64,000 nucleotides of DNA from a virus. The stretch's first letter is position 1. Each line of letters starts with the position of its first letter. A model generated the notes under the pieces. That model was not told the origin of the DNA and searched no databases. It saw only the letters and a list, made by a program, of their open reading frames with translations. The DNA is taken from the IMG/VR virus record IMGVR_UViG_3300046004_000591, positions 85,448 through 149,447 of that record; one strand, 5' to 3'. Position numbers and translations under genes: made by a program. Of this stretch, positions 1-64,000 are shown piece by piece.

Positions 1-43
1 CGATTCATTCAGTATTGATCCAATTAAAGAGTAATTACATATT

Positions 44-80
44 ATCCCAGAAGACCGAAAGTTGACTGGGATTTTTATTG
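44..80 (+). terminator. Rho-independent terminator
   Basis: ATCCCAG and CTGGGAT arms are followed by a T-run. It would end plus-strand transcription entering the window from the left. The same terminator style, a GGGATTTTTATTG tail, closes the repeated regulatory units further on. Confidence 0.6.
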
Positions 81-117
81 GATACAATATTCTGACTACA
101 AATCAATCTTAAAACAT

Positions 118-216
118 ACATTATTTGGACGTTAATGGACTCTAGTTGTTCGTTTCCATATTATGTAAATAAATCTACAGGATGTTCTGAATCCATCTTA
201 AAACAACAAATTTCCA
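118..216 (+). repeat. U leader element, copy 1 (diverged)
   Basis: This is a copy of the roughly 100-bp element found nine times in the window. It has the core words TCTACAGGAT, GAATCCATCTTAAAAC and AACAACAAAT. The end-to-end stem is weak here, and the copy is followed by the terminator of the minus-strand PARP gene rather than by a gene, so it may be a relic. Confidence 0.55.
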
Positions 217-220
217 TTAA

Positions 221-256
221 AAATCCCAGACACTTTAACATGTCTGGGATTCTTTC
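221..256 (-). terminator. Terminator of the PARP-like gene
   Basis: The inverted repeat AATCCCAGACA / TGTCTGGGATT ends in a T-run when read on the minus strand. It lies just past the stop codon of the ADP-ribosyltransferase gene. Confidence 0.8.
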
Positions 257-257
257 A

Positions 258-3083
258 TTATTTATTCAATAGACGAAGATACTTGTCTAATTGTTTATCC
301 TGTAAATCATAACAACTCAATACGTCATTGAATTCTAATTGTTTCGTTGGAATAATCACTGATGTAATTCTTCCTCTGATTTCAACTCTAATACCTTTCT
401 TAAATGTAGTGTCTGTTACATCAGTGGATTTGATTACTTTACCATCTGGTGTAATTACATTTCTGTCATAGAAATTGTATGATGTATAATTGTTCTTCTT
501 AATATCAACATATTCTTTGAATGACATCATTCTTGGTTTGACTGCTTCATTTAATGATTTATCTAATTCTGATTTATCTACCAATTTCACTTCATACGCC
601 TTAATAATTTTTAATTGTCTGTTGGCATCAAATACAACCCATTCTGGCGAAGCAATTCTATCATTACCTAATCCAGCTTCTTTGTAATCATTACCTTTTA
701 CCCCAAGTTCGTTTTCCATTTCAAAAACGTAACCAGTTGTACCAAGTCTTCTGGTCATCCCTTTATTACCAACATATTGTAATACTTTGTCGATATTGGT
801 ACCAAAGTAAATACCATCACCTAACATTCTACCTTGTATACCAATAGCAGAATTACTTTGTTCTGGTAACACTTTAAATCCATATCTAAGAATCATATTA
901 GCGGCAATAGAACCAGTACCATGGAATGCAGGAACAATCTCTTTATGTGTATTATTTTGAATCATCAATTCCTTGAACTCTTGGAATTTATCATCTGGTA
1001 GATGAACTTCAAATTGACGTAAGACTAATGGATAGATGTCACCATGTTTACCACCAGAATGCGTCTCATCAACAATCTTCTGAGATAACTTCTTGTTTTC
1101 GGAATCCGTTGTTTTCAAATCAACAATTTTCAATGGTTCAATAGTTGCAACAGATTCATCTTTAACAAAATCATTGATGGTCTGCGATAAAGTCTTATTC
1201 TTAGAGAATTTCATTTTGGTGCCAGAAATTACACTAAGGTCGATGTCATTGAATTCCAATATTGCTTGAATAGATTTGGCATCTAGTTCTTCTTTGATTG
1301 GTAATGCGCTATCTTTTAAATCATGCATCACTCTGAATGTCGAGTTGAAATTCTTTTTGACTCTTGTTTTAATCTTATCACCAAAATCATTGAAGATAGA
1401 ATCAACAAGTTCCGGTTTGGTTTTATAATTGGATACCAACAAATCAAACAATGATGATGAAATACCATCTAATCGTTCTTTGTCGTCGAAGTATTCAAAT
1501 ACACCATCATCCGTAAATGCTCTTTTAAATTTATCATTGAAATAATCAATTACATTTGGTTTGGTGAATAATTGTTTCATGTAACCATATTTTCGTTCCC
1601 ATGGATACCATTTATCCATATCTTCCATGAACAATTTATTCATTGAATTTAGATACGGTGTGAAATGAGGTATACTTGAATTTTCTAAACCAGCTTTGAT
1701 TAAAATTTCATTGTAATTGAATTTCTTCAATAAATCATCAGGTTCCTTTATCAATCTACCAGTTAATACAACATTTCGTAATGCAAGTAATCTATCATTA
1801 ACGTCATAAATTTCATCAATTTGTTGTTGATTTAAATGAACAGCCATCGAGCTACCATAATCGATACCCATGTCTTTGATTGTCAATTTAACAGCATCCA
1901 CTAAGATTTCTGGAAAATCTTTTACAATACGTTTACCATTATCAGTTGAAATTAAGATCTTATGTTCAGTGTAAAAATCAATGATTTCTTTACCCGTGGA
2001 AATATCTTTGTTACACATATATTGAACAACTCGTAAAGGTCCGAAAATCTTAACGAAATCCATATTTCTATCTTTCAGAATCATGATTGAATCTTTAATA
2101 TCAAATTGCATCCAATCCATATTTCCATATTTTCCCAATTCAAGAATTTGTTCTTCCGAATAATTTAAGAAAACATATTTTCCCATTGTTTCTAAATGTT
2201 TGGATTTAAAACGATTGTTTATAAATCCTGGATATTTTTTTGATAATTTAATAACAACATCTATATCTTTTATTAATTCGTCTGCGTCTTCTTCATTCAT
2301 GTTGAATCCATTTTTGTTCAAAATTCTATCATATAATTCTTGATTGAATTGTTTAACTTCTGGTTCTTTCTCAACAATTTGAATTGGTTCATCTATAACA
2401 TCCGGTGGAGTTGTTACAACAGCAGTCGACGTATTAACGGTAGGAACAAATATCTGAGGATTTGCTAATGTAGGCGGAACAGCAGACGCAGTTGGCGTTG
2501 TCGCTACGCCAGTTGTCTTAGGTTTATGTGTATGTCTTTCAATTCGACCAACTTTCTTTGCCAAATCAAGATACTCTCCGTCACCATATGCAGTCTTATG
2601 TTTATACAATTTGTAACTCAATCTATCGAAACTGGTGACACTATTCATGTAATCATCAACAGTCTTTTTCAAATCCGTTGGGATAGCGGAATGAAACGCA
2701 GGAGATAAATCGGACAACCATGCTCTGATAATTGCATCATCGAATGAAGGTACATCCGAGACTTTCAATTTCGCCAATAATTTGGTCATCTCATTGGCAG
2801 TGTTTGTATTCTTGAAACCATGTCCATCATGCATGATTTTCAGAATTAAAGACGCATCATTGTTATCATCAGTGATGTTGACAATCTGTAATTTCTTATC
2901 ACCGACAAAATAATGTTTGGCTTTGGTAGAATCTTTATTGTATAGAGATAGATTACCGATGAATGAATATAAGAATGCAGTTACAATGGTCTTCTTATCT
3001 TTCAGGAAGTCGTCTTTCTCCTGTTGAGAAGTATAAAGACTGTTCTCGTTGATTTGTTTGCGTATGTCGTTGAATGATTTCAT
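258..3083 (-). CDS. PARP-like ADP-ribosyltransferase with capsid-targeting N-terminus
   Basis: A 941-residue protein. The C-terminal third carries a PARP catalytic domain: HGTG with H721, GDGIYFG with Y759 and SPEW with E814, the H-Y-E triad that binds NAD+ and transfers ADP-ribose. The start at 3083 (MKSFNDIRKQINENS) is preferred over one 18 codons upstream because an AGGAT ribosome site precedes it. These first residues match the T4 internal-protein capsid-targeting signal and end in INE, a prohead-protease-like site. A second such site, LNE at about 846, is followed by MMSFKEY. By analogy with T4 Alt, which is packaged and injected to modify host proteins, this is inferred to be an injected effector; Alt itself is a different ART subfamily. 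The middle of the protein is not recognised. It is a single-gene unit with its own terminator, opposite to most neighbours. Confidence 0.85.
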   Translation of the reverse strand: MKSFNDIRKQINENSLYTSQQEKDDFLKDKKTIVTAFLYSFIGNLSLYNKDSTKAKHYFVGDKKLQIVNITDDNNDASLILKIMHDGHGFKNTNTANEMTKLLAKLKVSDVPSFDDAIIRAWLSDLSPAFHSAIPTDLKKTVDDYMNSVTSFDRLSYKLYKHKTAYGDGEYLDLAKKVGRIERHTHKPKTTGVATTPTASAVPPTLANPQIFVPTVNTSTAVVTTPPDVIDEPIQIVEKEPEVKQFNQELYDRILNKNGFNMNEEDADELIKDIDVVIKLSKKYPGFINNRFKSKHLETMGKYVFLNYSEEQILELGKYGNMDWMQFDIKDSIMILKDRNMDFVKIFGPLRVVQYMCNKDISTGKEIIDFYTEHKILISTDNGKRIVKDFPEILVDAVKLTIKDMGIDYGSSMAVHLNQQQIDEIYDVNDRLLALRNVVLTGRLIKEPDDLLKKFNYNEILIKAGLENSSIPHFTPYLNSMNKLFMEDMDKWYPWERKYGYMKQLFTKPNVIDYFNDKFKRAFTDDGVFEYFDDKERLDGISSSLFDLLVSNYKTKPELVDSIFNDFGDKIKTRVKKNFNSTFRVMHDLKDSALPIKEELDAKSIQAILEFNDIDLSVISGTKMKFSKNKTLSQTINDFVKDESVATIEPLKIVDLKTTDSENKKLSQKIVDETHSGGKHGDIYPLVLRQFEVHLPDDKFQEFKELMIQNNTHKEIVPAFHGTGSIAANMILRYGFKVLPEQSNSAIGIQGRMLGDGIYFGTNIDKVLQYVGNKGMTRRLGTTGYVFEMENELGVKGNDYKEAGLGNDRIASPEWVVFDANRQLKIIKAYEVKLVDKSELDKSLNEAVKPRMMSFKEYVDIKKNNYTSYNFYDRNVITPDGKVIKSTDVTDTTFKKGIRVEIRGRITSVIIPTKQLEFNDVLSCYDLQDKQLDKYLRLLNK

Positions 3084-3131
3084 GGAGTATCCTTTTGTTA
3101 TTATATTATTTATTTGTTTAATAATACAATT

Positions 3132-3207
3132 TATCATTATTTTATTATGTATGACAGGAAACTCTACAGGATATAATGAATCGTCCTTAAATCAGCAAAT
3201 TTCCATG
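3132..3207 (+). repeat. U leader element, copy 2 (5'-truncated)
   Basis: The 3' half of the U element is present (CTCTACAGGATATAATGAAT), while the left arm of the closing stem is lost. It is followed by the context GGATTAAATG and the six-codon frame MLTSKM, which is also seen after other copies. Confidence 0.6.
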
Positions 3208-3308
3208 TAGGATTAAATGTTAACATCGAAGATGTAAATTCAATGTATCGAAAGAGTCTTAAGAATACACGAAACGTCGAGCTTGATATAATCAACGTCT
3301 TAAACTCC

Positions 3309-3337
3309 TTTCGAAATGTCAGAAACTCGGGTATAGT
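3309..3337 (+). promoter_or_regulatory. Promoter of unit I
   Basis: The -35 element TTTCGA (3309-3314) is separated by 17 bp from the -10 element TATAGT (3332-3337). The conserved GACTATGTCGACG follows at the expected transcription start and may be an operator or a conserved RNA 5' end. Confidence 0.75.
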
Positions 3338-3343
3338 AGACTA

Positions 3344-3476
3344 TGTCGACGTTTCAGTTATTACCTTTAATAACATTTCTATATTCTTTTATTGTTTTCT
3401 ATATTACTTCAAGATTCTTTATCGACTTTATAATTCATCCCAACGTGAACTAATCATTCTGTTGGGATTTTTATTG
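3344..3476 (+). ncRNA. Predicted small RNA of unit I
   Basis: The promoter-to-terminator distance predicts an RNA of about 130 nt ending in the ATCCCAAC / GTTGGGAT hairpin plus T-run. It contains no convincing reading frame with a ribosome site. Whether it is functional or only read-through control is unknown. Confidence 0.45.
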
Positions 3477-3518
3477 TTTAAAATTTACATAATATGATTT
3501 CAATCCAATCATATAACA

Positions 3519-3620
3519 TCCATTATTTGTCCAATATTCCATCTTAATGGAATCTTTGTATATTATGTCAATCAACTCTATGTCATAAAATCTCTCCATC
3601 TTAAATCAGCAAATAACTGG
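3519..3620 (+). repeat. U leader element, copy 3
   Basis: The closing arms CCATTATTTG and CAAATAACTGG pair with one bulge. The internal words TCCATCTTAATGGA and TCAATCAACTCTA are kept, but ACAGGAT is altered. It is followed by a six-codon frame, MLTSKQ. Confidence 0.65.
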
Positions 3621-3734
3621 ACAGGATTTTATGTTAACATCGAAACAATAGATACCATGTATCGAAAGAGCATTAAAGGTATTGTTCGATAATCTAAGGC
3701 ATCGAATATGATTATTACAAGCTAAAGATTTCTC

Positions 3735-3763
3735 TTGACTTTTCGACGAAATTCAATTATAGT
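3735..3763 (+). promoter_or_regulatory. Promoter of unit II
   Basis: TTGACT (3735-3740), a 17-bp spacer, then TATAGT (3758-3763). This resembles a sigma-70 promoter more closely than the sister units do. Confidence 0.75.
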
Positions 3764-3988
3764 AGACTATGTCGACGTTTCAGTTATTGCCTTTACTTTC
3801 ATTAAGTGTTCTTCTATATCACTATTAGATTCTTTATAGACATTATTATATTACTACAACGACATAATATAATCATCTATATTCAACATAAAATCTCCGT
3901 CATTCAGATCCCGCCAGATTTATTCTGAGTGGGATTTTTATTGTTTGAAATTTACAATATGTTTGTTCCGAATCATTCTTAATATATC

Positions 3989-4087
3989 CATTATTTGCTC
4001 GTTAATGGGCTCTAATGGATCGTTTCCATTATATGTCAATCAACTCTACAGGATATATTGAATCCATCATAAAACAACAATATGGAT
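3989..4087 (+). repeat. U leader element, copy 4
   Basis: It holds GGGCTCTAATGG, TCAATCAACTCTACAGGAT and AAAACAACAATATGG. The closing stem is imperfect in this copy. Confidence 0.6.
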
Positions 4088-4212
4088 GTCTATAATAAAC
4101 AAGAACATCGAAGTTGTAAATTCAACATATCGAAAGAACATATTAAACATCGAAACGGAATCTTAAGATGAAATAATGTATCGAATGTGTAATAATCATC
4201 GTCTTATACTCC

Positions 4213-4241
4213 TTTCGAAATAATAAAAAACCCAGTATACT
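4213..4241 (+). promoter_or_regulatory. Promoter of unit III
   Basis: TTTCGA at 4213-4218, a 17-bp spacer, TATACT at 4236-4241. Confidence 0.75.
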
Positions 4242-4488
4242 AGACTATGTCGACGGTTTGAGTTAGTTCTATTAATGTTCTTTACTCGTTTTAGTATTCT
4301 TTTATATTACTTCAAGACTCTTTATAGACTTTATTATATCATCACAAGACATTTTATAGACTTTATTATATCAATTATTCAACATAAAATCTCTGTCATC
4401 CAGAATCCCAATATGAACTAAACATTCTGTTGGGATTTTTATTGGATTCAATATACAGAATTGTCATTCCAAAACAACCCTAATGTAT

Positions 4489-4588
4489 CTATTGTTTGTC
4501 CAATAATCCACTCTAATGGAATCTTTATGTTAAATGTCAATCAACTCTACAGGATATAATGAATCCATCTTAAACAACAAATAATTGG
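4489..4588 (+). repeat. U leader element, copy 5
   Basis: The closing arms ATTGTTTGT and ACAAATAAT pair with a G-T wobble where other copies have A-T. It keeps TCCACTCTAATGGA and CTCTACAGGATATAATG. A short frame MITSKL follows. Confidence 0.65.
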
Positions 4589-4832
4589 AAAGGATTTAAT
4601 GATTACATCGAAACTGTAAATTCAACATATCGAAAGAGCATTAAGGACATCGAAGGATAACCGTAAGCATCGAATATGATTATTACATGATAAGAATACT
4701 CCTTTCGAAATCGATAAAACTCGGATATACTAGACTATGTCGACGGTTTGAGTTAGTGTATCTATTGTTTTTAGGTTTTCTTTTAGTGTCTTCCTCGACT
4801 TTATTTTATATACATTTCAACTGGAAAATTCC

Positions 4833-4860
4833 TTTCGATGTATATTAAAATCATTATAAT
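4833..4860 (+). promoter_or_regulatory. Promoter of the 4.9-kb operon
   Basis: TTTCGA, a 16-bp spacer and TATAAT followed by AGA, the window-wide phage promoter pattern. A short leader beginning with TTTCAAGTTGG resembles the leaders at 7246 and 35311. Confidence 0.8.
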
Positions 4861-4916
4861 AGATTTCAAGTTGGTTTAATCCTGAATTTCATTTACAATT
4901 TTATGAGGTAATAACA

Positions 4917-5111
4917 ATGTCAATCTTAATCGTTTCCTTTCTCTCTGCATCAATAATCACTGGTGGACAAACTGAATTGGTGAATCATGAATACAAAATT
5001 GGGTATCCTTCTCGTTCTGAATGCATCAGAGGAAAACAAGAACAAGTCAAATTGTTGGAACAAATGAACCAAGATTCAATCCTTGGGTATTCAGTTAAAT
5101 GTGAAGGGTGA
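4917..5111 (+). CDS. Small protein with signal-peptide-like N-terminus
   Basis: 64 residues; no family recognised. A hydrophobic segment (SILIVSFLSASIITGG) lies at the N-terminus, with two cysteines (37 and 62) in the polar remainder, suggesting export or membrane attachment. GAGGT lies nine bases before the ATG. It is the first gene of the operon behind regulatory unit IV, so it should be strongly expressed. Confidence 0.6.
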   Translation: MSILIVSFLSASIITGGQTELVNHEYKIGYPSRSECIRGKQEQVKLLEQMNQDSILGYSVKCEG

Positions 5112-5116
5112 TCGTC

Positions 5117-5386
5117 ATGAAGAAAGAATCATTACATAATCAGATCCAATTCAATGAATTATTGAGAACAAAGTTCCTGATTAGAAATTATCCTTCGACG
5201 GTTGGTAGAGTGTTTGAATTAACTAATACAGACACCACAATTAAAATGGTTGTAGATATCGGTAAACAAATAGGCGAAGTGATTTGTTGTCTTAAAGGGG
5301 ATGGAGATTATGTTATAATCGATGTAGATAATGGTAAATTTGAGACTATCGACGAATTGTTAAACATTATTGAGGAGTGGTTATGA
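5117..5386 (+). CDS. Hypothetical protein
   Basis: 89 residues, no family recognised; probably a small soluble alpha/beta protein (LRTKFLIRNYPSTVGRVFEL, then KMVVDIGKQIGEVICCL). The ATG at 5117 is chosen because AAGGGTG precedes it, instead of the GTG at 5108. It ends in an ATGA overlap with the next gene. Confidence 0.6.
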   Translation: MKKESLHNQIQFNELLRTKFLIRNYPSTVGRVFELTNTDTTIKMVVDIGKQIGEVICCLKGDGDYVIIDVDNGKFETIDELLNIIEEWL

Positions 5387-5484
5387 TTTGGAATGCGTTG
5401 TTTATGATTGTCGGGTGTATCGCTGTTATTGGATATACAAAATTATTATATGATGCTTTGTTCACAAACAAATATAGAGAATAA
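5383..5484 (+). CDS. 33-residue membrane peptide
   Basis: MIWNALFMIVGCIAVIGYTK starts a single transmembrane helix, followed by a short polar tail (TNKYRE). It is below usual gene-calling length but has a strong GAGGAG ribosome site six bases upstream and a translationally coupled ATGA overlap, so it is probably real. Confidence 0.6.
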   Translation: MIWNALFMIVGCIAVIGYTKLLYDALFTNKYRE

Positions 5485-5485
5485 T

Positions 5486-5773
5486 ATGTTATTGAAAGAA
5501 ATCAAAAAGTATTTACATTTTCGAGGAAAGGATTCTTCAATAAACACAATAGATTACAATATCTTTTTAAGCTCGGTTCGTTCTGATGTCTGTATTATCT
5601 TTAAACAAAATTATAGATCGTTCAGGATTCAACATGTAAAAGAACATGACGGACCTTGGAGTTTCAACAAAATTGATTTATGCGACGATAATGGATTATC
5701 TGTGTTAAAAGAATACTTGGATTGGGAATCAGAAGTTGATATTGAAATTTTCCATAAATTGGAGGATAAATGA
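5486..5773 (+). CDS. Hypothetical protein
   Basis: 95 residues, no family recognised. The start at 5486 avoids overlap with the membrane peptide; a start at 5408 would overlap it almost entirely. Charged, mixed alpha/beta composition with an acidic C-terminus (DWESEVDIEIFHKLEDK). It overlaps the next start by four bases. Confidence 0.6.
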   Translation: MLLKEIKKYLHFRGKDSSINTIDYNIFLSSVRSDVCIIFKQNYRSFRIQHVKEHDGPWSFNKIDLCDDNGLSVLKEYLDWESEVDIEIFHKLEDK

Positions 5774-6012
5774 GACAAATCTTATACAGAACGTTTATAT
5801 ATTGGTCGATTCAAGTTGTTGCGTTAATGATTGCATTGGTATCAATAATTGTGTTACCGATTTCTGCATTAGTAAGTTCAATGTACAGTCATTACATCGA
5901 TAAATTAGAACCATTTACAAATTCTGAATATATCGATAACATAATGGATGTCCATAAAGAAATGGTTGAACACCTTGAATCGTTTTTGAAGAGAGTATTA
6001 CATGTCGAATAA
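5770..6012 (+). CDS. Small membrane protein
   Basis: 80 residues. A long hydrophobic stretch (about residues 12-38) forms one transmembrane segment or a hairpin, followed by an acidic amphipathic C-terminal helix. GGAGG precedes the start. The function is unknown; it resembles other small inner-membrane accessory proteins of large phages. Confidence 0.65.
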   Translation: MRQILYRTFIYWSIQVVALMIALVSIIVLPISALVSSMYSHYIDKLEPFTNSEYIDNIMDVHKEMVEHLESFLKRVLHVE

Positions 6013-6397
6013 TAAACACCCAATACAATCAATGATAGATTGGATGAACACTCCTGAAGGAGAAGCATCTTTAGATAAACATTTTAAAATGTTGAGACGA
6101 CAAGAAGAACGCGAAGAACAATTTGGCGTTTATCTAAATGGATTATCTGACGCAGACTTTAAAATTGTTTTACATAAGATTATCGACAAATCGAATAATG
6201 GTAGATGTAGATTCTTTAATAATGCATTATTTGAAACCGCCGCCGAATTTGGAGTAGAATCAACGGATGAAGATTCTATGTTCATGTCATATTGTTATGA
6301 ATATCGAGGGTTGCTCTTCAGAAGATACGACGGTCAAGGATCCGTATATACAATTTCAGATTCAACAGATACATTATATGACTCCATGAGATATTAA
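6002..6397 (+). CDS. Hypothetical acidic protein
   Basis: 131 residues, soluble, no family recognised. The N-terminal half is helical and charged (LDKHFKMLRRQEEREEQFGV). It overlaps the preceding gene by 11 bases and abuts the next one exactly. Confidence 0.6.
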   Translation: MSNNKHPIQSMIDWMNTPEGEASLDKHFKMLRRQEEREEQFGVYLNGLSDADFKIVLHKIIDKSNNGRCRFFNNALFETAAEFGVESTDEDSMFMSYCYEYRGLLFRRYDGQGSVYTISDSTDTLYDSMRY

Positions 6398-6583
6398 ATG
6401 AAAAAGAATTTATGGTATCTCATTATTATATTCAGTCCAATTACATGTGGTGTATTTCCTTTCTTTTATTTGGAACACTTAAAATTGGACTGGTTCAACA
6501 TCAAATATGCATTTCCATTGTATATTTTACTTTGGTTGTATGCTTGGTCTTATTTTATTGATAGAGAATGGACAGATTTATGA
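6398..6583 (+). CDS. Two-helix membrane protein
   Basis: 61 residues with two hydrophobic segments (about 5-24 and 36-53). It begins directly after the upstream stop and overlaps the lipase start by 16 bases, so translation is likely coupled. No family recognised. Confidence 0.55.
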   Translation: MKKNLWYLIIIFSPITCGVFPFFYLEHLKLDWFNIKYAFPLYILLWLYAWSYFIDREWTDL

Positions 6584-7269
6584 TTCTATATGAAGCATTA
6601 TTCTTCGCTAATCTATCTAAACAATCATACAACGATTCAATAACTGTACAAGGGTATTCTGTTGAATTATTTTCAAATTGTTTTGCGCAAGCATTCTTAT
6701 TGGAATCAGAAACTGAACAAATAATTGTATTCAGAGGCACTGACGAACCAGAAGATTGGATTGCTGATATATCATTTACATTGAAAAAAGGGATTCAAAG
6801 TGGATTCTTGAGATATTCTGAATTGTTATTGGAATCATTGGGTGATAGATTAGACAAAAATAAAAAATTATATTTGACTGGACATTCATTGGGTGGTGCA
6901 ATCGCAGTTATCTTTTCACATTTAATCGACAGAGATGATTGTGTCATATATTCTTTTGGATCCCCTAGAATTGGTAATAAAGAATTTGTGGATAACGTTA
7001 AATCAACACATTATAGATTTGCTGCTGCGTATGATTATGCTCCCATGACTCCGATTTATCCTTATAGACATCATGGGATTTTAATGTATATAAATTCCAA
7101 AGGGAATATCGTTCAAGACTGTAATATAATGGACATAATCAAAGATAGATTGACTGGTAAATTTATTAAAAATTCACACGACATTAATTTTTATATTAAA
7201 TCTTTAGAAAGTTCTTTCGATGTAAATAAAAATCATTATAATAGAGTTCAAGTTGGAAGAATCCAATGA
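6568..7269 (+). CDS. Class 3 lipase-like alpha/beta hydrolase
   Basis: 233 residues. GHSLGG carries the nucleophile S107. FRGTDEPEDWIADI is the typical upstream strand and loop of the fungal-type (class 3) lipase family. YDYAPMTP and RHHG supply the likely Asp and His of the triad. No signal peptide is visible, so it would act in the cytoplasm unless released by lysis. It might degrade host membrane lipid or act as a virion or lysis factor; the sequence does not decide. A promoter for the next operon is embedded in its last 20 codons. Confidence 0.8.
   Translation: MDRFMILYEALFFANLSKQSYNDSITVQGYSVELFSNCFAQAFLLESETEQIIVFRGTDEPEDWIADISFTLKKGIQSGFLRYSELLLESLGDRLDKNKKLYLTGHSLGGAIAVIFSHLIDRDDCVIYSFGSPRIGNKEFVDNVKSTHYRFAAAYDYAPMTPIYPYRHHGILMYINSKGNIVQDCNIMDIIKDRLTGKFIKNSHDINFYIKSLESSFDVNKNHYNRVQVGRIQ
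7215..7242 (+). promoter_or_regulatory. Promoter inside the lipase 3' end
   Basis: TTTCGA (7215-7220), a 16-bp spacer and TATAAT (7237-7242) lie within coding sequence. A leader hairpin follows at 7246-7271: GTTCA pairs with TGAAC and TTGG with CCAA. The same hairpin follows the promoter at 35280. Confidence 0.8.
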
Positions 7270-7307
7270 ACTTTTAAATTAAACGAACTCTATATAAGGT
7301 GGTTATT

Positions 7308-7679
7308 ATGTCAAATCCAAATTTCAAAACTGAATTAGCTGAAGCTCTTGAAGCTGGTTTGAAAGATCCAAGAACATTTGAACAAGCAAACAAAATGTAC
7401 AGAAACATGTTCCGTTCAAAACCTTACCAAGCGTCTGAATACATGGAAATGTTGATGGAAGAATGGAACGATTTGTCTGACAATGAACGTAAATTCTGTT
7501 ACATTGAACCAACAATCCGTTTCAAAGAAGAATTCGGAGTTGAATACAATCCAGAATTATTGATTTGTGAATTATGCAATTACAAAGGGGAGGGTGAAGA
7601 AATGATGGCATTATATGAAAATGTTAAACATCTTTCAGTCTTTGTTGATAAAGAAACTTCTTTCAACTTATTTCAATAG
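7308..7679 (+). CDS. Hypothetical helical protein
   Basis: 123 residues starting MSNPNFKTEL; AAGGTGG precedes the chosen ATG. Largely helical and acidic, with no family recognised. As the first gene behind a strong promoter with a leader hairpin, it is likely abundant early in infection. Its codon use (TTC, AAC, CGT rich) differs from the AT-ending codons of neighbours, consistent with high expression. Confidence 0.65.
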   Translation: MSNPNFKTELAEALEAGLKDPRTFEQANKMYRNMFRSKPYQASEYMEMLMEEWNDLSDNERKFCYIEPTIRFKEEFGVEYNPELLICELCNYKGEGEEMMALYENVKHLSVFVDKETSFNLFQ

Positions 7680-7690
7680 AGGATAATACA

Positions 7691-7969
7691 ATGTCAAGCG
7701 ATTACGATAACTGGTTCTTTAATGGACATGATTCAGACAATGATGTTCCACCTTTACCAGAAGGTAAATATGAAGTGGTGTTCAACGGTGTTAATACAAC
7801 GGTTGTTATAACAGGAGAATTTATCGAAAGAATGTATTGGTATGGTAATGATGGAGAAATTGTTGCCAATATACATTGGGATGAATTTTTACCAGAAACA
7901 TTATCTAACCTTGAAGATGTCCTTTTGGAAATGTCTTATGAATACTGGTCTAATCAGGATGAGTATTAA
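7691..7969 (+). CDS. Hypothetical acidic protein
   Basis: 92 residues, strongly acidic at both ends (DSDNDVPPLPEG; YEYWSNQDEY), a size and charge seen in many phage host-takeover or DNA-mimic proteins, but no family is recognised. GAGG lies upstream and the gene abuts the next one. Confidence 0.6.
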   Translation: MSSDYDNWFFNGHDSDNDVPPLPEGKYEVVFNGVNTTVVITGEFIERMYWYGNDGEIVANIHWDEFLPETLSNLEDVLLEMSYEYWSNQDEY

Positions 7970-8158
7970 ATGAACGTTTCAATTAACAGTTCTTTATTGG
8001 GACAACTTGCTACATTTCACCCAGAAAGAGCCAGATGTAAAATCATATCCGAACCGTTCTTGACGGGTAACAATCATCACGTTAATATACTTGTACATTT
8101 CTTATCTACAAATAAGATACAACAAGTCTATGTATCAAGTTTAATCTTAGGTGGATGA
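7970..8158 (+). CDS. Hypothetical small protein
   Basis: 62 residues, no family recognised. It starts immediately after the upstream stop and has no clear ribosome site, implying translational coupling. Confidence 0.5.
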   Translation: MNVSINSSLLGQLATFHPERARCKIISEPFLTGNNHHVNILVHFLSTNKIQQVYVSSLILGG

Positions 8159-8159
8159 A

Positions 8160-8456
8160 ATGTGGTCGTATCTATTACAAGCAAATTACGCAATTATCGT
8201 TATCCTTTGTTATAGTTTGTATTATCTACAAAAACATGACAAAGATAAAATGTTCATTAACATTGCTGGTGGATTATTGATTGTCAGTTGTATCAGTGGA
8301 TTTCAAGTTCATTCTCAATATAAACTTGAACAAACCCATGACATTGAAATGACGTTCCAATACATCGACCAGATGTCACCATTAGAATTAAAAAACAAAT
8401 TAAAAACTTGTATGATTGATTCTGGTAATTGTACATTCGTTTTTGTACAAAAATGA
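8160..8456 (+). CDS. Small membrane protein
   Basis: 98 residues. Two hydrophobic segments (about 3-22 and 32-46) are followed by a polar domain with two cysteines (85 and 92). The ATG at 8160 is preceded by GGTGG. Topology suggests an inner-membrane protein with a small external domain. No family recognised. Confidence 0.55.
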   Translation: MWSYLLQANYAIIVILCYSLYYLQKHDKDKMFINIAGGLLIVSCISGFQVHSQYKLEQTHDIEMTFQYIDQMSPLELKNKLKTCMIDSGNCTFVFVQK

Positions 8457-8480
8457 TTCGTTGATTGGCATATAATTCCT

Positions 8481-8580
8481 CCATTATTTGTCCAATAATC
8501 CACTCTAGTGGAACGTTTCCATAATATGTCAATCAACTCTACATGATAAATCTAATCCATCTTAAAACAACAAATAATGG
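8481..8580 (+). repeat. U leader element, copy 6 (leader of the HD hydrolase)
   Basis: The ends CCATTATTTGT (8481-8491) and ACAAATAATGG (8570-8580) are perfectly complementary over 11 bp. An internal CCACTCTAGTGG forms a 4-bp hairpin where other copies have CCACTCTAATGG. The gene start lies only six bases past the 3' arm, with no Shine-Dalgarno sequence, so the folded leader may control translation. Confidence 0.7.
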
Positions 8581-8586
8581 TGTTAA

Positions 8587-9084
8587 ATGAACATTATCGA
8601 CGATGCGTTAAAATTTGCCACAGAACAACATCAAGGTCAATTCAGAAGAAAGACTGGTAAAGAATATATCACTCATCCTATTCATGTAGCAGAATTGTTA
8701 CGCAAATATAAAACATCTAAGAACATCGAATCATTGGTTTCTGTTTGTCTATTACATGACGTACAAGAAGACTGTGAAGTATCTAACGATGAAATCAGAA
8801 CGAGATTTGGGGATCTGATTGCCAACCTAGTTGATGAGATGACTTCCGACGATGAACAAATTAAAATTATTGGTAAGACTAATTACCTGATGTTGAAATT
8901 AGTTTCGATGTCATCTTACGGACTTACCATTAAATTAGTTGATAGATTATCGAATGTAATGGATTGTCCATCTGATAATTATAAGAAATCAACAATTCAG
9001 ATTATTCAATATCTAAGACAGAATCGAAATATGAATAAGACACAATCAACTATTTGTTTGGATATCTTACTGGAGTGTATCTAA
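8587..9084 (+). CDS. SpoT/MESH1-type HD-domain hydrolase
   Basis: 165 residues. The arrangement QHQGQFRRKTGKEYITHPIHV, LLHDVQED, LVDRLSNV gives the H...HD...D metal-binding set of (p)ppGpp 3'-pyrophosphohydrolases. MESH1-type enzymes are about 180 residues, so this is a stand-alone hydrolase without a synthetase domain. A plausible role is to remove the host stringent-response alarmone during infection; other nucleotide substrates are possible. Its start sits directly behind a U element. Confidence 0.8.
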   Translation: MNIIDDALKFATEQHQGQFRRKTGKEYITHPIHVAELLRKYKTSKNIESLVSVCLLHDVQEDCEVSNDEIRTRFGDLIANLVDEMTSDDEQIKIIGKTNYLMLKLVSMSSYGLTIKLVDRLSNVMDCPSDNYKKSTIQIIQYLRQNRNMNKTQSTICLDILLECI

Positions 9085-9530
9085 TGACAATCAGACAATC
9101 AACTAAGATGACCAATGAAGAATTGTTAATGGGTATATTGAGTACAACCAAATACATTCTACAAAATTCGTTAGATGAATCTCAAGAAATCGATGATGAC
9201 TATATACAACGACGTATTGATTACATTCAAGTTGCTATTGACGACATAAATGACGACAGACAAATCAAAGATGAAAATGTAGTTATCAGCGAATCCCATT
9301 TAATGATGAAATTACATTTCAAACCATCTCATGAACAGATATTGGAATTTGCTGATAAGAACAAAATCGTGTTAACAGAATATGCCAAAATCAATCTGAT
9401 TGAGACCGAAGATAAGTCAAGACCGTATTGGAGAATCTTAGCTTCATTTAAAAGGATTTCTAAAGAACATCAATTAGCTTTAAAATTAACTGAACATTTT
9501 ATGAGAACAGGACAATTCAAATATGAATAA
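9084..9530 (+). CDS. Hypothetical protein
   Basis: 148 residues, no family recognised. The start overlaps the upstream stop (TAATG), with GGAG nine bases before. Predicted mostly helical in the first half, with a mixed alpha/beta second half. Confidence 0.6.
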   Translation: MTIRQSTKMTNEELLMGILSTTKYILQNSLDESQEIDDDYIQRRIDYIQVAIDDINDDRQIKDENVVISESHLMMKLHFKPSHEQILEFADKNKIVLTEYAKINLIETEDKSRPYWRILASFKRISKEHQLALKLTEHFMRTGQFKYE

Positions 9531-9741
9531 TATACAACGCGATATTGAAAATCTTATTTGCGAAATTCAACAATTTGATAGAAGAATTTTAGACCATAAT
9601 CGTTATTATTCCCAATTCTTCGATAGAACAAAACAAAATGTTGAAATTTTAACGAACAATTCGGAATCAATTAATGAAATTATTGATGGAATTGTTAAAC
9701 ATCTATCGGAATTGAAAGGAATATTAACAAATGAAAAGTAA
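9523..9741 (+). CDS. Small coiled-coil protein
   Basis: 72 residues with heptad-like spacing of hydrophobics across most of the length (IENLICEIQQFDRRIL; NEIIDGIVKHLSELKGIL). A short coiled coil or oligomerisation module; function unknown. Confidence 0.55.
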   Translation: MNNIQRDIENLICEIQQFDRRILDHNRYYSQFFDRTKQNVEILTNNSESINEIIDGIVKHLSELKGILTNEK

Positions 9742-9931
9742 AACAGTTGGATGGATTATCTTGGTGGCATTATCGTTCATCTTAGGGTATATTGGGGGAT
9801 TTCCATTATTAGATTGTATCTTTAAAATGGTGTTGATATTTGGTGGAACTTGGTTATTTTATCAAAGTATCAATTTAATTGAAGGTGGTAAATTCGGCGA
9901 ATTAAGACAATTTGATAAAGAATGGTATTGA
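9731..9931 (+). CDS. Two-helix membrane protein
   Basis: 66 residues with hydrophobic segments at about 5-25 and 28-46 and a charged C-terminus (GELRQFDKEWY). It overlaps its neighbour by 11 bases, with AAAGGA upstream. No family recognised. Confidence 0.55.
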   Translation: MKSKTVGWIILVALSFILGYIGGFPLLDCIFKMVLIFGGTWLFYQSINLIEGGKFGELRQFDKEWY

Positions 9932-9932
9932 T

Positions 9933-10091
9933 ATGAACATTAAAATCGAAACGTATTCCAGTTATGAAATTTGCGAACGACAAGTGGAATACATGATTGA
10001 AAATGGATACAAAGTTATTGGATTCTCTCATCATTTAGATGATGGATTAAATTCTACAACATTTACAATAATGTATCAGGAAGTCAAATGA
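9933..10091 (+). CDS. 52-residue hypothetical protein
   Basis: Reads MNIKIETYSSYEICERQVEY and continues to MYQEVK. It fills the gap between two genes in phase with the operon and ends in an ATGA overlap with the next gene. The alternating pattern at both ends suggests a small beta-alpha-beta fold. Confidence 0.5.
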   Translation: MNIKIETYSSYEICERQVEYMIENGYKVIGFSHHLDDGLNSTTFTIMYQEVK

Positions 10092-10285
10092 AACTGAACA
10101 TTAAAATTGATAACAGAACTGTAATTCCATTCAGCGATAACTTCGCTAGATTCAGAAGTTATCTGATGAAACATACTGGTCTATCTAAAGACGATATAGT
10201 GAAGGAATCTGATGATTGTTACCTCATACGGAATCAAATCTTTGGTTATAATGATTGTATTATTTGCGCAGGCAATGATTATTGA
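10088..10285 (+). CDS. Hypothetical small protein
   Basis: 65 residues, no family recognised. AGGAAG precedes the start and the gene overlaps the preceding stop by four bases. Confidence 0.5.
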   Translation: MKLNIKIDNRTVIPFSDNFARFRSYLMKHTGLSKDDIVKESDDCYLIRNQIFGYNDCIICAGNDY

Positions 10286-10327
10286 TGTTGGAATTGTTGA
10301 ACGATTACAAACAGTATTTGGTGTACA

Positions 10328-10534
10328 ATGAAAAAATTTAAATTAGAATTATCTTACGGTTCCACAAAACTTATTGATGAACAAGGAATCTCATCAACTA
10401 TATTCTACAAAGGAACATTGGAAAAGAACAGACTGAAGACATTGGCTGATTGGTTACATGATAGAAATTATGTAATCACAAAGATGACAAGAACAGAATT
10501 AGAAGTAATCATTGAATCTCAATTAGGAATTTAA
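10328..10534 (+). CDS. Hypothetical small protein
   Basis: 68 residues, basic N-terminal strand region (KKFKLELSYGSTKLIDEQGI) followed by two short helices. No family recognised. Confidence 0.5.
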   Translation: MKKFKLELSYGSTKLIDEQGISSTIFYKGTLEKNRLKTLADWLHDRNYVITKMTRTELEVIIESQLGI

Positions 10535-10535
10535 C

Positions 10536-10790
10536 ATGAGCAAATTTACAGAAGAACAAATCAAAGAAGCAAACCAACAGATCGCAGAATTACTTGATGG
10601 TGCTTATACCAATATCAATAAAGCTGAAGCAATTGCCAATGAATTTGGTTTAGAATTTGATTGGGATCTCGAATATGGTATGAATGGGACATTTTATGGC
10701 ACTGGGTATAAACCAAGCTGGGCTGCATCAGATGACGATTGGATTTCGTCTGACAATCAAGGTTGGAATCCAAGCTCGCAAAGTTGTTAA
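10536..10790 (+). CDS. Hypothetical acidic protein
   Basis: 84 residues: a helical N-terminal half and a tryptophan/serine-rich, acidic C-terminal half (SWAASDDDWISSDNQGWNPS). Possibly a small virion or host-interaction protein. No family recognised. Confidence 0.55.
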   Translation: MSKFTEEQIKEANQQIAELLDGAYTNINKAEAIANEFGLEFDWDLEYGMNGTFYGTGYKPSWAASDDDWISSDNQGWNPSSQSC

Positions 10791-10815
10791 TTAAAACAAT
10801 AACATAGAGGTCACT

Positions 10816-11739
10816 ATGATCCATCAAATAGTTCATATAGGAAGTTACGCTTTATCGCAACATCTTGATATTGGTAGAGAACCAAGAGATTCGGATAAGA
10901 TTATGAAATGGGATACTTATTGTAAATACATTGGATTGTTGAAACAACATAAAACAATTCGTGCATGTTACCCCACCAATAATGGTAAGAAACAAATTGT
11001 AAAATATGACGATAAAATTGTTGAAATTGAAATTGCTTGGCAAGGTTCAACAGCGGAAATGATTCTTAATCGATACAAAAATACAATTGTCGACCAACCG
11101 GATAGAGAAATTATTATCAACACTATCGCAGATTTGGATCTACTATATGAATTAAAGATGAGTCATCGTTACCTCAAGAATTCGCCGCATTTCCATAAGA
11201 CAATGAATGACATTAAGTTAATGGAAGCTGCTGGTGCCGTTATTGAAGACAAGGAATTCTTTGAACGTAGAGAAAAAGAAACGTATAATTACAAACATCC
11301 GGTATTGAATGTAGATAAGAATATGTTCTTCAAGGATGAAACTTACAATTTTTATCAACACGATGACATTCATGAATCGGTCAAAATTGGAGAACAACCT
11401 GCGTATAAGATGATTATCGAAGAAGGTCAACAAGTTAAATGTTCATTGGATAAATGGAATACATTAACTGAACAACAACGATTACATTGCGCGTTAGAAG
11501 AATGTTATGTATTATCATTGGAACGCGGGTTGATACCAAATGAATTTAAGACGGATCCAAAGAAGACATTTGATATTGCTCTTGTTAAAGTCTGTACGAG
11601 TATTACGTCTGGTTGGTTCAGAGAATGGTGTTGGAGAAATTATGATTTGATTAAAGAAAATTATAATGAAGACTATTGTATTAAATTCAAAAATGCGTTA
11701 GAATTAAATCTTATTAGAAAATTCAAAGAGGACGATTGA
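10816..11739 (+). CDS. Nucleotidyltransferase-like phage protein
   Basis: 307 residues. The opening HIGSYAL...REPRDSDKIM, with EIEIAW some 45 residues later, follows the GS...DxD...(D/E) layout of the pol-beta nucleotidyltransferase fold, here with DSD. The rest is helical and contains conserved-looking HCALEECYVLSLER. I recall related proteins of unknown role in large phages. Whether it transfers nucleotides is uncertain. AGAGGT lies upstream; it is the largest gene of this accessory run. Confidence 0.55.
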   Translation: MIHQIVHIGSYALSQHLDIGREPRDSDKIMKWDTYCKYIGLLKQHKTIRACYPTNNGKKQIVKYDDKIVEIEIAWQGSTAEMILNRYKNTIVDQPDREIIINTIADLDLLYELKMSHRYLKNSPHFHKTMNDIKLMEAAGAVIEDKEFFERREKETYNYKHPVLNVDKNMFFKDETYNFYQHDDIHESVKIGEQPAYKMIIEEGQQVKCSLDKWNTLTEQQRLHCALEECYVLSLERGLIPNEFKTDPKKTFDIALVKVCTSITSGWFREWCWRNYDLIKENYNEDYCIKFKNALELNLIRKFKEDD

Positions 11740-11740
11740 T

Positions 11741-12169
11741 ATGAGCGATAAAATTATTGAATCTGGTTATTATGTTGAACTTACCACTTGGGAAAATGAT
11801 GGAGATAATTACAAAACAGAAACTCACACTGGATTAGAATGGTCGGAAGTATTATTCTTGAATGAAATATACAAAAAGTTTAATTCTGGATACAAATCGA
11901 ACAGTTTCGATAATACGTTTGGTAATCGAGAAATTTGTGATATCGAACAATCTGTTATTGATTGGTTTAAATCTTTACCAGAATACATTAAAAATGCTGC
12001 GTCTCAGAATAATGAAATTGATGATTATTGTATATTAGAATTGATTGAAGAATTTGTTGATGTATGGAATGATGGTGAAAAATATCGAGTGGTTGATTCA
12101 ATCAAAGTTTGGTATAACCCAGAAACAATTACTATGACTGATGTAACAGAGGTTTTAAACAATGATTAG
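11741..12169 (+). CDS. Hypothetical acidic protein
   Basis: 142 residues, acidic (DDYCILELIEEFVDVWNDGE), no family recognised. It follows the previous gene by one base, with GAGGA upstream. Confidence 0.55.
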   Translation: MSDKIIESGYYVELTTWENDGDNYKTETHTGLEWSEVLFLNEIYKKFNSGYKSNSFDNTFGNREICDIEQSVIDWFKSLPEYIKNAASQNNEIDDYCILELIEEFVDVWNDGEKYRVVDSIKVWYNPETITMTDVTEVLNND

Positions 12170-12671
12170 AATGGGATGGATTCATCAACGCAATGACGAT
12201 TATAAAACGCCATATTCTATCATCCAAAATAATTATAATGGTGTTGTATCATATTCTGTTTACAATAAAGATGGATGTATCTGTTCGCATTTAACAATAC
12301 AAGATGCATTAGAAAAAACGTTTGAATGTCCGTCAAATTTTTTTGTAAAATGGGATCTTAGATTAGAAGTTGGTAAGAAGTATCGTAGAAGAAATGATTC
12401 AATTGTGAAAATAATTGGAACCAATAATCAAGGCGATAGATTTACAAATGGACAAGGTGATTATTGGAATAAAAATGGTTCATGGTTGGAAGGAGAAGAA
12501 CGACCTCATCAATATGATTTAATTGAAGAAATTGAACGTGTTAAATCTGATACAAAAGATATTGGTCTTCTCAAGATTATCCTAAAAGAGTCAATCAACA
12601 ATAGAATTGAAACTGGTAAAGAAATTCCTGTTGAATGGATTGTAGAGTATAACAAAATTATTGGATCATAA
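12162..12671 (+). CDS. Hypothetical protein
   Basis: 169 residues. The middle (LEVGKKYRRRNDSIVKIIGT, then GDYWNKNGSWLEGEERPHQYDL) resembles a small SH3-like or barrel module found in phage proteins; the C-terminal 40 residues are helical. Function unknown. Overlaps the preceding gene by eight bases. Confidence 0.55.
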   Translation: MIRMGWIHQRNDDYKTPYSIIQNNYNGVVSYSVYNKDGCICSHLTIQDALEKTFECPSNFFVKWDLRLEVGKKYRRRNDSIVKIIGTNNQGDRFTNGQGDYWNKNGSWLEGEERPHQYDLIEEIERVKSDTKDIGLLKIILKESINNRIETGKEIPVEWIVEYNKIIGS

Positions 12672-12672
12672 T

Positions 12673-12816
12673 ATGGAACAGATTATTGTATTAGGATTTT
12701 TTATTATTTTTCTGGGAATGATTTCTTGGTTGTTTAAAACATTAGGTCTTATTTTAACTGGAATATTGATGATTGTTATCGCTTGTCTAGTTATGTATAA
12801 TGAGGACAAACTATGA
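12673..12816 (+). CDS. 47-residue membrane protein
   Basis: Begins MEQIIVLGFFIIFLGMISWL and contains two hydrophobic helices, ending YNEDKL. It starts one base after the upstream stop and ends in an ATGA overlap. A very small inner-membrane protein of unknown function. Confidence 0.55.
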   Translation: MEQIIVLGFFIIFLGMISWLFKTLGLILTGILMIVIACLVMYNEDKL

Positions 12817-12944
12817 CATTAGATGAATACATTAAAATGTACATTGATGAATATGGTTCAAGATACGACAATTTCAATGAAGCGACCAAACAATTATTCA
12901 TCAGAAATTGTACGGAAGAATACAAAAAGAAATTCAAGGTGTAA
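12813..12944 (+). CDS. 43-residue hypothetical protein
   Basis: MTLDEYIKMYIDEYGSRYDN starts a short, charged, probably helical protein ending KKFKV. AATGAGGAC lies upstream. No family recognised. Confidence 0.5.
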   Translation: MTLDEYIKMYIDEYGSRYDNFNEATKQLFIRNCTEEYKKKFKV

Positions 12945-13013
12945 AACGAATCCATTTTAATAAATAATATCATACAATGAGAAATGTTTTCATTGACCGT
13001 TTGGGGAGATAGT

Positions 13014-13397
13014 ATGACAGATTTAATTGTAACAAGAAATGATAATCGAAATAATGGTAACGAGAATTCTAATGATGAACATACAAATGAATGTGTTCCA
13101 TATGAAGGGGAATCAACTTGTTGTAAAATAAAACGAGTTGATGTATCAGATTCTTGTGGTCAATACTTTTCATTTGATTTATCTAAGGTTCCGATTATCA
13201 ACATTTACATGGCTACTGGTTGCGAAAACACTATTGTGATATTGTTGGAATTCATCAACAATAAACAATATAAATTCTATACCAACAGAGTCAATCGCAA
13301 GAACAAACATGTCCAAGCAGTTTTCTTAAACAATCAAACATTCACTCAATTTATCGAAGACTTAGGATTAGACTATAATGTTGGACTATATCTATAA
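13014..13397 (+). CDS. Hypothetical protein with polar N-terminus
   Basis: 127 residues. GGGGAG precedes the ATG at 13014. The first 40 residues are asparagine-rich and unstructured, followed by a cysteine pair (ESTCCKIKR) and a beta-rich domain. No family recognised. Confidence 0.55.
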   Translation: MTDLIVTRNDNRNNGNENSNDEHTNECVPYEGESTCCKIKRVDVSDSCGQYFSFDLSKVPIINIYMATGCENTIVILLEFINNKQYKFYTNRVNRKNKHVQAVFLNNQTFTQFIEDLGLDYNVGLYL

Positions 13398-13473
13398 CAT
13401 AGCATTTTTAATTTTCAACGTAGTCGTTATATTTTACGCTGGATATCTTACAACATACAAATACGAAAAATAA
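13378..13473 (+). CDS. 31-residue membrane peptide
   Basis: MLDYIYNIAFLIFNVVVIFY forms one transmembrane helix and KYEK closes it. It overlaps the preceding gene by 20 bases. No strong ribosome site, so confidence is moderate. Confidence 0.4.
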   Translation: MLDYIYNIAFLIFNVVVIFYAGYLTTYKYEK

Positions 13474-13476
13474 ATT

Positions 13477-13629
13477 ATGATGAAATTTCTAATTGGGATA
13501 ATTGTTACATTATTGGCTGTTTCTTTAATCTATAAACCGTTATTCTTAATGTTGATTGTTGTCATTATAACATCATTGATTATTAATTACCAATTAAAAC
13601 ATGAAGATAAACGAACTACTGCAAAATAA
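13477..13629 (+). CDS. 50-residue membrane protein
   Basis: Two hydrophobic stretches (IIVTLLAVSLIY and LFLMLIVVIITSLII) and a basic tail. It begins ATGATG and overlaps the next gene by 29 bases in another frame, an unusually long overlap for this operon. Confidence 0.45.
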   Translation: MMKFLIGIIVTLLAVSLIYKPLFLMLIVVIITSLIINYQLKHEDKRTTAK

Positions 13630-14119
13630 AGATTTATACAGAGAATGTCCTGATGAAGGTACATTATATCCGCAAGACGGTTATGTATTCAGATTAGATG
13701 AATGGAAGACGGATTATCTTTGGTTCTATGCAACATTGGATGATAGATATTACGTTGTTATCACTTCTGATGGTATGAAATTTACAATTAAAGAAGACAC
13801 AGAAATTCATATTGTTAAAGATATAATGGAAGTCGAATGTCAATTAACAATGAAACAAGACCATAATGACCAATGGTTCTTCTACAAAGAACGTAAATTT
13901 GTATTTGGGTATTGTCATGACCCTGATATTGAATTGAAATTAATTGAATCTCTGGTTGATTTATTCCAAGCAAAGAACATCGACATTCTATACAAATACA
14001 ATCAAATCGAATTCAATGTTAATCTCAGAGGATGTTTTGAAGATACGGTATATGATTTAGTTAGTTTTGGGTTGATTTCAAAAGAACAATTCGTCTCATG
14101 GTATAATCTTTATCAATAA
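13601..14119 (+). CDS. Hypothetical protein
   Basis: 172 residues, soluble, no family recognised. Aromatic-rich beta segments (DYLWFYATLDDRYYVVI) are followed by a helical C-terminal half. It ends the operon section at a clear terminator. Confidence 0.6.
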   Translation: MKINELLQNKDLYRECPDEGTLYPQDGYVFRLDEWKTDYLWFYATLDDRYYVVITSDGMKFTIKEDTEIHIVKDIMEVECQLTMKQDHNDQWFFYKERKFVFGYCHDPDIELKLIESLVDLFQAKNIDILYKYNQIEFNVNLRGCFEDTVYDLVSFGLISKEQFVSWYNLYQ

Positions 14120-14122
14120 TTC

Positions 14123-14157
14123 AAACCGATATGTTAATTGCATATCGGTTTCTTTTT
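14123..14157 (+). terminator. Rho-independent terminator
   Basis: AAACCGATATG pairs with CATATCGGTTT and is followed by CTTTTT. It closes the operon that began at 4917 or 7215. Confidence 0.85.
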
Positions 14158-14167
14158 GGAATTTAAA

Positions 14168-14359
14168 ATGTTAATACAAATCATATTAAAGGAACGAACC
14201 AATACGTTTCCTATATCAATACCAGTTGATGAAAATACGGATACCAAAATGATTATAGAAAATGTATCTAATATTAGAAATCATTATCGTTCTCAAGGAT
14301 ACACTGTTTCTAATATAACGGTATTCAATTCATTTGGGACAATCATATATTATGTCTAA
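14168..14359 (+). CDS. Hypothetical small protein
   Basis: 63 residues. The start at 14168 is chosen because an upstream start at 14138 would lie inside the terminator. A beta-alpha-beta pattern (LIQIILKERTNTFPISIPVD) is visible. No family recognised. Confidence 0.5.
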   Translation: MLIQIILKERTNTFPISIPVDENTDTKMIIENVSNIRNHYRSQGYTVSNITVFNSFGTIIYYV

Positions 14360-14537
14360 CAAAATTGTACCATTTTATCCTATATACACCAAACCTCCTT
14401 GTCAATTAATTGAATACATTGAAGAACCATTTGATGATGGATTTGGTCATACTGGAATTGTAAGAACAGCAGTGTATCTCGATAAACATAAGAAACAACA
14501 AAAATGTACGGCACAGGTAATTTGGCATGGAAACTAA
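14352..14537 (+). CDS. Hypothetical small protein
   Basis: 61 residues, proline-rich N-terminus (VPFYPIYTKPPCQL), no family recognised. Overlaps the upstream gene by eight bases and the next by 11. Confidence 0.45.
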   Translation: MSNKIVPFYPIYTKPPCQLIEYIEEPFDDGFGHTGIVRTAVYLDKHKKQQKCTAQVIWHGN

Positions 14538-14868
14538 AATCAAAGACTTACTAGATGCAATACAAAATGATGTCGTTACATTCAAAATTGCCAAAGTAAT
14601 TCTATCGGATGTATTCAATACCGACAAATCTGTTGACCAAATAATTGATGACAAAGGACTACGTCGATTAGATGGTAATGATACTCAACGTATCCGAACA
14701 CTACTATACCAATTATTGAATAAAAACATAGAATCAATAGATTACAATAACAGAACAACATTTGTTAAAGATTTGACTATGTTATTCATGAAACATACAA
14801 ATGGTAGGTACAATCCAGAAATTGTACAATCGTTGGTCTTGAAAATTTGGGATATGGATTACTCATGA
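14527..14868 (+). CDS. Hypothetical helical protein
   Basis: 113 residues, almost entirely helical and charged. No family recognised. Ends in an ATGA overlap. Confidence 0.55.
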   Translation: METKIKDLLDAIQNDVVTFKIAKVILSDVFNTDKSVDQIIDDKGLRRLDGNDTQRIRTLLYQLLNKNIESIDYNNRTTFVKDLTMLFMKHTNGRYNPEIVQSLVLKIWDMDYS

Positions 14869-15101
14869 ACTCGTTTGATATTCTATGGGAATTAAAATAC
14901 AAACAACTCAACAAAAGAAGACGTTATAAATGGTTTGATAGATTTGAATCCAAATTCAACCATTCAAGATTTTATACTTTCAGAGAGAAAACCTCTAACA
15001 TGTATTTCAAAATACATTTTGGGGCCGTTAGATATTCTGTATGCAAAGATAGACGTTACAATATGAAAATGAATTGTCTTGAACGTTGTACAGATAGATA
15101 A
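14865..15101 (+). CDS. Small basic protein
   Basis: 78 residues, strongly basic (LNKRRRYKWFDRFESKF), with a predicted nucleic-acid-binding character from charge alone. No family recognised. Confidence 0.5.
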   Translation: MNSFDILWELKYKQLNKRRRYKWFDRFESKFNHSRFYTFREKTSNMYFKIHFGAVRYSVCKDRRYNMKMNCLERCTDR

Positions 15102-15154
15102 TCCTTTCTAAGATTCAGTCAATAGAGTAAAATTATATTTTTATTGGAGGTGAC

Positions 15155-15502
15155 ATGAAATTCGCAGTTGTTGGTTCAAGAAACATCACAGATTATGAAT
15201 ATGTTGTAAATATATTAAAACAATATGAAATATCTCATATTGTTTCTGGTGGGGCAAATGGTATTGATTCCATGGCAGAACAATATGCCAATGAACATAA
15301 CATTCCCACCACAATCTATAAACCAGATTGGAAGAAATATGGCAGAGGTGCTGGATTTGTCAGAAATAAACAAATCATTGATGATTCAGATTGCGTCATT
15401 GCCATCTGGGACGGCGTATCTAAAGGTACAAAGAATTCAATAGACCATGCTAAAAAACAAAACAAACAACTATTCATATGGAATGAGAATGCTATCTTTT
15501 AA
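15155..15502 (+). CDS. SLOG-family protein (DUF2493/YspA type)
   Basis: 115 residues. VVGSRNIT, IVSGGANGIDSMAEQYA, PDWKKYGRGAGFVRNKQI and IWDGVSKGT are the hallmark segments of the small SLOG (Rossmann-like) proteins that bind nucleotide-derived ligands. GGAGGTGAC precedes the start. It overlaps the following phosphoribosyltransferase gene, so the two are probably co-translated and may share nucleotide metabolism. Confidence 0.85.
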   Translation: MKFAVVGSRNITDYEYVVNILKQYEISHIVSGGANGIDSMAEQYANEHNIPTTIYKPDWKKYGRGAGFVRNKQIIDDSDCVIAIWDGVSKGTKNSIDHAKKQNKQLFIWNENAIF

Positions 15503-16277
15503 AGAATACAATGAATTGCTAGAAGCAATCAAACAAACTGACTCTGGTCTACAATTCAACTACTCCGACAAACAAGGCATATCCACTAAATTTGGTAAGA
15601 CTAAATCGTTCGACCCGTATGTATCAAAAGGTTCCAATGTAAATGGCGTTCCAATTTATTCTATCTACAAGACCACAAAAGATGAATATGTGGATGTCAC
15701 TTCTGTAATCAAACAATTAAAGAAACAACAAAATCTATCTCCTGATGATTATACAAATTTCATCAGGAGAACCGCAATCTATATCTCGTACAAAATCTTA
15801 ACCAAATCTAATGACCATCAGCTGGTAGATGTAATCATCACTCCTGATTCAACATCCTCCATCCTAGATGACCTAATTGTTGAATTGAAATCAAGGAATC
15901 CGCATATCTCGTTTGTCCCAAAATTATATGTCAAAAATGAAATCTCTAAAATTGAAATAGACAAAAATCATCCTAAGATTTCTCCCAGCATCATCAGGTC
16001 GCTAGAATATGGTCTAAAACGAGCAAATGATAAAGACTCTTTCCAAATGAAAGACTTCAATAAACGCGACACCAAATTCCTCCAAAACTTCTACAAATTA
16101 AAAGACGATCCCAAAATTGGCAAACTAAGGAACTCCACTGTATTAGTCCTAGATGACCTTATCGCTTCTGGTACCACCCTGAATTCCTTAATCAAAGATG
16201 TTGTTGACCTAAAATCCATATTAGACGATGAAGATTCAACTTCCACAATCTTTGGATTAACCATCTTTAAAACCTAA
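15489..16277 (+). CDS. Phosphoribosyltransferase-like protein with capsid-targeting N-terminus
   Basis: 262 residues starting MLSFKEYNELLEAIKQ; GGA lies seven bases before. The first 12 residues match the capsid-targeting signal and end in LLE, a prohead-protease-like site. The C-terminal domain has the PRPP-binding motif VLVLDDLIASGTTL (about residues 217-230) of type I phosphoribosyltransferases. The substrate is not predictable. The combination suggests an enzyme packaged in the head and injected. The gene overlaps the SLOG gene by 14 bases. Confidence 0.7.
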   Translation: MLSFKEYNELLEAIKQTDSGLQFNYSDKQGISTKFGKTKSFDPYVSKGSNVNGVPIYSIYKTTKDEYVDVTSVIKQLKKQQNLSPDDYTNFIRRTAIYISYKILTKSNDHQLVDVIITPDSTSSILDDLIVELKSRNPHISFVPKLYVKNEISKIEIDKNHPKISPSIIRSLEYGLKRANDKDSFQMKDFNKRDTKFLQNFYKLKDDPKIGKLRNSTVLVLDDLIASGTTLNSLIKDVVDLKSILDDEDSTSTIFGLTIFKT

Positions 16278-16603
16278 TTCAACAACTCTGTATAAAATTT
16301 ACACAATTTCTGAAGTTCATCCAATGTAGCATCTCTCTTCAAGATATTTGCTCTATTTGATATCACTATACAATTCTCCTTTGTATATCCCAAACTTGAA
16401 TCTATCCTGTCCAATGAATAAGAATCATCTGACATCGTTCTTCCTGTATTAAATCTCAACGGCATACCCAAAATAGGGCATGTCAATGGAAAGGACAATT
16501 CGTGGAAATCCAATTTGGTTAATGTAAATGGGATAGATCGGGACGCTGCTGAATTCTTATAATGATTATATAAATCGTTTATCGGCTTACTTGTTATATG
16601 CAT
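16274..16603 (-). CDS. HNH / endonuclease VII-like nuclease
   Basis: 109 residues. CPILGMPL, then SLDRIDSSLGYTKENCIVIS and RANILKRDAT match the phage endonuclease VII-like HNH group, in which D-R-I-D and the N of KEN belong to the beta-beta-alpha metal site. It may be a homing-type or junction-resolving nuclease. It sits on the minus strand between plus-strand genes and converges on the phosphoribosyltransferase gene with a four-base overlap, typical of a mobile insertion. Confidence 0.75.
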   Translation of the reverse strand: MHITSKPINDLYNHYKNSAASRSIPFTLTKLDFHELSFPLTCPILGMPLRFNTGRTMSDDSYSLDRIDSSLGYTKENCIVISNRANILKRDATLDELQKLCKFYTELLN

Positions 16604-16621
16604 CTAGGTATCTCTTGCCTT

Positions 16622-16650
16622 TCGATAAGTTTAGTAGTATAATAATTTAA
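16622..16650 (+). promoter_or_regulatory. Promoter before the GIY-YIG endonuclease
   Basis: A TATAAT box just past 16635 is preceded at about 17 bp by TTGCCT, with a TTTCGA word overlapping it. A CGAAAGG ribosome site follows before the ATG at 16746. Confidence 0.45.
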
Positions 16651-16745
16651 GGAAATAAATTTACTGAATGTAAATGTTTTTCTAGATAGTTAAAATACGT
16701 CTATCTTTCAATCAAAATGTATAAAATAAATCGAAAGGACAAACA

Positions 16746-18134
16746 ATGGAATTAATGGAAAGAATGCGTCAAAATTCAATAATCGCAAAACAACTATGCG
16801 CGGAAGATAAAATTCCTCAAACGGATTATTCGACACATGATGTAAAGAAATACAAATTGATGTTAAAACAACATTGGGAATTAGGATTCAATTATCTTTG
16901 TATAACAAAAACTAAAGAATTTGTAAAATATAAAGGTTCTGGTAAATTATGGAAATCGTTGTTAAAGAAACATCCTTCTAGAATTTTAACAAAACTTTTA
17001 TTTTCAAGTGACGATTTACAAGAATTTGCCGAAATGTGTAAATTTTACAGCGATTTGTTTGATGTTGTAAATAATAAAGATTTTGCTAATTTGATTCCTG
17101 AATTAGGATATGAAGGGAATCAAGGTAATTTACCATTATGGGTCAAAAATGCACCACAAGAAGTTTTGGATGAAATATATGTAAGAAGAACTGCTAATAT
17201 GGTTGCCACCGTATTAGCAAAAGGTGAAGGATTCATGGTAGAAGCCAGAAGAGAATTGGAAGCGTATCATGAGAAACATGGAGTCACTTCCGCTATGCAT
17301 ATACCAGAAGTTGTTGAAAAATGTAAAGTTGCAGCATTAGAAGGTAATAGAAAGAAATATGGTGTAGATAATGTAATGCGTATCCAAGAATTCGTTGATA
17401 AAAGTAGAATTGGATTTCTGGATGCATTATTAGTTAAATATGGAACGGAAATGTCATCTCCATCACAAATTCCTGGTGTTGGAGCAAAGATCGCAGTTTC
17501 TAGAAATAAAACATTACAGATAAAATATGGAGTTTCTAATCCTTCTCAAATTCCTGGTGTAGCAAAGGCTAGAGGACCTAAGATAAGTAAGACTCTTAAT
17601 GCCAAACCATTAGTCAAATGTCAATTTTGCGATCACACATCTAAGAAGATATTATCTCATGAATTATTTTGCGATAATAATCCGAATAGAAAACACAATG
17701 AATTGATAGAATGTATATATTGCCATACAAAAACTACCAAAGGTAATATAACAAAATCCCATAATGAAAAATGTAAACAACATCCAAATTATAACAAAGA
17801 AAAATGGAGACCTTGGGAAAATCAATCCACTATAACAGAAAGACCAAATTTCATTTTAACATATAGTAAGGCTGATGAAATTTTTGATATGTATAATAGA
17901 ATATCCAAATACAATTCAACACAAAAACAAACTACATTAAAAATTAAAGAATTGTTATCTCCATCATACAACTGGTTAGAAGATAATGCAATTGCTAATA
18001 TAGTTAAAAAAATTATTAATGATAATTTCAATCCATATGAATCTAAAAGTTGGAATGATTTTAAAAATAATTTTGATTTCGAACAGTTACAGAAGATCTG
18101 TGAGTCAAAATCTTCATCACAATTCAAGGAATAA
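16746..18134 (+). CDS. GIY-YIG homing endonuclease
   Basis: 462 residues. The N-terminus (YLCITKTKEFVKYKGSGKLWKSLLKKH) is the phage variant of the GIY-YIG nuclease domain. Two or more repeats of the type KYGVxNxMxIPEVVEK follow (about 180-280), then Cys-rich DNA-binding fingers (CQFCDH...C, CIYCHT...C with KCKQHPN) and a helical end. These fingers resemble those of the HNH endonuclease at 30127. Such enzymes copy their own gene into related phage genomes; it stands just upstream of uvsX, a usual neighbourhood for invasion. Confidence 0.8.
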   Translation: MELMERMRQNSIIAKQLCAEDKIPQTDYSTHDVKKYKLMLKQHWELGFNYLCITKTKEFVKYKGSGKLWKSLLKKHPSRILTKLLFSSDDLQEFAEMCKFYSDLFDVVNNKDFANLIPELGYEGNQGNLPLWVKNAPQEVLDEIYVRRTANMVATVLAKGEGFMVEARRELEAYHEKHGVTSAMHIPEVVEKCKVAALEGNRKKYGVDNVMRIQEFVDKSRIGFLDALLVKYGTEMSSPSQIPGVGAKIAVSRNKTLQIKYGVSNPSQIPGVAKARGPKISKTLNAKPLVKCQFCDHTSKKILSHELFCDNNPNRKHNELIECIYCHTKTTKGNITKSHNEKCKQHPNYNKEKWRPWENQSTITERPNFILTYSKADEIFDMYNRISKYNSTQKQTTLKIKELLSPSYNWLEDNAIANIVKKIINDNFNPYESKSWNDFKNNFDFEQLQKICESKSSSQFKE

Positions 18135-18137
18135 AAC

Positions 18138-19226
18138 ATGAGCAAAAATAAATTATTGGACAAATTGTTAAAAACTGGGTCAACAACAGGAGCTTCTATT
18201 TTAGCCGATTCTGATATGTTTGGAGTAAAACCGTTGGCAGTGACAGATTTACCAATTCTGAATATTGCATTCCATGGTAAATTAGACGGTGGTGTGCCAC
18301 CTGGAATTACAACGGCAGCTGGAGATAGCAAAACTTTTAAGACGGCTCTGGCTCTATATTGTATGAAAGCGTATTTGGACAAATATGATGACGCCATTGG
18401 AATTATATATGATACTGAATTTGGAATCACTCCTGATTACATTAAAAGTTTTAAAATAGATCCAACTAGAGTAATCCATATTCCAGTGGAACATATTGAA
18501 CAATTAAAATTCGATTTCATGAAGAAATTAGATTCAATTGAAAGGGGTGACCATGTATTCTTTTTGGTTGATTCAATTGGTCAAATTAGTTCAAAAAAAG
18601 AAGTTGATGATACAAGTGATGAAAAATCAACTGTAGATATGACGCGTGCAAAAAGTTTAAGGTCATTATTGAGATTGGCTACAATACAATTAAGTAAAAA
18701 GAATTTACCATGTTTCCTTATCAACCATGTTTATCTTACACTCGAGCTCTATCAAAAAGTTGTAATTCCAGGAGGTACTGCCGTGACGTATTCCTCCAAT
18801 CAAATTTTTGTTATCACTAAATCTCAAGAAAAATCTAGTGATGGTGAATTGGATGGATGGAAATTCACAATCAACATTCATAAATCAAGAAATGTTAAAG
18901 AAAAATCTAAATTACCATTTGTTGTAAAATATGATGGTGGTATTCAAAAATACTCTGGTTTATTAGATATTGCTATCGATATTGGTGCTGTTGTTAAACC
19001 GAGTAATGGTTGGTTCTCAAGAGTTGATTTAGCTACTGGTGAAATTGAACCTCAAAAGTTAAGAAGAGCTGCTACCGATACTGCTGAATTTTGGGATCCA
19101 TTATTGAATTGTCCTATATTCCAACGTAAGATTGAAGAAGAATTCAAATTATCGGGCGATTTAGTGACTGATGCGGATATTACAGCAGAATTAGATACCT
19201 TGGAAATGGATGACTTAGATGATTAA
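18138..19226 (+). CDS. uvsX: UvsX-like RecA-family recombinase
   Basis: 362 residues. GDSKTFKT (about residues 57-64) is a UvsX-type Walker A, FFLVDSIGQ is Walker B, and the L2/C-terminal core (CFLINHVYLTLELYQ; SRNVKEKSKLPFVVKYDGGI) follows T4 UvsX. It would form filaments on single-stranded phage DNA for recombination-dependent replication. The acidic C-terminal tail (TLEMDDLDD) fits this family. It overlaps the next gene by eight bases. Confidence 0.92.
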   Translation: MSKNKLLDKLLKTGSTTGASILADSDMFGVKPLAVTDLPILNIAFHGKLDGGVPPGITTAAGDSKTFKTALALYCMKAYLDKYDDAIGIIYDTEFGITPDYIKSFKIDPTRVIHIPVEHIEQLKFDFMKKLDSIERGDHVFFLVDSIGQISSKKEVDDTSDEKSTVDMTRAKSLRSLLRLATIQLSKKNLPCFLINHVYLTLELYQKVVIPGGTAVTYSSNQIFVITKSQEKSSDGELDGWKFTINIHKSRNVKEKSKLPFVVKYDGGIQKYSGLLDIAIDIGAVVKPSNGWFSRVDLATGEIEPQKLRRAATDTAEFWDPLLNCPIFQRKIEEEFKLSGDLVTDADITAELDTLEMDDLDD

Positions 19227-19728
19227 ATTTACAGTAAGATACTTAGAAGATTCAATTATCATCGAAGACCAAGAATCGAACATCAGAGAATTGCCGGATG
19301 GAATTGACGATGACCAGAGATACCAGTCAGTTATCTCTTATCTCTCATCAATTGGTTATACAGACATTCAAGTTGTAGACCAATACGATAATGTATTGGA
19401 GTTGGAAGCAACGCCTGTAGTAATTAGGGATATTCCTTTAAAATCAAACAAATATGAAGTAATTAGTTACATTAACGATTTGGGAGATAAGATTACAGCG
19501 ATTGAATTGAAGGAAGAATACGTTGGATGGATTATCTCATTCGAGGATATCGAGTTACCACCAGTGTATTCAGATGACGATGATAGAGTAATCAATTATA
19601 AGTACAACGTGCATTACAGACCAGCTGATTCGGTGTTTGATGTTAAGAAGTTTGAGAGATATATCGAGGTAATCTTATGTGATATATTGGAGAACGGATT
19701 GAAATGTAACGTATTGGAATACGTATGA
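19219..19728 (+). CDS. Hypothetical protein
   Basis: 169 residues, acidic, mostly beta strand with regular spacing; no family recognised. Translationally coupled to uvsX, so it may serve recombination, but that is only context. Confidence 0.6.
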   Translation: MIKFTVRYLEDSIIIEDQESNIRELPDGIDDDQRYQSVISYLSSIGYTDIQVVDQYDNVLELEATPVVIRDIPLKSNKYEVISYINDLGDKITAIELKEEYVGWIISFEDIELPPVYSDDDDRVINYKYNVHYRPADSVFDVKKFERYIEVILCDILENGLKCNVLEYV

Positions 19729-19796
19729 TTTGGATGTCATTAGTATTGATTGGATACGTCATGATAGATACAATTTTGAATTTGTTTAAAAAGTGA
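19725..19796 (+). CDS. Possible 23-residue membrane peptide
   Basis: MIWMSLVLIGYVMIDTILNL with a KK tail, starting in an ATGA overlap with the previous stop. Very short and without its own ribosome site, so it could be spurious. Confidence 0.3.
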   Translation: MIWMSLVLIGYVMIDTILNLFKK

Positions 19797-19802
19797 TGAG
19801 AG

Positions 19803-19840
19803 AACCTAGTTGGTGGAAATATCAGCTAGGTTTTTCTTTG
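19803..19840 (+). terminator. Terminator, CCTAGTTG type (first of three)
   Basis: CCTAGTTG and CAGCTAGG form the stem, followed by TTTTTCTTT. Nearly the same hairpin recurs at 20508 and 21059, with a compensating G-T/A-T change in the stem. Confidence 0.85.
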
Positions 19841-19895
19841 GAAAACAATAGATATAATCTATAATGAATACAAATTTAATTTATCGGGAATGAAG

Positions 19896-20501
19896 ATGTT
19901 GAGATTTGGAGAATACAATAAAATGTTGATGGAAATGCCAAAGATTATGAAAAGTTGGGATCCAGAAGAATTAATAGATGCAGATAAAAATAGAGAAAAT
20001 TATCTGGAATTGTATAAAGAACAAAGAAAGAAATTGGCGTTTAATTTATCGGCAAATTCAAATATGTACGAATGGAGAGATAATTTCTTTGTATTAGATA
20101 TTGAAGAAGAATTGATTACATACGATATGACATATAAATTGGGTAGTTGTATAGAACTTGGAGATTTCGTTTGGCAATCTGGAGTTTGGATAAATCCAGT
20201 TTACAATTATATCGAAGGTGTTGCGGCTAAAATGTTTTTTGAAATTTTATTGAAACGACACCATACAATTTTAACGGATTCTATTCAAACATTTGATGGT
20301 AAACGATTTTGGGAACGTTGTATCGGTAAGGCGTTTAATAAAGGATTGAACGTATATTATTTTGATTTTTTAACCAAAGAATTGGAGAAGATTGATAATT
20401 TACACGAATGGGAAATGTTCAAAAAGAAAAATAAAGATATTTGGGGTAAAACTGATAGACATAAGATGAAACGTATGTTGATTACAGATAAATTGTTGTA
20501 A
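19896..20501 (+). CDS. GNAT-like protein with capsid-targeting N-terminus
   Basis: 201 residues starting MLRFGEYNKMLMEMPK; the ATG at 19896 has GGGA at good distance. The N-terminus matches the capsid-targeting signal ending in LME. The C-terminal part (TDSIQTFDGKRFWERCIGKA) matches segments in the genes at 43480 and 58842 (SDNVQYEGGKRLWKKL; GDEEQFFGARKLWTKL), a pattern recalling the end of acetyltransferase-like folds in phage virion proteins. Probably a head-packaged protein; activity unproven. Confidence 0.6.
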   Translation: MLRFGEYNKMLMEMPKIMKSWDPEELIDADKNRENYLELYKEQRKKLAFNLSANSNMYEWRDNFFVLDIEEELITYDMTYKLGSCIELGDFVWQSGVWINPVYNYIEGVAAKMFFEILLKRHHTILTDSIQTFDGKRFWERCIGKAFNKGLNVYYFDFLTKELEKIDNLHEWEMFKKKNKDIWGKTDRHKMKRMLITDKLL

Positions 20502-20507
20502 TGTTGA

Positions 20508-20546
20508 ACCTAGTTGGTAGAAATATCAACTAGGATTTCTTTTTTT
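20508..20546 (+). terminator. Terminator, CCTAGTTG type (second)
   Basis: CCTAGTTG pairs with CAACTAGG, followed by a long T-run. Confidence 0.85.
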
Positions 20547-20565
20547 AATTACTATAGGAATTCTG

Positions 20566-21048
20566 ATGTTGGTAAAATATACAAAATCATATTCAGAACG
20601 TAACGATAATTTGTATAATTTATTGGATACAATCGAAAATCAAAATTATATAATTGACGAACGTTCTATGTTTGTAAAAATGGATGATTCTGAATTGAAA
20701 CCATTAGAATTTAAAAATGTTGATGGTAACATTGAATCTAAATGTATTGGATTTTGTGTTGATTCTAAAAATAAATTTGTTGAATTTTTATTGTATATAA
20801 ATCCTCATACATTTTCTAGTAAGGATTTATATAAGATTTCTAATGAATCAATTTCAAATCATATAAATGTATATTTTGATGTCTGTAAAAATGGAGAGAA
20901 AATAGATTACAATTTGGTTGATGTAATTTACAATTCATTTATAAACGGAGATGAAATATACATTGGTTGCGGCGCGAAAATAAAAGTTGAAGATTCTAAA
21001 ATGTATAGATTTAATTCTATTATGAAATTGTCATTTTGGATTGAATAG
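20566..21048 (+). CDS. Hypothetical protein
   Basis: 160 residues, single-gene unit between two similar terminators. Alternating beta and helical segments, no family recognised. Confidence 0.6.
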   Translation: MLVKYTKSYSERNDNLYNLLDTIENQNYIIDERSMFVKMDDSELKPLEFKNVDGNIESKCIGFCVDSKNKFVEFLLYINPHTFSSKDLYKISNESISNHINVYFDVCKNGEKIDYNLVDVIYNSFINGDEIYIGCGAKIKVEDSKMYRFNSIMKLSFWIE

Positions 21049-21058
21049 ATAATCAGAG

Positions 21059-21096
21059 AACCTAGTTGGTAGAAATATCAGCTAGGTTTTTCTTTG
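21059..21096 (+). terminator. Terminator, CCTAGTTG type (third)
   Basis: Same stem as the copies at 19803 and 20508, with TTTTTCTTT tail. Confidence 0.85.
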
Positions 21097-21120
21097 GATA
21101 TTGAAAAAGTATAGTATAAT
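21093..21120 (+). promoter_or_regulatory. Promoter directly behind the terminator
   Basis: TTTGGA, a 16-bp spacer and TATAAT followed by AGA. The -35 overlaps the terminator T-tail, a compact end/start junction. Confidence 0.65.
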
Positions 21121-21147
21121 AGAACCATCTTAACAAAGGAGAACAAA

Positions 21148-21639
21148 ATGAGTAATGTTAAATTAGCCGAATGTATTTTAGAAACAATTGGGTTAGACAA
21201 TGAATACAAGGATGAATTGATTGAAGCGATAGATGAGTTTCACAAAGAAAATCCTAATGCGTTTTTCGAACAATTTGTTGATTGGGATAAACAACCAGAT
21301 GATTGTGCGACTGTTGAATTCAGAATGATACATAAATCGAAATTCGATACAACCTATGGTAAATCTACTTCGATTTGTATATTAAAAAGACCAGAACGAG
21401 TAAAGAAGATGATTACCATCAATGGATTTGAAGTAGAAGATGGTAATAGATTGTTGAAACCTGGAGATTCCTTTTATTATCCTGATTTTGGTTCAATCAA
21501 TCATACAAATTTTGTGAATAGATACGATACATATTCAGAAATTCAAAATGCATTGGTAAAGTCTGGTATGGTGTATAAAGATAGAGATTCCGCTAGAAAT
21601 CGAGCTAAATCAATGATGGGGATAGATCCTAATGATTGA
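21148..21639 (+). CDS. Hypothetical protein, paralogue of the 31108 gene
   Basis: 163 residues. The C-terminal 75 residues (INGFEVEDGNR...GDSFYYPDF...DSARNRAKSMMGIDP) align by eye with the end of the protein at 31108 (VNGWFVEDGQR...EGSIFYIAN...EQAIKRSKASMNLDP). A shared domain of unknown function with different N-termini. AAAGGAG upstream. Confidence 0.65.
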   Translation: MSNVKLAECILETIGLDNEYKDELIEAIDEFHKENPNAFFEQFVDWDKQPDDCATVEFRMIHKSKFDTTYGKSTSICILKRPERVKKMITINGFEVEDGNRLLKPGDSFYYPDFGSINHTNFVNRYDTYSEIQNALVKSGMVYKDRDSARNRAKSMMGIDPND

Positions 21640-22006
21640 ATTTAGAATGTTGACCGAAGACGAGATTGTTGATTTACAGAAAGACAAGAAGGAATCATAT
21701 CACAAGATGGTTGATATATTGGGCAAGATGAATAAGAAACGTATTGATGTATTTCCTGATTATTGTTCTAGTGGGTTATGGGAACATGAAACAGGATTGA
21801 TGATTAGTGAATGTGATGTTGAACAATACGTACCAGAAGGATTGATGATTGCTTTATATTATTGGCATGCGTATTGGGAAGGACATACGGATTTAGAGGA
21901 ACATAAGAATTGTTCTGATGAATTTCATGCTGATGGTAGACGTATTGTTAAATTGATGAACGAAAGTCAGACTAAATTTCATTTTGAATATAAACAATTC
22001 GATTAA
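21632..22006 (+). CDS. Hypothetical protein
   Basis: 124 residues, histidine- and glutamate-rich toward the end (YYWHAYWEGHTDLEEHKN), helical. Could bind metal, but no known motif is complete. Overlaps the preceding gene by eight bases. Confidence 0.55.
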   Translation: MIEFRMLTEDEIVDLQKDKKESYHKMVDILGKMNKKRIDVFPDYCSSGLWEHETGLMISECDVEQYVPEGLMIALYYWHAYWEGHTDLEEHKNCSDEFHADGRRIVKLMNESQTKFHFEYKQFD

Positions 22007-22014
22007 AATAGTTC

Positions 22015-22042
22015 TTTCTTATTTGGACTAAATGAATATAAT
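22015..22042 (+). promoter_or_regulatory. Promoter
   Basis: TTTCTT (22015-22020), a 16-bp spacer and TATAAT followed by AGA. GAGAGGAG follows before the next gene. Confidence 0.75.
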
Positions 22043-22071
22043 AGAAATATATTAACAGAGAGGAGATGAAA

Positions 22072-22650
22072 ATGGAACCACAATTTATTGATGATTTATC
22101 GGAATTCTTGGTTAGACATAAACGAGATTTGTATAGTACAAATGATTACAAGAATTATCTTAATGTATGGTTTGATGATAAGAAACCATTAGTTAAAAAA
22201 CAAGCTGTTGGATTAATTGATGGTCAAATTAAAGAGTTGGCAAAAATATGTTCAACAGATAAAGTGTTTGATTATGAAAAATTGATTAGAGGTTTTATTG
22301 AATCTCAGGAAATCAATGTATTCAAATTGTTGGAACCAGATTGGACTGTTATGCATAAAGGTGTTGCGTCTTATGTATTGAAAGGTCAAACTAGATCACC
22401 TACAGGTGAATCTCTTGGCGATGTGGTTTTATGTAGATATAAACGACCATTGGAATTGGCTAATTATTATACACATAAAGAAACTGGAATTGAGTATAAG
22501 AAAGTTTCTGTTCAGAAGATGGATTTCCAAGGAACATTGTATGATTGTATTACATTAAATCATATTGGTACAGAACACAATTTTGTGTATACATTAGAAG
22601 CATTACATGAACAGTTTATCGATAATTTGAAAGGAACAATATATGATTGA
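22072..22650 (+). CDS. Hypothetical protein
   Basis: 192 residues, starting MEPQFIDD. The ATG at 22072 has GAGGAG at proper distance, unlike the one at 22066 which touches it. N-terminal half helical, C-terminal half beta-rich. No family recognised. Confidence 0.6.
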   Translation: MEPQFIDDLSEFLVRHKRDLYSTNDYKNYLNVWFDDKKPLVKKQAVGLIDGQIKELAKICSTDKVFDYEKLIRGFIESQEINVFKLLEPDWTVMHKGVASYVLKGQTRSPTGESLGDVVLCRYKRPLELANYYTHKETGIEYKKVSVQKMDFQGTLYDCITLNHIGTEHNFVYTLEALHEQFIDNLKGTIYD

Positions 22651-22804
22651 TTTAACGGAACCACAAGTTTATGATGAACAAACGATTGAGAAGATACAAT
22701 TAGCTGGTTCATTATTGTTAATCAACCAATTGAAATTGTTTAATGTCGGCGACCAGAGTTGGAAACAATCTGTTGTAGAACAATTACTGGAAGATGAAAA
22801 ATGA
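22643..22804 (+). CDS. 53-residue hypothetical protein
   Basis: MIDLTEPQVYDEQTIEKIQL opens a short helical protein ending LLEDEK. Overlaps the previous gene by eight bases; GGAAC upstream. Confidence 0.5.
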   Translation: MIDLTEPQVYDEQTIEKIQLAGSLLLINQLKLFNVGDQSWKQSVVEQLLEDEK

Positions 22805-22864
22805 TTGAAATTTTACATAACAGAAATAATGGGTTCCACTGAATTTATTCAATTGGAGAAAATT

Positions 22865-23062
22865 ATGCACGTTGGTTACAGAACCATTAGAACAACACAA
22901 GAACGTAAGATGAGTTTTATCGATCCTGATGTAATTGAAACTGGATTACATGTATCTGGTCGTAATAGAGCAAATAGATTACCAAGTTCATGGGATGATA
23001 TACATCGTCATTCAGATAAATGTTGGAAGACTCAATCTAAACGAAAACATCAATACAAATAA
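22865..23062 (+). CDS. Small basic protein
   Basis: 65 residues with a strongly basic end (KTQSKRKHQYK). GGAG six bases before the ATG at 22865 favours this start over TTG 22805 or ATG 22829. No family recognised; may bind nucleic acid by charge. Confidence 0.45.
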   Translation: MHVGYRTIRTTQERKMSFIDPDVIETGLHVSGRNRANRLPSSWDDIHRHSDKCWKTQSKRKHQYK

Positions 23063-23070
23063 TTTGGACG

Positions 23071-23098
23071 GAACATCTATAATGGATGTTCCGCTTTA
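23071..23098 (+). terminator. Possible terminator or hairpin
   Basis: GGAACATC and GATGTTCC form a perfect 8-bp stem, but the following bases (GCTTTAT) are a poor T-run, so it may instead be an RNA processing or stability hairpin. Confidence 0.4.
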
Positions 23099-23112
23099 TA
23101 GAGGATTGAAAA

Positions 23113-23427
23113 ATGTTAAAATCAGATAATGAAAATCAATTATCGTATCGTCAGATAACCCAATTAGAAGACACATATGATTTACCAAACATTACATATG
23201 ATGAACTTAATGATGGTATTTTGTTGAAAGATATTCAAGATGGGATTTATGATATTGAGTATTGTTTTGGTGGTTGGAAAACTTGTAGAGTCACTATTTT
23301 ACAAGGAAAAATACCATATGTTGAATTCTTTGATGAATGGGGTGGGACAAATAAGATTCATTATAATGAAGTTCATCCTTTCTATCAAGGATTCATTTTT
23401 GGTAAATTTATTGAGAAATTATTATGA
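23113..23427 (+). CDS. Hypothetical protein
   Basis: 104 residues. The second half (DGIYDIEYCFGGWKTCRVTI, then EFFDEWGG) looks like a small beta-barrel module. No family recognised. ATGA overlap with the sirtuin gene suggests coupled translation. Confidence 0.55.
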   Translation: MLKSDNENQLSYRQITQLEDTYDLPNITYDELNDGILLKDIQDGIYDIEYCFGGWKTCRVTILQGKIPYVEFFDEWGGTNKIHYNEVHPFYQGFIFGKFIEKLL

Positions 23428-24113
23428 AGATATTATTTTTAACGGGTGCTGGTATATCAGCTGAATCTGGTCTGAGTACATTTAGAAATTCAGATGGATT
23501 ATGGAACAACTACAACATTGAAGATGTTTGTACACCAAAGGCATTAGCCGAAACTCCTGAATTGGTTCATGAATTTTATAACATGAGACGCAAAGAAGTT
23601 CAGACTGTTGAACCTAATGCAGCACATATTGCTATCAAGGAATTGGAACAATATCATGATGTAACAGTCATCACAACCAATGTTGATAATTTACATGAAC
23701 GAGCAGGTTCCAGCAAAGTTATCCATCTACATGGCGAATTACTTAAAGCAAGAGATACCGTAACAGGATTTACATATGATTGGACTGATGATATGTTTGT
23801 GGGAACATTATCTGAACAAGGTAATCAATTAAGACCACATATTGTATTCTTCTATGAAGATGTTCCGATGTTTGAAACTGCATATGCAATGATTAAAGAA
23901 GAACATTATGATTACATGGTTGTGGTTGGAACGTCGTTATCAGTTTATCCTGCTGCGTCATTATTGGATGCCGTCGGTTCAGACTGTAAAATTTTATTGG
24001 TGGATTTAGTTAAACCATCAACAATGTGGGCTGAATTTGAATTCTTTGAAGGTAAGGCAGGAGAACAAGTTCCTAAGATTTGTGATACCATTTTCAAGAA
24101 GATGGAGAAATAA
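23424..24113 (+). CDS. Sirtuin (Sir2-type NAD-dependent deacylase)
   Basis: 229 residues. GAGISAESG and TTNVDN form the NAD+ site, HLHG with H103 is the catalytic histidine, and GTSLSVYPA completes the Rossmann fold. The region that normally holds the CxxC...CxxC zinc site (about 105-140) has no cysteines, so the zinc module is lost, as in some other small sirtuins. It may deacylate host proteins or hydrolyse NAD+; sequence alone does not separate these. Confidence 0.9.
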   Translation: MKILFLTGAGISAESGLSTFRNSDGLWNNYNIEDVCTPKALAETPELVHEFYNMRRKEVQTVEPNAAHIAIKELEQYHDVTVITTNVDNLHERAGSSKVIHLHGELLKARDTVTGFTYDWTDDMFVGTLSEQGNQLRPHIVFFYEDVPMFETAYAMIKEEHYDYMVVVGTSLSVYPAASLLDAVGSDCKILLVDLVKPSTMWAEFEFFEGKAGEQVPKICDTIFKKMEK

Positions 24114-24114
24114 A

Positions 24115-24516
24115 ATGGCATTTTGGAATTCAAAAGATACAGATAACGTTGCTGGTAGTATTATTGTAAACGATAAACAATATGCTGGTGGTAGAAACGT
24201 TCGAGTTGTAAACAATAAAGTGTATGTTAATGACAAATTGGTGAATTCTGATGATGAGAAAACAATTAACATCACAATTAATGGTAATATCGAATCATTA
24301 CAAGTAGACGTATGCGAAAACGTATTTGTTACTGGAGATGTTGGTGAAGTCGAAACCACGAATGGATCCGTTAAGATTGAAAAGAATGTCGCTGGTAACG
24401 TAAAAACGACCAATGGAAACGTTAAAGTCGGAGGTTCTATTGGTGGTAAATGTTCAACAGTGAATGGTTCAATTAAAGGGAATTGTAATGATTCGATTTT
24501 AAATAACGATAGATAA
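24115..24516 (+). CDS. Repetitive beta-helix-like protein
   Basis: 133 residues. From about residue 60 it repeats V..TNG.V.....V.G...: VETTNGSVKIEKNVAGNV, VKTTNGNVKVGGSIGG, CSTVNGSIKG. This periodicity suggests a small right-handed beta solenoid of the bactofilin/DUF4097 kind. It starts one base after the sirtuin gene. Confidence 0.6.
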   Translation: MAFWNSKDTDNVAGSIIVNDKQYAGGRNVRVVNNKVYVNDKLVNSDDEKTINITINGNIESLQVDVCENVFVTGDVGEVETTNGSVKIEKNVAGNVKTTNGNVKVGGSIGGKCSTVNGSIKGNCNDSILNNDR

Positions 24517-24535
24517 GATTTTACTTTTAACGGAT

Positions 24536-24572
24536 AATCAATTATAATGTATTTGTTGGTTATCCGAATCAA
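24536..24572 (+). promoter_or_regulatory. Hairpin with embedded -10-like box
   Basis: CGGATAA and TTATCCG can pair around a loop containing TATAAT. It could end the preceding transcript or act as a promoter for the gene at 24621; both readings are weak. Confidence 0.3.
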
Positions 24573-24620
24573 CATTTAGATGTAGAAATTTTAACATAAT
24601 CACTATTGAAGGAAAATAAA

Positions 24621-25313
24621 ATGTATATTGAACAAGAAAAAGAAGACGGGTATATATCTACGTCATTAAAACAAGAATGTTCCAATGAAAACGTTTATTA
24701 TGTAACAGATAGTTACGAAAATGATGGAACAGTCAAAATCTTTGGATTAGACGATTCGGATACAATTATTGTGGATAAAGACGATATTCCTGAATTCATT
24801 ACAATGTTGGCAACTCATTCTAATTTAAAGAAGACTGTTGATAAGAATCAATTATTATTGGATGTTTATGCAAACTCTAATTTCCAAAAGAATTTCGCCA
24901 TTAAATTTAATACAGAAATTAAACGACAATTTGATGATGTAATTTTAGATACATACATTGAATTATGGAAAGACGGGAAACTTGTTGGTCATGTTAGAGT
25001 AAATGAAAATACAAATTCAATGTATTTTGTCACAAATCATTCAATCAAAGATGAACATGATTTATCAATGCAACAAGAATGTAATACAGTTGATGATATT
25101 GTAGATTTTATGACACCATCATATCATAAAATCTATACAATTTCAAAGGAATTTGGTGACATTGGAATCGTAAGCGGTAACGGCCTTTTACGTAAGAAGT
25201 TTCCATATCCAGAAAATTATACATTACAAACATTTGTTGAAAAACAATTAAAATTGAAATTCATTTCAAACTATCAAGTGTCAGAAAACACCTTCGCTGT
25301 TGTAACCAAATAA
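24621..25313 (+). CDS. Hypothetical protein
   Basis: 230 residues, acidic, with two similar-looking beta-rich halves. ATG 24621 has GGAAA upstream, better than the TTG at 24606. No family recognised. Nine bases precede the GroES-like gene. Confidence 0.6.
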   Translation: MYIEQEKEDGYISTSLKQECSNENVYYVTDSYENDGTVKIFGLDDSDTIIVDKDDIPEFITMLATHSNLKKTVDKNQLLLDVYANSNFQKNFAIKFNTEIKRQFDDVILDTYIELWKDGKLVGHVRVNENTNSMYFVTNHSIKDEHDLSMQQECNTVDDIVDFMTPSYHKIYTISKEFGDIGIVSGNGLLRKKFPYPENYTLQTFVEKQLKLKFISNYQVSENTFAVVTK

Positions 25314-25322
25314 GGAATTAAA

Positions 25323-25607
25323 ATGATTAAACCATTGTATGATAAAATTGTTGTAAAACGAACTGAAGCAGAAACGACATCTGCTGGTGGTCTTATCTTA
25401 ACTACCGCAGGAACAGAGAAACCTTGTCAAGGGATTGTTGTTTCAGTTGGTTCTGGTAAATCATTGGAAAATGGTTCATTAAGACCAATGTCGATTTCCA
25501 TTGATGATAAAGTGTTATTTGGTAGAAATGCTGGAATCGAAGCAAAGATTGATGGGGAAACATTATTGATTCTCCGAGAAGATGATGTGTTAGCTATTTT
25601 AGAATAA
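25323..25607 (+). CDS. groES: GroES-like co-chaperonin
   Basis: 94 residues, normal Cpn10 length. PLYDKIVVKRTEAE, the mobile loop TTSAGGLILTT, EKPCQGIVVSVGSG, DKVLFGRNAG and REDDVLAILE are classic GroES segments. It would cap host GroEL, as T4 gp31 does, to fold phage proteins such as the capsid protein. Unlike gp31, it is a recognisable true GroES. Confidence 0.93.
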   Translation: MIKPLYDKIVVKRTEAETTSAGGLILTTAGTEKPCQGIVVSVGSGKSLENGSLRPMSISIDDKVLFGRNAGIEAKIDGETLLILREDDVLAILE

Positions 25608-25619
25608 TCTAAAAAGTTC

Positions 25620-25647
25620 TTTCGAATCTCTAAATGTAAAGTATAAT
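25620..25647 (+). promoter_or_regulatory. Promoter
   Basis: TTTCGA (25620-25625), a 16-bp spacer and TATAAT (25642-25647) followed by AGA. Confidence 0.8.
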
Positions 25648-25687
25648 AGAACGTAATTACTTTTATACTTTACTTGAGGATCTACAA

Positions 25688-26110
25688 ATGTCAAACAATA
25701 CTGAAATTCAATCTTTAATCGTTTCAGAAACTTCAATGTTCCGTAAAGGAATTCTCAAAAAGTTCTTCTTCGGGGGATACAATTCAATCAAAGTCTCAAA
25801 CTTCATTATGTCTTATTCAATGAATGTTGGTAGAACCCTTTCTTACAAAGGAAATCCTTGGATCCATGTCACTCCATCTGGTATGATTAAACTTTATGTT
25901 GATGGAATTTCAATTGGTTTCAACAACGATTCAACTGTCTATTTCAATGGAATTGCTTCTTATGAAAAAGTTGATGTAAAAGAAGGATTTATTGATTTTT
26001 GTAAAGAATTCTCAGGAATTGAAGTTGGTGTTGATAGATTATTGGACATCAGAGAAAAACTTAACGAAACCATCATAGAATGGAACAATTTATCACAAGA
26101 GGATCTATAA
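25688..26110 (+). CDS. Hypothetical protein
   Basis: 140 residues, beta-rich with regular GxxxxS patterns, no family recognised. TTGAGGA upstream. Its codon choice (TTC, AAC) resembles the other promoter-proximal genes at 7308 and 35369. Confidence 0.6.
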   Translation: MSNNTEIQSLIVSETSMFRKGILKKFFFGGYNSIKVSNFIMSYSMNVGRTLSYKGNPWIHVTPSGMIKLYVDGISIGFNNDSTVYFNGIASYEKVDVKEGFIDFCKEFSGIEVGVDRLLDIREKLNETIIEWNNLSQEDL

Positions 26111-26646
26111 TGTCATTACCAATTCAAATTTTCGATAAGACAAACATCTCAAAATGGTTTGATATTTCACAAGATGGGGAATTATTCACATTCAAAAATC
26201 AATTTCAGATATTAACTGTCAAGGGAAATATAAATGGATTTGAATGTTATTTCAATGACGATACATCATTTATTTTGGTGAACACTTTAAATGAATTGGA
26301 AGAATTATTGTTACAATCTTTACAACGAAACAGTGGTAAAATTATATCAGATTTGACTGGATTTATGTCAATGAATTTTCACGCCAAGTGGATGTCAACA
26401 GAACATTCAAAGGAAAACGGATTAATAGTTGAATTCAAATTTCCAAGTGAACGTTCATTATTTGGATTAGGTGATTCTAAACATGCCACCGTAGAATGTT
26501 TTCCTCATGATAATTTCAAATTGTATATTGAACATAAATTTGTTGGTAAATCAGAAGATTACTCAAATATGTTGAAGATTCTTGTGTATTCATTTAGATT
26601 GATGAAATTTAAACCAAAATTGGATAATCTAGCATTGTATGTTTAA
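26110..26646 (+). CDS. Hypothetical protein
   Basis: 178 residues, start at 26110 in a TAATG overlap with GAGGA upstream. Mixed alpha/beta, no family recognised. Confidence 0.6.
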   Translation: MSLPIQIFDKTNISKWFDISQDGELFTFKNQFQILTVKGNINGFECYFNDDTSFILVNTLNELEELLLQSLQRNSGKIISDLTGFMSMNFHAKWMSTEHSKENGLIVEFKFPSERSLFGLGDSKHATVECFPHDNFKLYIEHKFVGKSEDYSNMLKILVYSFRLMKFKPKLDNLALYV

Positions 26647-26902
26647 AATTAGTAAGTGGGAAGATTTTGAATATAGTTTGCGTTGGGTATATAATAATGT
26701 GAAAACATGTTATGTATCCAATAGAACTATATTTGTTTATATAGAACCAAACGGATATTGGATTGAATATGGTTTGGATCCTGATGGTTGGATTAGTCTT
26801 GCCATCATAGATTTCTCCGAGAAACATAAATTTAATTTACCATGTATGTCAATCATAGATGGAATTAAACAAGTGGAAGAAAGAGTGTTAACAAAGGAGT
26901 AA
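26639..26902 (+). CDS. Hypothetical protein
   Basis: 87 residues, aromatic-rich (TIFVYIEPNGYWIEYGLDPD), no family recognised. It lies immediately before the helicase gene, overlapping its upstream neighbour by eight bases. Confidence 0.55.
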   Translation: MFKISKWEDFEYSLRWVYNNVKTCYVSNRTIFVYIEPNGYWIEYGLDPDGWISLAIIDFSEKHKFNLPCMSIIDGIKQVEERVLTKE

Positions 26903-26903
26903 G

Positions 26904-28304
26904 ATGAGCGATAGAATAGAAAATGTAATCCTAGAAAACTTAATCCATTCAGATGAGTATTGTCGGAAGGTCTTGCCATTTTTAAAATTAGATTATTTCC
27001 AAGAACGTTCTGAACAGATTATCCTACAACAAATAGATACGTATTTTTCCAAATACAATACTCTACCAACAAAACAAATTATACAAATTGAATCCTCTAA
27101 CAGAACGGACGTTAAGGAAGATGAATTAAAGGATATTGAAAATCTAGTCAATTCATATTCTGATAAGAATATCAACATTGAATGGTTAATCCAGGAAACC
27201 GAACGGTATTGTCAAGACAGAGCTTTATATAATGCCATTATGCATTCTATTAAGGTGATTGATGGTAAAGTTCAGAATGTAACAAAAGACGCATTACCAA
27301 GCATTTTATCGGACGCATTGGCTGTATCGTTTGATACCAATATTGGACATTCATATATTGATGATTGGGAATCTCGTTTTGATTTGTATCATCTAAAAGA
27401 AGATAAGATTCCATTTGATATTGAATTATTGAATAACATTACAAAGGGTGGTCTAAGTAAGAAGACGTTAAATGTATTATTGGCATCCACAGGCGTTGGT
27501 AAATCTCTTGTTATGTGTCATATTGCTGCTTCAACTATTGCGCAAGGTAAGAACGTCCTGTATATTACAGCTGAGATGTCAGAAGAAAAGATTGCCGAAC
27601 GTATCGACGCTAATCTATTGAATGTCAACATTGCTGAATTAGAAACAATGGATAAATCCTTGTTCGAAACCAGAATCAAACGATTAATGGATAAATCTAT
27701 TGGTAAATTGATTATTAAAGAATACCCAACCAGTTCTGCTCATGTTGGTCATTTCAGAGCGTTACTTGAAGAATTGAAATTAAAAAAGAATTTCAAACCA
27801 GATATGATTATCATCGATTATCTTAACATCTGCGCTTCTCAGAAATTAAAATTCGGTAACAGTGTTAATTCATATTCTTATGTCAAATCAATTGCCGAGG
27901 AATTCAGAGGATTGGCTGTTGAATATGAAGTTCCTATTATCTCAGCTACTCAGAGTACGAGGGACGCCGCAAATTCAACGGATATGGATTTAACCAATAC
28001 CAGTGAATCGTTTGGGTTACCAGCAACTTGTGATTTATTCTTAGGTCTCATTTCAACTGAAGAACTAGAAGGTATGCAACAACTAATGATTAAACAATTG
28101 AAGAATCGTTACAATTCTTTGGATAATCATAGAAGATTCACTGTTGGTATTGACCGTTCTAAAATGCGATTGTTTGATTTAGAAGATTCTGCTCAAGCAA
28201 ATATCTCTGGCAAGGGTTCAACAGATTACACTCCATTTAAGGATAATCCAATGCCATCTTTAACTAAAACAAAACAAGTATCAACATCGGACTTTGTATT
28301 CTAA
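26904..28304 (+). CDS. 41: gp41-like replicative DNA helicase (DnaB family)
   Basis: 466 residues, close to T4 gp41 length. An N-terminal helical domain is followed by the RecA-like core: STGVGKSLV (Walker A, about residue 199), YITAEMSEEKIAERIDANLL (H1a region) and MIIIDYLNIC (Walker B). LNNITKGGLSKKTLNVLLA is nearly the T4 wording. It would unwind DNA 5' to 3' at the fork together with the primase at 53202. It follows the preceding gene by one base, with AAAGGAG upstream. Confidence 0.93.
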   Translation: MSDRIENVILENLIHSDEYCRKVLPFLKLDYFQERSEQIILQQIDTYFSKYNTLPTKQIIQIESSNRTDVKEDELKDIENLVNSYSDKNINIEWLIQETERYCQDRALYNAIMHSIKVIDGKVQNVTKDALPSILSDALAVSFDTNIGHSYIDDWESRFDLYHLKEDKIPFDIELLNNITKGGLSKKTLNVLLASTGVGKSLVMCHIAASTIAQGKNVLYITAEMSEEKIAERIDANLLNVNIAELETMDKSLFETRIKRLMDKSIGKLIIKEYPTSSAHVGHFRALLEELKLKKNFKPDMIIIDYLNICASQKLKFGNSVNSYSYVKSIAEEFRGLAVEYEVPIISATQSTRDAANSTDMDLTNTSESFGLPATCDLFLGLISTEELEGMQQLMIKQLKNRYNSLDNHRRFTVGIDRSKMRLFDLEDSAQANISGKGSTDYTPFKDNPMPSLTKTKQVSTSDFVF

Positions 28305-28681
28305 TGAAATCATTTAGATATAAAATTATCACAGCCACTAATTCAGTGGCTCCAACCTGTATGAGATACGTTGAACATTTATCCATTAAAGAACAATGTA
28401 AAAATTGTGGATACTTCAACAAATCTATTACGGATCCAAATTTAAGATTCAGATGTAATGTAACTGGTTATTGTATTGAAGCAACATTAAATGAAAATGT
28501 TGTATCCAAGATTTGGAACAAATATGAAGAAACTGAATTATTATATTCAATGAATTCTAAATTATCCGAAACAGAACAATTAGTTTCTACTTCCGATAGA
28601 TATTCAACAGTTGATGTAGTTGTAAATCAAAATGTTCAACAACTAAGAAACATTCAAATGTCTAAATTCAAAATTCTTTAA
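28304..28681 (+). CDS. Hypothetical protein with Cys pairs
   Basis: 125 residues. CKNCGYF, CNV and GYC could form a small zinc site; the C-terminal half is polar and low in structure. No family recognised. It overlaps the helicase stop by one base. Confidence 0.55.
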   Translation: MKSFRYKIITATNSVAPTCMRYVEHLSIKEQCKNCGYFNKSITDPNLRFRCNVTGYCIEATLNENVVSKIWNKYEETELLYSMNSKLSETEQLVSTSDRYSTVDVVVNQNVQQLRNIQMSKFKIL

Positions 28682-28708
28682 CAATACTCCAAGAGCAGGA
28701 TAACAAAT

Positions 28709-30070
28709 ATGGTTCAAATTATTGTAGCAAAAGAAAAACTTGATTGTGAACATTTACTGGGAACATTCATTGATGATTCATTTTATGATGTTTTAATTGA
28801 ATCAGATGCGGACGTTTATACTCCACCAGTCTGTGACCTATCAACAAAACTTGATTGTGTATCTGAATGTCATTCATGCGATAAAGGTATTGATGAATTC
28901 AGAGTTGCGTTCAAGTTTCGTAAGAACTTCTTCACAAAAGAAGAACAAGACATGGCATTAGAAGGATTGAAAGATGCTGCCACTATTTCAAACAATAGAG
29001 GAACTGCTGCTGGTAAATATACAGAACGCGATAAATCGAACAACAAAGATGCCAAACGTAATTATGTATCTGATTACCAACGTTCAATCTTTGATTACTT
29101 CATGAATCCGTTAGATTCATTATATGATGACGATACATTATCTGAATTACGGAAACGTAAAGATGATACCACTGTAACAAAGGGTGTCGTCTGGGTTCTG
29201 TATGGTGAGGAAATGTTTGATTTTGAATCATGGGTGGATTCATTATCAAAGATGAGTAGAGAAGATGCTCAAGCAGAAGCTATCCGAATCCATAAGAAAC
29301 ATGTATCTGGAACGTCAATGGCGGTTCCTGCCATGAGTGGAGTTTGTGGGTGGTGGAGTAGATATCCTCGTCAACCTTATGGTAGAGCTACTGCTTATAC
29401 AGACCATCATTTTGATAAATTTAAAAAATGTTACCCATTTATCCAGTCATTAAATCGAGGATTCAGAGATTTAATGCCAAGAAGATGGCAATTACAAAAA
29501 GATGCCACAGATAAAATCGATCCAGCATTTTTGATTCCCGAAACAGTGTTCACCACTCTAACTGTAAATAACACGTGGGTTACGGGTTGCCACTTCGATG
29601 CAGCCAATTTACAGGATGCTATTTCTAATTTGTTGGTATTATCTAACAATGATAATTACTCTGGTGGGTATCTAGTATTCCCTGAATATAGAATTGCTGT
29701 TAATGTAAGACCAGGAGATTTGTTAATTGTCGATAATAGTAAAATCATGCATGGTAATACAAAAATTATCAAAAATGAACCAGATGCACATAGAGTAAGC
29801 GTCATCTCATATTTTAGACATGGATTGTTAGAATGTGGTTCTAAAGAATATGAAGACCATAGAAAACAATTTGTTGAAAATTCTAAACATGATAAAACAA
29901 ATCCAAAATGGCATGAATTCTTTAATGGGGTTTATCCTCATATGTTTGACTCAAAAGAATGGTATGATTTCTTATTGATTCACGATAAAGGACAACAATG
30001 GTTAGATGAATATCATCAAGATTTAAAAGACAAATTCGAATCAGTTTCATTAGAAGATCTAATGGGATAA
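28709..30070 (+). CDS. TET/JBP-like Fe(II)/2-oxoglutarate dioxygenase, copy 1
   Basis: 453 residues. A Cys-rich N-terminus (CDLSTKLDCVSECHSCDKG) and the segment DAATISNNRGTAAG precede the oxygenase core. Iron ligands H295 and D297 (GCHFDAANL) and H348 (MHGN), with R362 for 2-oxoglutarate, fit the double-stranded beta-helix core of TET/JBP enzymes. These hydroxylate the 5-methyl group of 5-methylcytosine or thymine in DNA. A paralogue lies at 32566. Which base it oxidises is unknown. Confidence 0.72.
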   Translation: MVQIIVAKEKLDCEHLLGTFIDDSFYDVLIESDADVYTPPVCDLSTKLDCVSECHSCDKGIDEFRVAFKFRKNFFTKEEQDMALEGLKDAATISNNRGTAAGKYTERDKSNNKDAKRNYVSDYQRSIFDYFMNPLDSLYDDDTLSELRKRKDDTTVTKGVVWVLYGEEMFDFESWVDSLSKMSREDAQAEAIRIHKKHVSGTSMAVPAMSGVCGWWSRYPRQPYGRATAYTDHHFDKFKKCYPFIQSLNRGFRDLMPRRWQLQKDATDKIDPAFLIPETVFTTLTVNNTWVTGCHFDAANLQDAISNLLVLSNNDNYSGGYLVFPEYRIAVNVRPGDLLIVDNSKIMHGNTKIIKNEPDAHRVSVISYFRHGLLECGSKEYEDHRKQFVENSKHDKTNPKWHEFFNGVYPHMFDSKEWYDFLLIHDKGQQWLDEYHQDLKDKFESVSLEDLMG

Positions 30071-30080
30071 TAATATACAC

Positions 30081-30111
30081 ATGGAGATAGGTCAATTCTA
30101 TCTCCATTTTT
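30081..30111 (+). terminator. Rho-independent terminator
   Basis: ATGGAGATAG and CTATCTCCAT form a perfect 10-bp stem followed by TTTTTCAATT. Confidence 0.85.
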
Positions 30112-30126
30112 CAATTATTACTAAAC

Positions 30127-31044
30127 ATGAACAACAATACATTTATAGAACATTTACACACCAAACCGCACAATATACATTATCTGAATAGATACATAAA
30201 ATTTATTACATCTTTACAAGGAAAGAATCACCCTAAGATGAAACATACAGACAAACATCATATTTTACCTAGAGGTAGTGATATGTTTCCTGAATTTGAA
30301 TGTTTTACATTATTTCCTTGGAATAGAATAATTTTAACAAAACGTCAACATTATGTTGCCCATTGGATATTAAAGAAATCGTTTCCTACTTTACATAAAT
30401 TGTGTAGAGTATACCAAAAAGGAATCACAAGTAGACAATATTCTGAATTGTCTATTTTCAAAAATATAGAACATTCTAAAAATTTAAAATCCAAATCAGA
30501 AGAAGAAAAATTAAGGATTAAGAATCAAATTGCTGACACTATTTCCAAACGAACGCAAGAAGAACAAAATGCAATTAGTGAGAAAATTAGAATCAGTCAA
30601 AGTTACATAAAAGATTTAAGATCTGAACTTGTTACAGAATGGCATGTTAATATGTCATCTGAAGAACGAGATAGAATGAACAAGAAAATGTTGGAAACCA
30701 AATCATTCTTAGACACGATTGAACCGAAATTTGTTTGTATTCATTGTTCTGAAGAATTTGTGTATTCTAATAAAGGTAATTATGTTAGATACCATGGAGA
30801 TAATTGTAAACAGAATCCAGATAGAAACGTAAAGAAACATTTTTGTAATGTTTGTGGATTTGAATCTGAAAATAAAACGATTATAACAAAATATCATAAT
30901 GATAATTGTAAACAAAATCCTGATAGAAATCCAAATAGAACGCCTGATGTAATGCATTATTGTAAAGATTGTTCATTTAAAACAAACAGTCTATCCCATG
31001 TAACTAGACATATTAAATCAACAAACCATACTTTTATTACATAA
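30127..31044 (+). CDS. HNH homing endonuclease with zinc fingers
   Basis: 305 residues. HHILPRGSD...NRIILTKRQHYVAHWIL is the HNH nuclease core of phage homing endonucleases. A charged helical middle and three Cys-rich fingers follow (CIHCSEEF, CNVCGFES, CKDCSFKT...H); the linker CKQNPDRN recurs and resembles CKQHPNYN in the GIY-YIG endonuclease at 16746. It separates the two dioxygenase paralogues, as a mobile gene inserted between them would. Confidence 0.8.
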   Translation: MNNNTFIEHLHTKPHNIHYLNRYIKFITSLQGKNHPKMKHTDKHHILPRGSDMFPEFECFTLFPWNRIILTKRQHYVAHWILKKSFPTLHKLCRVYQKGITSRQYSELSIFKNIEHSKNLKSKSEEEKLRIKNQIADTISKRTQEEQNAISEKIRISQSYIKDLRSELVTEWHVNMSSEERDRMNKKMLETKSFLDTIEPKFVCIHCSEEFVYSNKGNYVRYHGDNCKQNPDRNVKKHFCNVCGFESENKTIITKYHNDNCKQNPDRNPNRTPDVMHYCKDCSFKTNSLSHVTRHIKSTNHTFIT

Positions 31045-31049
31045 GATTC

Positions 31050-31077
31050 TTTCTTATTTCGTTTTATAAAGTATAAT
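31050..31077 (+). promoter_or_regulatory. Promoter
   Basis: TTTCTT (31050-31055), a 16-bp spacer and TATAAT (31072-31077) followed by AGA. Confidence 0.75.
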
Positions 31078-31107
31078 AGAAATATGTTAATTTTAAGAGT
31101 ATAAGAA

Positions 31108-31644
31108 ATGCAAGATGAATTACATTGTGAAGATTGTTATGGTATTATATCTAAAAAGGGCGTTGATTCTAGATACCAAAATGAATTTAAATGCGGGAAA
31201 TGTAATAGAATGTATCGAGATAATTGTATTGTAACGGAATTCTCCGATTGTAGAGATATTAACATTATGATTGATGCATATTCAGAAGATTGGAAACATA
31301 ATTCAACACCATATGAAAAATGGCAAAAATTAACACAATTTGGATACGTTAATTGTACAGAACACCCCGATTTTCATGACCATCGATCAGGAACAGTAAA
31401 ATACAGAAGAATTAAAGAATTACCAAAAATAAACGTAAATGGTTGGTTTGTTGAAGACGGTCAAAGAGATGGATTTAGAGAAGGGTCTATTTTCTATATA
31501 GCAAACATGAATCCTAATTTTTATACGACGTTGAAGTATGAACATTCATCATTGTTTTATATTGAAAATGGATTAGCGTATCCAACCAGAGAACAAGCCA
31601 TCAAAAGAAGTAAAGCATCAATGAATTTAGACCCAACAAAATAA
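31108..31644 (+). CDS. Hypothetical protein with zinc-ribbon start, paralogue of 21148
   Basis: 178 residues. The N-terminus has CEDC...CGKC, a likely zinc ribbon. The C-terminal domain is shared with the protein at 21148 (VNGWFVEDGQR; REQAIKRSKASMNLDP). Function unknown. Confidence 0.6.
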   Translation: MQDELHCEDCYGIISKKGVDSRYQNEFKCGKCNRMYRDNCIVTEFSDCRDINIMIDAYSEDWKHNSTPYEKWQKLTQFGYVNCTEHPDFHDHRSGTVKYRRIKELPKINVNGWFVEDGQRDGFREGSIFYIANMNPNFYTTLKYEHSSLFYIENGLAYPTREQAIKRSKASMNLDPTK

Positions 31645-31656
31645 CAGGAGAACCAA

Positions 31657-32385
31657 ATGATTATTATTAACACAACCAAACAATCGGATTACATTTTAAA
31701 CATGAAAGATACATCAACCAATCAACAAGTTAATGTTCCTGTAAATTTGATTAAAGAAGAATTAGAACGTATTGAATTATTTGAAGAAATTCATAATTGT
31801 TTGAATGATAATGGATATTCTGATACTGATATTAGAGATTTTGTAAATCATTACAACGGAACAATCGATAAACCAATTTATCCTGGATTGTTAAATTATG
31901 AATTCAAAAACGATTGGGCAGTTTGTGCTGCCATGGATGAAGACGGCGAATTGTTTGAATTTGAAACGGCACCAACGCGCAAAGAAAGATATTGGGATAA
32001 TGGTAGAAACGGTCAATACGAGTATATTAAAACATTCTTTGATATTGGGAACGAATTATATAATTATTCAACTATTATTTTCAGAACTAATGTAAATAAA
32101 GATGTCATCACATACAATGATTTCATTACTGGTAACGTATGGAATAAGAATTGTTCCGAAGATATGCAGTATTTTTCTATTGATTTGGTTGGTATCAATT
32201 TAATACCAGAGGGAATGTTCTACAGATTTAAACCTATTATGGAAGACAGAGATGAAACAGAAATGTGGGGTGAAGGTATCAATGATAATTCATACGAATC
32301 AATATCTTTAGACGATAAATTGTATGACGCTATCCAGTCTGGTGAAATTGATTGGAAACAAACTTTGATTAAACGGAAACAATAA
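31657..32385 (+). CDS. Hypothetical protein
   Basis: 242 residues, acidic, no family recognised. CAGGAG upstream. It sits between the two dioxygenases and before a terminator, but nothing ties it to modification chemistry. Confidence 0.6.
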   Translation: MIIINTTKQSDYILNMKDTSTNQQVNVPVNLIKEELERIELFEEIHNCLNDNGYSDTDIRDFVNHYNGTIDKPIYPGLLNYEFKNDWAVCAAMDEDGELFEFETAPTRKERYWDNGRNGQYEYIKTFFDIGNELYNYSTIIFRTNVNKDVITYNDFITGNVWNKNCSEDMQYFSIDLVGINLIPEGMFYRFKPIMEDRDETEMWGEGINDNSYESISLDDKLYDAIQSGEIDWKQTLIKRKQ

Positions 32386-32445
32386 TGAATATCGAAAATG
32401 ACATTCCACTGTAAATTATACATGGACAATTAGTTGGTGATAAAC

Positions 32446-32484
32446 ATGGAGTTCAGATATTATTCTGAACTCCATTAGATTTGT
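32446..32484 (+). terminator. Terminator-like hairpin
   Basis: ATGGAGTTCAGA and TCTGAACTCCAT form a perfect 12-bp stem. The T-run behind it is weak (TAGATTTGTG). Confidence 0.65.
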
Positions 32485-32510
32485 GTATTATATGTAATGT
32501 ATTAAGAAGA

Positions 32511-32539
32511 TTTCTATTTTAAACATTATAGAGTATAAT
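32511..32539 (+). promoter_or_regulatory. Promoter of the second dioxygenase
   Basis: TTTCTA (32511-32516), a 17-bp spacer and TATAAT (32534-32539). The second dioxygenase therefore has its own promoter. Confidence 0.7.
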
Positions 32540-32565
32540 GTAATTTTAAACAAAAGGGCAAACAT

Positions 32566-33936
32566 ATGGCAAGAATTATTGTAGCAAAAGAAAAACATAA
32601 CGTAGACCACCTATTGGGTCATGGTGCAGATAGATCTCATTATGATATTTTAATTGGACCTGGGGGAGATATCGACGAAGACGTTGATGTATACATGGAA
32701 CCATTATGCGATTTATCAACCAAAGCAACTTGTGTATCTGAATGTAATTCATGCGATAAAGGTTCTGATGAACGGCGTATCGCATTTAAATATCGTAAAG
32801 GATTTTTCACTATTGAAGAACACGATGGAGCGTACGGCGGATTAAGAGATGCTGCTGTATTATCTAACAATCGCGGACTTGCTGCTGGTATGTTAGAAGA
32901 AATAACAGATAATGAACGACGCGAACGATTCACTAAACGTCAACATGATATTTTAGAATACTTTATTGATAGAACAAGTACATTAGACGGTTCGGATCCA
33001 TTAGAACAACTCAAACAACAAGATAATTCATCTAACAACGGTTTAAGAACTTCTGTATGGTTGACTAATAAAACTCCAGACAATTTTAAATTTGATGAAT
33101 TGGTTTCAGAATTAGAATCCATGGACCAAGAAGATGCCAAAGAACGAGCATTATTTGTAATGAAAAATTGGGTGTCTAATACAGTTTATGCTGCTCCAGC
33201 ATATTCTGGTATTGCTGGATGGTATTCAAGATACCCACGAATCCCTTATGGTAGAGCAACCGGATACACCGACCATCATTTTGATAAATTCAAATTATCA
33301 TTTCCATTTTTCAAACGTTTGAATGGAGGATTCAAGGAATTATTACCTTGGAGATGGGGTAACCAGAGAGCAGCTGCCGACAAAATGGATCCAGCATTTT
33401 TGATTCCCGAAACCGTATTTACAACAGTGACTGTAAATAAATCGTTTCGTACGCATTATCATTTTGATGCCGGTGATTTGACATCAGGGTTCTCAAATCT
33501 ATTGGTGTTATCTAAAAATGAGAATTATGAAGGTTGTTATCTAGTGTTTCCTGCATATAGAATTGCAGTTAACATTAGACCAAGAGATTTATGTTTAATC
33601 AATAATCATGAAATTTTACATGGAAACACTGAATTCATTCAAACCGAAGAAGGTGGTGAACGTATTTCTGTTATTGCTTATTTCAGAGAAGACATGTTGG
33701 GTCTGGGTTCAAAGGAATATGAAGATTATAGACGTTTGTTTGTTGACACCAGACGTAAAGATGAGACGCATCCATTATGGCGCCCACTTTGGAACGGCGT
33801 TTTCCAAAAAATGTGGACATCGAAAGAATGGTACGATTTCTTATTAGAACATGAGAAAGGGCAACAATGGATTGATGAATATCATCAAGACCTTAAAGAT
33901 GAATTTGAATCTACATCATTGGATGAATTCTTTTAA
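32566..33936 (+). CDS. TET/JBP-like Fe(II)/2-oxoglutarate dioxygenase, copy 2
   Basis: 456 residues and collinear with the protein at 28709: MARIIVAKEKH, CDLSTKATCVSECNSCDKG, DAAVLSNNRGLAAG, then H299 and D301 (YHFDAGD), H352 (LHGN) and R366. All iron and 2-oxoglutarate residues are kept, so both copies look active. Differences concentrate in the middle (about 110-200), which may set substrate or sequence preference. Confidence 0.72.
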   Translation: MARIIVAKEKHNVDHLLGHGADRSHYDILIGPGGDIDEDVDVYMEPLCDLSTKATCVSECNSCDKGSDERRIAFKYRKGFFTIEEHDGAYGGLRDAAVLSNNRGLAAGMLEEITDNERRERFTKRQHDILEYFIDRTSTLDGSDPLEQLKQQDNSSNNGLRTSVWLTNKTPDNFKFDELVSELESMDQEDAKERALFVMKNWVSNTVYAAPAYSGIAGWYSRYPRIPYGRATGYTDHHFDKFKLSFPFFKRLNGGFKELLPWRWGNQRAAADKMDPAFLIPETVFTTVTVNKSFRTHYHFDAGDLTSGFSNLLVLSKNENYEGCYLVFPAYRIAVNIRPRDLCLINNHEILHGNTEFIQTEEGGERISVIAYFREDMLGLGSKEYEDYRRLFVDTRRKDETHPLWRPLWNGVFQKMWTSKEWYDFLLEHEKGQQWIDEYHQDLKDEFESTSLDEFF

Positions 33937-33942
33937 ATAAGA

Positions 33943-33976
33943 TTGGAGAGACCTTAACGGGTTTCTCCATTTTTCG
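33943..33976 (+). terminator. Rho-independent terminator
   Basis: TTGGAGAGACC pairs with GGGTTTCTCCA, followed by TTTTTCG. Confidence 0.75.
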
Positions 33977-34066
33977 TTTTACTGGAGATATAACAGCGAA
34001 CGCAAATATATTATTAAATAGATTTCTAAATGAAGATTAAACCAAATAAGATAAAGGAAAAAAATA

Positions 34067-35272
34067 ATGAGTTTATTTGATTATGAATTAGAAGAATCGA
34101 ATTATAAAGATTGGAGATTACCTGAAAATAGAATGGAATTGTTTAGAAGGTATACAAACGTTTTAATGTTAGAAGGAGATATAGATCATTGGCACCATGG
34201 TAAAGTTATCGCTTCCGAAATGAATTTAACAGATAAACAAAAACTTTTTTATTGCTTAATTTTTGGTCAATCTTATCGGAGTCATTGGCCAATGATAATT
34301 CTACAGAAGTTTCCTAATTTTTTAGAAACTTCTGTAGAAGAAATAAACGAATTCGTTGAAAATAATTCGAAAAGATGTTTCTACGCGACTGATACTTTGA
34401 AATGTTATAGGAATTTTGTCGGATTATTTAAAGATTTAAAAGAACGATACGAAAACATTGACATAATCGAACATTTTGAAAAATTAACCAAAACTGGAAA
34501 TCCTATAACTAATTTCAATAATTTAACCGAAGAATTACAAAGTTTACATGGATACGGTAGAATGGGGGTTTGGTTAACGAAACAAATGATGTATGAGTTT
34601 TTCGATTATGATATAGATATACCGGAATTACAGTTGGAAAACCAAAATAGTTGGTCGCAATGGAATGCTCTTTGTTGGGTTTTAAATAAAGAAGAATGGC
34701 AAATAATTAAAAAAACAAAAAATACGGACATAAATAGATTATTATTTTTCGAAGAAAAGGTTAAAGAAATATATCATTATTGTAACGATAATTCTATAAT
34801 CCATATCGATATTTATAATTTAGAAACTTGTTTATGTCAATTAAGAAAAACGATAAAACATAATCCTTTATTCTACCAATTGTACGTAAATACCAATAAA
34901 ATCGCAGAATTATACGATAAATTATATTATTCTTGGGAAGGTGAAATAAATTTTAAACCTTTCGTAATCGCTATGAATACGAAAGGTAAATTTGCGAAAG
35001 AATTCGCAAAAACAAAAAAAGAATATTCTAGTGCATTATATGATAAAGGATTGAATTTTGACACCCACACTTATTACAAAGACGAACCAAACTCCAGAGA
35101 AATAATGGGGTTTAATTTAGAAAAATCAATTGGAGGAAAATTGTGCGTTTCCCATTATAATGAATGGTTTGACGAAAAAGAAAGAATAGAATTCGAAACA
35201 AAATATAATCCTAGAAATATGTTAAAATTTACGGGTAACGAAGATAAAAATATTTCTTTGTACGAGTTATAG
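34067..35272 (+). CDS. Helical protein of the 5-hmdU kinase / thymine pyrophosphorylase-like group
   Basis: 401 residues. LHGYGRMGVWLTKQMMYEFF followed by SWSQWNALCWV, and later NLETCLCQLRKT, resemble the HhH-glycosylase-like helical domain of the alpha-glutamyl/putrescinyl-thymine pyrophosphorylase group (5-hmdU DNA kinase helical domain). ET..C..RKT is shared with the protein at 41854. In phages with hypermodified thymine such proteins act on 5-hydroxymethyl-dU in DNA. Its place right behind the two oxygenases supports this. The assignment rests on motif memory and needs a profile search. Confidence 0.5.
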   Translation: MSLFDYELEESNYKDWRLPENRMELFRRYTNVLMLEGDIDHWHHGKVIASEMNLTDKQKLFYCLIFGQSYRSHWPMIILQKFPNFLETSVEEINEFVENNSKRCFYATDTLKCYRNFVGLFKDLKERYENIDIIEHFEKLTKTGNPITNFNNLTEELQSLHGYGRMGVWLTKQMMYEFFDYDIDIPELQLENQNSWSQWNALCWVLNKEEWQIIKKTKNTDINRLLFFEEKVKEIYHYCNDNSIIHIDIYNLETCLCQLRKTIKHNPLFYQLYVNTNKIAELYDKLYYSWEGEINFKPFVIAMNTKGKFAKEFAKTKKEYSSALYDKGLNFDTHTYYKDEPNSREIMGFNLEKSIGGKLCVSHYNEWFDEKERIEFETKYNPRNMLKFTGNEDKNISLYEL

Positions 35273-35279
35273 AAATCTC

Positions 35280-35307
35280 TTTCGATGATTAAGATAACCA
35301 CTATAAT
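35280..35307 (+). promoter_or_regulatory. Promoter with leader hairpin
   Basis: TTTCGA (35280-35285), a 16-bp spacer and TATAAT (35302-35307). The transcript would start within a hairpin (35311-35336: GTTCA/TGAAC, TTGG/CCAA) almost identical to the one at 7246-7271. Confidence 0.8.
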
Positions 35308-35368
35308 AGAGTTCAAGTTGGAAGAATCCAATGAACTTTAAACAAACTATATTATAAGGCGGATTATC

Positions 35369-36037
35369 ATGTCAAACGTTGAAAACAAAACTGAAAGAAG
35401 AAACACAGTTGAATTATACACTTCAATCTTGCGTTATGTTTGGGACAATTCAACTAAAGAAGTTCCTTTCATCACTAAACCAATGGTTCTTGAAACAAAC
35501 TATTTGTTGGGGAGAACTTCACCACCTAAATGCGCAAATCAATGGTTCAAAGATAATCGTGCTGATGTTGGAATGTACAAATTGCCTGAAATCGTTGTTG
35601 ATTTGACTGACATTATTAATGGTTCTAGATTAAGAACCACCGTTAAAAAACCAACTGACGTAAAAACTGTTGATGTTAAACAAGTTCAATTTCAAAAAGG
35701 TATTCAAATTTTGAAAGATTTGGTTGATGAAACCAACAGAGAAGGTGATGACGATATTGAAGAAGAAATCATTGATACCGAAATTGTTGAGGAAGACGAA
35801 GAAGAACAAAAATTCTCAAACATTTTAATCCAGTTGTATAAATCTATTGATTCGGAATCAACTATTAAAACCGTGTTTGAAAATGGCGAATCATTGATTG
35901 TTCCAAGAGAAATTGCTCAAGCTGGTGTTGATTTATTGACTTCTGAAGATTACAAAACTGAACATAGATTGACATTCCAAACATATAGTGGTCAATCTTA
36001 CAATAATTTGTTGGAACTTATTGAACAAAACAAATAA
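35369..36037 (+). CDS. Member of a three-gene paralogous family
   Basis: 222 residues. The N-terminal part (CANQWFKDNRADVGMYKLPEI) and the C-terminal part (YKTEHRLTFQTYSGQSYNNL) match those of the proteins at 37219 and 40204; a long acidic insert (EEEIIDTEIVEEDEEEQ) distinguishes this copy. No known domain recognised. Placement behind a strong promoter suggests high expression, and the role may be regulatory, but that is inference. Confidence 0.6.
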   Translation: MSNVENKTERRNTVELYTSILRYVWDNSTKEVPFITKPMVLETNYLLGRTSPPKCANQWFKDNRADVGMYKLPEIVVDLTDIINGSRLRTTVKKPTDVKTVDVKQVQFQKGIQILKDLVDETNREGDDDIEEEIIDTEIVEEDEEEQKFSNILIQLYKSIDSESTIKTVFENGESLIVPREIAQAGVDLLTSEDYKTEHRLTFQTYSGQSYNNLLELIEQNK

Positions 36038-36048
36038 TTGTTAATACG

Positions 36049-36087
36049 ATCCTAATCGGCTGAAAAGTTGATTAGGATTTTTTTATG
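36049..36087 (+). terminator. Rho-independent terminator
   Basis: ATCCTAATC pairs with GATTAGGAT, followed by seven Ts. Confidence 0.85.
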
Positions 36088-36118
36088 CGTAAAGGTTTAT
36101 TATTCCTATTGTATTATG

Positions 36119-36210
36119 GACATTATTTGTCCATAGTTGACGATTATTGATATTGTCAATCAACTCTACAGGATATAATGGAAACGTTGTTTAAACGACA
36201 AATAAGATGG
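36119..36210 (+). repeat. U leader element, copy 7 (leader of the 36216 gene)
   Basis: TTATTTGTC and GACAAATAA close the element. CTCTACAGGATATAATG is conserved. The start codon lies six bases past the 3' end, again without a Shine-Dalgarno sequence. Confidence 0.65.
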
Positions 36211-36215
36211 ATTAA

Positions 36216-36521
36216 ATGATGGATATGATAATGTACAGAGCGATGTGTTTGAAGGAATATGAAAATTCAAAAGATAGATTGGATTTTACCAAGAGATTCA
36301 AATGGTTCAGTCCAAACATTGACTTCATATTAAAACGAGTAACTGACGGTAATTTTAACAATTCAAACTTGGTTGATGGTCGATATGATATTATCTGTAA
36401 ATTTAAGATTGTATCAGGATCGGAGAATTTCGTTAGATTAAATGTCAATGAATATATGTTGGATAGACGTAAATCAAATAATGTTAAGATTGAATCTATC
36501 GAAGTTATTCATCGAAACTGA
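36216..36521 (+). CDS. Hypothetical protein inside regulatory unit V
   Basis: 101 residues, basic, no family recognised. Its start context GGATTAAATG is the same as that of the six-codon frames in units I-III, suggesting those are deletion remnants of a similar gene. The last codons overlap two ATCGAA words. Confidence 0.55.
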   Translation: MMDMIMYRAMCLKEYENSKDRLDFTKRFKWFSPNIDFILKRVTDGNFNNSNLVDGRYDIICKFKIVSGSENFVRLNVNEYMLDRRKSNNVKIESIEVIHRN

Positions 36522-36610
36522 TTATATCATGTATCGAAAGGAACATCGAATACGTCTTAAGATTGACTGGATATCGAATAAATATGATTATTACAGAGTC
36601 TAATTACTCC

Positions 36611-36639
36611 TTTCGAAATGATAAAAAATACAGTATACT
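36611..36639 (+). promoter_or_regulatory. Promoter of unit V
   Basis: TTTCGA, 17 bp, TATACT, followed by AGACTATGTCGACG as in the other units. Confidence 0.75.
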
Positions 36640-36865
36640 AGACTATGTCGACGTTTCAGTTAGTGTATCTATTGTTTTTCTATATTCTTTTATATTACTA
36701 TTAGATTCTTTATAGAGTATATTAATGTCTTTATCGAATATATTCTATACAATAATTCAACATAAAATCTCTGAGTCTCAGATCCCGATAAGAATGAACA
36801 ATTCTGTCGGGATTTTTATTGTTTGAAATTTACAATATATCAATTCTATGTTGAATCATTAACAT

Positions 36866-37200
36866 CCATTATTTGTCCAATAATCCGCTCTAATGGAATC
36901 TTTCCTTATTATGTCAATCAACTCTACAGGATACATTTAATACATCTTAAAACAACAATATAGACTGTTAAATTAAACATTAACATCGAAACAATTATAA
37001 TCACGTATCGAAAGAGACCAAGGTTATCGAATGTGTAATAATCAACGTCTAATTACTCCTTTCGAAATCGATAAAAACCCAGTATACTAGACTATGTCGA
37101 CGGTTTGAGTTAGTTCTATTGTTTCATTTTAATATTCTTTTATTATTTTCTATATTACTTCAAGACTCTTTTTCGATTATATCTAATACATTATACTAAC
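36866..37200 (+). repeat. Regulatory unit VI with U element copy 8
   Basis: The U element (36866-36966) keeps CCGCTCTAATGG and CTCTACAGGAT. ATCGAA iterons lie at 36985, 37007 (22 bp apart) and 37026. The promoter TTTCGA 37060-37065 / TATACT 37083-37088 leads without a terminator into the gene at 37219 through a leader of about 125 nt. Confidence 0.7.
37060..37088 (+). promoter_or_regulatory. Promoter of unit VI, driving the 37219 gene
   Basis: TTTCGA, 17 bp, TATACT, followed by AGACTATGTCGACGG. Confidence 0.75.
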
Positions 37201-37218
37201 AATTAAACAAATACAATA

Positions 37219-37719
37219 ATGAAAGAATTATCACTTAATCAATACCTATCTCTAATCTCATCAATTTACTTCTTATCAGATACGCAGAATTCAGGCGGTA
37301 TCCCAGAGTATTTCTTCCAAGAAACAAATGAATATCTTAACATCCCATCACCCAAAGGAATCAAACAATGGATGAAAGAAAATACTCGTTCAAAAGGATT
37401 CTATGAAATCCCCAAGATCGAAGAAGATGTTGATATTTTTGTTCAACAATACCTTAATCTGAAGAAACAACCAAAACCATTAGAACCTATTATCATCCAA
37501 TGTAATAAAGCAATTCGATATAATAATGAAATCAAATTTACAGATGGAACCTCCAAGAAGATCGACAAACGTACATTAAAAGAATTATATTCAATCTTAA
37601 CGGATGAATACATCAAACCAGAAAATAGGTTTGAATTACAGAATTACGTCTCCGAAAATTATAACAATCTATTGAAAGTGGTTGAATTAAACAGAGAAAT
37701 GATGAAAGGAGAAAAATGA
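37219..37719 (+). CDS. Member of the three-gene paralogous family
   Basis: 166 residues. GIKQWMKENTRSKGFYEIPKI, IKFTDGTSKKIDKRT and IKPENRFELQNYVSENYNNL match the protein at 40204 in order and, more loosely, that at 35369. Its direct position behind regulatory unit VI makes it a candidate factor connected to the repeats. No ribosome site is obvious. Confidence 0.6.
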   Translation: MKELSLNQYLSLISSIYFLSDTQNSGGIPEYFFQETNEYLNIPSPKGIKQWMKENTRSKGFYEIPKIEEDVDIFVQQYLNLKKQPKPLEPIIIQCNKAIRYNNEIKFTDGTSKKIDKRTLKELYSILTDEYIKPENRFELQNYVSENYNNLLKVVELNREMMKGEK

Positions 37720-38402
37720 ACATAAAAATTACAAAAGAACAATTTGATATATTGAAACAATATACAATTTCTAGATATACGTTTGGATCCCATTTACATA
37801 AAACCAATACAGAACAATCGGACAAGGATATTGTTTTAATACTCGACGATATTTTCAATTCAGATAGAATTTATCCAAACATCCATTGTTTTCAATTTGA
37901 TGACATCGAAAATAACACTCAATGGATGTTGACAACTGAATCTACGTTTTACAAAAATTTATTATCTGGTGAATCTAACATTTTTGCTGAATTGGTGTTA
38001 TTCACAGACATAACGAATTCGGATAAATTATTAACATGTAGAACGTACAAAATTATAAAAGGATTCGTCGGTAGAGCTAAATTTGATTTGAAATTATTGA
38101 ATACAAGTAAAGATAAAAAGAATCGAAAATCATTTCATATTTCAAGATGTCTTTACGTTGCTGAATGTCTATTGGAGGGTAGATTACCAGAATTAAATGA
38201 TATTGGACGTTATCAGAAATTGAGTAAAGATGAATTACAAAGTAAGGAACTCCAATTAAGAACTAAATGTAATTCAATGTATGAAAATAATGAATTGACG
38301 ATGTATCCTATTCTGAATGTAGACAATAAGTTTCCAGACATACATGAAATAGAAGAATTGTTGATGAACGCAAATAATATAAAGGAATTCAAATATGATT
38401 AA
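37716..38402 (+). CDS. Nucleotidyltransferase-like protein
   Basis: 228 residues. TFGSHLHKTNTEQSDKDIVLIL is the GS...SDxD signature of the pol-beta nucleotidyltransferase fold found in a family of phage and bacterial predicted transferases. The helical C-terminal half would bind substrate. Target unknown (nucleotide, RNA end or protein). ATGA overlap with the upstream gene. Confidence 0.7.
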   Translation: MNIKITKEQFDILKQYTISRYTFGSHLHKTNTEQSDKDIVLILDDIFNSDRIYPNIHCFQFDDIENNTQWMLTTESTFYKNLLSGESNIFAELVLFTDITNSDKLLTCRTYKIIKGFVGRAKFDLKLLNTSKDKKNRKSFHISRCLYVAECLLEGRLPELNDIGRYQKLSKDELQSKELQLRTKCNSMYENNELTMYPILNVDNKFPDIHEIEELLMNANNIKEFKYD

Positions 38403-38493
38403 GAGAATTATAAATGGAGTATTGTTTGTATCTTGCTGGGTTGTAACATCTATATTGATTTACATAATCGGCTCGATAGCAATGATTCATTAA
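38395..38493 (+). CDS. 32-residue membrane peptide
   Basis: MIKRIINGVLFVSCWVVTSI starts a single transmembrane helix ending IAMIH. AAAGGA upstream and overlap with the previous gene support it. Confidence 0.55.
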   Translation: MIKRIINGVLFVSCWVVTSILIYIIGSIAMIH

Positions 38494-38496
38494 TAA

Positions 38497-38533
38497 AAAT
38501 GGGATAGAACTTTACATTCTATCCCATTTCTTT
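38497..38533. terminator. Bidirectional terminator
   Basis: AAATGGGATAGA and TCTATCCCATTT form a perfect stem with T-rich tails on both strands. It separates the plus-strand operon from the convergent metacaspase gene. Confidence 0.85.
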
Positions 38534-39257
38534 AGAACATTGATTCTGTCCTTTGTTTATCTGTACAAGTTAAGACTGGTCGTTGTTCATATCCATTCTT
38601 AATCATGTAATCCGTAATATTCTTAAACATTATTTCTCTGTTACCAGAAGCAGTCAAAAATGCTGTGGTAAATGCTCCCCTGTATTTCCCGTCGATGAAC
38701 GAGTCAGCTGCCGTCTGATTATCGGTGCATCCGCTCCAACAGATTACATTATCATTAGATACTCCGAATGGAATATTCTTAGATGAATTTATAACAGGAG
38801 ATTGTATGAATCTAGGAGTAATGGATGTTGGTTTAATATCTCTAGTTGCGGTTCCTGAATGGCAACAATCAAGAATAACTTCTATATGAATATCAGGAAA
38901 CTCTGAGAACAATTGTTGTATTTCATCATCTGTGATATAATTGGATGTCCATGAACCGTCTGAATTGATTAAATCGAATGGACATAGGATTTCAGTCAAT
39001 CCATCTTCTTCCGAACCATTTGAACATGGGATCTGTGAACCGTGTCCAGAATAATGTAAAATGAATTTTGTTTTGGATTCAGACAATAATTGATGCATCT
39101 TTTCAATAATGTTTGATTTGGTTGCTTGTTCGTCTAACAACCTCGATACATCAAATCCCCTTTCAATCAATTCTGTTGTTAAATCATTAGAATCTGTTAT
39201 ACAACCTCTCAGAGGTGCTACGTTGTATTTGTTGATACCAATAGATAATGCTTTCAT
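38532..39257 (-). CDS. Metacaspase-like (caspase-fold) cysteine protease
   Basis: 241 residues. KALSIGINKYNVAPLRGCITD is the first strand region of metacaspases; HYSGHGSQ gives the catalytic histidine H72 and DCCHSGTA the catalytic cysteine C132. The large and small subunit regions are both present, with no pro-domain. Such proteases are common in bacteria, sometimes in defence systems, and rare in phages. It is a stand-alone minus-strand gene with a good ribosome site (AAGGAGAG) and its own promoter. Role unknown: processing of phage or host proteins, or counter-defence. Confidence 0.85.
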   Translation of the reverse strand: MKALSIGINKYNVAPLRGCITDSNDLTTELIERGFDVSRLLDEQATKSNIIEKMHQLLSESKTKFILHYSGHGSQIPCSNGSEEDGLTEILCPFDLINSDGSWTSNYITDDEIQQLFSEFPDIHIEVILDCCHSGTATRDIKPTSITPRFIQSPVINSSKNIPFGVSNDNVICWSGCTDNQTAADSFIDGKYRGAFTTAFLTASGNREIMFKNITDYMIKNGYEQRPVLTCTDKQRTESMF

Positions 39258-39271
39258 TGTTTCTCTCCTTA

Positions 39272-39299
39272 TTTAATATGTTATTATTTAAAGTTTCGA
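39272..39299 (-). promoter_or_regulatory. Divergent promoter of the metacaspase gene
   Basis: On the minus strand TTCGAA, 16 bp, then TATTAA. The palindromic TTTCGAA is shared with the plus-strand promoter below. Confidence 0.5.
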
Positions 39300-39321
39300 A
39301 GATCGTTTAAAGTAGTATAAT
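39294..39321 (+). promoter_or_regulatory. Promoter of the 39347 operon
   Basis: TTTCGA (39294-39299), a 16-bp spacer and TATAAT (39316-39321) followed by AGA; AGGAGG precedes the gene. Confidence 0.8.
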
Positions 39322-39346
39322 AGAACTTACTTTAATAGGAGGAATT

Positions 39347-39583
39347 ATGAAATTACATAAGATTGAACCAATTACAAATAGATTCTCAGAGAAATATGAA
39401 TCTGATGTAAAGAATGGTATTAAGGTTGTCATTTTGAAAACAATTTATTCTAAGTATAAAATTGGTATACAAGATGTATCTTCACCATCGCTTAGTGAAA
39501 TGTTATACGCAACAAATGATTTTGAACATGCAATCGACAAAGCGACGGAGATAGCTAAAAAACGAGGAATGATACATGAGTAA
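39347..39583 (+). CDS. Hypothetical protein
   Basis: 78 residues, small beta-alpha protein (KIGIQDVSSPSLSEMLYATN), no family recognised. AGGAGG upstream. Confidence 0.55.
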   Translation: MKLHKIEPITNRFSEKYESDVKNGIKVVILKTIYSKYKIGIQDVSSPSLSEMLYATNDFEHAIDKATEIAKKRGMIHE

Positions 39584-39935
39584 TTTTTCTGGTATTAATT
39601 TCAATTATGAATCTGGGTTCAATGAAGAACATAGAAACATTCTTTTTGATTTTTGGGATGAGAACGGTTCTGATGAATTACAATTAGAAATGACCATTGA
39701 TGGTGTAACTGGATTCATCCATAATTATAAAGCATCCAGAAAAGATTTGATTTTAGATTACAAACATAATATGATAATCTTTTCATTCATCAAACATCTA
39801 ATGAAAAACTTTGGACGATATAAAATATCATTAAACTTAGATTCTGATTTGGAATTACAAGGCGAATATGATGTATTGATACAATTTAACTTGGAGGAAA
39901 ACAATGACAAAGAACGTTGCCAAATTAATCACTAA
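39576..39935 (+). CDS. Hypothetical protein
   Basis: 119 residues, acidic, beta-rich N-terminal half and helix in the middle. Its plan (beta segment, FIKHLMKNFGRYK helix, strand) resembles the next gene loosely (FLIHIQNRLHEYK), so they may be old duplicates. Confidence 0.55.
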   Translation: MSNFSGINFNYESGFNEEHRNILFDFWDENGSDELQLEMTIDGVTGFIHNYKASRKDLILDYKHNMIIFSFIKHLMKNFGRYKISLNLDSDLELQGEYDVLIQFNLEENNDKERCQINH

Positions 39936-40194
39936 TGTTGAACACTCATCTGGAATTAGAGATTTATTATTCCAAATACAAGATGACGTATTGGTATCAA
40001 TCTCATATTTGGTTAATACAAACAAAATTGGCAAATACGAAGTGTTTTCGATAAAACAAGGATATCTATCAATATATGATAACAAAGTTGTATTACAATT
40101 TTTGATTCATATACAAAATAGATTACATGAATACAAAGACATTATTGTATCCGATTCAATTTCATCTGATTTAGAACTTACTTTTACAATTTAG
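39904..40194 (+). CDS. Hypothetical protein
   Basis: 96 residues, overlapping the previous gene by 32 bases, with TTGGAGG before the start. Possible distant duplicate of its neighbour. No family recognised. Confidence 0.55.
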   Translation: MTKNVAKLITNVEHSSGIRDLLFQIQDDVLVSISYLVNTNKIGKYEVFSIKQGYLSIYDNKVVLQFLIHIQNRLHEYKDIIVSDSISSDLELTFTI

Positions 40195-40203
40195 GAGATT
40201 ACC

Positions 40204-40680
40204 ATGGACAAAAATACATTCTTATCAATCGTCACTACATTTTACTACAAATCTGATTCTAAATTTGACCATGGATTACATGAAGAAGTTTTTGAACATG
40301 TATCTTCTCTATTGGGGTTATCTGAAATTCCAGCATCCGTTAAAACATGGATGAGTGAAAATAAAATTGCCAAAGATTATTATAAAGTTCCTCCTGTAAC
40401 AAAAAACGTAGACGAAGAAGTTGAAATGATTTGTGGTAATGAACTTGTATTCGATAACATCATCTCTCAATTAAGAAATTGTACCAATAAAAATCATAAA
40501 GTGTTCTTCAAAGACGGGACATCAAGACGAGTTGACACTAGATCCGCCGGTGTTGCTATCAGAGCATTACGTTCAAATAAAATCAAACCAGAAACGAGAA
40601 TGAAATTTCAAGAATTCTGTAAAGAATCATTTGGTAATCTAATGAAATTTGTGTCAACAGCTAAATCAATGGGATTATAA
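40204..40680 (+). CDS. Member of the three-gene paralogous family
   Basis: 158 residues. SVKTWMSENKIAKDYYKVPPV, VFFKDGTSRRVDTRSA and IKPETRMKFQEFCKESFGNL match the protein at 37219. AGGAG upstream. Function unknown. Confidence 0.6.
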   Translation: MDKNTFLSIVTTFYYKSDSKFDHGLHEEVFEHVSSLLGLSEIPASVKTWMSENKIAKDYYKVPPVTKNVDEEVEMICGNELVFDNIISQLRNCTNKNHKVFFKDGTSRRVDTRSAGVAIRALRSNKIKPETRMKFQEFCKESFGNLMKFVSTAKSMGL

Positions 40681-40681
40681 T

Positions 40682-41191
40682 ATGAAATCACCTAGAGGGC
40701 ATAATACAATTAAAGAATTGAATCCAGCATTAGCTGAATATGCTGATATAAAACGTATTGAATTGAATACAAAACATCTGTTTCCAGTTGATGTAATCAA
40801 AATTGCCAATAAAATTGGTAATCTACAATGTTTTCATAATGGAGAATTTGGGTATGAATTACAGACGTTGGTTTCAATTGGTCCAAATTCAAACCCAATT
40901 TTCATTGTAAATGATTACGCCAAATCGATCCTTATCTTACGGGAATTAGTTGCCAGATGTATTGGTGAATATCTAATTCATACGGATGTTCCTGAAATTG
41001 AATATGGATCGTATCAAAAATACATCTTCGACGAATTAAATGAAGCAGATGAATTTGCGTATCATTTTTTGATGCCGGAAGATGAAGTTAAAAATAAAAT
41101 TATAGAAGGATATTCTGCGACAGATCTTGCCGATTACTTTTGGGTATCGGTTCATTTTGTCAGAGAAAGATTAGACCAATTAGGATTATAA
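40682..41191 (+). CDS. ImmA/IrrE-like protein, apparently inactive
   Basis: 169 residues. The C-terminal half (EADEFAYHFLMPEDEV, then SATDLADYFWVSVHFVRERL) is typical of ImmA/IrrE metallopeptidases. The expected HExxH zinc site is replaced by RELVAR, so the metal-binding histidines are gone. It may act as a binding-only regulator or decoy. The start at 40682 overlaps nothing; a start at 40649 would overlap the upstream gene. Confidence 0.65.
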   Translation: MKSPRGHNTIKELNPALAEYADIKRIELNTKHLFPVDVIKIANKIGNLQCFHNGEFGYELQTLVSIGPNSNPIFIVNDYAKSILILRELVARCIGEYLIHTDVPEIEYGSYQKYIFDELNEADEFAYHFLMPEDEVKNKIIEGYSATDLADYFWVSVHFVRERLDQLGL

Positions 41192-41197
41192 CAAAAT

Positions 41198-41407
41198 ATG
41201 TTTGAATTACAATATGCAACTGGTAGTAAAATTGAATCATCATTTCACGAGAACATTATTGACGCAATCAACGATGCTGATTGGATGATTCATTCTGATG
41301 AAAATGTTGAACCTATTTCCATTCATGAAATCATTAGAACAGAACTATGGAATCATGAATCGAATACAATTTCTGAATTATATACATTAAGTGATAATTA
41401 TGACTGA
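41198..41407 (+). CDS. Hypothetical small protein
   Basis: 69 residues, acidic, no family recognised. Overlaps the RNase H start by eight bases. Confidence 0.5.
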
Positions 41408-41861
41408 ACAAGTGATAATCTATGCGGATGGAGCTTGTAAATCCAACGGTAAAGATAATTCAAATGGTGGATGGGGAGCTATCCTTTCATTCAAGGGTGT
41501 TGAGAAGGAAATCTGTGGTGGAGAACGTAATACAACCAATAACAGAATGGAATTAATGGCTGTTATCAATGCGTTAGAATTGTTAAAACGACCATGTCCC
41601 GTTAAATTATGTTGTGATTCTAAATATGTATTAGATGGAGCATCATCTTGGATGAAAGGTTGGAAACAAAATGGTTGGAAGACTGCTTCTAAACAACCCG
41701 TTAAAAATGAGGATCTATGGAGGAGATTAGATGAAGCAATGAATTTACATGATATTGAATTTGTATGGATTAAAGGACATGTTGGTCATCCAGGAAACGA
41801 GAAGGCGGATTCTCTGGCAAATAAAGGATATTACCAGATGATTAGTGAATCCAATGAATAA
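41400..41861 (+). CDS. rnhA: Ribonuclease HI
   Basis: 153 residues, normal length. [28 protein letters not shown] and [15 protein letters not shown] provide the D-E-D-D catalytic set and the flexible-loop histidine; [18 protein letters not shown] is the basic handle region. It would remove RNA primers and RNA-DNA hybrids during phage replication. Confidence 0.95.
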
Positions 41862-42762
41862 TCTATTTGATGATGTCTATATATTATTAGATGAATTCAG
41901 GAAGTTTTCATTTCAACATATTGCTCTGGGTGAAGTGGATCCCATCTATACAATGATTAGAAATTCTGAATTATCGGACACTGAGAAGAAACGGTTAATC
42001 TTCTCTAATCTAATGGTATATGATTTAAAACATTCCATTAAATTATGTTCTATACCAGACGATGAATACTATGATTATGTGAGAATGTTGTTCAAGGAAG
42101 CAAAAGTTGGTAAAGACAGAATTGATGTAGCTTCAAGAGAAACAAATGTTAAATCAAGAAGTTATAACACTCAGATAGATAAAATGAGGATTAAAACTCC
42201 TGAACAATGGATTGATAATGTATTAGAACATACTGTTGATTGGAAGACATCACTTGAATCCGCTAAGATGATTCCTACGTTTGGTGAATACTTTGCGTTC
42301 AAAGTTGCTGATATGGTTGAATCTATATTTGACATGAATTACAAACCAGTCTGGTCGGATGATTTCAAGAAGACTATACCAAAGGGTTCATTATCGGGAT
42401 TTGAATTGGTTAGAACAGGATCGTCTATCTCCAAACGTTCATCGGAACAGATTAGACAAGATCCTCTGTTAGATGAATTGTTCTTATCGGAATTGGAATT
42501 CTTCAAAGAATATAAATGTCCTCATAATCCAAATAGATGTATTGGCGTCACTGAAATTGAGACATTCTTTTGCGATTATAGGAAGACATTTAAAGGGACA
42601 TTAAACAAAGGTGATAAAGTTCTTAAATTAAGAGCTGCATTAGAGTATAATAATGATTCTCTGATAGCAGAGAAATTGAAAGGTTCAGTTGATAATCTAT
42701 TGAGTAATAGATTAAAATTGATTGACATGAATATAACAGAATTAGATTGCGAGAAAATATAA
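41854..42762 (+). CDS. 5-hmdU kinase helical-domain / thymine pyrophosphorylase-like protein
   Basis: 302 residues. [20 protein letters not shown] and later [18 protein letters not shown], followed by a GDK motif, match the helical alpha-glutamyl/putrescinyl-thymine pyrophosphorylase (HMUDK helical) group known from phages with hypermodified thymine. It overlaps a P-loop kinase gene by one base, the pairing expected for 5-hydroxymethyl-dU DNA phosphorylation and subsequent substitution. The ATG at 41854 is used instead of a GTG at 41845. Confidence 0.6.
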
Positions 42763-43307
42763 TGAGAAAAGTTATTGCTGTATGTGGGGTTCCAGGAACT
42801 GGTAAATCTACTCTGTTCAGAGAATTCATGAAATCGTCCACTTGGGAAAGAACACAACCTGCCAAATTAGTGGATTCTGAATACTCTAAAGATTTAGATT
42901 TGTATATCTTAGGGAAATATGATGAAGGTGAGACGTTTCCTGGAACAGATAAGTTGAGTCTGGCTGTTCAACCAGAATTTGTTAAATGGTTCAAGGTCAC
43001 AGAATCAAACATTTTGATGGAAGGTGATAGATTAACAAATATGAATCTATATGAATTGATGTCAGAACAACCTGATATTGAATTTCATATCGTTGTCTTA
43101 AAATGTAAACAAGATTTGTTGAAACAACGATATGCGGATAGAGGATCTAATCAATCTGACCAATTCTTGAACGGTAGAGAAACGAAAATCTCAAATATCC
43201 AAAACAATTTTTCATTAGCTGAATATATCACAGAATTCAAAAATGAGACAAAAGAAGAACAATCTAAAATCTTAGATTTTATCAATTCAATTCTTTCGGA
43301 AAAATAA
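42762..43307 (+). CDS. P-loop kinase, candidate 5-hydroxymethyl-dU DNA kinase
   Basis: 181 residues. GVPGTGKSTLFREF is the Walker A; GKYDEGETFPGTDKLSLAVQP, ILMEGDRLTN and LNGRETKISNI follow the wording I recall for phage P-loop kinases linked to base hypermodification. TAATG overlap with the helical partner indicates co-expression. A nucleoside or polynucleotide kinase role is the alternative. Confidence 0.6.
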   Translation: MRKVIAVCGVPGTGKSTLFREFMKSSTWERTQPAKLVDSEYSKDLDLYILGKYDEGETFPGTDKLSLAVQPEFVKWFKVTESNILMEGDRLTNMNLYELMSEQPDIEFHIVVLKCKQDLLKQRYADRGSNQSDQFLNGRETKISNIQNNFSLAEYITEFKNETKEEQSKILDFINSILSEK

Positions 43308-43308
43308 T

Positions 43309-43467
43309 ATGTTAAATCCAACTATTTTTAACAATCCTCAAATTTCTATCCTACTTGGATTGTTCAATATTTTACAGGAAGAAATTGAATCAAACATTGA
43401 TTTATCAAATGAGGAAATTATCACCAAATATGAATTCATTATTTTCGGAGTTCTTAGAAACAATTAA
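43309..43467 (+). CDS. 52-residue hypothetical protein
   Basis: MLNPTIFNNPQISILLGLFN opens a short helical, mildly amphipathic protein ending VLRNN. One base separates it from the kinase stop; no strong ribosome site. Confidence 0.45.
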   Translation: MLNPTIFNNPQISILLGLFNILQEEIESNIDLSNEEIITKYEFIIFGVLRNN

Positions 43468-43479
43468 ATAAGGTTGGAA

Positions 43480-44070
43480 ATGTCGATTGCTAGAGTTGGT
43501 GACTGGATTGATGATATTGATTTTCAAAATGTTTCTCTTCAAATTATAGAGGACAAATATCCTATTCCTGAAGAAATAAATGTACAGGGATGGAAATATG
43601 AAATTCGTAAGTTAGAATCAAAATCTAACATAATGTATCGTCTTGGTAAATTTTGTACAAGAAGACAAATTACTGAATTTAGAACGTATGGTATAATTGA
43701 ATTAGATTACAGAGGTTCGATTTTACATTACAACAACGTATATAATGTCGACGGAGTAAGGGTTGTTACGAAATGTCAAGGTACTAGAATCGCTGCTGGA
43801 ATGTATACACATTTTGTTAAGAATAATGATATGATTATCTTAGGCGACGAGGAACAATTCTTTGGTGCCAGAAAATTATGGACTAAATTATCCAGAATGG
43901 AAGATGTTTGCGTCGACATTATCGATTTGAAAGAAAACAAAATCGTTGAAACTGATGTTACATTATATCATGGGTCTAACGATTGGGAATTCGATACTCG
44001 AGTATGGTCTTATGATAAAGACTTATCTCATATCAGATTGATTTTAAGGAATAAACAAATTACAATGTAA
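43480..44070 (+). CDS. GNAT-like protein without the targeting signal
   Basis: 196 residues. The segment MIILGDEEQFFGARKLWTKL is shared with the proteins at 19896 and 58842, but this copy starts MSIARVGDW and lacks the capsid-targeting start. It may act inside the cell, or its signal was lost. Confidence 0.55.
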   Translation: MSIARVGDWIDDIDFQNVSLQIIEDKYPIPEEINVQGWKYEIRKLESKSNIMYRLGKFCTRRQITEFRTYGIIELDYRGSILHYNNVYNVDGVRVVTKCQGTRIAAGMYTHFVKNNDMIILGDEEQFFGARKLWTKLSRMEDVCVDIIDLKENKIVETDVTLYHGSNDWEFDTRVWSYDKDLSHIRLILRNKQITM

Positions 44071-44073
44071 TAC

Positions 44074-44108
44074 AAAGCGAAATTCCTGACGAGGTTTTTC
44101 GCTTTTTC
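44074..44108 (+). terminator. Rho-independent terminator
   Basis: AAAGCGAAA and TTTTTCGCTTTTT form the stem and tail. Confidence 0.75.
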
Positions 44109-44163
44109 AATTTAACCAAATAGGAAATCTTTATCAATGATATTGTTTTTCCAAGGAATATAA

Positions 44164-45630
44164 ATGCTATCTTTTAAACAGTATAACAACACAATACAGG
44201 AAGCAACCCATTATAGATTAGGTAAATCTGCGTTCGAAGTAATACGTCAACAATTTCAAAACAATTCTCATATAAATACATTGTTGAATGCATTACAACC
44301 TTATGCATCTAAATTGCATCTAAAGATAATCGATAATAAAATCACAAACAACATCCATTTCTCCATTGTAGATGATTTTCAATCCATCAAACGAATGTAT
44401 GATGCTATCTCGCATATTGGTATTGAACATATCTCAGAAGACAAGAATGCCATTAAATTCCATACCGGTGGAGTATCATTTACATTCTATAAATCTGGAG
44501 GTGGATTCAAAAGAGTGGTTGATGAAGATGGTAATGAAACTGTAAATAATAGACCAAGTTCATATCAACATGAAGAAGCTATCACTTACATTTTAAACTC
44601 ATTTCCTGAATATCCTACCAAATCTCAAATCAATAAGACAATCGGGTTTGAATTTGACGACACATGGTTCTTATCATTCAAAGAAACATATAATGCTGTC
44701 AGTAGAGTGATTGATATTCATTCTTATGAATTCTATAGAGATTCCGATAAGAATAAATTACCAATTCTGACTACAATGACTCAATCCAAATATCTACCAG
44801 ACTCGAAAGATAATTGGAATCCATCTGATGTATGGGCAATCAACAAACATCATAAACAAAATGTCATTGATACCCTCTCGGAAGTTCTATACAGAATTGA
44901 AACAGGACGAGCAGATGTATATGACCTGAATGATACCATTAAACATCTGTTTGACACAAGACAATTGATTGGTTTCTCCCTGAAGAAAGTCATTGCTCCA
45001 ACAACAGGATTAGTTTCTGAATCAACATTGAATGAATTTGCTAAGGTAGAGAAAGTCGAAGTTGATTACAATTATGTTGATAATTTATGGTATGATAGAC
45101 CATTAAAGATTTTCAAATTCAATGATATGTTATCTTACATCAATATGTATTGTATCATGGAAGAATTTGGTAAAGATTACGAATACATGTTCAGATTGGC
45201 ACCAAGAGGTAAGAGTAACGACCTGAATGTATATTGTCAAGGTTCTGCCGATTTCAACAAATCTAATTGGGACGGTAGCAGTTCTAAGGCATTGATTAAC
45301 AAATTGACTGATTTCATTATTCCTGAATTCAAGGATTACGTTGATTATCAATTAGTTCCTGAATCTAATGTATTGAAAACATTGGATTCGATTGATTCAA
45401 AGTATTCAGGATTTGTTGATTATGTAAAGAACGATAAATTTGTATTCATTGACATTCAAACGTTGGAAACTGAAGAACCTGATAATCAATATACAATTAA
45501 AAGATGTCTTGTGTTATTACATTTCTTATATTGTTTAGAACAAACTAACATGAGAGAAACATTAAAGATGTTATGTTTATCCTCTAAGAAACAAAATCAT
45601 TTTAGTTCTGTGTTCTACAAAATTTCATGA
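44164..45630 (+). CDS. Virion-associated protein with capsid-targeting N-terminus, possible nuclease fold
   Basis: 488 residues beginning MLSFKQYNNTIQEATHY: capsid-targeting signal ending in IQE. The middle (WNPSDVWAINK, then LIGFSLKKV, about 215-280) resembles the NPxDxW...GxSLK layout of PD-(D/E)xK-like proteins found in large phages. AAGGA upstream. If both readings are right it is a packaged nuclease or DNA-end protein; the nuclease part is uncertain. Confidence 0.5.
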   Translation: MLSFKQYNNTIQEATHYRLGKSAFEVIRQQFQNNSHINTLLNALQPYASKLHLKIIDNKITNNIHFSIVDDFQSIKRMYDAISHIGIEHISEDKNAIKFHTGGVSFTFYKSGGGFKRVVDEDGNETVNNRPSSYQHEEAITYILNSFPEYPTKSQINKTIGFEFDDTWFLSFKETYNAVSRVIDIHSYEFYRDSDKNKLPILTTMTQSKYLPDSKDNWNPSDVWAINKHHKQNVIDTLSEVLYRIETGRADVYDLNDTIKHLFDTRQLIGFSLKKVIAPTTGLVSESTLNEFAKVEKVEVDYNYVDNLWYDRPLKIFKFNDMLSYINMYCIMEEFGKDYEYMFRLAPRGKSNDLNVYCQGSADFNKSNWDGSSSKALINKLTDFIIPEFKDYVDYQLVPESNVLKTLDSIDSKYSGFVDYVKNDKFVFIDIQTLETEEPDNQYTIKRCLVLLHFLYCLEQTNMRETLKMLCLSSKKQNHFSSVFYKIS

Positions 45631-45634
45631 CACC

Positions 45635-45674
45635 AAACCCGATAGAGCGAAAATCTCTATCGGGTTTCTTTTTA
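45635..45674 (+). terminator. Rho-independent terminator
   Basis: AAACCCGATAGAG and CTCTATCGGGTTT form a perfect 13-bp stem followed by CTTTTT. Confidence 0.9.
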
Positions 45675-45688
45675 GATAAAGAAAAGTC

Positions 45689-45716
45689 TTTCGATGAATC
45701 TAAAAAACATTATAAT
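45689..45716 (+). promoter_or_regulatory. Promoter
   Basis: TTTCGA (45689-45694), a 16-bp spacer and TATAAT (45711-45716) followed by AGA. Confidence 0.8.
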
Positions 45717-45751
45717 AGATTTCATGTTGAATTATATCGGAGGAATTAAAA

Positions 45752-46177
45752 ATGAAAATGACATCTGAACATCAAACAATGTTGAAAACTGCTATTGAAA
45801 TGCATGGTATCTCAGAGTTCAAATTACCATTGTCTTTGGTTTCTGACCAATCAAGAGTCCAACAAGCATGGAGAATCTTCCATCACATCAATAAATTAGA
45901 AAATTATACATTGTCTGATACGTTTTATGAATACCTTGATGACAATCACATCCAAACAGCTTTGATTAAAATTTTATATGTAGAAAATACCGTTTCTGAT
46001 TTAACAACACAAATCAAAAAAGAAGCGGATTTACTGGAATCAGATGAAATCAAAATTGTTGACCAAACTCAGAAATATGTCTGGTTCCATATCAATTCTG
46101 ATACTGGTATTTTATGGAATGTCTCATTAACATCAACTGGTAAAGTAAAGAAAAACTCTTTACGTCATGAATCTTAA
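45752..46177 (+). CDS. Hypothetical protein
   Basis: 141 residues, helical N-terminal half and strand-rich end, GGAGG upstream. No family recognised. First gene behind a strong promoter. Confidence 0.6.
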   Translation: MKMTSEHQTMLKTAIEMHGISEFKLPLSLVSDQSRVQQAWRIFHHINKLENYTLSDTFYEYLDDNHIQTALIKILYVENTVSDLTTQIKKEADLLESDEIKIVDQTQKYVWFHINSDTGILWNVSLTSTGKVKKNSLRHES

Positions 46178-46187
46178 AGGAACTCAA

Positions 46188-46415
46188 ATGTTATCAATTT
46201 CTGAATATATCAACTCCAAGCAATTCAAACAGATGTTAACTGGATTTTATTCTGGTAGCAGAAGTTCAACATCAGTGTATAAATCAATCATGAAATATGT
46301 CAACACCAATGACAATATCATTGATTCTGATATAGATGTATATTTGAATTGCGTTGAATTAGGTTTCAAATTATCCGACGAACGTTTCTTCCATCAGGTA
46401 TTTAAAAATGAATAG
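46188..46415 (+). CDS. Hypothetical small protein
   Basis: 75 residues. AAAGGA precedes ATG 46188, which avoids overlap with the upstream gene. The first residues (MLSISEYINSKQF) resemble the targeting signal only partly and lack the protease site, so no targeting is claimed. Confidence 0.5.
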   Translation: MLSISEYINSKQFKQMLTGFYSGSRSSTSVYKSIMKYVNTNDNIIDSDIDVYLNCVELGFKLSDERFFHQVFKNE

Positions 46416-46608
46416 ATTAGAAAAATGGTTATTGAACATCATATTAAAAAATCATATCCGTAAAGGAGAAGATCCTTTTAATGTGATAAAACAAATTTAC
46501 TCTGCGATTGATGAACGTTGTACCGATGTATTCTATAAAAAACGTAGACCAGATTTAGTGGATAAAATACAGTCATATGCATTTGAAGAACGTAAAGGTA
46601 AAATCTAA
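46408..46608 (+). CDS. Small basic protein
   Basis: 66 residues, helical and basic, overlapping both neighbours (eight and one bases). No family recognised. Confidence 0.5.
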   Translation: MNRLEKWLLNIILKNHIRKGEDPFNVIKQIYSAIDERCTDVFYKKRRPDLVDKIQSYAFEERKGKI

Positions 46609-47672
46609 TGGGTGGAAATGTTATAATTGATGGTATCAAAGCAGACAGGATTGATTTATTACATGTTGACAGAGATACCCTAGTCCAAGAAGTTGATGAA
46701 TTGTTATCAACATTGAATCAATTACATAATACGTTCAATAAACGACAAATTTGGAATGATTCATTATTCAATTCCAAACAATTCCTTTCTGGTTCATCAT
46801 ATCATCTATTCAACGTAGATGATATACCAACATATCAATTTGTATTGAAAAAGGATACAGTTGGTGATATTGATTTGATGGTTGATATTAACACGAAAGA
46901 TTCAATCAGAAGAATGCTTGATAGTCTGACTGGATATGTTGATTTTGAAAAATGGAAACTAATTGGATATAAGACATCTGCTGGTCAATACATCACATTA
47001 TGGCATTTCAATCAATTTAATCTCAACATTCAGATTGATTTTGAACTGGTTGAATTTGAAAACGGAGAACCCACTGAATGGAGTAAATTTTCACATTCTA
47101 GTTCATGGGATGATATAATTCAAGACATTAAAGGATTCCATCACAAATACATGTTACAATCTATTGCCGCTTCAAGGACAAAAGAACGAATTGTATTGTT
47201 AACAGGAAAAACAAAGAAACCAAAAATTGTTGAAAAAAGTCAATTAGCATTTTCTGTTCAACGAGGATTACGTTGGCGATACATACCAACTGAATTGTTT
47301 GATAATGGAATTCCTGTATTTAATGAACTGACATCTGATGAATCGATATTCCATACAGATTTGGATAGTATCCTTGAGATATTGTTTGGAGTAAAATCAT
47401 TGATGTATAAGAATGAAATAAAATCATTCAATGGATGTATTAGATTGATTCAACGATTCCTACCAGAACATATTAAATCGATTGTAGATGATTATGTTGG
47501 TAGGATGTTTAGTGTCAACTCTCAGATGATTGTAAGAGATAATCCTGTTAAAGATTATGATGAAAAAGTTACAGGATTGATGTTTATATGCGAAAAATTA
47601 GATATTGATTTAGATGTAAATTATAGTAAGATAATATCTGATTATTATTCAAGAGGATTAAACAATGACTAG
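46608..47672 (+). CDS. Pol-beta-fold nucleotidyltransferase
   Basis: 354 residues. FLSGSSYHLF (about 62-71), VGDIDLMVDI (DxD) and NIQIDFELVEF (third Asp) give the catalytic plan of tRNA/polynucleotide nucleotidyltransferases. The C-terminal part is helical. It overlaps the ligase-like gene by eight bases, and the HxGH transferase follows, so the three probably act on one RNA- or nucleotide-processing path. Confidence 0.7.
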   Translation: MGGNVIIDGIKADRIDLLHVDRDTLVQEVDELLSTLNQLHNTFNKRQIWNDSLFNSKQFLSGSSYHLFNVDDIPTYQFVLKKDTVGDIDLMVDINTKDSIRRMLDSLTGYVDFEKWKLIGYKTSAGQYITLWHFNQFNLNIQIDFELVEFENGEPTEWSKFSHSSSWDDIIQDIKGFHHKYMLQSIAASRTKERIVLLTGKTKKPKIVEKSQLAFSVQRGLRWRYIPTELFDNGIPVFNELTSDESIFHTDLDSILEILFGVKSLMYKNEIKSFNGCIRLIQRFLPEHIKSIVDDYVGRMFSVNSQMIVRDNPVKDYDEKVTGLMFICEKLDIDLDVNYSKIISDYYSRGLNND

Positions 47673-48516
47673 AAAATCTGTTCAACATGTACATAAGATG
47701 AAAGATATTGAATTCATCAATATGTTAAAAACAATTAAACAAAAAGGGGACATCCTTTCTGATATTCCAGTCATGTTAAAAATTGATGGATTTGGATTCA
47801 GAATTGGTAAAGAATTATCAGGAAAACTTTATGTTAAAACAAGCAATTCTGGTGAAATTTACAGAGGTCAAGAATTCATTGATTATATCGAATTGAAAGG
47901 AATTACAGATCCTTTACAAATCAAACGAGCAGAAATGTATAGAGATTTGGCTGATTCATATTTGAATGGATTTTTGTGTATTCCTTGTGATACAGAAGTT
48001 TGTATGGAAGTTCTAATGTACAAAAATGGATTGACTCCAATGCGAATGAATACAATCAAATTTGTACATATCGCATATCCTTGTCCATTATTGGGGCAAG
48101 TTGCTACATTATTCCCACACACTGTCTTAGATTCAGTGTATAATGAAGAACATCCTGAATCAAAACAAATAATTGATGGTTTGTTAATGGAATCAAATAA
48201 TAATTACAAATTCATTAATCCGTTCATCTCATTCAAAAATGTCAATATTCTGAAAGAATTAGAATGGGTGTTCAAAGTATTGGACATACCAAATGTTGAA
48301 CAAATTTTAACATCAAGAAAGAAAATAGATAAGGTTCAAAAAGAATCAATCAAACATGTATTACAAGAACGTAAAGATTTGTTTTCTGAATATATTTTAT
48401 CTCAGGTTGTCGGAACCAATTTAATGGGAGAAATGTTTGAAGGTATTATGTTTAAGATTAACGATACATGGTATAAAGTTACAACATTAGAATTTAAGGA
48501 GTTGATGAAACAATGA
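47665..48516 (+). CDS. Ligase-like covalent nucleotidyltransferase
   Basis: 283 residues. MLKIDGFGFRIGKE is motif I of ATP-dependent DNA/RNA ligases (K followed by xDG); CMEVLMY fits motif III/IIIa, FEGIMFKI motif IV and WYKV motif V. It would adenylylate itself and seal nucleic-acid ends, most likely RNA given its size and neighbours. Overlaps the next gene by four bases. Confidence 0.7.
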   Translation: MTRKSVQHVHKMKDIEFINMLKTIKQKGDILSDIPVMLKIDGFGFRIGKELSGKLYVKTSNSGEIYRGQEFIDYIELKGITDPLQIKRAEMYRDLADSYLNGFLCIPCDTEVCMEVLMYKNGLTPMRMNTIKFVHIAYPCPLLGQVATLFPHTVLDSVYNEEHPESKQIIDGLLMESNNNYKFINPFISFKNVNILKELEWVFKVLDIPNVEQILTSRKKIDKVQKESIKHVLQERKDLFSEYILSQVVGTNLMGEMFEGIMFKINDTWYKVTTLEFKELMKQ

Positions 48517-49058
48517 AAACATTAGTCTGTTCATTTGCCAGATGCAATCCACCACATAAAGGACATTTCTTATTGATTTCTAAAATCAAGGAGTTGGCTA
48601 AGAAATACAATGCTGATTCTGCTATGTTCTTATCTCACACAGAAGACAATAACAAAAATCCTTTACCATATGAGATTAAATCGTTGTTGATGAACAAATG
48701 GACAGACGGACTTGTTAAGATTGATTATGATAAAAAAGTAAAACAACCAATCAATCTATTACATTACGCACATCAAAATCAATATGAAAAAGTAATAGTG
48801 GTATGCGGTGAAGATAGATTTGATGAATATAAAACTCGATTCGATTTGTTTTTAAATACAAGAGATTATTTTGAATTCAAATCTGTTGAAATTGTATCAA
48901 GAGGTGAAAGATTTGGTATTGGACCGTCATCCTATTCCAGTTCTAAAATGAGAGAATATGTTGAAAATAATGATTACAATTCTTTCTATAAAATGTTACC
49001 CCATGAATGTCATTATAGGGAAGCTCTTGAAATATGGGAATGTTTAATACATAAATAA
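48513..49058 (+). CDS. HxGH-type nucleotidylyltransferase (NMNAT-like)
   Basis: 181 residues. CNPPHKGHFLLISKI is the HxGH nucleotide-binding motif, and SSYSSSKMREYV near the end is the matching SSxxxR-like motif. The family includes NMN adenylyltransferases (NadM/NadR type). An NAD-forming role is plausible but other substrates cannot be excluded. Confidence 0.7.
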   Translation: MKTLVCSFARCNPPHKGHFLLISKIKELAKKYNADSAMFLSHTEDNNKNPLPYEIKSLLMNKWTDGLVKIDYDKKVKQPINLLHYAHQNQYEKVIVVCGEDRFDEYKTRFDLFLNTRDYFEFKSVEIVSRGERFGIGPSSYSSSKMREYVENNDYNSFYKMLPHECHYREALEIWECLIHK

Positions 49059-49082
49059 TAACATATTGAATAGAGGAATCTC

Positions 49083-50015
49083 ATGAAAGACGAACAATTA
49101 TTACAGATGCTTGCCGATACATTTGACTTAAATCCAAAAGATAAAGATTTTAAGAAGAAAATGATGGTAAGATTAAAAGACGACAAGACAATCCCCGATG
49201 CTCTTAAAAAGACGGCATCGAATGTCATTATTTCAACAGTATCAGAATCGGTTAAACCAATGCAAACATTCAAAGAATTAAGAAAACGAGTAAATGAAGC
49301 CACATCTAGTGGTACAATGGATTCATTATATAATGTACCAAGAAAATCTTATACAGATTTCAATGATGATGATATTCCAGATCATTTACAAGATAAGAAT
49401 AAAGATGGTAAGATTGATGGAGATATCGACAATGACGGTAAAGTTGAAGAATTAGAATATGATTTAGAAGACGATACAACAACAGAAGATATTTTCGGGA
49501 ATTTAATTGGAATTAACGATGATGTTGTTGATGATATTTACGACAGTATCGGAGATTTAGAAGATTTAATTGGTATGGATGTATATGACGACGATGAATT
49601 ACATATTGTTGATGATGAAGATAATCATATGGGGTATATTCATCCAGGTATTGTAGATCCTTATGTACCAACTAATGAATCTGTGGAACGTCTTGATGAA
49701 ATGTTAAGTAGAATGGCTCGATTGAAAATGGCTGTTAAATTTCATCAATCTCAATCGAAACGAACCGCTAAAATGAAATTGGCATTACATACAAAATCAT
49801 CTCCAGCTAAAATTGCTTCCAGAGCAAGACATGCTGCCATTATTGCGTTTAAAACAAAAATGGCTAAGAAACCTCTGAATACATTATCGATTCCTGAAAA
49901 AGAAAGATTGGAAAAGATGGTTCAGAAGAAACGAGCAACTATCACAAAATTGGCAAATAAATTGTTACCAAAAATCAAGAAAATTGAATCTGCGAGATTA
50001 TCTGCGCATCGTTAG
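49083..50015 (+). CDS. Virion/prohead protein with calcium-binding motif and internal targeting signal
   Basis: 310 residues. At about residue 60 it contains MQTFKELRKRVNEA, the same signal that starts the injected proteins, preceded by VSE. DKNKDGKIDGDIDNDGK (about 105-121) is a dockerin/EF-hand-type Ca2+ loop. A long acidic middle is followed by a strongly basic helical C-terminus (KFHQSQSKRTAKMKLALHTK). Charge layout fits a prohead core or head-interior protein cut by the prohead protease. Confidence 0.55.
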   Translation: MKDEQLLQMLADTFDLNPKDKDFKKKMMVRLKDDKTIPDALKKTASNVIISTVSESVKPMQTFKELRKRVNEATSSGTMDSLYNVPRKSYTDFNDDDIPDHLQDKNKDGKIDGDIDNDGKVEELEYDLEDDTTTEDIFGNLIGINDDVVDDIYDSIGDLEDLIGMDVYDDDELHIVDDEDNHMGYIHPGIVDPYVPTNESVERLDEMLSRMARLKMAVKFHQSQSKRTAKMKLALHTKSSPAKIASRARHAAIIAFKTKMAKKPLNTLSIPEKERLEKMVQKKRATITKLANKLLPKIKKIESARLSAHR

Positions 50016-50024
50016 ATACATCCA

Positions 50025-50032
50025 TATAAATA
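50025..50032 (+). promoter_or_regulatory. T4-type late promoter candidate
   Basis: TATAAATA, the T4 late-promoter -10 sequence, without a -35 box, 39 bases before the Ig-domain structural gene. Confidence 0.5.
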
Positions 50033-50070
50033 ATTCCATACCACTATTATTTTTATAAGGAACAAACAAA

Positions 50071-50940
50071 ATGGGTACATGGAAATTTGGAACAGATACG
50101 GAAACCAATTTACCGTCATTTCTATCGGAAGATGATAGAAGAAATGTAATTTTTGTATCTCAAGCGGAAGCTGACGATCCAGACACTAAATTGAAAGGGA
50201 TTACATGTTCAGGATATTGGAAATACTTTACGTATAAAGATTCCGCTGGAACAACTCGACATAAAGCTGAATTGTTAAATCCAGCATCGAATTCTGGATA
50301 TTCAATTGGTGTCACCAGAGCAGTGGATGCCAATTTAACTGCGACTCAAACTTATGTAATTTCAGCTACAGATCCAGCATCAAGTGTAATCTTCGAAGGA
50401 ACTGCAGCAACCGTTTCAACAACAGCGACTATTTCGGTTGGTGGTGGTGCATTAAGTTACCAATGGCAAGTTTCTGCTTCGAATAAAACATTCGCCAACG
50501 TATCCAATACTGGTGTTTATTTAGGAGCGACGACAAATACGTTATCTATTTCTTCTACGACTGGTTTGATTGGTAAGAAATATCGTTGTATTGTAACTGC
50601 AGCTAATGCTGATACTGTGACTACTAAATTTGGCGAATTGCGAATGAAAGATCCATTTGTAATTTCAGCGTCTGCTCCAACAAATAGAACAATTACTGCT
50701 CCTGCTGGAACAACATTTGCGACGACTGCTACAATTTCGGCTGGTGGTGGTACATTAAGTTACCAATGGAAAGTCGATGGCGTTGATTTAACAAACGTGG
50801 GTGTTTATACCGGCACAACGACCGCGACATTGACCATTTCAAATACAACTGGTTTGAATGGTAAAAAGTATACGTGTAATGTGACGGCAACAAATGCTAC
50901 ACCTAAATTAACAACAGCTGCAACGTTGACTGTGGTGTAA
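50071..50940 (+). CDS. Structural protein with two Ig-like domains
   Basis: 289 residues. The N-terminal 85 residues are a separate domain (KGITCSGYWKYFTYKD). Two Ig-like repeats follow: LSYQWQVSASN...KKYRCIVTAAN and LSYQWKVDGVD...KKYTCNVTATN. Such domains decorate phage heads and tails (T4 Hoc is the known example) and bind surfaces weakly. A T4-type late promoter lies upstream. Confidence 0.8.
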   Translation: MGTWKFGTDTETNLPSFLSEDDRRNVIFVSQAEADDPDTKLKGITCSGYWKYFTYKDSAGTTRHKAELLNPASNSGYSIGVTRAVDANLTATQTYVISATDPASSVIFEGTAATVSTTATISVGGGALSYQWQVSASNKTFANVSNTGVYLGATTNTLSISSTTGLIGKKYRCIVTAANADTVTTKFGELRMKDPFVISASAPTNRTITAPAGTTFATTATISAGGGTLSYQWKVDGVDLTNVGVYTGTTTATLTISNTTGLNGKKYTCNVTATNATPKLTTAATLTVV

Positions 50941-50942
50941 AA

Positions 50943-51284
50943 ATGAATGACGACAATGATTTCTTCGATAAAGCAAAAAATTCTTATAATAATCTTCAAT
51001 GTAATAATATCTTTGAATTCAAATATGATTATGCAAGATTTAATTTATTGAGGAAATTGCTTGTCAGATATACAAACAATGAAGAATCTTGTATTAAATT
51101 GATAGTCAATCATATCATAATTCTATATAATGTTTTTGGTGTTAATACAACAGAATTCCTCTACAATAAAATAGATAAGAAACATTGGGGTGTAATTGCT
51201 TCTGTTGTAATGTTTCTTAATTATGATATAGATGAAGGAATGGAATATGATGAAAAAACATTTAACATGTTAAGAGGAATGTAA
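50943..51284 (+). CDS. Conserved myovirus protein
   Basis: 113 residues. FKYDYARFNLLRKLLVRYTN and LIVNHIIILYNVFG recall a protein conserved in T4-like marine phages, whose function is not established. Located among structural genes. Confidence 0.55.
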   Translation: MNDDNDFFDKAKNSYNNLQCNNIFEFKYDYARFNLLRKLLVRYTNNEESCIKLIVNHIIILYNVFGVNTTEFLYNKIDKKHWGVIASVVMFLNYDIDEGMEYDEKTFNMLRGM

Positions 51285-51694
51285 TGAAAATTATCGATAA
51301 TCTTATTGCTTTACGTATATTGTCATTATTGACCACACCATTTAATCAAACTGATGCTTTTAAATTAGGCATCATTGATGAGAATGGTAAAGTGTTGAAA
51401 AAATACAATACATTAAAAACATCTGAAGAGAAAGATTCAGTCAATTATCTAAAAAGATTAGTTTTTAATTTAAAACGTATGATGAATATGTTGCCTGGAG
51501 GTGACACTAGAATTAAAAATTTAGCTGCTGCTATGTTCTTAATCAAAGAATCATACAAGAACAACATGGATGAGAATATAATTTCTGAACAATTTTTAGA
51601 TATTGTCTCATCAAATAAACGATTACAAGAAGAAATTCAAGTGATTGATTTTTTAACTTTAACGGAAAATGCATATGGAAGAGCAGATTGTTAA
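51284..51694 (+). CDS. Conserved myovirus protein
   Basis: 136 residues. LALRILSLLTTPFNQTDAFK followed by LGIIDENGKVLKKY and KRLVFNLKRMM recall another conserved T4-like phage protein of unknown role. It overlaps both neighbours. Confidence 0.55.
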   Translation: MKIIDNLIALRILSLLTTPFNQTDAFKLGIIDENGKVLKKYNTLKTSEEKDSVNYLKRLVFNLKRMMNMLPGGDTRIKNLAAAMFLIKESYKNNMDENIISEQFLDIVSSNKRLQEEIQVIDFLTLTENAYGRADC

Positions 51695-52115
51695 AAGAAG
51701 AGCATCCGACCACGTCGCCGATATTGAATTGGCATCCCAACAAAGAACAATCGACAGATTAGAAAAAGTTGTTGAAAAGGTTGCTGAAAATACAATCACC
51801 ATGAATAAAATGGTTGCTGTACATGAAGAAAAAATTATTAAATTTGAAGAACAACATAAATCTCTAGTTCAAGATGTTAAAGCCGTATCTTCTAAAGTGG
51901 ATGAATCTGATAAACAAATCAATAAAAGCGTTGCTGAATTTGGTTCAAAATTTGCTGAAGCTCACAAAGATAAATTGGAAGACACTGTAGATAAAATTGA
52001 AGAATTAGAAGAACGTATTTCTAAGATTGAACAATGGAAATGGTTTATTGTTGGTATAGCTGGCGCAATCGGTTATTATATTGAACATTTTAATGTATTT
52101 GCGTCAAAACCTTAA
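51675..52115 (+). CDS. Coiled-coil protein with C-terminal membrane anchor (XhlA-like)
   Basis: 146 residues. A long heptad coiled coil (about 20-115) ends in IEQWKWFIVGIAGAIGYYIE, a single transmembrane helix, the plan of XhlA/holin-associated phage proteins. Likely role in lysis or membrane anchoring. ATG 51675 follows a weak ribosome site. Confidence 0.6.
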   Translation: MEEQIVKRRASDHVADIELASQQRTIDRLEKVVEKVAENTITMNKMVAVHEEKIIKFEEQHKSLVQDVKAVSSKVDESDKQINKSVAEFGSKFAEAHKDKLEDTVDKIEELEERISKIEQWKWFIVGIAGAIGYYIEHFNVFASKP

Positions 52116-52118
52116 GAT

Positions 52119-52152
52119 AATCCCATCAATAAAATGATGGGATTTCTTTTGG
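52119..52152 (+). terminator. Rho-independent terminator
   Basis: AATCCCATCA and TGATGGGATT, followed by TCTTTT. Confidence 0.8.
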
Positions 52153-52166
52153 ATAAAATATCAGTT

Positions 52167-52269
52167 ATAATACATCTTATTTGTCGTTTAAACAATGTTA
52201 ATGATTAGAACAATATATCATACAGGATGTATTGTTTTCGTTGTGTATTCAACAAATAAGATGTATTAT
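52167..52269 (+). repeat. U leader element, copy 9 (diverged, perfect 18-bp stem)
   Basis: Left arm 52167-52184 and right arm 52252-52269 are perfectly complementary (ATAATACATCTTATTTGT). An internal hairpin AATATATC/GATGTATT encloses ATACAG, matching the ACAGGAT loop region of other copies although the stem bases differ, which looks like compensatory change. A promoter follows it here. Confidence 0.65.
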
Positions 52270-52279
52270 ATCTTTATTC

Positions 52280-52307
52280 TTTCGTTTCTGATATAATAGA
52301 TTATAAT
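52280..52307 (+). promoter_or_regulatory. Promoter
   Basis: TTTCGT (52280-52285), a 16-bp spacer and TATAAT (52302-52307); CTAGGAG follows before the gene. Confidence 0.7.
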
Positions 52308-52331
52308 ATAGTTTTTCAACTAGGAGAAAAT

Positions 52332-52550
52332 ATGAGAGCCATTAAGATTGAATTTAACAACAATGTAGTTCGAGTTTTGATTGTAGACAATGTTACATAT
52401 TTCGACGTTCATGAAAACAAAATTGAGGTTCTACATTCAAAAGGATCTTCTGTTTATTATAAAGGCATTAGAAGTAATGAATTAAATGAATCGAATTTCC
52501 AAATGTTTATTGACCAAATTTACAATTTGAATTCTGATGGATTAGAATAA
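52332..52550 (+). CDS. Hypothetical small protein
   Basis: 72 residues, beta-rich start (MRAIKIEFNNNVVRVLIVDN). No family recognised. TAGGAG upstream; one-base overlap with the next gene. Confidence 0.55.
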   Translation: MRAIKIEFNNNVVRVLIVDNVTYFDVHENKIEVLHSKGSSVYYKGIRSNELNESNFQMFIDQIYNLNSDGLE

Positions 52551-52879
52551 TGTCTCACATTGATTCTTTTTTAGAGGAAATAGATAATTTAGATTCATTG
52601 GATAATCCATCATTTGTTATAATTTCTAATTCAAAAAGGATTCTATATGAATTAGATGATATAAAACAGAATATCAAAACCGTGGATATTTCCGAAGATT
52701 TTAAATCAGTTAAGATAGAATTGGATAATGAATCTGAGACTTGTTACATTGAAATAAATGTTAATAATGATGACATTTTAATATGGATTGAATATAACGA
52801 TATTGGATATACAAGATACAATTCTGTTGAAGATATACCGTTCGATTCAATCATTTCTTACATTAAAGGTGAATTATGA
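52550..52879 (+). CDS. Hypothetical acidic protein
   Basis: 109 residues, strongly acidic, mixed alpha/beta. No family recognised. Overlaps both neighbours. Confidence 0.55.
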   Translation: MSHIDSFLEEIDNLDSLDNPSFVIISNSKRILYELDDIKQNIKTVDISEDFKSVKIELDNESETCYIEINVNNDDILIWIEYNDIGYTRYNSVEDIPFDSIISYIKGEL

Positions 52880-53031
52880 ATTTATTGATTTTATTAAATC
52901 TAATCGGGGTTTATTTTTGTATGGATATGTTATTTTCTGGTAGATTAAAACTACATGAAGTGTTCAAATTGTTTTACATTGGAATTTGTTTGATTATGTA
53001 TAGTGGTTTAATTGGAATGAAATTATTATGA
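52876..53031 (+). CDS. 51-residue membrane protein
   Basis: MNLLILLNLIGVYFCMDMLF and a second hydrophobic helix (LFYIGICLIMYSGLIG). ATGA overlaps on both sides. Confidence 0.55.
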   Translation: MNLLILLNLIGVYFCMDMLFSGRLKLHEVFKLFYIGICLIMYSGLIGMKLL

Positions 53032-53198
53032 TAAATGAATTGGAAGGAATTATGTTAGGTGGTATCCAAAAAGATGAAATGTTTATATTAACATGTAATG
53101 GAGTGGATGCTAATGTACGATACATTGAAATTCCAAAGACAGGAAAACAGACGCATCCTCCTAAACAATATAACAACAAGAATCAAAAGAAATGGTAA
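53028..53198 (+). CDS. 56-residue hypothetical protein
   Basis: MINELEGIMLGGIQKDEMFI opens it; the end is basic (YNNKNQKKW). It lies four bases before the primase gene and is coupled upstream by ATGA. Confidence 0.5.
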   Translation: MINELEGIMLGGIQKDEMFILTCNGVDANVRYIEIPKTGKQTHPPKQYNNKNQKKW

Positions 53199-53201
53199 AG
53201 T

Positions 53202-54215
53202 ATGTCATTATACATCGATAAGAAATACATCCATTTGTTCTCATCTTCCATGCGCAACTTCAGAAAGATAAATGAAGAAACATGGAAGATGAGTTGTCCA
53301 ATTTGTGGGGATTCAAAAAAGAATACCAGAAAAGCCAGAGGATTCATCTATACCGTTAAAAATGATATGTTCTATAGATGTTTCAATTGCCAGTATTCTG
53401 TATCGTTTGGTACATTCCTAAAAGAAGTCAATTCTTTGTTATATTCAGATTATGTTGTCGAACGATACAAACAAGGAATCAATAAACATAGAGCAAACAA
53501 AACAATTGAACTTCCTGATTCAAAACCATCATTTTCTGAATCATCAATTTACAATAACAAAATTCTATCTCAATTGATTCCAGCATCTGAATCTAAAGAA
53601 GCAATTGAATTTCTCTCAAGAAGAAATATACCAGAGGATAAATGGAAACTATTGTATTATACAACAGAATACAAAAAGTTAATCAATTCGATCATCCCAG
53701 AAAAGTTTGATTCTGTAATTGATTCACCTAGAATTGTTATTCCATATTTCAATCCAGAAGGATATATATTCCAATTAACGGGTAGAGCAATTGATAACAA
53801 CTTCATGAGATATTCTAATATCAAATTGATGGATACGGATTATCCTGTATATGGTTTAGAAAGAATTGATACTTCTAAGAAGATATACGTTGTTGAAGGT
53901 CCAATTGATTCATTGTTTATAGATAATTGTATAGCTGTTTCTGGTTCGTCATTTAACAGTAATGTGTTCATTAAGGAACATAAAGACAATGTTGTCTTGG
54001 TTTATGATAATGAACCCAGAGCAATTGAAATAATGAGATTACTCGAAAACAGTATCAAATTTGGATATTCGGTTTGTATTTGGGATTCCAAGATAAAACA
54101 AAAAGACATCAATGATATGTATTTGAATGGTATAGACGCAAAAAGTATTATAGATAATAATACATTCGTCGGAGCATCCGCTCTCATGAAATATATCACT
54201 TGGAGGAAATGTTGA
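53202..54215 (+). CDS. 61: gp61-like DNA primase
   Basis: 337 residues, close to T4 gp61. MSCPICGDSKKN and YRCFNCQYS form the zinc-binding module (about 29-70) that reads the priming site. IYVVEGPIDSL (about 228) and VVLVYDNEP (about 264) are the TOPRIM catalytic motifs. It would make RNA primers together with the gp41-like helicase. Confidence 0.9.
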   Translation: MSLYIDKKYIHLFSSSMRNFRKINEETWKMSCPICGDSKKNTRKARGFIYTVKNDMFYRCFNCQYSVSFGTFLKEVNSLLYSDYVVERYKQGINKHRANKTIELPDSKPSFSESSIYNNKILSQLIPASESKEAIEFLSRRNIPEDKWKLLYYTTEYKKLINSIIPEKFDSVIDSPRIVIPYFNPEGYIFQLTGRAIDNNFMRYSNIKLMDTDYPVYGLERIDTSKKIYVVEGPIDSLFIDNCIAVSGSSFNSNVFIKEHKDNVVLVYDNEPRAIEIMRLLENSIKFGYSVCIWDSKIKQKDINDMYLNGIDAKSIIDNNTFVGASALMKYITWRKC

Positions 54216-54400
54216 AAGAAGATAAACCTTGTAAATTTGATGTTGATAAAGAATTGAAAGATCTAATGAAATTGAAATATGATGAAAATGAATTACACAT
54301 CATCAACGCTTTAATTGATACAAATAAGGTTCAAAATGAATTACCTATTCAAAACGGATCCGTTCAGGAATATAGTGGTACAAACGGAGAAAACAAATAA
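54209..54400 (+). CDS. Hypothetical small protein
   Basis: 63 residues, highly charged. GGAGG lies right before ATG 54209; a TTG three bases later has better spacing, so the exact start is open. Overlaps the primase end. Confidence 0.45.
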   Translation: MLKEDKPCKFDVDKELKDLMKLKYDENELHIINALIDTNKVQNELPIQNGSVQEYSGTNGENK

Positions 54401-54866
54401 ATTCATATCAAAATTTCTATTTTTCAGAAAATATCAAATTGATTATGAAAAACGATTTGTATGGAATAATGAATTAATTCCAATCAAATATAATAAAACA
54501 ATGGATTGTAGAATTGGAACTCGAGTAAGTATAACAGGGGGATACCATCAACATCTTAATGGTGAATTTGAATGTACTGGTAAATACATCAAACAAGGTA
54601 TTGAAACATTATATGAAATTAAAATACCATGGTGGTCTGAATGGTTGAAAAATTATGTATTGAAATATCCGTATAATTCCAAAAGAGGAACGATATACAT
54701 ACCAATGAAATTCTTATTCCAAGCGAAATATAATGAATCCATTAAAAACAAAAAAGTTTGTTTTATGAATGGTGAATGTATTTGTACTGGTAAAGAAACT
54801 GATAAACTAATCGATTTACAATTTTATGGATTCGTAGAGAAGACTAAAATTAAAGAAATAAAATAA
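54375..54866 (+). CDS. Hypothetical protein with GTG start
   Basis: 163 residues. The GTG at 54375 with AGGA five bases upstream is the best start; the next ATG (54501) would drop a clearly coding N-terminus. Basic, aromatic-rich, with two similar GxFxCTGK segments (GEFECTGKYIK; GECICTGKETD), perhaps a small repeat. No family recognised. Confidence 0.5.
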   Translation: MVQTEKTNKFISKFLFFRKYQIDYEKRFVWNNELIPIKYNKTMDCRIGTRVSITGGYHQHLNGEFECTGKYIKQGIETLYEIKIPWWSEWLKNYVLKYPYNSKRGTIYIPMKFLFQAKYNESIKNKKVCFMNGECICTGKETDKLIDLQFYGFVEKTKIKEIK

Positions 54867-54873
54867 GGGAAAT

Positions 54874-55455
54874 ATGAAAGTTGAATTGTTATTTGTTACA
54901 CCAAACGCAGAAGAATTCTTAGGTATTGTAGCAGGAGAATGTTATGGTGCCGATATATCAGATCCTGATAAAAATGTAAAACGTGCCAAACATTGTTCAT
55001 CAAAAGGTCATCTTGCGGTATTACGTTTTGCTCATGCTGTCTTCAGAATCTCTGACATCTCAAGAGTCTGTTCTCATCAAATGGTTCGTTCCAAACATCT
55101 TGACTTCCTTCAAAAGAGTCAACGTTACACCAAATCAGATGTATCCGAACTCTTGGAATTAGAAGTTCCGCCATTTTTTGAAACATCTGAAGAAGCATCT
55201 ATTGTATTAAAAGAATCATTAGAACATTCTTATGAACAATATGATAAATTATTATCATTAGGTGCAAAGAAAGAAGACGCTAGAATGGTGCTTCCGAATT
55301 TCTCGCCGACCTCATTAAATGTTGTTGGTAATTTCCAAGCATGGTTGGATTTCATTAAATTGCGCAACACAAAAGAAGCTCAATATGAAATCAGATTAGT
55401 TGCGCAGGAAATTGAACGTCAAATGACAGAAGTTGCTCCAAATCTTTTCAACTAA
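54874..55455 (+). CDS. thyX: ThyX flavin-dependent thymidylate synthase
   Basis: 193 residues. VRSKHLDFLQKSQRY is the ThyX motif in a variant form: the usual RHRx7S appears as RSKx7S. HLAVLRFAHAVFRI and the end (ARMVLPNFSPTSLNVVGNFQ) fit the family. It methylates dUMP to dTMP using reduced folate and FAD. With NrdA/NrdB it feeds phage DNA synthesis. It makes ordinary thymidylate, so any 5-hydroxymethyluracil would have to be made later on DNA. Confidence 0.92.
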   Translation: MKVELLFVTPNAEEFLGIVAGECYGADISDPDKNVKRAKHCSSKGHLAVLRFAHAVFRISDISRVCSHQMVRSKHLDFLQKSQRYTKSDVSELLELEVPPFFETSEEASIVLKESLEHSYEQYDKLLSLGAKKEDARMVLPNFSPTSLNVVGNFQAWLDFIKLRNTKEAQYEIRLVAQEIERQMTEVAPNLFN

Positions 55456-55463
55456 ATTATATC

Positions 55464-55673
55464 ATGACGTATCAATTACATAAAATCTATAACGAATCTG
55501 GTAATGATTTTAAAACTGAAATCATTACAGAATTCAATCATAAACCATCATTTCAAGAAATATGTAAAATTGTTCCATCTTTGGCAACTGTATTCAATTG
55601 TGAAGATTATATCATGAATGAATATATGACCTGCGCGGCAGATGGTGTTTTTATCTTGAAAGAAAAACCATAA
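55464..55673 (+). CDS. Hypothetical small protein
   Basis: 69 residues, no family recognised, between thyX and nrdA; eight bases follow the thyX stop. Possibly a regulator of nucleotide enzymes, on context only. Confidence 0.5.
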   Translation: MTYQLHKIYNESGNDFKTEIITEFNHKPSFQEICKIVPSLATVFNCEDYIMNEYMTCAADGVFILKEKP

Positions 55674-55682
55674 GGAAATTAT

Positions 55683-57479
55683 ATGAGTATAACGGAATTG
55701 TATTTAGGAATAAATGTTGATTATTCGCGAGACAATTTGATAGATGAATTAGGACATAAACGATTTAAGGAATCGTACATGATGTCTGATGAATCATCAC
55801 CTCAGCAAAGATATGCATATGTTTCTAATGCGTTTGGTACTAATAAAGAACATTCACAAAGATTATATGATTATGCATCTAAGCATTGGTTGAGTTATTC
55901 GACTCCGATTTTATCATTCGGTAGAAATAAAAAAGGATTACCAATTTCTTGTTTTTTGTCTTACTTACCAGATACATCAAAGGGCCTTATTGATACATTA
56001 TCTGAAGTCAATACATTATCCATGTTAGGTGGGGGTGTTGGTATCCATATGGATATTCGTTCTGCTGGCGATAAATCAACTGGAATCATCCCGCATTTAA
56101 AAACATATGATGCGTCTTCTTTAGCGTATAAACAAGGTTCTACTCGAAGAGGTAGTTACGCGGCATTCTTGGATATTTCTCATCCTGAAATTATACCATT
56201 TATTGAAATGAGAAAGGCGACTGGAGATCCAAATATCCGATGTCCAAATTTGAATCATGGTGTAAATATAACAGATGATTTTATGCAAATCATTGAAAAA
56301 TGTATGATTGAACCAGATTTTGACGATTCTTGGAATTTAATAGATCCAGCAACCAAAGAAATAACACAAACTGTTTCGGCAAAAGAAGTTTGGCAATTAT
56401 TGATTGAAACTAGAGTTCAACGCGGTGAACCATATTTGCATTTTATTGATACGGCAAATAGAGCATTACCAGAATTTCAAAGAAAAAAAGGCTTAAAAAT
56501 CAATGGCTCGAATCTCTGCGTAGAGGTAGAACTCGCAACTTCTGAAGATAGAACTGCGGTTTGTTGTTTATCGTCATTAAACTTAAATTATTATGATGAA
56601 TGGAAAGATGATTATCAATTTCATAGAGATGTTGCCGAAATGTTGGATAATGTTTTAACCCATTTTATCGAAAATGCTCCGCCAGAATTACGTAGAGCAG
56701 TTGAATCCGCAAAGAATGAACGTTCTATTGGTATAGGTGTATTAGGATTACACGATTATTTTCAACAAAAAAATATACCATTCGAATGCGCATTAGCAAA
56801 AAGTACAAATTTGCGTATCTTTAAAAGTATCAAAGTTCATTTAGATAAGTGTAATTCTGAATTGGCATTAGAACGAGGGGAATGTCCAGATGGAATTGGT
56901 TATGGTAAAAGATTTGCTCATATGCAGGCAATCGCACCTAATGCATCTACGTCTATTTTGGTCGGAAATACATCACCAAGTGTTGAACCATTTAGAGCAA
57001 ATGCATATAGACAAGATACACTTTCAGGATTTTCAATTTACAAAAACAAACAATTAGAAAAATTATTATCTAATAAATCATTAACAGAATCAAAATTAGA
57101 CGATATTTGGAAAAGCGTTATTGCAAATGAAGGATCTGTTCAACATTTAGATATTTTATCTCAAGATGAAAAGGATGTGTTTAAAACGTCTATGGAGATT
57201 GACCAAAGATGGATTATCGATTTAGCTGCGGATAGAGCAGCTATTATTGACCAAGGACAATCTATAAATGTATTTTTCAGACCAGATGCACATATAAAAT
57301 ACTTACATGCCGTCCATTTTAGTGCGTGGAAACGCGGATTAAAAAGTTTGTATTATTTGAGATCTAATAAAGTCGGAAAGGCTGATAAAGTGTCACAACA
57401 AATTCAACGACATATTATTGAAGAAATGAATATGATGTCTGTTGCCGAGGGAAATTCTTGTTTGGCTTGTGAAGGGTAA
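55683..57479 (+). CDS. nrdA: Ribonucleotide reductase large subunit
   Basis: 598 residues, shorter than the usual 750 because the N-terminal ATP-cone allosteric domain is missing. ISCFLSYLPD and AVCCLSSLNL hold the redox cysteines, NLCVEV the radical-site NxCxE, and CLACEG the C-terminal shuttle pair. It reduces ribonucleotides together with NrdB. Loss of the cone would remove dATP shut-off. Confidence 0.95.
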   Translation: MSITELYLGINVDYSRDNLIDELGHKRFKESYMMSDESSPQQRYAYVSNAFGTNKEHSQRLYDYASKHWLSYSTPILSFGRNKKGLPISCFLSYLPDTSKGLIDTLSEVNTLSMLGGGVGIHMDIRSAGDKSTGIIPHLKTYDASSLAYKQGSTRRGSYAAFLDISHPEIIPFIEMRKATGDPNIRCPNLNHGVNITDDFMQIIEKCMIEPDFDDSWNLIDPATKEITQTVSAKEVWQLLIETRVQRGEPYLHFIDTANRALPEFQRKKGLKINGSNLCVEVELATSEDRTAVCCLSSLNLNYYDEWKDDYQFHRDVAEMLDNVLTHFIENAPPELRRAVESAKNERSIGIGVLGLHDYFQQKNIPFECALAKSTNLRIFKSIKVHLDKCNSELALERGECPDGIGYGKRFAHMQAIAPNASTSILVGNTSPSVEPFRANAYRQDTLSGFSIYKNKQLEKLLSNKSLTESKLDDIWKSVIANEGSVQHLDILSQDEKDVFKTSMEIDQRWIIDLAADRAAIIDQGQSINVFFRPDAHIKYLHAVHFSAWKRGLKSLYYLRSNKVGKADKVSQQIQRHIIEEMNMMSVAEGNSCLACEG

Positions 57480-57486
57480 CTATAAA

Positions 57487-58455
57487 ATGAGTAAAAATTT
57501 AAAATTAACTGACGAAAGACCATATTACAAACCGCATAGATATGGATGGGCGTATGATTATTGGTTGACTCATGAACAAAGTCATTGGATGTTCACTGAA
57601 GTGTCTATGCAAGACGATATTAAAGATTGGTCGAAATTAGATGAATCCAGCAAACATTTTTTAACAAATTTGTTTAGATTCTTCACTCAAGGTGATATCG
57701 ATGTTGCTGGAGGATATGTTAAAAATTATTTACCAACATTCCCTCAACCAGAAATAAGAATGATGTTATTAGGATTTGCTGCAAGAGAATCAATTCATAT
57801 TGCTGCATATTCGCATTTAATTGAAACTCTTGGGATGCCAGAAAGAATATACAACGAATTTAATGAATATTCTGAGATGAAAGAAAAACATGATTATGTT
57901 GATAGATTCACTCATATGGATAACACCACTATTGCTCAGCAAATTGCAGTATTCAGCGCATTCACAGAAGGATTACAATTATTCTCATCATTTGCTATGT
58001 TATTAAATTTTCCTAGACATGGTAAATTGAAAGGTATGGGTCAATTAGTTTCTTGGAGTTTAGTTGATGAATCAATGCATTGCGAAGGTATGATTAAACT
58101 GTTTAGAACTCATATCGAAGAAAATAGACATATCTGGAACGATAAATTAAAATCCGAATTATATTCTATCGCAGAAAAAATGGTTGAACTAGAAGACAAA
58201 TTCATTGATTTGTCGTTCAGTATGGGTGACATGGAAAATTTATCCGCAGGTGATATTAAACAATACATTAGATACCTTTGCGATAGAAGATTGATTTCCA
58301 TGGGATTGAAAGGAATTTATAAAATTAAGAAAAACCCATTGAATTGGATTGACGAAATGATTAATGCGCCAATTCATGGAAATTTCTTTGAAACTACAAT
58401 TACGGATTATTCAAAAGGTGCATTAACTGGTTCTTGGGGTGATGTCTGGTTATAA
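57487..58455 (+). CDS. nrdB: Ribonucleotide reductase small subunit
   Basis: 322 residues. ARESIHIAAYSH supplies the metal ligands E and H and the radical tyrosine; LVDESMHCEG supplies the second E..H pair; FTEVSMQDDIKDW lies at the first acidic ligand. The conserved tyrosine suggests a class Ia-type radical. The start MSKNLKL at 57487 does not overlap nrdA. Confidence 0.95.
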   Translation: MSKNLKLTDERPYYKPHRYGWAYDYWLTHEQSHWMFTEVSMQDDIKDWSKLDESSKHFLTNLFRFFTQGDIDVAGGYVKNYLPTFPQPEIRMMLLGFAARESIHIAAYSHLIETLGMPERIYNEFNEYSEMKEKHDYVDRFTHMDNTTIAQQIAVFSAFTEGLQLFSSFAMLLNFPRHGKLKGMGQLVSWSLVDESMHCEGMIKLFRTHIEENRHIWNDKLKSELYSIAEKMVELEDKFIDLSFSMGDMENLSAGDIKQYIRYLCDRRLISMGLKGIYKIKKNPLNWIDEMINAPIHGNFFETTITDYSKGALTGSWGDVWL

Positions 58456-58564
58456 TGTATTGGTAATCTGGGATTTTGAAATTAAAAATAAAAATTTATT
58501 ATTCAAAAAGATAGAAGAATTATCTAATGACATGAATAATTTCATATTAAATACAATTAAATGA
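58442..58564 (+). CDS. 40-residue hypothetical protein
   Basis: MSGYNVLVIWDFEIKNKNLL continues as a charged helix ending LNTIK. GGGGTG precedes the start, which overlaps the end of nrdB by 14 bases in another frame. Confidence 0.4.
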   Translation: MSGYNVLVIWDFEIKNKNLLFKKIEELSNDMNNFILNTIK

Positions 58565-58594
58565 ATATACAATAACACATTAAAAGGAATTAAA

Positions 58595-58747
58595 ATGGCA
58601 TCAGTAAAAAAGAACTTCGCTTGCGACCATTGTGATGCGCAAGGATCTATTACAATTAAATCAAAGGATTTTTCGGAAAATGACATTAGAAGTTGTCCAA
58701 TTTGCGGAACGCCGTTATTGGATGATATTGAAGAAGATGAAGAATAG
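58595..58747 (+). CDS. 50-residue zinc-ribbon protein
   Basis: FACDHC and RSCPICGTPL give a CxxC...CxxC zinc ribbon; the C-terminus is acidic (DDIEEDEE). AAAGGA upstream. Small zinc-ribbon proteins often modulate transcription or bind other proteins; the role here is unknown. Confidence 0.7.
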   Translation: MASVKKNFACDHCDAQGSITIKSKDFSENDIRSCPICGTPLLDDIEEDEE

Positions 58748-58758
58748 ATTGTGATACC

Positions 58759-58798
58759 AAACCCGTTAGAGATTGAATGCTCTAACGGGTTTCTTTTT
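58759..58798 (+). terminator. Rho-independent terminator
   Basis: AAACCCGTTAGAG and CTCTAACGGGTTT form a perfect 13-bp stem followed by CTTTTT. The tail also serves as a TTCTTT -35 (58791) for a TATAAT at 58813. Confidence 0.9.
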
Positions 58799-58841
58799 GG
58801 ATTAAATAAATCTATAATAAAATTTAAAGGGGAAATATAAC

Positions 58842-59504
58842 ATGAAAACATTTGCAGAAATTAGAAAGATGATATTAGAAATGCCTGAACATAGACCAGA
58901 AACGAAAGACCAGTCTGCTTGGATTACAATATCGGCCGAAGGTGATGCTGGTAGATATATAACAGATGAAACAGTTCAAAGAAGATTTGATTTGATTAAA
59001 ACTGTAAAAAATTCGAGTGTTATTGGTGATTATACAATTTTATTGACAAAAACAAAAGGGATGGCTGGCGTTTATATACCAACTATACGGCAAGAAGACG
59101 GAGCTAAAATATATTATGTTGCGTGTCTAGTTCATTTTAAACACCCTTTGATTGATAATTTACCAGCGGAATTGGAACATAAGAAACAATTACAAATATC
59201 AATTGTAGCAACAGTTCCCAACTTAGAAGGACTTGGATTAGCTTCTTCTATATACCAAGCATTGATGGATGATGGATACGTTATTGTTTCCGATAACGTT
59301 CAATATGAAGGCGGTAAAAGATTATGGAAGAAGTTATCAATAGTTCCTTCATTAAATGTATTTGTTTATGATACAATAGAACATGATTTCATAAAGGATG
59401 ATTCTGGTAAAGTAATCAATTATGATACAAAGAATTTGGCTGACGATAAGATTTGGTTACCAAACAGTAAAGGTAGAAGATTTGTTTTAATTGCACACAA
59501 ATAA
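58842..59504 (+). CDS. GNAT-like protein with capsid-targeting N-terminus
   Basis: 220 residues starting MKTFAEIRKMILEMPEH, the closest match to the T4 internal-protein signal, ending in ILE. IVATVPNLEGLGLASSIYQA looks like the acetyl-CoA-binding loop and helix of an acetyltransferase. IVSDNVQYEGGKRLWKKL is shared with the proteins at 19896 and 43480. Likely packaged and injected; possible acetyltransferase. Confidence 0.65.
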   Translation: MKTFAEIRKMILEMPEHRPETKDQSAWITISAEGDAGRYITDETVQRRFDLIKTVKNSSVIGDYTILLTKTKGMAGVYIPTIRQEDGAKIYYVACLVHFKHPLIDNLPAELEHKKQLQISIVATVPNLEGLGLASSIYQALMDDGYVIVSDNVQYEGGKRLWKKLSIVPSLNVFVYDTIEHDFIKDDSGKVINYDTKNLADDKIWLPNSKGRRFVLIAHK

Positions 59505-59557
59505 ACCCATCATTAAATTCTTCATATGTAATAATATCATACTATGGAGAATCAAAT

Positions 59558-59977
59558 ATGTGGTTGTATCAAGGAATCGAATTAACAGATATACCAGAAG
59601 GTAAAATAGGATTTGTATATCTTATCACAAATAAATCTAACAACAGAAAATACGTTGGTAAGAAACAATTCTATTCATTCACTTCTTCCATGAAAACTGT
59701 TACGTTGAAAAATGGAACCAAAAAGAAGAAACGAGTGAAGAAGAAATCTGAATCTGATTGGAAGACGTATTTCTCTAGTTCCGACGATTTAAAATTGGAA
59801 ATAGAACAATTGGGTGAAGACAATTATATCAGAGAGATATTACATTTATGTGGTAATCTAGGGACTATGTCTTATTTGGAAGCAAGGGAACAAATGGATC
59901 GTAGAGTGTTGGAATCTGATGAATACTTGAATCGCCAGATACAATGTAGAGTCCATCAATTACACGTGAAATTATGA
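59558..59977 (+). CDS. GIY-YIG family endonuclease
   Basis: 139 residues. GFVYLITNKSNNRKYVGKKQF is the GIY-YIG core and ESDWKTYFSSSDDLKLEIEQ a characteristic following segment of phage Seg-like proteins. No DNA-binding fingers follow, so it may be a minimal homing or repair nuclease. Overlaps the next gene by four bases. Confidence 0.8.
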   Translation: MWLYQGIELTDIPEGKIGFVYLITNKSNNRKYVGKKQFYSFTSSMKTVTLKNGTKKKKRVKKKSESDWKTYFSSSDDLKLEIEQLGEDNYIREILHLCGNLGTMSYLEAREQMDRRVLESDEYLNRQIQCRVHQLHVKL

Positions 59978-60435
59978 AATTACTGTTTATGTTATTCCTT
60001 TTAATTACAACTAATGTATCAGCGGATACTGTTGAACCAAACAGAGAATTAACTCCAGGATCGTTAAATACAAACGTATCGCAGGAAAATTTGAATCAGA
60101 CAGTTTGTGTTCCAGGATTTACCACTAAGATTAGACCATCATCAAATTATACCAATAAATTGAAAATCCAACAGATTCATGAGTATGGATATTCAGATAC
60201 AAATCCTAAACATTATCAAGAAGACCATAGGATTCCGTTAAGCGTTTCCGGTCATCCAACAGATCCACATAATTTATGGCCCGAATCATTAGATAATGCC
60301 AAACAAAAAGATGTAATCGAACATGCTGTACATAAATTGTTATGTTCTGGTAAGATTACATTAAAACAAGCTCAACATGTTTTCTTAAATGATTGGAACG
60401 TTGAATACCCAAAATTGTTGAAAAGTTTGAAATAA
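59974..60435 (+). CDS. Secreted HNH-type nuclease
   Basis: 153 residues. A signal peptide (about 1-18, MKLLFMLFLLITTNVSA) precedes a domain with YQEDHRIPLSVSGHPTDPHN and LWPE, the DHxxPL...N pattern of a bacterial exported HNH-like family. Two cysteines may form a disulfide. It may act in the periplasm, for instance on incoming DNA of competitors; that is inference. Confidence 0.75.
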   Translation: MKLLFMLFLLITTNVSADTVEPNRELTPGSLNTNVSQENLNQTVCVPGFTTKIRPSSNYTNKLKIQQIHEYGYSDTNPKHYQEDHRIPLSVSGHPTDPHNLWPESLDNAKQKDVIEHAVHKLLCSGKITLKQAQHVFLNDWNVEYPKLLKSLK

Positions 60436-60437
60436 AG

Positions 60438-60476
60438 AATCCCGTAAGATGATTAGTCTTACGGGATTTTTATTGG
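60438..60476. terminator. Bidirectional terminator
   Basis: AATCCCGTAAGA and TCTTACGGGATT form a perfect 12-bp stem between convergent gene sets, with TTTTTATTGG on the plus side. Confidence 0.85.
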
Positions 60477-60478
60477 AT

Positions 60479-60787
60479 TCAAATATGATGTCTTACAATA
60501 ATCTTCACTACATTTTCGCATGTGACTGTTCTTCCAGAAGAAAGATTTGTTATTATAATATCAAAATACATTTCTGGTGGTTCTAATTCACCAACATCAA
60601 ATTGATATTGAACGACACCCTTAGGTGCATCAATTATCGTCATTTCTTTCAATTTAATAACATTCGATTTATTCTTCCAACGTATCTTAACAGAAGTTCC
60701 ATTAAGGTTTATTATGGAAGAATTATTATTGTCCATACAAGTGATGCGTAACGCGGATTCTGTATCTCCTTCGACAAAGTTTGACAT
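60479..60787 (-). CDS. Small tail/baseplate-like beta protein
   Basis: 102 residues. SALRITCMDNNNSSIINLNG with VKIRWKNKS and APKGVVQYQF resembles the N-terminal domain of phage upper-baseplate (BppU-like) proteins. It overlaps the fibre gene by one base, and is probably a tail-fibre partner or connector. Confidence 0.6.
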   Translation of the reverse strand: MSNFVEGDTESALRITCMDNNNSSIINLNGTSVKIRWKNKSNVIKLKEMTIIDAPKGVVQYQFDVGELEPPEMYFDIIITNLSSGRTVTCENVVKIIVRHHI

Positions 60788-63039
60788 TAGAACTTCCCTT
60801 TTTTGTTTATTATGGTGTTAAAATTCAATCGATTATCTTTTATTGTATTGAAATAGATAGCAGTTGCCAAGATTTTTAAAAATTGTTTAGATGTATATAT
60901 TCCATCTATTTCAGAATTTAACAAAATCGAAGATAATATATTATCTCTAAACAAATTTTCCAAATCGTTCAACGATACATTTATATTGTCTGATGTCAAA
61001 CCAAACAATAGATTCGCTTCAATTGATTCTATTTCAGATATACTTAAAATAGAATCAATCATTTTTGTTCTATCTTGAGTAAAATATCCTTGATTTGTTG
61101 AAGCAGATACGCCAACTAATTCTTGAAAATACCCTAACAATTCTGGATATACATTATCTACGTATCCATTTATAGAATTTTGTTGTAAAATTTTAGATAC
61201 ATTCTTACCTAAAATTGATAGATTATTTGTAATCAAATTCGAAGATATATCGAAATTTGAAGAAACAACCATACCATTAATTATAACAGAAGATACATTT
61301 TGTATAATTTGTTTTTCGAATGACGTGGATAATCCATTTACGTTAGAACCAATCAAAATTCCATTAACATTTTTGTTAAATGATTTATCTAGATTACCAG
61401 AATAAACATTTACATTATTCGATAATACATTTCTTGATATAGATTTATTAATAATTCCAAAATTTAAAATAGATGCATTATTTGTCAATGATACAACAGA
61501 AGAACTAGATGACGACAATAATCCTAAATTCAATAAACCCATTACAGAGGAAATTGTTGAAATTATATCATTGGCTGCTAAAATTTGTAAAATTCCAACG
61601 TTGTGTGTTGAATTATTACCAACAATAATTTTATTTGTATCGTTTGTGATATTACCTAATGAAACGTTTGAATATAAAGATTGAATAATTTTCAGCGATC
61701 CGTTACTCATGGTTCCAGAACTCGAATTTAACGATATCCCATTCAATAAATTACTTCTTGTATTCAACAAATCATTTACATCAGAAATAGAATTTACATC
61801 AGAAATTTGTTTATTTATTAGACTTGATGTTAATCCAATATATACATTCGCTGATGAACCTATTACGAAACCATCATTTAATGTATTAAATGAATTTAAT
61901 AATCCATTAGATTGTATATTGGTGATAGATTTCTGTACATTTTTAAAAATATCGCCAATTCCAACATTAGAAGATAATCCATTCAACGACACATTTATCG
62001 ATTTTGTAACGTATCCATCTACGAATCCTGATGAGATCCCTGATAATTCTATCGAAGACGATTCATTTACGGAAACAGATACATTCCCTACGCCACCGGT
62101 CAAACCAATCGAAGATAAATTAAATGAACCAATTACATTTGGAATACCAATAAATGAAATCGATTGAGTATTGGATAAATCATTAAAAGATGAATGTATT
62201 ACATTTTCTGCAGAACATACACTCAATACAGAATTAATTGGGGATTCTAATGTTGAAATAATTGGGGATTCAACATTAGAATCTATTTCTACACCAAAAA
62301 TAGGTAAATCAATCACCCCACTAACAACATCCGCATCAAACGCAACAACACGTCTTTCAGGCGCAAAAATTTGCCAAGGATTTTCAGATAACGATTTGAT
62401 TTCAGCATCGGTTAATGCACGATTCCAAACCGCGTTGAGGATTGACGCGCCTGTGCCGCTTGACGTGTTATAACCGTAAAAACCAAAACCAACACTATTT
62501 CCAGTAAATGTACCACCTGAGGTATCTTTTACACCGTTTAACCACAGGTTTTGTGACTGCCCATTGATATGTCGTGCAATAGCAAGATTTGGCACCCCTG
62601 CATTCGCTTGCGATGCGCCAATTATTCGCGTACTACCAAGATAAATTTTAAACCTAACAACACCAGCCGTTGTGCCGTCCCCAGACGCAACAGAAAACAT
62701 ATTACCCGATGCGGTTTGCCCTAACTGTCCGTAAGTTCTTTCTGCAACTTCGGTCGATGGAATGAAAAGCGACAACATGGTAACGTTTGACGACGCAGCA
62801 GGCGGTGCTTTAATTGCTTGCATTGTTCCTTGATATGTCGTCGAGCCATATTCTTGTTGTGACGCACGACGGACGGGATTAGTTAGCGTTAGCGGTCGGG
62901 TTTCACTACCGTTTATCAATACCCGTCTATTCGCATCAAGACACGCAACTAAACCGCGTGTTATCGGATTTGACCAATCAATTCCGACTGCGGTTTGCGG
63001 TTGTGTGGTACGGACAGTTCGCTGGCTAACGCTAGGCAT
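60787..63039 (-). CDS. Mosaic tail fibre: LamG-like N-terminus, repetitive C-terminus
   Basis: 750 residues. Residues 1-235 (nucleotides about 62330-63039) are GC-richer and encode a LamG/concanavalin-like domain of prophage type (GLVACLDANRRVLINGSETR, ending NPWQIFAPERRVV). The rest is AT-rich, Ser/Asn/Ile-rich and built of about 25-30-residue repeats with LNGISLNSS-like strands, probably a long trimeric beta fibre. The sharp change in composition suggests that a foreign front was joined to a resident fibre. Likely receptor binding. Confidence 0.7.
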   Translation of the reverse strand: MPSVSQRTVRTTQPQTAVGIDWSNPITRGLVACLDANRRVLINGSETRPLTLTNPVRRASQQEYGSTTYQGTMQAIKAPPAASSNVTMLSLFIPSTEVAERTYGQLGQTASGNMFSVASGDGTTAGVVRFKIYLGSTRIIGASQANAGVPNLAIARHINGQSQNLWLNGVKDTSGGTFTGNSVGFGFYGYNTSSGTGASILNAVWNRALTDAEIKSLSENPWQIFAPERRVVAFDADVVSGVIDLPIFGVEIDSNVESPIISTLESPINSVLSVCSAENVIHSSFNDLSNTQSISFIGIPNVIGSFNLSSIGLTGGVGNVSVSVNESSSIELSGISSGFVDGYVTKSINVSLNGLSSNVGIGDIFKNVQKSITNIQSNGLLNSFNTLNDGFVIGSSANVYIGLTSSLINKQISDVNSISDVNDLLNTRSNLLNGISLNSSSGTMSNGSLKIIQSLYSNVSLGNITNDTNKIIVGNNSTHNVGILQILAANDIISTISSVMGLLNLGLLSSSSSSVVSLTNNASILNFGIINKSISRNVLSNNVNVYSGNLDKSFNKNVNGILIGSNVNGLSTSFEKQIIQNVSSVIINGMVVSSNFDISSNLITNNLSILGKNVSKILQQNSINGYVDNVYPELLGYFQELVGVSASTNQGYFTQDRTKMIDSILSISEIESIEANLLFGLTSDNINVSLNDLENLFRDNILSSILLNSEIDGIYTSKQFLKILATAIYFNTIKDNRLNFNTIINKKGKF

Positions 63040-63493
63040 ACGTCATTGTGATTTCAGACGTTGATAATGTGCCTTCCACAAGCGGCAAGGTACCTGTACC
63101 GATGTCATTTTTAATCACAAATCGCACATGAGCAGGGACGAAGCCAAACGCTTGCAATACACTAAAATTTCTAATGTGGCTAACGTTTTGTTCAGCAACA
63201 GATACCGTGCCTAAAAAAGTCAAGTCACCTTCATTTAACGTTGATGTACCGCTTGTTGCGCCTGTTTGCCACGTCGTCCCATCCAAACTTGCTTGACCAA
63301 ACACGACGACTTGACGATTTGCAAGCGTACCGCCTGTCGCGCATTTGACGCTGACGTTTAAAATGACATCATACGGCTGATTTGTCGTGTTGGTTTTGGT
63401 GTCTGATACGCAATACGTTGCAGCCGCTAAAGTGGCTAAACCTGTTGCTGTTAGTGGTACAGGAGTGGACTGCTCAGATTTCATTGTTCCCAT
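63032..63493 (-). CDS. Prophage-type tail-associated protein
   Basis: 153 residues, GC-richer than the left of the window. Beta-rich; VVVFGQASLDGTTWQTGATS is a typical phage tail/surface segment. It overlaps the fibre gene by eight bases and likely arrived with it. Confidence 0.6.
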   Translation of the reverse strand: MGTMKSEQSTPVPLTATGLATLAAATYCVSDTKTNTTNQPYDVILNVSVKCATGGTLANRQVVVFGQASLDGTTWQTGATSGTSTLNEGDLTFLGTVSVAEQNVSHIRNFSVLQAFGFVPAHVRFVIKNDIGTGTLPLVEGTLSTSEITMTYA

Positions 63494-63496
63494 TTT

Positions 63497-63907
63497 TTAA
63501 CCTCTTAAAGCAGTGTTGACGGTTTCAAAATTCACGACTAAACCTAACGATTGTGCAGGTGTAATCAGTGTGTCAGCAAGTGACAAAATGTAATCTTTAT
63601 CGGCTTGGATAAATGCAGGAACTAAATTATCTGCAATCAAATCATCCAACACTTGCTCTAATTTCGCTAAAATCATTGGATTAGAACAATCAAAGGTTTC
63701 AAAATCGTCTAATGCTAAATTCACTTGCTGACACGCTACACTTGTGCTGTTTTTAATTGCAACACGCAAATCTCTAAGAATCAAATACTGCTTGATTAAC
63801 TTGGTTTCAATCGAGCCTTTTGCGGGGATTGACGGTGTGTTGAAATACTCAACAATCGCCGCATCATCCGATAAACCTGCATTTTGTATTTCAGTCAATA
63901 ATGACAT
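63497..63907 (-). CDS. Prophage-type hypothetical protein
   Basis: 136 residues, helical, moderate GC, no domain recognised. AAGGAGAAG precedes the start on the minus strand. Same transferred block as the two genes that follow it in transcription. Confidence 0.6.
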   Translation of the reverse strand: MSLLTEIQNAGLSDDAAIVEYFNTPSIPAKGSIETKLIKQYLILRDLRVAIKNSTSVACQQVNLALDDFETFDCSNPMILAKLEQVLDDLIADNLVPAFIQADKDYILSLADTLITPAQSLGLVVNFETVNTALRG

Positions 63908-63925
63908 ATTCTTCTCCTTGTGATA

Positions 63926-63952
63926 AATGAGGAATTAAAAAAATTCCTCATT
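63926..63952. terminator. Perfect hairpin before the tail block
   Basis: AATGAGGAATT and AATTCCTCATT form an 11-bp stem with an A/T loop. It may end an upstream minus-strand transcript or shape the leader of the tail operon; the flanking T-run is weak. Confidence 0.5.
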
Positions 63953-64000
63953 CATATTAAGACAATCTAATTAAACCAGTGGTGTCATTATTTACTGGCA

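Follow-up and report, generated by a model that had tools for sequence, protein, structure and literature searches.

In kinetoplastids, the dioxygenases JBP1 and JBP2 oxidize thymine in DNA and base J is formed by glucosylation, and the TAGT family of glycosyltransferases has been described for systems based on 5-methylcytosine (5mC). Iyer et al. are said to have proposed the products of TET/JBP enzymes as starting points in 2013, and in 2021 Burke reportedly described phage systems composed of TET, a cytosine-C5 methyltransferase (C5-MTase) and a TET-associated glycosyltransferase. According to one report (PMC6449724), the hydroxymethyl group is thought to be made at the nucleotide stage in phages M6, ViI and PhiW-14. 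For Rhodococcus phage Tonitrus, another (PMC11955845) gives a predicted cassette of ParB, a TET-like J-binding protein, aGPT-Pplase2 and a 5-hmU DNA kinase, and suggests that the last three may form a system for thymidine hypermodification. A scheme in which TET acts first and transferase and kinase follow has thus been put forward as an idea before, and our search of open-access papers found no chemical test of this order. In Mycobacterium phage Stinger and Microbacterium phage Terij, gp1–gp3 are ParB, a TET/JBP-like protein and a kinase of the family Ploopntkinase3.

Here we analysed a 64-kb window of a viral record of 149,447 bases, which is itself part of a phage of ∼235 kb (a contig of 234,735 bases), T4-like by eye. 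All five proteins on which the preliminary description had built a pathway of DNA-base hypermodification are encoded by open reading frames (Table 1), and in Pfam comparisons TET1, TET2, ADDT1 and the kinase exceeded the respective family cut-offs, whereas ADDT2 remained below. The two halves of the cluster are separated by 6.6 kb in this phage and by ∼76 kb in its sister phage G002, and the start codon of the kinase shares one base with the stop codon of ADDT2 (TAATG). No tailoring enzyme was recognized in the cluster of this lineage, a search of the 64-kb window for glycosyltransferases (GTs) with a model built on the Cr30 sequence alone gave no match, and megablast of the region against phages gave no matches.

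Table 1. Predicted modification genes and the thymidylate synthase gene of the 64-kb window.
Feature	Position	Strand	Description	Basis
TET1	28709..30070	+	TET/JBP-type 2-oxoglutarate/Fe(II) dioxygenase, 453 aa	Tet_JBP; PHROG 24024; residue table
TET2	32566..33936	+	TET/JBP-type dioxygenase, 456 aa; predicted to initiate the pathway by oxidizing a base in DNA	Tet_JBP; catalytic residues; AlphaFold model
ADDT1	34067..35272	+	Amino acid:DNA transferase family, 401 aa; predicted to catalyse the final step of the shared core	PF18724
ADDT2	41854..42762	+	ADDT-like helical protein, ∼302 aa; GTG start option at 41845	Sub-cut-off ADDT match; signature
Kinase	42762..43307	+	P-loop kinase, Ploopntkinase3, 181 aa; predicted hydroxymethyl phosphorylation	PF18751
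ThyX	54874..55455	+	Flavin-dependent thymidylate synthase; ordinary dTMP supply	PF02511, 6.3e-42

TET1 and TET2 are paralogues (53% identity) that scored 57.8 bits (E = 1e-15) and 73.4 bits (E = 1.6e-20), respectively, against the Pfam family Tet_JBP with its curated cut-off of 34.9, and TET1 also matched PHROG 24024 (5e-129). In an alignment of 31 TETs including these two, H299, D301, H352 and R366 were invariant (31/31), and we take these residues to be the HxD...H Fe(II) triad and the 2-oxoglutarate arginine. Position 304, presumably the base-contact position going by the TET2/NgTET1 structures, is occupied by Asp in TET2 and 28 further sequences (29/31) and by Asn solely in the TET1 proteins of the window phage and G002; its use as a discriminator between thymine and 5mC was rejected, as the TET of phage Melnitz-2 keeps Asp despite an adjoining C5-MTase. 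Sequence searches of the TETs against the PDB yielded weak matches only. An AlphaFold model of the window TET2 (pLDDT 82.9) was most similar to human TET2 (Z 20.1), CMD1 (17.9) and NgTET1 (17.4), with ABH3 (Z 14.1) as the next family after the TETs. In agreement with the preliminary description, both proteins belong to the TET/JBP dioxygenases, retain the catalytic residues intact and are predicted to oxidize 5-methylpyrimidines in DNA.

ADDT1 scored 37.1 bits against the ADDT family (PF18724; E = 3.6e-9), above the cut-off of 26.2, and is 25% identical to its Cr30 homologue, which itself matched ADDT at 1.3e-52. With the same model ADDT2 reached 24.2 bits (E = 3.2e-5), which is below the cut-off, and it is therefore named ADDT-like only; it is 22% identical to PhiW-14 gp109 (itself ADDT at 1.1e-10) and has a counterpart in G002 at 83%. 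The ET..C..RKT wording by which these helical proteins had been grouped is real, its E and C being invariant over 19 ADDT-like proteins that include those of the ViI-like phage sal1 and PhiW-14 gp109; throughout that alignment G, E and C are invariant and two D nearly so, a signature that ADDT2 fits. An E/Q..C..K motif common to ADDT2, ADDT1 and HMUDK_hel is suggestive only, as profile comparisons among the three gave E ∼1e-3 and a probability of only ∼20% (21% for the ADDT2 test). Searches with HMUDK_hel gave no matches in the phage's own record and none in the control genomes either, which makes them uninformative; scans with ADDT1 or ADDT2 as single proteins matched only this lineage and its sister, and the predicted structure of ADDT2 (pLDDT 42.8) was unusable as fold evidence.

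The kinase matched Ploopntkinase3 (E = 5.2e-7, 29.8 bits, cut-off 27) as well as AAA_18 (7.9e-9), and gave no match at E up to 1 with HMUDK_HMUD1 (PF18748) and HMUD2 (PF18747), the 5-hmdU DNA kinase families that the PAC9 and ViI-like sal1 kinases do match. Its earlier designation as a P-loop kinase stands, with the family corrected to Ploopntkinase3, for which we found no proven activity. It shares 42% identity with the kinase of Cr30, 33% with that of Melnitz, 30% with that of Terij and 27% with that of Stinger, all encoded near or adjoining TET/JBP-type genes.

The TET clade comprises at least 576 relatives among at least 599 matching stretches in IMG/VR, and the best 80 of these, which are the nearest relatives and no random sample, provided the TET-anchored set. 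Among the 33 loci with at least 7 kb downstream (window phage included as L018; 46 of 79 left out), ADDT followed TET in 23, each time with a kinase in the same genome; in 21 of the 23 the kinase was also within 7 kb, being farther off in the window phage and in L019. The other 10 carried a TAGT/Cr30-type GT (8), a kinase only (1) or none of these (1). With a limit of 3 kb, the 50 loci divided into 27 with ADDT, 12 with GT, one with a kinase only and 10 with none, and across 79 loci all matches to the ADDT1 model and the kinase (74/74) lay downstream of TET on the same strand; these counts likewise come from the best 80 of at least 576. ADDT and kinase co-varied with a Fisher p of 2.6e-7 over the 33 contigs, which are not independent, and of 1.9e-5 over 28 de-replicated TET clusters. 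In a kinase-anchored control, restricted to loci with at least 7 kb of sequence on the required side (35 of 60 left out), TET and ADDT were present upstream in 24 of 25 loci, including the window phage (L121); four of these contigs (L121, L123, L144 and L176) are shared with the TET-anchored set, and TET and ADDT are both present in each of the remaining 21. As it recurs in this way in other phages, the module is real beyond chance. Loci spanned at most ∼21 kb, and a second TET was visible only within that span; as far as seen, paired TETs together with paired ADDT-like proteins appear to be particular to the window lineage.

Judged by gene content, the nearest members of the clade fall into two branches, one with transferase and kinase and the other with a glycosyltransferase. 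The GT replacing ADDT was assigned to the TAGT family in L041, the single locus examined for this, and the 31-TET alignment revealed no residue difference fixed at 80% between the TETs of the two branches. A strict ‘GT or ADDT’ rule was rejected, as Cr30 carries ADDT and a weak TAGT-like gene and L020 has Glycos_transf_1 between TET and ADDT; the division applies to the Cr30/TAGT-type model and the scanned loci only. Genes between TET and ADDT in relatives include GATase-like and GNAT-like ones, which would be expected if an attached amino acid were trimmed further. An amidoligase-like identity of one neighbouring gene, seen by eye, was not confirmed by Pfam.

The enzyme families, the intact TET catalytic residues, the conserved gene order and the co-occurrence of the genes are established here, and we regard post-replicative hypermodification of thymine as the probable function of the cluster. 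ThyX would provide ordinary dTMP for incorporation into phage DNA, where a dioxygenase of the TET/JBP type would hydroxylate the methyl group of thymine and so give 5-hydroxymethyluracil; after phosphorylation of this hydroxyl by the P-loop kinase, an ADDT enzyme would exchange the phosphate for an amino acid or amine. Such a bulky base would probably shield the DNA from host nucleases, and the TET pair and the ADDT-like pair may each divide the labour. Gene content, conserved order and co-variation thus uphold the oxidation, phosphorylation and replacement model of the preliminary description, although we infer its chemical steps and the order had already been published as a prediction. Its further points, that ThyX makes normal dTMP and that no dUMP hydroxymethylase is seen, were confirmed for the gene and for the rest of the genome, as a search for ThyA-family genes (dUMP-hydroxymethylase type) that gave a match in 9 of 14 control genomes gave none in the 149,447-base record or the 234,735-base contig; this leaves the model unrefuted. 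Nor was a ThyA-type gene found in any of 46 TET records or in any of 60 kinase loci (up to 10 kb per side).

The same reactions might instead run on cytosine, the C5-MTase making 5mC, TET converting it to 5hmC, and kinase and ADDT acting on 5hmC, which we consider unlikely though worth weighing. Exclusion of 5mC on the ground that the 149-kb record alone gives no C5-MTase match was rejected: the rest of the ∼235-kb phage does encode such an enzyme (PF00145, motifs PC, ENV and QxRxR intact), 44 kb from the kinase (G001), and in G002 its counterpart is only 7 kb from ADDT2 and kinase. With this gene in the remainder of the genome, 5mC is a live rival substrate. In Melnitz-2, C5-MTase, TET, an unassigned protein and the kinase lie in a row, so that the same kinase family can occur in a cytosine setting, and the GT in place of ADDT in L041 is of a family known from 5mC systems. 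Phage TETs are reportedly active on 5mC (Burke 2021, as cited in PMC12730594). On the other hand, C5-MTase was missing from 44 of 46 TET records (of the 16 that reach 40 kb, 2 have it), from all 28 kinase-anchored records (including the 13 that reach 40 kb, four of which measure 146–171 kb), many of both sets being fragments and G009 being common to both, and from Cr30, DLP6 and C48C1. The latter two, deposited as complete, have the same TET and neither ThyA nor C5-MTase, and also no ADDT match; PMC8228603 lists the DNA of DLP6 as resistant to restriction. Furthermore, the C5-MTase of the window phage shares 57% identity with its counterparts in Flavobacterium and Bacteroides phages, and none of the 15 MTase records listed (269 further ones lie beyond that listing) was also among the 13 TET-search records; its gene may thus serve against restriction independently of this pathway. 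In other settings, the families of ADDT and of the 5-hmdU kinases are linked to 5hmdU. Absence from fragments is weak evidence, as the phage's own 149-kb record lacks the gene too. Of the two substrates named in the preliminary description both are still candidates, and thymine is favoured, since the rarity of C5-MTase among TET and kinase records makes it the substrate that most such phages would supply themselves. A second TET was seen, in the stretches examined, only in the lineage with C5-MTase, that is in two related phages. That one phage has two branches, one TET/ADDT pair acting on thymine and TET1 with ADDT2 on 5mC from its own C5-MTase, both served by one kinase, seems to us distinctly improbable.

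Hydroxymethylation at the nucleotide stage by an unrecognized or host enzyme, with the TETs doing something else, would follow the route of M6, ViI and PhiW-14, and Cr30 indeed combines TET, ADDT and kinase with a ThyA gene (annotated thymidylate synthase and adjoining nrdA); the missing ThyA-family gene in the window phage and the 46 TET records, and the fixed order of TET ahead of ADDT and kinase, make it very unlikely. Equally hard to credit are targets other than phage DNA, namely RNA (e.g. tRNA or phage transcripts), proteins or small molecules. In their favour, kinase and ADDT2 match named families weakly and both TETs weakly match one PHROG named queuine tRNA-ribosyltransferase, perhaps a misnomer; against them, the TET2 model is closest to DNA-acting TETs, and relatives of ADDT are found in phages whose DNA is hypermodified, e.g. 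PhiW-14 and ViI-like phages.

If post-replicative modification of thymine is true, amino-acid-decorated thymine would arise without replacement of the dTTP pool, replication proceeding with normal T and conversion coming later. Whether any phage TET hydroxylates thymine is directly testable, as the related Caulobacter phage Cr30 (host CB15), which carries the complete cassette, is in culture. A TET clade so large and split would be a broad source of DNA-modifying enzymes and new modified bases, which may hinder sequencing, restriction and CRISPR.

Compared with the canonical 5-hmdU pathway (M6/ViI type), the window phage shares a P-loop kinase and the helical transferase family (ADDT/HMUDK_hel), so that the same later steps are expected, but it has TET and no ThyA-type gene, and its kinase is Ploopntkinase3 rather than HMUDK_HMUD1 or HMUD2. 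With the systems of TET, C5-MTase and GT it would share TET oxidation in DNA as the first step, and in 8 of 33 loci (from the best 80 of at least 576) such a GT lies downstream of a TET of the same clade; the phage has a C5-MTase as well, yet kinase and ADDT take the place of GT, and most relatives searched lack C5-MTase. Like kinetoplastid JBP1/JBP2, its enzymes are predicted to oxidize T in DNA, whereas they are phage enzymes and phosphorylation and amine substitution, not glucosylation, would be expected to follow. Stinger and Terij likewise have a TET-like gene followed directly by the same kinase family, although their genes lie by the terminase in small phages, their TET is under the Pfam cut-off and no ADDT is annotated in the stretch inspected. 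Compared by the description in PMC11955845, Tonitrus has the same three predicted activities, with a TET-like protein replacing the hydroxymethylase, and the phage described here differs from it in its size of ∼235 kb, its T4-like character by eye, its two TETs and its two ADDT-like proteins.

All five genes of the candidate hypermodification cluster were confirmed as reading frames, and profile searches upheld the preliminary description in its assignment of two TET/JBP-like dioxygenases (TET1 and TET2) and a P-loop kinase (family Ploopntkinase3, PF18751), as well as in the presence of ThyX. The two helical proteins had been regarded as one type; ADDT1 fell into the amino acid:DNA transferase family ADDT (PF18724), whereas the match of ADDT2 to this family was under the cut-off. 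The E-T..C..RK wording common to both corresponds to the ADDT signature in an alignment of 19 proteins, among them PhiW-14 gp109 and one from a ViI-like phage, in which only one Gly and the signature Glu and Cys are invariant; five HMUDK_hel proteins exhibited a related E/Q..C..K motif at their end.

Features in and around the cluster, by position in the window or in a retrieved stretch (L number)
Feature	Location	Strand	Match or remark
TET1	window 28709-30070		Tet_JBP 1e-15
Homing-endonuclease-like gene, between TET1 and TET2	window 30127-31044		phrog_655 1e-16
TET2	window 32566-33936		Tet_JBP 1.6e-20
ADDT1	window 34067-35272		ADDT 3.6e-9
Three apparent paralogues (by eye), inside cluster	window 35369-36037, 37219-37719, 40204-40680		no Pfam match for the one tested (37219)
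Caspase-family protease	window 38532-39257	minus	Peptidase_C14 1.5e-26; HYSGHGS and DCCHSG motifs
ADDT2	window 41854-42762		ADDT 3.2e-5, under cut-off
Kinase	window 42762-43307		Ploopntkinase3 5.2e-7; AAA_18 7.9e-9
ThyX	window 54874		
Large protein, weak PARP catalytic-domain match near its end	window 258-3137	minus	3e-5, under cut-off
NAD-salvage-like set	L005 1815-2669, 4701-6179; window 48513-49058, 23424-24113		PRPP synthetase-like 8e-15; NAMPT/NAPRTase 1e-38; Sir2-family 3e-40; NMNAT-like by eye, no Pfam match
Terminase large subunit and UvsW-like helicase (named by eye), apparent inteins	L001 9375-11354, 17899-19647		
N6/N4-type DNA methyltransferase, seemingly split in two frames	L004 2743-3327, 3481-3888		first piece 1.5e-10

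The caspase-family gene is placed inside the cluster but on the opposite strand, and a similar frame occurs in the 249-kb contig of a sister phage, G002 (L109, 18016-18744). The NAD-salvage-like genes may constitute an NAD-rebuilding anti-defence set.

The Fe(II) and 2-oxoglutarate residues were invariant in all 31 aligned TETs. A structure model of TET2 (pLDDT 82.9) matched human TET2 (Z 20.1), CMD1 (17.9), NgTET1 (17.4) and CcTet (17.1) in the PDB, all above ABH3 (Z 14.1). Cysteines at TET2 residues 48, 56 and 60 were found in 30 of these 31 proteins and Cys63 in every one, a cluster that could possibly form a metal site N-terminal of the oxygenase domain; the TETs of phages DLP6 and C48C1 had no equivalent cysteines on sequence comparison. 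In public records KU682439.2, KF301602.1 and NC_025422.1 TET proteins are named 'SNF2 DNA repair protein', and in the last the kinase is named 'terminase small subunit'; these look like misannotations.

The nearest 79 loci of at least 576 TET relatives were examined for recurrence. Among the 33 with at least 7 kb downstream of TET, the window phage included, ADDT was present in 23, and in 21 of these the kinase followed less than 7 kb downstream, lying further off in the window phage and G002; the other ten had a Cr30/TAGT-type glycosyltransferase (eight), the kinase alone (one) or none of these (one). All 74 ADDT1-model and kinase matches in the 79 loci were located downstream of TET and on its strand. 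ADDT and kinase co-vary, since of the 46 records of about 11.5 kb or longer 23 carried both and 19 neither (25 with ADDT, 25 with kinase, one of the latter weak and partial); the association was significant both by loci (Fisher p 2.6e-7, 33 loci) and by TET clusters at 95% (1.9e-5, 28 clusters).

A control set anchored on the kinase comprised 60 loci, and of the 25 with at least 7 kb upstream (13 kinase clusters at 95%) 24 carried both TET and ADDT on the kinase strand in that upstream region; only G002 departed from this, its TETs being about 78 kb away. Four of these contigs were also in the TET set; the remaining 21 all carried both genes. In 50,697 named phage records a TET2-like protein was matched in 13, the kinase in 32 and both in six, against 0.008 expected under independence, although these records are redundant (two of Cr30 and four near-identical Melnitz). 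TET-ADDT-kinase is thus a real and recurrent module, with DNA hypermodification as its predicted function.

A Cr30-type glycosyltransferase directly followed a same-clade TET in L041, L056, L058, L069-L073, L078, L081, L087 and L089 (TAGT family in L041, the one tested). Neither ADDT nor kinase was found in the stretches covered of these 12 loci, nor any cytosine-C5 methyltransferase (C5-MTase) in the two records above 70 kb, L073 and L081; such loci are possibly a phage route to base-J-like glycosylated thymine. Glycosyltransferase and ADDT are not strictly exclusive, because in Cr30 less than 9 kb accommodates TET, ADDT (1e-52), a weak TAGT-like glycosyltransferase, the kinase and a gene whose annotation reads inositol-1-phosphate synthase, and in L020 a Glycos_transf_1 gene sits between TET and ADDT.

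Of the 30 TET loci with ADDT and kinase, 21 had a gene resembling glutamine amidotransferases (GATase_6 1e-10 for the representative) in the interval from TET to ADDT. Acetyltransferase-like genes of two kinds occupied the same interval in 10 and 9 of the loci, respectively (6e-7 for one representative; 0.0035, under cut-off, for the other). These genes would fit a route in which an amino acid, once attached, is trimmed further; in the same comparison the cluster of the window lineage had none of them. TET1 and TET2 are 53% identical; in the stretches covered of the 79 loci, no lineage other than this one and its sister had paired TETs. The transferase adjoining TET seems to be swapped between phages, as the gene that occupies the ADDT1 position in G002 has just 19% identity to that of the window, versus 62% for TET2, 83% for ADDT2 and 69% for the kinase; this would be expected of an enzyme choosing the attached group.

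The window is the right-hand portion of a 149,447-base record, nearly all of which is spanned by contig G001 of the same phage (IMGVR_UViG_3300046005_000547; 234,735 bases); identity is 99-100% over most of this length and 93-97% in three stretches. Because the record crosses both ends of G001, the phage map is probably circular, of about 235 kb. A dUMP hydroxymethylase did not come to light in the rest of the genome either: no ThyA-family gene was detected in the 149-kb record, G001 or G002 by a search positive in 9 of 14 control genomes. A C5-MTase (PF00145 8e-45; 57% identity to its counterparts in Flavobacterium and Bacteroides phages) is encoded in the other 84 kb of G001, outside the record, and in G002 such a gene lies 7 kb from ADDT2 and the kinase.

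Judging from gene content, the base oxidized would probably be thymine. C5-MTase was absent from 44 of the 46 TET records and from all 28 kinase-anchored records (one, G009, shared), many of them fragments; among records of 40 kb or more, two of the 16 TET records and none of the 13 kinase-anchored ones had it. Of the phage records with a relative of this C5-MTase, none of the 15 listed was among the 13 matched by the TET search. DLP6 and C48C1, deposited as complete and possessing the same TET, showed no C5-MTase or ThyA match, although ADDT and kinase went unmatched in them too. A table in PMC8228603 gives DLP6 DNA as resistant to restriction. On balance 5-methylcytosine is the less likely substrate but a serious rival: the window phage itself encodes a C5-MTase, which its own 149-kb record lacks, so that absence from a fragment proves little, and Melnitz-2 has DNA polymerase, C5-MTase, TET, a protein without assigned family and the same kinase family as consecutive genes. 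The TAGT glycosyltransferase family also takes its name from 5-methylcytosine systems.

Oxidation by TET as the first step is not a new idea, Iyer having reportedly proposed TET/JBP products as starting points in 2013. For Rhodococcus phage Tonitrus, a TET-like protein, aGPT-Pplase2 and a 5-hmU kinase have been predicted to form a possible system for hypermodifying thymidine (PMC11955845). Two findings are new as far as the open-access literature shows. One is that TET, ADDT and kinase recur as a module, with a glycosyltransferase as the alternative, across Cr30/DLP6-like phages and contigs of IMG/VR; the other is a lineage of 235 kb in which TETs and ADDT-like proteins both come in pairs and a C5-MTase is also encoded. 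Among known phages, Stinger and Terij show the order ParB, TET-like, kinase, whereas in SirVictor the kinase is accompanied by HMUDK_hel and by a gene for thymidylate synthase, and the Yuavirus PAC9, a relative of M6, combines the latter two with a kinase of another family. According to PMC6449724, M6, ViI and PhiW-14 presumably introduce the hydroxymethyl group at the nucleotide stage.
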